22,265 nt of DNA from a virus, in IMG/VR virus record IMGVR_UViG_3300010296_001367, positions 1 to 22,265 of that record; one strand, given 5' to 3'. A program made the translations under genes and the position numbers. The first letter of the stretch is position 1. The number at the start of each line of letters is the position of its first letter. Under the pieces are notes generated by a model, which saw nothing but the letters and a program-made list of their open reading frames with translations, did not search any database and had not been told where the DNA came from. Of the stretch, positions 1 through 22,265 are shown in pieces.

Positions 1-1335
1 ATAGTACGTAATCCGAACATTCGTATTATGTGGGTAGGTGGTAACGAAGACATAGCTAAGAACGCAGTATCAGCCGTGCTAGACCACTTAGACAGCAATG
101 TAACATTGATAGAAGACTTTTGTGGTCCTGGTGCAGGATTTAAACCTGACACACGTAGTGGTAAGAATTGGTCACAAAATCAATTTACTGTTGCTACTAG
201 AACTGTTACTGGTATTAAGTCACCAACTATGGTTGCCGTAGGTAAAGGTGGCAAGATATTATCTCGTGACTGTGACTTAATAATTGCAGACGACATTGAA
301 GACCACAGTACAACAATACAACCTAGTAACAGAGAACATACTAGAAGTTGGTGGACTACTACCCTATCTTCACGTAAAGAAGAACATACAGCTATTGTTG
401 TTATTGGTTCAAGACAGCATCCTGACGACTTATATCATCACTTGTTAGGTAATGACCAATACGAAAACATTGTAGAGACAGCACACGATTTAGAATGCAC
501 TGAAGCAGAAGACGATATAGAACTACACAATGATTGTATGTTATGGGGAAATAAACGTACATACAAATGGTTGAAGTCACGTATGGCAGCAGCAGAGACA
601 ACAGGTGGCCGTAACGTGTTTGACATGGTGTATCTAAACCAAGCATACAGTGTTGGTATGACAATATTTAATTTAGAAGATATAGAAAATTGTTACAGGT
701 CTAACTTAACTATTGGACACATACCACATCAGAATTTACATTTAGTAGCAGGCCTTGACCCTGCATCTAGTGGACATCAAGCTGCATTTCTATGGGGCTA
801 TGACATTGTTAAAAAAGAATATTACATGATTGACAATGACAATAGAAAAGGTGGTGGTACTAAGGCTGCATACGAAGTTATTAAAGATTGGTTTGAAAAA
901 TATAGATTACGTGAATGGGTTATAGAAGAAAATGGTTTTCAGACTGCAATTAGACAAGATGAGAAGATAAAGCGACTTGCCTTAGAATGTGGTATTGTAT
1001 TAACAGGAACAAAGACTGGATTAAATAAACATGACCCTATGTTTGGAGTTGGTGCGATGAGTGAATTGTTCGAGGAGGGTCGTATACATTTACCAGTTGG
1101 CGATGGTATAAGTAGAGATAAAACAGGTGCTTACAAATCACAGTTAGTTTATTTTGATGGCAAACCACAAAATAAAAGAACTAAGCACAAAACTGACTTA
1201 GTTATGGCATCGTGGTTTCCTATGAAAGTTTTTAGAAGAATGACTAAAGAGAGGTCAGCAATGATAGGGTTAGATTACGTACCTAGTTTTGGAGACTGGG
1301 ATATAAGCGATTGGAACGAAGCACCTTGGCAATAA
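1..1335 (+). CDS. Terminase large subunit (5' partial)
   Basis: This is the ATP-driven DNA packaging motor and headful or end-cutting nuclease that docks on the portal. The reading frame is open from base 1, so the gene starts upstream and the Walker A region is outside the window; the first ATG at 28 is internal. Visible features are a Walker B-like DLIIADD (nt 274-294) and a likely coupling motif VVIGSRQHPDDLY around nt 400-435. A C-terminal RNase H-fold nuclease follows, with acidic residues at GLDPASS (Asp at nt 757), IEEN (Glu at 925-930) and KTDLVMA (Asp at 1195). The order ATPase then nuclease, and the portal gene immediately downstream (TAATG overlap), both fit the family. The small terminase subunit is not in the window. 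Confidence 0.93.
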   Translation: MVRNPNIRIMWVGGNEDIAKNAVSAVLDHLDSNVTLIEDFCGPGAGFKPDTRSGKNWSQNQFTVATRTVTGIKSPTMVAVGKGGKILSRDCDLIIADDIEDHSTTIQPSNREHTRSWWTTTLSSRKEEHTAIVVIGSRQHPDDLYHHLLGNDQYENIVETAHDLECTEAEDDIELHNDCMLWGNKRTYKWLKSRMAAAETTGGRNVFDMVYLNQAYSVGMTIFNLEDIENCYRSNLTIGHIPHQNLHLVAGLDPASSGHQAAFLWGYDIVKKEYYMIDNDNRKGGGTKAAYEVIKDWFEKYRLREWVIEENGFQTAIRQDEKIKRLALECGIVLTGTKTGLNKHDPMFGVGAMSELFEEGRIHLPVGDGISRDKTGAYKSQLVYFDGKPQNKRTKHKTDLVMASWFPMKVFRRMTKERSAMIGLDYVPSFGDWDISDWNEAPWQ

Positions 1336-3077
1336 TGAAAAAAAACGTTAAGACAATTATTGATAATGTCAATGCTTTAATGGACAACAACCAAGACCAA
1401 CAGGTAATGCGTTATCGCATTCGTTCTATTATGGATGGTGGCGTAGAAGGCATGAGGTCACTACTTGGTGCAAACATGGATAACATGGACATCGATACAT
1501 TACCTGCACCAAACCTATTAGTTTCAGGATTAGACAGACTAGCACAAAAAATATCAGGAGTTCCTGACATTCGTGTTGATAGAGTAAATGACAAAGACAG
1601 TGAACGTGCTAGAAAACGTGCAGAGAAAATCGAACGTATTGTTGCTTCTTATGATGAAAAACAAAAACTTAAAAATCAATTAGGACAAATATCTAGGTGG
1701 CTACCTGGTTATGGTTATTGTTCTTGGGTTATTAAAACAATTAAAGATGTAGATGGCAATTACTTTCCTTATGCAGAACTTAGAGACCCATACAACACAT
1801 ATCCTGGACACTTAGGTGCTAATCAACAACCTGATGAGATTGCATACGTAAGAAGAATACCTCTTTATAAGCTAACACAGATTTATCCTGAACATGCTCG
1901 TGCGTTACGTGATAATGAAGCTAAAGGTAAACAAGAACCAAATGGTGAAGGGTTTTACAATGCTCGTTTAGATAACGCTCACGAAGAATGGGAAAACGAT
2001 AATGGTAAAGGTGTCATAGTTGTAGAGTATTACGACGCAAGTGGTATGTACGTTGTAGTACCACACAAACGATTGATGCTAGATTTTGTAGAAAACCCAT
2101 TAAAGTCAGGACCACAATTTGTATTTGCTAAAAGATTTTCATTTAATGAACTTAAAGGTCAGTATGACCATGTACTAGGACTTATGGGACAAATGGCAAA
2201 GATAAACATTTTATCTACTATTGCTATGGAAGATGCAGTCTTTACAGAAACAAACATATCAGGTGAGTTAGAGAGTGGTCAGTATCGTAAAGGACGACAT
2301 GCTATTAACTATTTAGCACCAGGTACACAAGTTTCTAAACCAGTCAATAACTTACCGTATCAGTTATTTAATCAAGTAGATAGATTAGAAAGACAGTTGA
2401 GATTAGTTGCAGGTTATCCTGTTACTGATGATGCTCAATCCCCTAACAGTTTTGTTACTGGTAGAGGCTTAGATGAGCTTAATGCATCAATGTCTTTGAT
2501 GATAGGGGAGTACAGAAACATTTTACAAGATGCTTTACAGTCATTAGATGCTAAAAGATTAGAGATGGACGAACTGTTGTTTGATAAGTCCAAAGCATTA
2601 GTTGGTTATCGTAAAGGTTCTGCATTTGCAGAAACCTATAAACCTTCTGTTGATATTGCAAAGAACTATAGAACTAGAAGAGTATATGGTGTCATGGCAG
2701 GCTTTGATGAACCACAAAAGATTGTTACAGGTTTACAGTTACTACAAGCAAACATTATAGATAAAGAGACTTTACAAAATAATATGGACGGACTGGACAA
2801 CATACCAGTTATTAATGAACGTATTAGAAAAGAAAAAGCAGAAAACTTATTGTTTGAAACATTATTAGCTAGAGCTAATCAAGGTGATGCACAGGCAACT
2901 ATGGCAGTTGTAGAAATATATAAAAACCCTGATGATATGCAAACAATTTTAAATAAGTATTTTACTCCTGAAGAACCACAGATGTCACCTGAAGAAATGG
3001 CATTAATGGGACAACAGCAAATGCCTGACTTATCACAAGGTGGGTTAGCAGCATTAGCATTAGGACAAGGTGGATAA
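1335..3077 (+). CDS. Portal protein
   Basis: Encodes a 580-residue putative portal, the dodecameric ring at one capsid vertex through which DNA enters and leaves and to which terminase and tail attach. I recognise the portal pattern: an N-terminal helical region, then the PNLLVSGLDRLAQKISG segment (about residues 57-75), a mixed central region with YGYCSWVI and ELRDPYNTYPG, a long helical stem/crown region, and a Gln/Met/Gly-rich flexible C-terminus (MSPEEMALMGQQQMPDL). Length is typical. I chose ATG 1335, which overlaps the terminase stop as TAATG, over the in-frame TTG at 1311, because the overlap is the junction style of this operon. Position right after the terminase is the classical order. 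The family assignment is by pattern, not by search. Confidence 0.88.
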   Translation: MKKNVKTIIDNVNALMDNNQDQQVMRYRIRSIMDGGVEGMRSLLGANMDNMDIDTLPAPNLLVSGLDRLAQKISGVPDIRVDRVNDKDSERARKRAEKIERIVASYDEKQKLKNQLGQISRWLPGYGYCSWVIKTIKDVDGNYFPYAELRDPYNTYPGHLGANQQPDEIAYVRRIPLYKLTQIYPEHARALRDNEAKGKQEPNGEGFYNARLDNAHEEWENDNGKGVIVVEYYDASGMYVVVPHKRLMLDFVENPLKSGPQFVFAKRFSFNELKGQYDHVLGLMGQMAKINILSTIAMEDAVFTETNISGELESGQYRKGRHAINYLAPGTQVSKPVNNLPYQLFNQVDRLERQLRLVAGYPVTDDAQSPNSFVTGRGLDELNASMSLMIGEYRNILQDALQSLDAKRLEMDELLFDKSKALVGYRKGSAFAETYKPSVDIAKNYRTRRVYGVMAGFDEPQKIVTGLQLLQANIIDKETLQNNMDGLDNIPVINERIRKEKAENLLFETLLARANQGDAQATMAVVEIYKNPDDMQTILNKYFTPEEPQMSPEEMALMGQQQMPDLSQGGLAALALGQGG

Positions 3078-3280
3078 TGGAATTTAATGATGACTTTTTT
3101 GAAATCATATCTAATTCTTTAAATGGTGTTGGTGGATTTGATAGAAATGCTTTCTCACAAACACCATATCAAATGTGGCAAGTAGTAGTACCAATGCCAG
3201 GAATGATGATTTTGATAGATAGAGATATATTAAGACAATACTTAGAAGAAGGTGATAACTATGGCGAAGAAACGTTCTAG
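3077..3280 (+). CDS. Small hypothetical protein between portal and Pro-rich protein
   Basis: A 67-residue protein that I do not recognise. It starts at ATG 3077, overlapping the portal stop as TAATG, with AAGGTGG just upstream as a Shine-Dalgarno-like sequence. It is acidic at both ends, with a hydrophobic stretch in the middle (WQVVVPMPGMMILIDRDIL, about residues 35-53) that could be a buried strand or helix; no signal peptide is evident. Its 3' end overlaps the next gene by 20 bases, which suggests translational coupling. Its place in a virion operon suggests a small structural or assembly protein, but that is inference only. Confidence 0.65.
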   Translation: MEFNDDFFEIISNSLNGVGGFDRNAFSQTPYQMWQVVVPMPGMMILIDRDILRQYLEEGDNYGEETF

Positions 3281-3686
3281 GCGAGGTGGAGATAGACAAC
3301 CTGCTAATCCTGCACCAGTAAGTGGTCCAGGTGCATTATCTCAAAGAACAGATGGTGGACCAGGTAGTGCAACACAGCCTATACGTAGAATACCTGGCGT
3401 AGATTATGGAGAAGGTAAACAGTTAGTAGAACAACAACAAGCTGCACCACTTCCTGCAGAACCTACTACTCCTTCACAACCAGTTGCTACACCACAACCT
3501 GCATTAAATAGAAATGTATTTAGACCTACAGATGTTCCTGGCGAAGACCCAAGAACAGCAGGTATTAATCCTGCAGAAGCAGCACCTGACAATACGCTAC
3601 TAGCACTTAAAGCTATGTTGCATGTTTCAGGTTACAATCCAGTAATTAGCCAGTTAATACATAATTATCAACAAAGAGGTTTATAG
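3261..3686 (+). CDS. Pro/Gln/Ala-rich disordered virion-operon protein
   Basis: A 141-residue protein of unknown function. I chose ATG 3261 rather than the in-frame GTG at 3252 because AGAAGGTG lies about 8 bases before the ATG. The N-terminus is strongly basic (MAKKRSRRGGDR) and could bind nucleic acid or an acidic partner. The middle is low-complexity and rich in Pro, Gln, Ala and Thr (about residues 55-115), so probably disordered. The last 30 residues (ALKAMLHVSGYNPVISQLI) look like a folded helical docking segment. It overlaps the preceding gene by 20 bases, and its TAG stop overlaps the GTG start of the giant gene (TAGTG). A tethering or adaptor role for the giant protein is possible but unproven. 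Confidence 0.7.
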   Translation: MAKKRSRRGGDRQPANPAPVSGPGALSQRTDGGPGSATQPIRRIPGVDYGEGKQLVEQQQAAPLPAEPTTPSQPVATPQPALNRNVFRPTDVPGEDPRTAGINPAEAAPDNTLLALKAMLHVSGYNPVISQLIHNYQQRGL

Positions 3687-6600
3687 TGGCATTTCATGGT
3701 TGGTTTAACGACGATGAGTTAGCAAACGAAAACGAAAAAAAAGAAGCTGCTCGTAAACAGTTTGACCAAATACTTGCATTTTTAGATTACGAAACAGCAC
3801 AAAATGCAGTAGAGATGTCAACTGTTTGTCCCAACCTACCTGCTGATGTTGTAGAAGCAGCAGCTTTGTCAGGCCTAACTGTTTATGACCCTGCGTTTGA
3901 AGATATTACTGACATGGTTACTGAAGAACAACAAAAGCAGTGGGAACGTGATTGGAACAAAGTACATGAAGAAAGTGGTTTTGATGAACCTATTATGGGT
4001 TTGTCAGAATTACTAATTAAAAAACCTGGTTATGTTGTTGATTTAATGTTAGAAGCAGGCGTTGAAGAATTGACAATGCTATATAGAGCAGCAGGTTACG
4101 CTGCTGTAAATGCAATACAAAGTAATAGATTGCGTAAAGGATATATAAAAGAAGGAGATTTATTTGCAGGCATACAAATATCAGAACAAGATTTAGTAAA
4201 CTACGACCCTGTTAATGCATGGAAAAAAGAAGGATTTAAAGGTTTACTACAAGAATATTCTGAATTGTTTTCTACTGCTAAAAACCAAGCAGGTACAACT
4301 ATATGGAGAGAAACACTTGCTACATTACGTGAAGGTAAACCATTAAACATAGACCCTGATAGAAAATTTATATTTCAAGGATTAAAACCTGAAGACGACG
4401 AACGATACAGAACATTATTAAAATTAGGTTATGAAGAGAATGAAGCAAAAAACGTTTATTACAAATATGCAGGAGTACCACTTAGAGCCGAAGGTTGGAA
4501 TGACCATGAGAGAACTTCTTTATTTAGGCCTAATCAAATTATGTACAGGCCAACAGGAGGCAGAAAACTTACATTAGGTTTTGACCCTAATAACTATTTA
4601 CACTTGCAACAACAAAGAATGCAAAACAGCCCTGACATGTTTGCACCTATCGATGGCAATAAAATGTCAAGATTTTTTCAAATGGTGTTTCGTGGTGCTA
4701 AAAATTTAGGTAGGTCACAAGTAGATTTTGTTAAATCGTTAAATCCTGGTATTACAGAGTTAGATGAAATACAACCAACAATACATTTTAGTAATGGTCG
4801 TATTACTGCATCAGAGATAGTACCACCAGGTACACCTGAATTTACAGCATTGTCAGGTGGTTTAGATGCTGTTACTACATTTAAACTAGACCCAACAGCT
4901 AAAGGACTTAAAGGGTTATCTAATTTAAGAAAATCGTTACGTACAATACATCCTGATGTTGTACAAGAAGGTATTGGTGTAAGAAGATTTAGAGATACAG
5001 TATTTAAACCTAAGTTAAATGACATTATTGAAAGACCTGATAGTTACAAATTATATGAAGCTACAGCAGTAGAACCTAATATTGGTGTGTATCAAAGATT
5101 ATTTCCACAATTACCATTTGAAAGTCAAGCATCACTTGCTGCTACAGAAGATGCATTACAAGCTAAACAAGTATGGTCAAAGATATGGGGTAGTGGATAT
5201 TTAAACGAAACACCTGTAAAAGGTGCAGATATTAGAAATGCAGTATCTCGTGCTATAGGTAATAAGTCATTATCTTTAAGACAAAGTGAAAATGTTGTAC
5301 AAAGGGGTCTAGGACAAGTAATAAGGCCTTTAGGAAACCCTAATGCTGCATATAGGCCACTTCGTTCTAAATTAGCAAAAGGCCTTAGAGATGACCTTAT
5401 ACTGCCTGCTAGAAACAAAATGAGGTTTATGACAGCTAAACCTATGCTTGCACCTGCAGAAATAGCAAATCCATTAGATGAGTTACTTAGCTTTAGTGGC
5501 ACAGTAAGGTCTGCTATGCCTACTTATATGCAAAGAATTATGAGTATTAAACCTGATGATGGTTTATCTGTAACAAATTTTGATGAAGCAGCTATGTCTA
5601 TTAGAAATCACTATGACAGCATGGGTGCAGATATAGAACGTGCAGAACCTTATTTAAGAAGATTATTAGAACTAGAACCAGGAGATTTAGGTGGTGTTAC
5701 TAGATTAGCTATAGATATTGGTAACGATACACAAGTATTTCTTAAAGGTCAGGGAGTAGCAGATGATATAGCATTTGAAGCATCAAGAATATTTGAAACA
5801 AGTTCACAGATACGTGCATACGGTAAAGACAGTTTATTTAGAGATTTACCTTTTGTAGGTATGCGTGAAGTTGAAGAGATACCTTATACATTATTAAATG
5901 GTGAAAAAATAATGGTAACTGTACCTTCTGCTAGTGGTTTAGTAGAAATGGCTAGTTTAAAAGCACCATTGCCACAATGGTCAGGAATTACTAAAGCATT
6001 GTCGAAAGTCTCATACGTTATGGATGGACAAGAAGGTAGGCAAGGTGTTCGTGGTTTAATGGATTATTACAAAGGTAATGCTAAAGCATTAAAAGATATG
6101 GGTTTTGGAGATTATGTAATATCAGGTACATACAAAGGTATTATTCCTAAAGGTATGTCACAAGGTCCTGTATCTTTACTTGCACAGTTTTATATGGGTG
6201 GAATATTTAAACCTTTAGTATTAATGCGTGCTGCTTGGTTTACAAGAGTGTTTTTAGAAGAACAAGCACGTATGGCTGTATCAGGCCTAGATACTATGTT
6301 TGTACATCCATTTAGATATATAACATGGATTAACTCACACAATAGTGAAGTACGTAATGCTATTAAGAATGGCGATGTAAAAGGACTTGAAAAGTTTAGA
6401 TTACGTTTTACTAGAGATAGCGACCTTAAAGACGTATTAGATTGGCAAGGTGCAATGAATGGTAACTTAGCTACTGAAGTAAACACAGGCCGTAAATCTG
6501 TTGCAGGGTTTAGAGGAGTAAATAGTAAGTTTGTAACAAAAGACTGGGTAGATGTAAAACCAGGAGAAGCAGGCCATACAGCTAATTTACAACACGAACT

Positions 6601-8950
6601 TATACAAATATTCGATGACCCTGTAGGTAGATATGTTGCTAAAAACCATTTAACTACACAAACTAGAGATTGGTTTAAATATTCTGATGAAGGTAAAAAA
6701 ATTAGAGAACGATTAGTACGTAATGGTGGAGATAGATTTGAAGATTTAATGACAGACGAAAAAGCTATGGATGCTTATTTAGATTATTGGGAAGCACGTA
6801 TTCGTTCAAAAACAGGTGGTTTTGATAGTTATACATACACACCTGGTGATGCATTCAGTTATAAATTTATAGAAGATACATCAGATGTTAATTTAAGAAA
6901 CTTTGCAGGTACAGGTAAAGCTATTCTAGGCAAAGGTGAAATAAGTGCTGCTAAAATTTCTAGGGCAGCATTGTCTAAAAACAATAAAACACTTGGTGCA
7001 TATTTAGAAGGCATGGGAGATTTACGAAATCGTATAGGTGTAGTTAAAGCACCTAGAGATGTTTCAGTAAATTTAACATCAGGACAAAAAGCTATAGGTA
7101 TGTTAGATGCTGTAGTAGATGTAGCATTTGAGTATTTGATGACAAAACCTAATACATATCTATCTCGTTCAGTTGCATGGAAACAAAACAACTGGGCTAA
7201 AATGGAAGACCTTATGCCACGTCTAAATCAACAAGGCAGACTTAGAGCATTAAAAGAAGCTAGAGATGCAGATATACCTAATGCTATGTATAAAAGATTG
7301 CAAGGTGCATCTAAGAAAACTGTTGAAGGTGTTGAACTAAATTATGATGAAGCAGAAGCTATAGCTAGAGCATACGCATTACACTCAACTAAATTACTTT
7401 TATACGATGCAGCTAAAAAACACAATATATCTGCAATAACTGCAAACATATTCCCATTCCCTGAAGTGTATATAGAGTTAGCTACTACATGGGGTAAGTT
7501 ATTTGCAAACAACCCTGCATCACTTGCAAGAGGAAACATGATAGTAAGAGGTGCTGAAAGTTCAGGAGATGACGGATTTTTCTTTCCTGACCCTAATGGC
7601 AGTGGAGAAGAAATGTTTGCATATCCAGGTAAAAACTTTTTAACACAATCAGTATTTGGTCCAGGTTCTAGGGTACAGATACAACCTGCAGGTTATGTTG
7701 CAGGTATAAACATGTTAGCTAGCAATATATTTCCTGGTATGGCCCCACTTTATGGTTTTGCAGCTAACAAATTATTACCTAAAAACGGTATAGGAGATGA
7801 AGCTAGAAAATTATTATTTGGAGATTTTCCTGCACCTGATACATTAGTACCACGTCCTGCATGGGCAAGTAAATTAATAACTGCTTTTAGTGACAGTCCT
7901 AAAGCACAAGAAGCTAGAGCATCTACTACAAACACAATATATAACTATGCTGCTGCAACAGGGTATAGAGAATACTTTAGAAGGCCTGACGGAAGCATTG
8001 ATGAAGTAGCTATGATGGAGTGGGCAAACGATAGTGCTGCGTTTATATATGCAATTCGTGGTATATCACAATTCTTTGCACCTACTGGATTTACACCTAG
8101 ATATTATATTGAAGATAAAGATGGTCAATGGTGGGCAAGTCAAATACTAGCTAACGAGTTTTATAAGATTAGAGAAGAGACAGGTGGAGATACCATTGCA
8201 GCTTACAATGAGTTCTTTGGCAAGTATGGTATAGAACATCCTTATCTAACTGCATCTACAACAATATCACCTGAAGGCCGTAGGTTTTACACAGAAGAAG
8301 GTAAAGCATGGGAAAGAGAATACGGCGATTTAATGAAAGAGTTAAATATAACAGGATGGTATTTGCAACCTGAAAGTCCATTTGATGAAAGAGAATGGCA
8401 ATTTGTATTTGAAGATATAAAGAGTGGAAAGTTAGAAGGTTTATCAAAAGAACAAAACGTTAGAAAAGTAAATGACACTTTAGGTTGGATACGATATACA
8501 AACTTTACACAACAATTAGAACGTTCAGGCGTTAAAGGCAACCAGTTAAGAATAGCTAAAGCATTATACAGACAGCATTTACGTGAGGAATTGCCAGGTT
8601 ATTTAGAAAATTATGGTGTTGCAGAAGCACCTACAGCAAAAGAAAAGTTATTTCAAATACAAACTAAATGGGCTAAAACTCCTGGTGTTAAAGATACAGA
8701 AGTTGGAAAAGCTGTATTAGAATATTTAGAATGGTGGAATATTATTAACGAGTATTCTACTGATTTAGGATTTAGTGAAGAATGGTGGCACACATCCACA
8801 GACGATAGGGCTGTAGTAATGAGACAAATGGCAATAGGTGCAGGTAAAGAGTTTATAAAAGCTGTACCTGATTTTGAATATGTATTTAGAGATGTGTTTC
8901 AAGGAGTGTTAAGAGACGATATACTAGAAGAAATAGGAGTTAGTGAATAA
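3686..8950 (+). CDS. Giant putative virion or co-ejected protein (1754 aa)
   Basis: A single uninterrupted 1754-codon frame starting at GTG 3686, which overlaps the previous stop as TAGTG and has an AGAGG Shine-Dalgarno a few bases upstream. No catalytic motif is recognisable. The first 300 residues are acidic and helical. Around residues 825-880 is a hydrophobic, aromatic stretch (GGIFKPLVLMRAAW, then FLEEQARMAVSGLD) that could be membrane-active or amphipathic. Residues about 1256-1365 hold a second distinctive region: FPFPEVYIELATTWGKLF, then FFPDP and FAYPGKN, then NMLASNIFPGMAPLYGF. These remind me of very large uncharacterised minor structural proteins in actinobacteriophages and uncultured marine phages. 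Its size and position after the portal suggest an internal or ejected protein, comparable in size to T7 gp16 or larger. Function is inference. Confidence 0.75.
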   Translation: MAFHGWFNDDELANENEKKEAARKQFDQILAFLDYETAQNAVEMSTVCPNLPADVVEAAALSGLTVYDPAFEDITDMVTEEQQKQWERDWNKVHEESGFDEPIMGLSELLIKKPGYVVDLMLEAGVEELTMLYRAAGYAAVNAIQSNRLRKGYIKEGDLFAGIQISEQDLVNYDPVNAWKKEGFKGLLQEYSELFSTAKNQAGTTIWRETLATLREGKPLNIDPDRKFIFQGLKPEDDERYRTLLKLGYEENEAKNVYYKYAGVPLRAEGWNDHERTSLFRPNQIMYRPTGGRKLTLGFDPNNYLHLQQQRMQNSPDMFAPIDGNKMSRFFQMVFRGAKNLGRSQVDFVKSLNPGITELDEIQPTIHFSNGRITASEIVPPGTPEFTALSGGLDAVTTFKLDPTAKGLKGLSNLRKSLRTIHPDVVQEGIGVRRFRDTVFKPKLNDIIERPDSYKLYEATAVEPNIGVYQRLFPQLPFESQASLAATEDALQAKQVWSKIWGSGYLNETPVKGADIRNAVSRAIGNKSLSLRQSENVVQRGLGQVIRPLGNPNAAYRPLRSKLAKGLRDDLILPARNKMRFMTAKPMLAPAEIANPLDELLSFSGTVRSAMPTYMQRIMSIKPDDGLSVTNFDEAAMSIRNHYDSMGADIERAEPYLRRLLELEPGDLGGVTRLAIDIGNDTQVFLKGQGVADDIAFEASRIFETSSQIRAYGKDSLFRDLPFVGMREVEEIPYTLLNGEKIMVTVPSASGLVEMASLKAPLPQWSGITKALSKVSYVMDGQEGRQGVRGLMDYYKGNAKALKDMGFGDYVISGTYKGIIPKGMSQGPVSLLAQFYMGGIFKPLVLMRAAWFTRVFLEEQARMAVSGLDTMFVHPFRYITWINSHNSEVRNAIKNGDVKGLEKFRLRFTRDSDLKDVLDWQGAMNGNLATEVNTGRKSVAGFRGVNSKFVTKDWVDVKPGEAGHTANLQHELIQIFDDPVGRYVAKNHLTTQTRDWFKYSDEGKKIRERLVRNGGDRFEDLMTDEKAMDAYLDYWEARIRSKTGGFDSYTYTPGDAFSYKFIEDTSDVNLRNFAGTGKAILGKGEISAAKISRAALSKNNKTLGAYLEGMGDLRNRIGVVKAPRDVSVNLTSGQKAIGMLDAVVDVAFEYLMTKPNTYLSRSVAWKQNNWAKMEDLMPRLNQQGRLRALKEARDADIPNAMYKRLQGASKKTVEGVELNYDEAEAIARAYALHSTKLLLYDAAKKHNISAITANIFPFPEVYIELATTWGKLFANNPASLARGNMIVRGAESSGDDGFFFPDPNGSGEEMFAYPGKNFLTQSVFGPGSRVQIQPAGYVAGINMLASNIFPGMAPLYGFAANKLLPKNGIGDEARKLLFGDFPAPDTLVPRPAWASKLITAFSDSPKAQEARASTTNTIYNYAAATGYREYFRRPDGSIDEVAMMEWANDSAAFIYAIRGISQFFAPTGFTPRYYIEDKDGQWWASQILANEFYKIREETGGDTIAAYNEFFGKYGIEHPYLTASTTISPEGRRFYTEEGKAWEREYGDLMKELNITGWYLQPESPFDEREWQFVFEDIKSGKLEGLSKEQNVRKVNDTLGWIRYTNFTQQLERSGVKGNQLRIAKALYRQHLREELPGYLENYGVAEAPTAKEKLFQIQTKWAKTPGVKDTEVGKAVLEYLEWWNIINEYSTDLGFSEEWWHTSTDDRAVVMRQMAIGAGKEFIKAVPDFEYVFRDVFQGVLRDDILEEIGVSE

Positions 8951-9945
8951 TGTCACATACAAGAGGTCACATAGATGGTGTTAATGATGAAGCATACGGT
9001 GTAACATATAGTCCTCCTGCATCTAATTCTTCTTCACCTGGTTCTAATAATTCTTCTTCACCTGGTTCTAACACCATTTTAGACCCTGCAGCACTAGAAG
9101 CAATTGCACAAGGGTTTGCGTATGCAAGTGGTTTGGGCCAAGAAAGTAATATGAAGCCTGTAGGCGTTGCAGGTAGAACATACATCGACCCTATAACAGG
9201 ACAGCCAGGATTTGCACAAGGTTTATTTTACGAAGGTATGCAAAGCGAGTTGTTATTTGGCACAACATCTCCTGAAATATTAGGGTATGACGATTTATTA
9301 ATTGAAATGCGTGACGCTGCTGTTAGTGGTGGATTTCTTAAAAAATCAGATTTACCACCTATAGGCGAAACAAATGATAAGTTTAATGCTTTTATAGACC
9401 AAGTATTTGGTAGAGCTAATGAGAATACACCTACTAAACCTGAACAAGAACAAATAAAAACACAATCAGGGTTATCAGACCCAAGAGCGCAACAGTTATT
9501 TTTATATAGAAAACTATTATCAGATGCTACAGCAGATATACTAGACAAACCACCAACAATAGAGGTCACACCTTACATAGCACCTGACCCTGTATCAATG
9601 AAACAATCAGTTAAAGCATACATGCGTCAAAGATTAGGTAGAGAAGCTAGTGAGAATGAGATGCGTAATTTAGCTGCATTATTAGCTAATGAATACAAAA
9701 TACAGTATCAAAATCAAATACAAAATGAGATAGCTAACACTCAATTAATTCCTATAAACAATGTAAGCAATGTAGATATAGATGAAGCTATGACACAGTA
9801 TGACCCACAAGCTAATTTTGTTGAACAGTTTGAAAACATGTATGAAAACGATATTAACTTTGTAGAAAGAAAAGCAGCAGAACGTGCTAGTTTTGCACAG
9901 TTTAGAAAATCTATATCTGCAGGTGAAGATTTTATGTCAGGTTAA
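8950..9945 (+). CDS. Hypothetical virion-operon protein with Ser/Asn/Pro/Gly repeat linker
   Basis: A 331-residue protein of unknown function between the two giant genes. ATG 8950 overlaps the preceding stop (TAATG), with AGGAG about 10 bases upstream. After a short N-terminus comes an imperfect tandem repeat, SNSSSPG then SNNSSSPG (about residues 25-41), which should be a flexible linker. The rest is mostly helical and polar, with a conserved-looking segment DPITGQPGFAQGLFYEG (about residues 79-95) and a Gln/Asn-rich helical C-terminal third containing IQYQNQIQNEIANTQ. There is no signal peptide and no obvious catalytic motif. Position suggests a partner of the giant proteins; this is inference. 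Confidence 0.72.
   Translation: MSHTRGHIDGVNDEAYGVTYSPPASNSSSPGSNNSSSPGSNTILDPAALEAIAQGFAYASGLGQESNMKPVGVAGRTYIDPITGQPGFAQGLFYEGMQSELLFGTTSPEILGYDDLLIEMRDAAVSGGFLKKSDLPPIGETNDKFNAFIDQVFGRANENTPTKPEQEQIKTQSGLSDPRAQQLFLYRKLLSDATADILDKPPTIEVTPYIAPDPVSMKQSVKAYMRQRLGREASENEMRNLAALLANEYKIQYQNQIQNEIANTQLIPINNVSNVDIDEAMTQYDPQANFVEQFENMYENDINFVERKAAERASFAQFRKSISAGEDFMSG
9022..9072 (+). repeat. Short imperfect tandem repeat (Ser/Asn/Pro/Gly linker)
   Basis: TCTAATTCTTCTTCACCTGG is repeated once with one added AAT codon (units of 21 and 24 bases), followed by a third partial TCTAAC. It stays in frame and encodes SNSSSPG, SNNSSSPG, SN. The difference of one codon between copies is what slippage or unequal recombination would leave. 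Confidence 0.85.
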
Positions 9946-9953
9946 ATGTAGAT

Positions 9954-12900
9954 ATGCAAAAACCTGATTTAAAACCAAGTCCTTTATTAGACCCTAAGTT
10001 ACTAAGAACATTACCTATAGCTACAAGAATGTATGTTATTGGTAATTTTGTTCGTGATTTATTGCAATACACACAAAGCAAAGAAATAGAATTATTTAAA
10101 GGTAACACTCTTGTTAACAATCAACCAACTCCTGCAGCAAAAACAGTTAATGTAATTACTAAACCAAATAGTCCAAGAAGTTCTTTACCTAATGAAGTCG
10201 GTGGTAAACTAGCTTCAGCATTTTCTACACAACCTACTCCTATGTTACAAAGTTTACAAACTTACGTTACTAACGATGTAAACCCAATTAATTCTTTTTT
10301 TAACATGATTGCAGACCAAAATGATTTACGTGAACCTGTTGAAAATTTTCCTAACAACAACATTGTACAAAAAGTTGAGGAAGTATTAAACATTGCTGCG
10401 TCACAATTTGGAATAAATGTTGTTGATATCTTTAGAGAAGATGTAGCAACATTAAGTGATGCTATAAAACTATTTCAAGATTTTGTTAAATCAGAAGATG
10501 GAATTATGTTTAATCCTGCAATTTTAAGTAGCAAATTTCCTGAAGAAACTAAAAACTTCAAAGCTATTAAAAGTAAATTATTCAAATATCAGAAAGATGC
10601 ATTAAATACTTTGTATAGAGGTGTTGAAGCGTTAGAAAATTTAATGATACCAATACTCAATATGGAAGAAGGCCATAGTATAAACGACCAACGTTACAAT
10701 ATTAATAGCAAAAAACCTATTGCAGAAGGTACACCTATTGGTTCAATAATAGATGCAGGTGATGTTGTAGATAGAAATGACCCAGGTTTATTAAGAAATA
10801 TAAAAATACACAATAAACAACCAGTTGAAATGTTTTCTGCTTTACTTAATAATACAGCTACAGATGCTGTCAAAACATTTATACCTTATGCAGAGCGTAT
10901 AGAAAACGGTCTTGAACGACATACTTTATATCCTACTGCAAAACAATTTCACGAAATACTAGAAGATTTAGGTATTGATGTAGATACAAAATTTAGAAAA
11001 GAAAATCGTAAAAAGTTATTAGAACAAGCATACGATGAATTTATAAATATTGTAAATACAACTGAAAGTATAGAAGATATAGAACAAAGACCAGGCAAGT
11101 TGCAAAAAGTATTTAGTAATTTATTTGCTGCACACACAGATGGAAAAGTAATACCTAATTTTGATTATCAGTTATTTTCTAATGTTGAAAGATTTAAAGA
11201 CCAAGGTTTTTTATTAGGAAGAAAAGCAAGATTAAGTGAAGCATCTGCAAAAGAAAAAGCTGTTATATTTTTACATGAGATATTGTATGACCCATCAGTA
11301 AATAATAACTTTCAAAATATAGAAAAAATACTTGCAAGCATAGTTGCTGAAAGCAAGTTAGATGTAAATTACTATGACAAAGAAGGATATAACTTTGATA
11401 TATTTGGTAAATCAAATTACAACGACGTTAATGCAAATAAAGCGTGGTTAGCAGATACATTTGTTAATAGTGTTAAAGGAAAAAAAGCATTAATAGAAAA
11501 CCTTAACCCTGAATTTGGTAGTTTACTATATCCAAATAAAGCAACATATAGTAAATACGCAGACACAATTAAAGATGTACCTGAAAATGTTAAATCATTA
11601 ATACATACATACGCAGAAAACTTTGGTATAGATTGGATGGCAGACAACGATAACTTTAAACAAGTTATGGATGCTATACAAAAAGAAGACCCTGCTGCAT
11701 TTGCAAAAATAAATAAATATTATAATTCCGTAGAATTTAGAGATAGTGTTAAAAACAGACGAGAGTTATTTAAGTTTAAACCTACTAACTGGCAAGATAA
11801 AACAAATGTTTATGTGTATAGACAAGTACAAAACTATCTATCATCACATCCTAACTTAGACAAAACTAAATTTACAGATGAAGTAATTAGGTCAGGTATA
11901 AATTTTGATGGCACTATAGACGACACAAGTAGATTGTTTAGTTTACTCGAAGAGTTAAGAGATGTAAGTCCTGAATTTATATTGGCACTTGAAGGTAAGA
12001 TATCAAGCATTATGACTAATGCACAAGAGGCAGTGCAAGTAACACAAAACGCTTTTCAAGGATTAGATGCAAAAGTCATACCTGCACTTATGAACAAGAA
12101 ACATAATGTTGCAAGTTTAGGACAAATGATGGTAGCTGCACAACAAGTATTAACAAATCACACACATGCCACACTGCTAGATGTAGAAGGTATATTTTTT
12201 AATTTACAAAAAAATCCAAATGCAAATCTTATAAAAGCTGTTAACTTTAGTCCATTTGATATATACAGCGATATGTTTATACCTGATGGACAACTTATAG
12301 GTCAAGGATATCCTGATTTAGAGTACGGAATTGGTAGCGAAAAATTTGATTTTTCGGAAGTACAGTACTTAGACCCACTAGATGTACCTGAAGACAGAAA
12401 ATTTACTTTATTTGGAATTATAGATGATTTAATGATGAACAAAGTACGTATTGCAGAAGATGCTAAATATCCTGTAATACTTGATGATGAATTTGCAGTC
12501 TTAGACAGAAACACAATTATTGATGAAATGTTATCAGAACTACAAAAAGTTATAGCAGACCCTGCGATGAGAGAAGATTTTGTTAAATTAGTAGTTAGCA
12601 GTTATGGTGATACCCTTCCACCTATTGTAGAACAATGGTACAACAAAGAAAGTTTAAAAAGTCATAGAAATAGTACATTAAGATTTCCTAAAAAATTTAG
12701 TGAAAAATATTATGGGGATGTAGACGCTGTAAGACATGGTGACAAGTTTAGTACAATGGCAGAGTTTCCTAACGGAGAAAAAATAAACGTTAAATTTCCT
12801 GGCATGACAACTACTTATAGTTCACAATTTAATTTTTTAAATGATACAGTAAACGGACAAGACTTTACTAACCATGTATTTATTAGTGCTGCTAAAGAAT

Positions 12901-15900
12901 TATTTGCACAAGGTTACGAAGATATAGCAACAAGTTTGCTTGACATAGAAGATGTTGAAGTAGATATATGGAGACAGTTTGATGATGATGTACTAAAAGA
13001 ATTAAAAAAGATACTTATAACAGAACTTGACAGAGGCGATGGTGGAGAGATTGCTATGATTACTACAACAACTGGTGGCGAAAGTCCTACAGTTGCAACT
13101 AAAAACACATTAAGAACTGCATCATTTGACACACTAGGACATGCTGTATTAGAAGGACAAGGTGCTAGAGCCGAATTAATGATAGCTCAAGACAATATGA
13201 AAGTAGTAGATTTTAAAAAATGGACACCTATTACTAGAAACAATGCTTTAGGTAATTCAATATTATTTATACCTAATCAAGGAGAAAAAGTTATAAATGG
13301 TGCTTTGCAACAATTACAAGACCCATTAAATCCTCCTAACATTATTAATTTAACCGAACAACCACAGTCAGGATTAGGTGTAAAACTACAAGAAGTTGTG
13401 GGAACTGCTGAAACAGGAGAAGAGTTTGTGCCTGAGTATCCATTTAATTGGTTAGATAGAGGTGCAACAAATAGAAACATACATCCTGTAAACGGTAAAT
13501 ATCAAATAGGAAAACATGTTTCAGCACATGCTAATACTTTGATAGAAGGCAGAACACCTACACAAATACCTATTGAATTATTACCAACTGGTTTAAGCGA
13601 TGAAGTGGTTAGTCAATATTTAAAAAATAAAGATGTTAACAACATAGATGATGTTGTAGATAAAAAGAATTTTGTCATACAGACAATGCAAAAAGCAGCT
13701 AAAGATATCCAAAATTTTCTTAAAGGAAGTGAAGATAGTGCAGATGTATCAGTGGCATATATAAAAGTTGATGAGCTTTTAAAATTTGTTGAAGATAACA
13801 GGGCATATAGAGAAGCACAAGGCAGAACATTGGGTTTAGGAAACATAAATAATATAGCACAAAACATTATTAAGAATGGTTTTAAACAACCTGATATTGG
13901 TTTAGGTCAAACGGTATCAGGATATACTTCAAGTTTTACAAATTTATTAAAAGATTTACCAGTAGTAAGATTTAATCCAAACAATAACGCTATATTGTTA
14001 CAAGAAGGTAATCACAGAGTTCAAGCAATGAAAATGTTAGGCATTGATTATATTCCAGTGTTTTTTCAGTTAGACCCACAAACTTTAGAAGGCCGTGCTG
14101 CTAATAAATTCTCACCATTAGGTGCTTTAGGTACAAACGAAGATGTTACTGTCAGAACTTCAGGTGGTACGCAACAAGCAGGGTCATATTATGACGAATT
14201 TATACGAAACAATGCTAATTGGAAAAGATTAGCTAAATATATACACGACCCTGAAATAAATAAAAATATGTTTACACCATTGTCAACAGTTTCAGATTAT
14301 ACGCTACATCCTAATTACGGAAGTCTTGCAATGTATCAAAACTTGTATCTAACTAATGAAGTGCAACTAAGACAATACAGTTTTTTAGAACCTTATTCAA
14401 TAGATAAAGCAACGAAAATGGAAAGAGCTATAAACAACAATATGAAATATTTTCGTGACACTGCTACTACAGCTTTTGAAAATTTAGACGTAGCTGTAGA
14501 AGGTATAAAACAATGGTTTATGAAGCATGGTACAAGACAAGACAAAGAAGCAGTACAGGAATTTGCTAGACTGCATCCAACAAAACAAGATTTAGCAGCG
14601 TATTTTAATACAATACAAAACGTGGAAGACCCTCAAAACATAGGTATTACTGACATTACCTCGCAAAAATTAAACATGGAACTTAGTAAATATGAAACAA
14701 AATTTAAAACAAGTAAAGAAAATACATTGTTAACACCGTCTGTTAGTGGTGAGTATAGAAATGAAGCATTGTTGCCTGTACAAGATATTGACATAGAACT
14801 TACAACTAAAGGACAAATGAAAGTAAAGCAAGTTGTTAACAGTCATCACAGTGTATTTAAAAAAGAAGCAGACATGACTACAAAATTTTTAGAACAAAAT
14901 AAAGATATGCTTGGTCCAGGAAACATAGTATTACCAACTGAAGAATTAGAGTACGTAAATATAAATCCACAAAAACTAGAAATAGTAGGTATTAATGCTG
15001 CAAATGATATACACAGTGCAACATTTGATGACTTGTTACAAGTTACTGTAGATGAAGGCCTTATGTCTATGGAAGATGCAGTAGCTTATAAAACTGCACA
15101 GTCTAAATCAAGAGTACAAAACTTATTTAAGACAGCAATGACTAAAAGTAAGTTTCACAAAAATAGATTAGCTTATGGATTTAACACAATGGCTGTCTAT
15201 GGATATACAAAATTAAGACAGGGTGCTGCAGCAGTAGCAGATGATTTTAAATTTAACACAGTTAAAGGACAACAGTTAAGTGCATTTAATACTACTAAAA
15301 CAGCAAAAGGTTTAAAGACTGCAGGTAGAGTAGCAGGACAAGTATTAGATATATTCTTAATTCCTGCAGAAATACTTTCATTAGCTACAAATACTATTAA
15401 ATATTATGATGACCCTGACTTTGGTGCAGCTACAGGATTAGGTAAGTATGGTATTGGTCCTAAAGAGATATTTCAAGAATTATTACCAGGTGATATAGGA
15501 CAAGAAGATAAATTTAGAAATAATAATGCAGCTACAGCATTAGTTAAAGGTGGTATAAATGGTTTAGCATGGTTAGCAATGAATACTGCGTATAGAGACC
15601 TTAGAAATAATCCTGAAGAGTTTTCTCCAATGGTACAACCTGCAGATTATAACCCTGAAACTCATGGTAAAAATTTAAGACAATTATATTTTGGATTTGA
15701 ATTTAATCCACGTGGTATCTTAGATAATCTTGGTGGAGAAAAAACATTTATAGAAAAGAAAAAACAACCTTTCTTACAAAATACAATTTACTCATTAGTA
15801 AGAGGACTAGGTCCTAACGGTGGTCTAGGTCCATTAGTAGAAGATGGTAAATATATAGGTGATGACAAATTAGGAGAACGTAAAACAGATTTGTATGAAA

Positions 15901-15941
15901 AGATAGGTAATTTTGTTAATATGGAAGAAGACAATGGCTAG
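9954..15941 (+). CDS. Giant protein with internal ParB-like domain (1995 aa)
   Basis: The largest gene here. ATG 9954 lies 8 bases after the previous stop with no strong Shine-Dalgarno, so coupling is likely. The first 1000 residues are polar, Lys/Asn/Asp-rich and mostly helical with no motif I can name. Residues about 1260-1375 resemble a ParB/sulfiredoxin-type fold: a strand (SVAYIKVDELL), a helical part with GNINNIAQNIIKNGFKQPDI, then VVRFNPNN, LLQEGNHRVQAMKMLGI (Glu1351, His1354, Arg1355) and IPVFF. Such domains bind DNA or nucleotides and recur in multi-domain phage proteins delivered with DNA (the 'polyvalent protein' theme). Residues about 1785-1860 include hydrophobic helices (VAGQVLDIFLIPAEILSLA and GGINGLAWLAMNTAY). 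An ejected, DNA-associated role is inferred. The ParB-like call rests on the EGNHR-A-LG-IPV pattern. Confidence 0.75.
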   Translation: MQKPDLKPSPLLDPKLLRTLPIATRMYVIGNFVRDLLQYTQSKEIELFKGNTLVNNQPTPAAKTVNVITKPNSPRSSLPNEVGGKLASAFSTQPTPMLQSLQTYVTNDVNPINSFFNMIADQNDLREPVENFPNNNIVQKVEEVLNIAASQFGINVVDIFREDVATLSDAIKLFQDFVKSEDGIMFNPAILSSKFPEETKNFKAIKSKLFKYQKDALNTLYRGVEALENLMIPILNMEEGHSINDQRYNINSKKPIAEGTPIGSIIDAGDVVDRNDPGLLRNIKIHNKQPVEMFSALLNNTATDAVKTFIPYAERIENGLERHTLYPTAKQFHEILEDLGIDVDTKFRKENRKKLLEQAYDEFINIVNTTESIEDIEQRPGKLQKVFSNLFAAHTDGKVIPNFDYQLFSNVERFKDQGFLLGRKARLSEASAKEKAVIFLHEILYDPSVNNNFQNIEKILASIVAESKLDVNYYDKEGYNFDIFGKSNYNDVNANKAWLADTFVNSVKGKKALIENLNPEFGSLLYPNKATYSKYADTIKDVPENVKSLIHTYAENFGIDWMADNDNFKQVMDAIQKEDPAAFAKINKYYNSVEFRDSVKNRRELFKFKPTNWQDKTNVYVYRQVQNYLSSHPNLDKTKFTDEVIRSGINFDGTIDDTSRLFSLLEELRDVSPEFILALEGKISSIMTNAQEAVQVTQNAFQGLDAKVIPALMNKKHNVASLGQMMVAAQQVLTNHTHATLLDVEGIFFNLQKNPNANLIKAVNFSPFDIYSDMFIPDGQLIGQGYPDLEYGIGSEKFDFSEVQYLDPLDVPEDRKFTLFGIIDDLMMNKVRIAEDAKYPVILDDEFAVLDRNTIIDEMLSELQKVIADPAMREDFVKLVVSSYGDTLPPIVEQWYNKESLKSHRNSTLRFPKKFSEKYYGDVDAVRHGDKFSTMAEFPNGEKINVKFPGMTTTYSSQFNFLNDTVNGQDFTNHVFISAAKELFAQGYEDIATSLLDIEDVEVDIWRQFDDDVLKELKKILITELDRGDGGEIAMITTTTGGESPTVATKNTLRTASFDTLGHAVLEGQGARAELMIAQDNMKVVDFKKWTPITRNNALGNSILFIPNQGEKVINGALQQLQDPLNPPNIINLTEQPQSGLGVKLQEVVGTAETGEEFVPEYPFNWLDRGATNRNIHPVNGKYQIGKHVSAHANTLIEGRTPTQIPIELLPTGLSDEVVSQYLKNKDVNNIDDVVDKKNFVIQTMQKAAKDIQNFLKGSEDSADVSVAYIKVDELLKFVEDNRAYREAQGRTLGLGNINNIAQNIIKNGFKQPDIGLGQTVSGYTSSFTNLLKDLPVVRFNPNNNAILLQEGNHRVQAMKMLGIDYIPVFFQLDPQTLEGRAANKFSPLGALGTNEDVTVRTSGGTQQAGSYYDEFIRNNANWKRLAKYIHDPEINKNMFTPLSTVSDYTLHPNYGSLAMYQNLYLTNEVQLRQYSFLEPYSIDKATKMERAINNNMKYFRDTATTAFENLDVAVEGIKQWFMKHGTRQDKEAVQEFARLHPTKQDLAAYFNTIQNVEDPQNIGITDITSQKLNMELSKYETKFKTSKENTLLTPSVSGEYRNEALLPVQDIDIELTTKGQMKVKQVVNSHHSVFKKEADMTTKFLEQNKDMLGPGNIVLPTEELEYVNINPQKLEIVGINAANDIHSATFDDLLQVTVDEGLMSMEDAVAYKTAQSKSRVQNLFKTAMTKSKFHKNRLAYGFNTMAVYGYTKLRQGAAAVADDFKFNTVKGQQLSAFNTTKTAKGLKTAGRVAGQVLDIFLIPAEILSLATNTIKYYDDPDFGAATGLGKYGIGPKEIFQELLPGDIGQEDKFRNNNAATALVKGGINGLAWLAMNTAYRDLRNNPEEFSPMVQPADYNPETHGKNLRQLYFGFEFNPRGILDNLGGEKTFIEKKKQPFLQNTIYSLVRGLGPNGGLGPLVEDGKYIGDDKLGERKTDLYEKIGNFVNMEEDNG

Positions 15942-17160
15942 CGAAACAAGTAACGAATTATCTTATGTGCCTAATGGTGGTCGTATCATTGCTATTAAAG
16001 ACAGTGCATACAATCCATCGACAGGTAAATTAGAAGAAAATACTGGTACTACACAGTATTACTTAGTGTATGATATGCCAGGTTCAGGCGTAAACATGGG
16101 TTGGGCTGTTACTGCAGAGACATTAGATGATGAAGGATTACCTAGTGTATATTTTTCAGGTACAGATAAAAAGTTATCTATAGCTGAAACGTATAACTCA
16201 CGTAAAGATTTTATTACTGCTACAGATGGTAACTGGGCTGAATGGGGTACAACAGAAGAACTTACAGATTTTGAAGAGACACATCCTTTTGAGAAATGGA
16301 AAAGAGATATAGACTTAGCAGCAGAAGTACAACCATGGTTAAAAGACCCTGAAGTATTACAAGTATATTTTAATGCATACGCTGAAGGTAGAACACCTGA
16401 AACATGGGAGTTAGCTAATACTACATGGTATCAAACACACAGTAGTACAGAACGTAATTGGTTATCACTATTTAATTCAGACCCTAAGACTGCGTCTATG
16501 TTACGTGAAGACCAAAGAGCGTTAGTTAAAAGTATTGCAGGACAATATGGTATATCAGAAAATGTATCTAACTGGATGGCAGATAGATTAACTACTGGTA
16601 TATGGAGTGAAACAAAATTAAAAAACCAGTTAACAGCAATGGTTGACCCTTATGCAAACATAAAACTAGATGACAGTTTAAAAAATTATATGACATCACA
16701 AAAATTTAGTACACCTAAATATATTCGTAAGTATGAGGATGAGGTAAAAGATTTAATATATGATGGTCTTGGTCCTGCATTTGCTAAGGGATTTACTTCT
16801 AATGATGTTAAGAAGTGGGCAGGAGAGTTTCGTAATGACCCTGAAAATGCAAGAGTGAGACTTAATGAGTACATAAGCAATCAGATGCAAGTAGTGTTTG
16901 GAGATAAATACCCACCTAACTATACATACAAAGAGATTGCAGCACCTTGGAAAAACTATACGTATGGATTACTAGGTGGTTACATGGATGAACGTGACCC
17001 TGCATTTATAGAAATACTACAAAAGAACGACAGTGTAGAAGCTAGTAAAATTGCAAAGCAATATGGTTTAGAAAAAGGTTATAAAAAAGTTATGAATGAT
17101 TTTGAAAATGCCATGGTTAATGGTATGGGTATTAAAAAAGTCGGATTACAGGTAGGTTAG
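15934..17160 (+). CDS. Putative virion structural protein (408 aa)
   Basis: Starts at ATG 15934, overlapping the giant gene by 8 bases, with GAAGAAG just upstream; the in-frame TTG at 15913 is less likely. Residues 1-90 look beta-rich with Gly and Tyr/Trp (NTGTTQYYLVYDMPGSG). From about residue 105 it is helical. The segment around residues 159-177 (ELANTTWYQTHSSTERNWL) matches a pattern I know from actinobacteriophage and marine-phage minor structural or tail-associated proteins: E-L-x-x-T-x-W with a following His and Trp. No enzymatic motif is visible. It sits 1 base from the next gene and shares this helical style with it, so the two may act together. The exact role is unknown. Confidence 0.72.
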   Translation: MASETSNELSYVPNGGRIIAIKDSAYNPSTGKLEENTGTTQYYLVYDMPGSGVNMGWAVTAETLDDEGLPSVYFSGTDKKLSIAETYNSRKDFITATDGNWAEWGTTEELTDFEETHPFEKWKRDIDLAAEVQPWLKDPEVLQVYFNAYAEGRTPETWELANTTWYQTHSSTERNWLSLFNSDPKTASMLREDQRALVKSIAGQYGISENVSNWMADRLTTGIWSETKLKNQLTAMVDPYANIKLDDSLKNYMTSQKFSTPKYIRKYEDEVKDLIYDGLGPAFAKGFTSNDVKKWAGEFRNDPENARVRLNEYISNQMQVVFGDKYPPNYTYKEIAAPWKNYTYGLLGGYMDERDPAFIEILQKNDSVEASKIAKQYGLEKGYKKVMNDFENAMVNGMGIKKVGLQVG

Positions 17161-17161
17161 T

Positions 17162-18466
17162 ATGGCAACATGGTGGCAAATATTAGGGTACGAAAGTGCA
17201 GACGAAGCTGATAAAGAATTAGCTAGTGGTGCTATATCAAGTGCTGAATTACAAAGAGCTAAAGATGAAGCGTTTCAACAATCAAGTGAAACTACTGCAC
17301 CTGCCACTTCTAATGCTGATTATTGGCAACAATATGCTGAACGTCAAAAAGCTATATATGAAAGTACACAGGGTGCAGGAGAAGAAGTTACTGAAGTTAT
17401 TACTGAACCTACTGAAGAAGGTGGAGATACTTTATATATAGTTGTAGGAAGTCCACCTAATTACACTATTGCTGCAGTTAATCCTGGTGATGCAAACTAC
17501 TCATCAGGTATGACACAACAAGCAGCACAAGATACTGCAAATACACTAAATGCAAATTATCAACCTCCAAGTAGTAATGATGATACAGTTACTGATGACA
17601 GTGGAGAGAGTGACCCAAATTTTTTTGACGTAGATGCTAGATATAATGCTGAATACATTGCACCTGAATTAAATTATCAAAGTGTTTTTGCAGAAATAGC
17701 AATACGATATCCTTATTTTCCTGATGATGTGTTAAATGAGTACGCAAAAAACTGGGTAGAGAGTGGCGATGATGCAGTAGCATTAGCTAAGACTGAAGCC
17801 TCTTCTGTTTTTAAAGCAGCATTTCCTGGCATTAGAAGAGAAGATGGGACTATGAGATACACTGTAGGCGAGTATCTAGGTGTTAAAGAAGATATGCGTG
17901 TACAGGTAGCAGAGTATGGACTTAATCCTGAAATATTTGAAACACAGTTTAATCAACTTATTGAAGGAGATGTATCTCCTGCAGAGTTAGCTAGAAGATT
18001 ACAAGTAGTACAATCAGAAATAGGTAGTAACATACCTGCAGTACAACAGGCATTTGCTGCACAGTTTGGTGTACCAATATCAGCAGAAGCTATATTAGCA
18101 GCAGTAGTTAGCCCTGAAATAGAAGAAGGATTGTTACAAGGAACTATAACTGCAGCACAAGTACAAGGTGAAGCTATAGCTGCAGGATTTATGACATCAT
18201 TTGCTAGGTCACGTGCATTAGCTAGAGCAGGCTTAACTCAACAACAAGCAGCACAAACATATCAGTTTGGTCGTCAAGCTAGAGAATTAGCAGCAAGAGC
18301 AGGCCGTGAGTTTATTCTTGCAGACGTAGAAGAGGCAGCTATAGGAGACACAATGGCTGCTAGAAGAATACAAAATATAATATCAGAAGTAGAAAGCCAG
18401 TCATCTGCACAACTTGGTGCAGCACGTACACAGCTTGGTGCTGTTATTGGTTTGACAGAAGCCTAA
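17162..18466 (+). CDS. Putative virion structural protein, helical Ala-rich C-terminus (434 aa)
   Basis: ATG 17162 follows the previous stop by one base, with GGTAGG upstream. The N-terminus (MATWWQILGYESADEADKEL) looks like a short helical head. Residues about 60-165 are acidic, Thr/Asn-rich and probably disordered around a small beta segment (TLYIVVGSPPNY). From about residue 170 it is helical: EYGLNPEIFETQFNQLIEGD, then SPAELARRLQ (about 250-285), and an Ala/Gln-rich C-terminus (GLTQQQAAQTYQFG) that may form coiled coils. This resembles large uncharacterised structural proteins of marine phages, though I cannot name a family. It ends with two in-frame TAA codons, and the non-coding interval begins right after. 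It is the last gene before the scaffold-capsid cassette. Confidence 0.72.
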   Translation: MATWWQILGYESADEADKELASGAISSAELQRAKDEAFQQSSETTAPATSNADYWQQYAERQKAIYESTQGAGEEVTEVITEPTEEGGDTLYIVVGSPPNYTIAAVNPGDANYSSGMTQQAAQDTANTLNANYQPPSSNDDTVTDDSGESDPNFFDVDARYNAEYIAPELNYQSVFAEIAIRYPYFPDDVLNEYAKNWVESGDDAVALAKTEASSVFKAAFPGIRREDGTMRYTVGEYLGVKEDMRVQVAEYGLNPEIFETQFNQLIEGDVSPAELARRLQVVQSEIGSNIPAVQQAFAAQFGVPISAEAILAAVVSPEIEEGLLQGTITAAQVQGEAIAAGFMTSFARSRALARAGLTQQQAAQTYQFGRQARELAARAGREFILADVEEAAIGDTMAARRIQNIISEVESQSSAQLGAARTQLGAVIGLTEA

Positions 18467-18501
18467 TAAGTAGTAGTATTTACTTGGATATCTTTATTCA
18501 T
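18463..18501 (-). CDS. Candidate 12-codon micro-ORF with near-perfect Shine-Dalgarno
   Basis: On the minus strand AGAAAGGAGG is followed by five bases (ACACC) and an ATG at 18501, reading MNKDIQVNTTTY and stopping at TAG (18465-18463), which overlaps the stop of the + strand gene. This is a better Shine-Dalgarno than any gene in the window has. There is no supporting minus-strand gene, and the same bases may instead be a + strand RNA element. Treat as a candidate only. Confidence 0.2.
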   Translation of the reverse strand: MNKDIQVNTTTY

Positions 18502-18753
18502 GGTGTCCTCCTTTCTGTCCCCTTATCTTAGTTGGTGAGGGGTATTCCTTGACACCACTATATATAGTGGTATGCTTATGGTAAGTCGTTGCGTGGTCCG
18601 ACAATAGACCTGCACTCTGACACAAGCTACGGTGTGTGTTAAGTATTTCAATTCCGTATGTAAGGCATTGCGAGAAGGCAATAGAATTCGTAATGTTATG
18701 TTTTAATTTCTATTCCCACCCCACATTATTCCGACGTAGTGTGTGTATTGGTG
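18501..18753 (+). ncRNA. Candidate structured RNA or 5' leader before the scaffold gene
   Basis: The interval between two virion genes is visibly richer in G+C than its flanks and folds into successive hairpins. These are: TGGTGTC (18501-18507) with GACACCA (18551-18557), enclosing CCCCTTATC-TTAGTT-GGTGAGGGG (18519-18542); the palindrome 18554-18571; GTCG/CGAC (18585-18588/18599-18602); TGACACA/TGTGTTA (18618-18624/18635-18641); ATTGC/GCAAT (18667-18671/18678-18682); and CACATTAT-TCCGAC-GTAGTGTG (18722-18743), capped outside by CACC/GGTG (18717-18720/18750-18753). Several stems need G·U pairs that exist only in + strand RNA (18519-18542 has two, 18722-18743 has two, 18618-18641 has one), which argues for a + strand transcript. 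The 7-bp outer stem and the palindrome compete for 18554-18557. I do not recognise a known RNA family; no tRNA or riboswitch matches. It could act as a leader controlling scaffold/capsid translation or as a free RNA. Confidence 0.5.
18549..18576 (+). promoter_or_regulatory. Putative sigma70-type promoter with palindromic spacer
   Basis: TTGACA (18549-18554) is a perfect -35 box, followed after 16 bases by TATGCT (18571-18576), a 4/6 match to TATAAT. The spacer is almost entirely a perfect 18-bp palindrome, ACCACTATATATAGTGGT (18554-18571), which could be an operator for a dimeric regulator or an RNA hairpin. Predicted transcription would start near 18583, giving a leader of about 200 nt before the scaffold ATG at 18782 and allowing separate expression of scaffold and capsid. 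Confidence 0.45.
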
Positions 18754-18781
18754 TTCAAAGTCGAGATACGAGGTAAAAATT

Positions 18782-19237
18782 ATGGAAGAATTAGATAACA
18801 ATATAGAAGAAGTACAAGATGAAAGTACTGACGGTTCAGGTCCTAAAGGATTGCGTGATGAGAATAAGCGTCTAAAGGAAGAACTTAAAGAATATAAAGC
18901 TGCTGCATTAAGTAGCACTATTAATTCATTAGGTTTAAATCCTGTAGTAGCTAAGGCAGTCACAAAATTATATGATGGTAAGCCTGATGTTGAAAGTATA
19001 AAAGCATTTATTAAAGACGAATTTGGTGAGATTGTAGAAGAAAATACTCCTGCAGTAGAACCAAATGCAGGATTTACTGATGCGTCTGCGAGAGTAGATA
19101 AGCTAAGTACATCTGCTGTATCTGATAATCCACAATCTTTTAACGAACAATTAGCAGAAATTATTAACAACGGTTCACCTAGACAGTCAATCGCTGCAAA
19201 ACTTTATGCTATGGAACAAACTAAACAACAAAAGTAA
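18782..19237 (+). CDS. Capsid scaffolding protein
   Basis: A 151-residue putative scaffold that guides capsid shell assembly and is then removed. I chose ATG 18782, which has GAGG (18770-18773) 8 bases upstream; the in-frame GTG at 18743 lies inside a predicted hairpin. The protein is very acidic at the start (MEELDNNIEEVQDES), then has a GPKGLRDENKRLKEELKEYK coiled-coil segment (about residues 20-42). That arrangement (Gly-Pro-Lys, then charged heptads) is common in actinobacteriophage scaffolds. The C-terminal 20 residues (RQSIAAKLYAMEQTKQQK) are basic and helical, as expected of a capsid-binding tail. The major capsid gene follows 19 bases downstream, the usual order. Confidence 0.85.
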   Translation: MEELDNNIEEVQDESTDGSGPKGLRDENKRLKEELKEYKAAALSSTINSLGLNPVVAKAVTKLYDGKPDVESIKAFIKDEFGEIVEENTPAVEPNAGFTDASARVDKLSTSAVSDNPQSFNEQLAEIINNGSPRQSIAAKLYAMEQTKQQK

Positions 19238-19241
19238 AATT

Positions 19242-19246
19242 AGGAG
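19242..19246 (+). promoter_or_regulatory. Ribosome binding site of the major capsid gene
   Basis: AGGAG, ten bases before ATG 19257, within an A/T-rich unpaired stretch. Together with the site before 20800 it is one of the clearest + strand Shine-Dalgarno sequences here, and it decides the capsid start. Confidence 0.7.
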
Positions 19247-19256
19247 ATAATTTAAA

Positions 19257-20387
19257 ATGGCAAATATTTCGTTAACAAACAATACGTTATATGCACAAAA
19301 TATCAATAACTTTACTGGCGAATTGTTTAAAGTTGGTGGTCAAAGAACACCTTTCACATCTGCTGTTGGTGGTATCAGTGGTGGTGGCAAAGTTATTCAA
19401 TCTACATTTTGGCAATTCCAGGTAGAAGATAACGCTGTCATTACCTCAGAACCAACAAAAGGACAAGAAGGTTCTACACCTACAGAATATCTTGGAAGAG
19501 ATAGAGCAGCATATACTTATGCAACTCAAATTTTCCATAAAGGTGTACAAATGACTTACACAGCTTTAGCATCCACACAAAATCAAAATCCTTTGACACT
19601 TAGTGCTAACATTGTTAACCAATCCGATGGAGATGGTACAACAACTGCAGGTGGTGCATTAGGATTTTTTGGTGGTAGTCCAGTAACTGATGAGTTTGCT
19701 TTCCAAATGGAAAAAGCAATGGAAAAACTAGCAAGAGAAGTTGAGTGGTTTGCATTCAACGGAACTTATTCTGACGGTGCTAATGTAACACCTGGTTCAG
19801 GTACACGTGAAATGCGTGGTATTTCTGAATGGTGTTCATTAAACGCTAACGCTGACAATGCTACTGCACCAGTTGCAACAGGTGGTAACATCTATTACAA
19901 CGACAGTGCAGGAGACGGTTCAGGTGCTGCAAGAGTTCTTTCATGGGACGCTATTGCAGGTGGTATGAAGAGATTGTATGATGCTCATGCACCTCTTACT
20001 AACCCTGTTCTCATTGTTAATCCAAAGCAACTCTTAGACCTCAATAAAGAGTTATTAAATAACTCATTGAGTGGAACACTAGCAGCTATCTTACCAAGAG
20101 ATAGAAATGTTGGTGGTGTCGATATTGACACAGTTGTAACACCATTCGGTTCATTAGGTATGATGGTAGTTGACCCTAACATCCTTCCTGCTGACGAAGC
20201 ATTCATCTTAGACTTGGCTTACATTAACCCAGTCTTTACAAATATCCCTGGATACGGAACAGTATTCGTAAGAGATATTGACCAAGATGCAAATGCAAGA
20301 ATTGGTAAAGCAATTTATATGGAGATGGGATTTGAATTTGGTCCTCCTTCATACCACTTGAAATTTATTGATGCTGATAGTGCATAA
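19257..20387 (+). CDS. Major capsid protein (HK97-fold, DUF5309/SU10-like)
   Basis: A 376-residue putative shell protein. It follows the scaffold by 19 bases with a clear AGGAG ribosome site. The pattern resembles the DUF5309 (SU10-type) major capsid group: an N-terminal arm with TPFTSAVGG (residues 32-40), a QEGSTPTEYLGRDRA stretch, YATQIFHKGVQMTYTA, then the spine helix ending AREVEWFAFNGT (about residues 159-170), TREMRGISEW, a central domain with VLIVNPKQLLDLNKEL, and the C-terminal DIDQDANARIGKAIYMEMG strand region. Codon use differs mildly from the neighbours, with more C-ending codons (GCTGAC, AACATC, TTC), as expected for the most highly expressed gene. An intrinsic terminator follows 24 bases after the stop. 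The exact family is by pattern only. Confidence 0.87.
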   Translation: MANISLTNNTLYAQNINNFTGELFKVGGQRTPFTSAVGGISGGGKVIQSTFWQFQVEDNAVITSEPTKGQEGSTPTEYLGRDRAAYTYATQIFHKGVQMTYTALASTQNQNPLTLSANIVNQSDGDGTTTAGGALGFFGGSPVTDEFAFQMEKAMEKLAREVEWFAFNGTYSDGANVTPGSGTREMRGISEWCSLNANADNATAPVATGGNIYYNDSAGDGSGAARVLSWDAIAGGMKRLYDAHAPLTNPVLIVNPKQLLDLNKELLNNSLSGTLAAILPRDRNVGGVDIDTVVTPFGSLGMMVVDPNILPADEAFILDLAYINPVFTNIPGYGTVFVRDIDQDANARIGKAIYMEMGFEFGPPSYHLKFIDADSA

Positions 20388-20411
20388 ATAAAAAATTAAG
20401 TAATCAAGATT

Positions 20412-20441
20412 AGGGTGGAACTCCACCTCCACCCTTTTCTT
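20412..20441 (+). terminator. Intrinsic terminator after the major capsid gene
   Basis: AGGGTGGA (20412-20419) pairs perfectly with TCCACCCT (20428-20435) across an 8-base loop, followed by TTTCTT. GGTGG can alternatively pair with the nearer CCACC (20423-20427) in a smaller hairpin, so two folds compete. It separates the abundant scaffold-capsid transcript from the connector genes. Confidence 0.8.
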
Positions 20442-20442
20442 G

Positions 20443-20459
20443 TGCTATAGTTTAAATTA
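20443..20459 (+). promoter_or_regulatory. Putative extended -10 promoter, leaderless start
   Basis: TGCTATAGT (20443-20451) is an extended -10 element (TG-n-TATAGT, 5/6 to TATAAT). Transcription 6 to 8 bases downstream would begin at or right by the ATG at 20459. There is no Shine-Dalgarno before that ATG and no recognisable -35 box, which would fall inside the terminator. This fits a leaderless mRNA. Confidence 0.5.
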
Positions 20460-20791
20460 TGAGTTTACAAAAAATAGTAACAATAGACGTATCAGAAGAT
20501 GCAAGTAATTCAACCAGTGTAAAGGCTGAAGGATTGCTATTATCAGGCATTAAGTTTCCTGCAACAATGACAGGAACTACTATTACATTCGACCATTCAG
20601 AAGACAATACTGCATGGGCAGACGTAAAAGAAACAGATGGAACTGATGTTAGCTATACCGTATCAGCAGGAGATGTTGTAAGAGTTGACCCTAGTGGTTG
20701 GGCTTTTGCATCAGAAGGTTGGTTAAGAATTACATCTGATGGTACTGAAGTAGCCGATAGAGAAATAAAATTATTCTTTAGAAGAAGTTAG
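20459..20791 (+). CDS. Small beta-rich virion protein, possible capsid decoration or head-completion
   Basis: A 110-residue protein, nearly all predicted beta strand: KIVTIDVSEDASNS, then GLLLSGIKFPATMTGTTITF, DHSEDNTAWADVKETDGT, VSAGDVVRVDPSGWA, WLRITSDGTEVADREIKLFF. This alternation (a 'G-I-x-x-P' strand, a 'TF-x-x-S-x-D' strand, an Asp-x-Asp-Gly turn, a terminal R-x-I/L-x-L-x-x strand) matches a common small phage and prophage protein found next to capsid genes, often left as hypothetical. The function is not settled; capsid decoration or a head-tail joining role is inference. It has its own putative leaderless promoter after the capsid terminator and sits 8 bases before the connector gene. 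Confidence 0.72.
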   Translation: MSLQKIVTIDVSEDASNSTSVKAEGLLLSGIKFPATMTGTTITFDHSEDNTAWADVKETDGTDVSYTVSAGDVVRVDPSGWAFASEGWLRITSDGTEVADREIKLFFRRS

Positions 20792-20799
20792 GAGAGCCA

Positions 20800-21807
20800 A
20801 TGAGTACAACTATTGGTGACCTAGTTGATAGGACATTTAGAGAATATCTTGAACCTATGGATGACATTGTTAGTTATACAACACTAACTACTGCCATTAA
20901 TGATACAGATACAGAAGTAGTATTTAATGGTAACCTGTTATCCGTAGAAGAAGAAGATGCACTTGATGCAGGTACAATTATAGAAATAGGTCAAGAACTT
21001 ATGATATGTACTGACCTTAATGCAGTTGCAAATACAATAACAGTTACACGTGCAGCTAGAGGAACAACTGCTGCTTCACATTCTATAGGAGATTTAATAA
21101 AAATATCACCTGTATTCCCACGTAAAAATGTATTTGATGCTGTATGTGACCAAATTAAAAACTTGTTTCCTACATTATTTGCAGTAGAAACTTTAACTGT
21201 ATCTACATCTGATGGTTATACATTATTAGGAACTTACGACACACCAGGTACACATAATTATTTAGTGTCAGTATTAAAGGCTATATCTCAATATACAGAT
21301 TTTACAGCAGGTGCAGATACAACAACTACATTGTTTTCACCTGTACAGGTAGAAATAGTACAGTTACCTAATCCATTTACATACACAGATGATACAGGAA
21401 CTGAAAGAACAATTACTTACACTTCAGGACCTAATCAAGTTATGGCGTTACAGTTTTATAATATTAATCAAGGTCACACTGCATACGTTACATTCAAAAA
21501 AAAGTTTGTTGAACCTACTGCAGAGACAGATACATTAACAACCGTTGGCTTAGAAGATGAATACGAACCTATTATTATGGCAGGTGTTGCTGCACAAATG
21601 ATGTCAGGTAGAGACATACCTACTGCAACTGCAGACTACATATCAGACCAAATGTCAATACAAAACTTTCCAACAGGTTCAGCAGCAAGTATCAGAAATT
21701 CATTGTTAAGATATCAACAAGTATTATTAAACCAAGCAAGAAAGTATTTAAAAGCTAAATATCCTGATGCTGTAGTAATAAATGGTGTTAATTCAGGTAT
21801 ACAATAA
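20800..21807 (+). CDS. Putative head-tail connector/adaptor protein
   Basis: A 335-residue protein starting at ATG 20800 with AGGAG (20790-20794) five bases upstream. It opens with GDLVDRTFREYLEPMDD. A small beta domain follows with EIGQELMICTDL, TITVTRAARGT and SHSIGDLIKISPVFPR (about residues 60-108), then a helix DAVCDQIKNLFPTLF and a beta-rich middle. The helical C-terminus (PIIMAGVAAQMMSGR, LLRYQQVLLNQARKYLKAKYP) resembles the helix bundle of gp15/gp6-type adaptors. I recognise the RA-RGT/H-x-x-GD pattern from actinobacteriophage and marine-phage proteins in this position. Its place after capsid and before a tail gene supports a head-tail joining role. The stop overlaps the next ATG as TAATG. 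Confidence 0.68.
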   Translation: MSTTIGDLVDRTFREYLEPMDDIVSYTTLTTAINDTDTEVVFNGNLLSVEEEDALDAGTIIEIGQELMICTDLNAVANTITVTRAARGTTAASHSIGDLIKISPVFPRKNVFDAVCDQIKNLFPTLFAVETLTVSTSDGYTLLGTYDTPGTHNYLVSVLKAISQYTDFTAGADTTTTLFSPVQVEIVQLPNPFTYTDDTGTERTITYTSGPNQVMALQFYNINQGHTAYVTFKKKFVEPTAETDTLTTVGLEDEYEPIIMAGVAAQMMSGRDIPTATADYISDQMSIQNFPTGSAASIRNSLLRYQQVLLNQARKYLKAKYPDAVVINGVNSGIQ

Positions 21808-22265
21808 TGCCTCGTGTAGCTACCACAATCAATATATCTAACCCAAAAAGATATGGGTATGATGTAAGAATAGATGAAATACTACTTCGTTCTGCTGTTG
21901 GTCCTGGTAGAGAGATGCAGATACAATCATCTGATGTACAAGAAGGTCAGATAAATGTTAAACAAAACCCTGAAGATTTTACATCTAACTTAGGTCGTAT
22001 CTATTCAAGAAATAACTTTACAGGTGGACAAGGATTAGATACAGCACATAGAGCTAATGGTACTCCTAAAGATACAACAAGATTTTTTGATAGCAAAGGT
22101 GTAGATGTATTTCATGGAGATGATGAAACTTCTTATCATGTCCATTTACTACATACTATGGAAAGTAAAGGTTTAACTTTTACAGGTACAGAACAATATG
22201 TTATTAGAACAACAAATGGCAATCTTTATGTTAGTGATGTTCAGACAATATATTTAAGTACAGAT
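21807..22265 (+). CDS. Putative tail protein, possible beta-propeller/fibre (3' partial)
   Basis: ATG 21807 overlaps the connector stop (TAATG). The frame stays open to the end of the window (153 codons seen). The segment INVKQNPEDFTSNLGRIYSR, then GGQGLDTAHRAN, TRFFDSKGVDVF, is a pattern I associate with N-terminal domains of actinobacteriophage and marine-phage tail or fibre proteins. The last part, TFTGTEQYVIRTTNGNLYV with repeated strand-turn-strand units, looks like the beginning of a beta-propeller or similar beta repeat. The likely role is tail assembly or host binding. Length and C-terminal domain are outside the window. Confidence 0.65.
   Translation, partial: MPRVATTINISNPKRYGYDVRIDEILLRSAVGPGREMQIQSSDVQEGQINVKQNPEDFTSNLGRIYSRNNFTGGQGLDTAHRANGTPKDTTRFFDSKGVDVFHGDDETSYHVHLLHTMESKGLTFTGTEQYVIRTTNGNLYVSDVQTIYLSTD

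Follow-up and report, generated by a model that had tools for sequence, protein, structure and literature searches.

Introduction

The avoidance of restriction sites by prokaryotic viruses has been well described (Rusinov et al. 2018, PMC6286503), and in each of the 46 phages infecting hosts that encode the enzyme, GATC was found to be under-represented (PMC6286503). The phage described in this work is a striking instance of this known phenomenon. As in the cases reported there, short recognition sites, including GATC, have been lost from the genome of a DNA phage. It differs from them in that its family shows the total loss of several 4-5 bp motifs at once, in sets that vary between relatives, and in that the family is uncultured and has no known host.

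Two further systems bear on the comparison. The first are the MT-A70 methyltransferases of phages (PF05063, phrog_359), of which 350 records exist in cultured phages and one of which is carried by relatives of our phage. Within the family, the presence of this enzyme accompanies the return of GATC, whereas in the cultured phage Venkman a similar enzyme coexists with the complete lack of the word. The second is the methylation of GANTC by CcrM in Alphaproteobacteria, which concerns the same motif that is missing here. The CcrM system differs, however, in that it involves no DNA cutting, in that the phage of a CcrM host that was tested is depleted in GANTC but not devoid of it, and in that no alphaproteobacterial link was found for the family.

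Results

The window, that is, the whole stretch of DNA analyzed (IMGVR_UViG_3300010296_001367), is a linear virus contig of 22,265 bp with a GC content of 0.349. It is about half of the genome of an uncultured aquatic tailed phage, since genomes of this kind would measure ~41-45 kb, a size suggested by the capsid genes repeated 41.2 kb apart in a contig of 52.9 kb (G020) and by the many contigs of 39-47 kb. A nucleotide comparison of the window with cultured phages gave no near match. Its main features are collected in Table 1; at the site of the two giant proteins, the proteins differ among relatives and reach up to ~2,850 aa.

Table 1. Features of the 22,265-bp window and the basis of each assignment.
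Feature	Position	Strand	Basis
GANTC-free and GATC-free stretch; CCAGA, CCAGC, GGAGC and CCGC also absent on both strands	1..22265		motif counts
Large terminase subunit, 5'-truncated at the contig end	1..1335	+	phrog_38 E=1.3e-45; Terminase_6C
Portal protein, basis of the family tree	1341..3077	+	homologous to Streptomyces phage portals; in 19/20 contigs compared
1,754-aa protein, function unknown, inside the avoided stretch	3686..8950	+	ORF; no PHROG or Pfam match
1,995-aa protein, function unknown, inside the avoided stretch	9954..15941	+	ORF; no Pfam match
Near miss GAATTC, 2-base spacer, retained	18684..18689	+	exact count
Major capsid protein, query for finding relatives	19257..20387	+	phrog_1328 E=1.4e-31
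Near miss GAACTC, 2-base spacer, retained	20418..20423	+	exact count

The first-pass annotation of the window had reported that GANTC is wholly absent where several tens of sites would be expected, and exact counting bears this out: GAATC, GATTC, GACTC and GAGTC each occur zero times in the 22,265 bp, against 69 GANTC sites expected from base composition, 40 from dinucleotides and 34.8 ± 4.4 from permutation of synonymous codons (minimum 22 in 500 shuffles). The avoidance is visible at the level of codon choice. Serine following Asp or Glu is encoded by AGY in 36 cases and never by TCN, as opposed to 131 AGY and 244 TCN elsewhere in the window (Fisher P = 7e-16), in agreement with the preference for AGT/AGC in Glu/Asp-Ser pairs that had been noted previously. 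GANTC is equally missing from the remaining two reading phases (0 and 0, with 3.8 and 9.5 expected). Furthermore, the avoidance is specific to the 1-base spacer, as had been proposed: GANNTC (34) and GANNNTC (39) remain, both near misses that had been pointed out are in place (Table 1), and the palindromes of the same shape and spacer CANTG, GTNAC and CTNAG occur at close to expectation. The phage was also assembled from another sample (L122), with 2 mismatches in 13,074 bp; this second assembly contains no GANTC, nor does a further fragment whose portal stretch is identical (L124). The absence of GANTC is real, complete and motif-specific.

These results also bear on the possibility that the polymerase of the phage removed GANTC through biased mutation or composition, or that its absence is an artefact of assembly. 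The low GC content would make GC-rich words rare in any case, but controls preserving codons and dinucleotides still predict 35-40 GANTC sites, the palindromes of the same shape are normal, family contigs of equal GC content have normal GANTC and the second assembly agrees with the first. Such an origin is largely refuted by these controls and we regard it as scarcely credible. Both an absence beyond compositional and codon constraints and a specificity to a recognition-type word over its neighbours, the marks of restriction-site avoidance, were thus found for GANTC.

GANTC is not the only missing word. GATC is gone from the window as well (exact count 0), just as the annotation had it, and so are CCAGA, CCAGC, GGAGC and CCGC, for which codon-preserving shuffles predict 31, 26, 16 and 18 occurrences, respectively. 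The set of missing words differs from relative to relative: one contig (G001) is without CATG and ACGT, and another (G005) is without ~30 words, including AAGCTT, ACTAGT, ATGCAT, CAATTG, TCTAGA and GGCC. Known restriction sites are enriched among the absent 4-mers (12/16, P=1e-4) and 5-mers (15/32, P=1.5e-3); the avoided words CCAGC, CAGCC, AGCCT, ACGG and CGTC are outside the list of restriction sites used. We considered motif loss per se as a mark of the family and rejected it, because it extends to aquatic phages unrelated to the family, with a median of 3 words missing in 25 control loci compared with 4 in the family. GATC, on the other hand, is lost in 121 of 128 family loci versus 2 of the 25 controls, although these had been found through an MT-A70 gene. 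What marks the family is therefore the loss of GATC, motif loss as such being common in aquatic phages, and the earlier view that losing both words is unusual in one phage finds no support: many motifs have gone from the relatives, and some from unrelated aquatic phages.

Relatives of the phage are very numerous among virus contigs (at least ~600 matching stretches) and the family seems widespread; no cultured close relative was found in the comparisons made. Over 138 portal groups, counted only if they comprised at least 5 kb, the distribution of GANTC is bimodal, with 17 groups having none and no group having one or two sites. On the portal tree, four changes of GANTC state are needed, and at least four independent changes are forced by well-supported branches. 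The word is missing along the whole length of contigs G005, G006, G061, G066 and G073 (39-43 kb) and G080 (35 kb), and relatives with normal GANTC are abundant. GATC is absent from 259 of 279 family loci, a tally that includes overlapping loci, and most relatives combine zero GATC with normal GANTC. The reverse combination is found in G073 (42.9 kb; L458-L460), a contig placed in the family by its terminase, portal and capsid, which has no GANTC and 131 GATC sites, with ~128 expected for each. The two avoidances are therefore separate. The proposal that two separate host pressures act on the phage stands as far as their separability is concerned, but not in their number, as more than two motifs are avoided. 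A search for a methyltransferase motif in G073 found none. Another contig, G075 (L469), resembles G073 in having zero GANTC and normal GATC, and the hosts of both presumably differ from those of their relatives.

Some relatives display particularities of their own. In G044 (36.8 kb; L467-L468; L210), all 13 GATC sites lie within the first 7.5 kb, and the boundary reflects either recombination or a chimeric assembly. A distant relative within a Rhodobacteraceae metagenome bin (L365) has 95 GATC sites in 16.6 kb, above the expectation for its length. A tryptophan halogenase gene is present in G010 (L100:7333-8475), with a homologue in G016.

An MT-A70 adenine methyltransferase (177 aa, E=2e-32) was detected in exactly one of 50 large contigs, G016, which is the sole near-complete contig among them with normal GATC throughout; G015, also normal in GATC, ends before the region where G016 carries the gene. 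The window is without an MT-A70 gene. All 12 MT-A70-bearing family loci, namely fragments from the MT-A70 scan that share the recombination genes of the family plus one from the exonuclease scan, contain GATC, the counts ranging from 8 where 24 are expected to 32 where 31 are. In the exonuclease-anchored set, GATC is present in 5/5 loci with MT-A70 and in 6/75 without it (Fisher 2e-5), these counts, like the previous one, being uncorrected for shared ancestry. The relief in G016 is confined to GATC, since GGCC, CCGC, CCGG, GCGC, ACTAGT, ATGCAT and CATATG are still absent from it. A return of the word where the phage can modify it, as restriction-site avoidance would have it, was thus observed for GATC only and by association, and no enzyme relieving the avoidance of GANTC was found. 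The pattern is the one to be expected if self-methylation relieved restriction, with the MT-A70 enzyme of the family presumably methylating GATC.

Such specificity is not general for this type of enzyme, because Venkman (L376), a cultured marine phage of a Methylophilales host, has a 57% similar MT-A70 and none of the 84 GATC sites expected in its 38.6 kb, and L353, a locus outside the family with an MT-A70 gene, has none of 60 expected. GATC-bearing relatives in which no MT-A70 was seen include the near-complete G073 and the partial contigs G015, G017 and others; for the lineage of G015 and G017, a methyltransferase not yet seen is predicted. MT-A70 as the sole route to GATC tolerance was rejected because of the GATC sites of G073, in which no methyltransferase motif was detected. 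Methyltransferases of the N6_N4 (PF01555) and D12 (PF02086) types were not found in the phage contigs searched, and a phrog_799-type methyltransferase was discarded as a factor, being present in 1 of 40 contigs and tied to no motif.

The same gene inventories allow one to consider whether nucleases encoded by the phages themselves cut these motifs in host DNA, so that their own genomes must lack them. The phages do carry a conserved Mre11-like nuclease together with other nuclease genes, and a self-protecting methyltransferase would account for the MT-A70 association. However, the nuclease common to near-complete contigs resembles those of recombination and is found in G016 and G073 as well, both of which have GATC, no gene was tied to any motif set, and the at least 10 motifs avoided per genome would demand as many enzymes in 41-45 kb. 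We consider this origin highly improbable.

As for the host, the terminase, portal and capsid proteins are closest mainly to those of Streptomyces, Mycobacterium and Propionibacterium phages, at an identity of only 24-28%, and the Mre11-like nuclease has 48% identity to a Streptomyces phage counterpart. Three metagenome-assembled genomes hold relatives: one of Flavobacteriaceae, one of Rhodobacteraceae and one of Actinomycetota (1.1 Mb), the latter with relatives on two contigs and with three WhiB genes. WhiB as a marker of actinophages was found in 0 of 50 phage contigs, and no tRNA genes were found that could serve as a clue. Venkman was dismissed as a host clue; it shares the loss of GATC, but the searches made revealed no structural kinship. 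These clues point weakly to actinobacteria, opposed by the other bins and the absence of WhiB, and we tentatively place the host among marine actinobacteria. An alphaproteobacterial, SAR11-like host, as suggested in the first-pass annotation, finds no clear support, the nearest cultured relatives being mostly actinophages at the low identity given above.

Discussion

A CcrM-type cause of the GANTC loss had also been put forward, and a wider version of it has to be weighed, in which orphan methyltransferases of the host, CcrM at GANTC and Dam at GATC, make the loss of the words an escape from methylation-dependent regulation, or from the nicking of unmethylated GATC by a MutH-like mismatch-repair system, and not from restriction. 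CcrM is known as an orphan methyltransferase that lacks a nuclease partner and does not cut DNA. Neither of the two phages of GANTC-methylating alphaproteobacteria that were checked lacks the word: the first 45 kb of phiCbK, a phage of the CcrM host Caulobacter, contain 67 sites against 206 expected, and the pelagiphage HTVC010P has 60 against 90. CcrM is a poor candidate for the agent, since it does not cut DNA and a third of the expected GANTC is still present in the part of phiCbK that was examined. That phiCbK is 3-fold below expectation nevertheless speaks for some pressure of this kind, a phage GATC methyltransferase would likewise relieve MutH-type nicking, and a freshwater Pelagibacterales genome and Chloroflexi are reported to have methylated GANTC (PMC6329791). 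Against it stand the total loss observed here as opposed to the partial one in phiCbK, the other absent motifs, for which there is no known orphan methyltransferase, the abundance of relatives with normal GANTC and the want of any alphaproteobacterial affinity found. Altogether, an origin in orphan methyltransferases is unlikely.

Restriction by the host offers the account that we favor, in which the loss was most probably driven by putative host nucleases that cleave GANTC, GATC and other words when these are unmethylated. In its favor are the missing GANTC with its codon signature, the bimodal counts, the repeated changes of state, the separability of GATC and GANTC, the association of MT-A70 with GATC and the enrichment of known restriction sites among the absent words. 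Speaking against it are the GATC-bearing relatives in which no MT-A70 was seen, the phages outside the family that have the enzyme but no GATC, the avoided words outside the list of restriction sites and the motif loss of unrelated aquatic phages. A HinfI-like activity in the hosts would cut unmethylated GANTC and a DpnII/MboI-like activity would, independently of it, cut unmethylated GATC, with further activities possibly acting at CCAGA, CCAGC, GGAGC and CCGC. An infecting genome with a site would risk being cut, synonymous and intergenic changes would then strip the sites to zero, and newly arisen sites would be purged in turn. The restriction systems of the hosts of each lineage would set which motifs go, and the sets of relatives would consequently differ. 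A lineage gaining an MT-A70 adenine methyltransferase might methylate its own GATC, the sites being tolerated again.

With about even confidence, the family could be read as a natural record of the restriction enzymes of its hosts, in which GATC restriction would be near-universal, GANTC and at least a dozen other specificities would come and go, the words absent from each phage would show which enzymes it encounters, and a captured methyltransferase would free one word. The value of the case lies in a word loss that is complete and lineage-specific, in its repeated origin and in what looks like the release of a single word in carriers of a methyltransferase. The family provides a natural test of avoidance versus modification as means of escape, with GATC present where the methyltransferase is carried and a GANTC state that has changed at least four times. 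If this reading is true, the words missing from uncultured phages could reveal the restriction specificities of their hosts.
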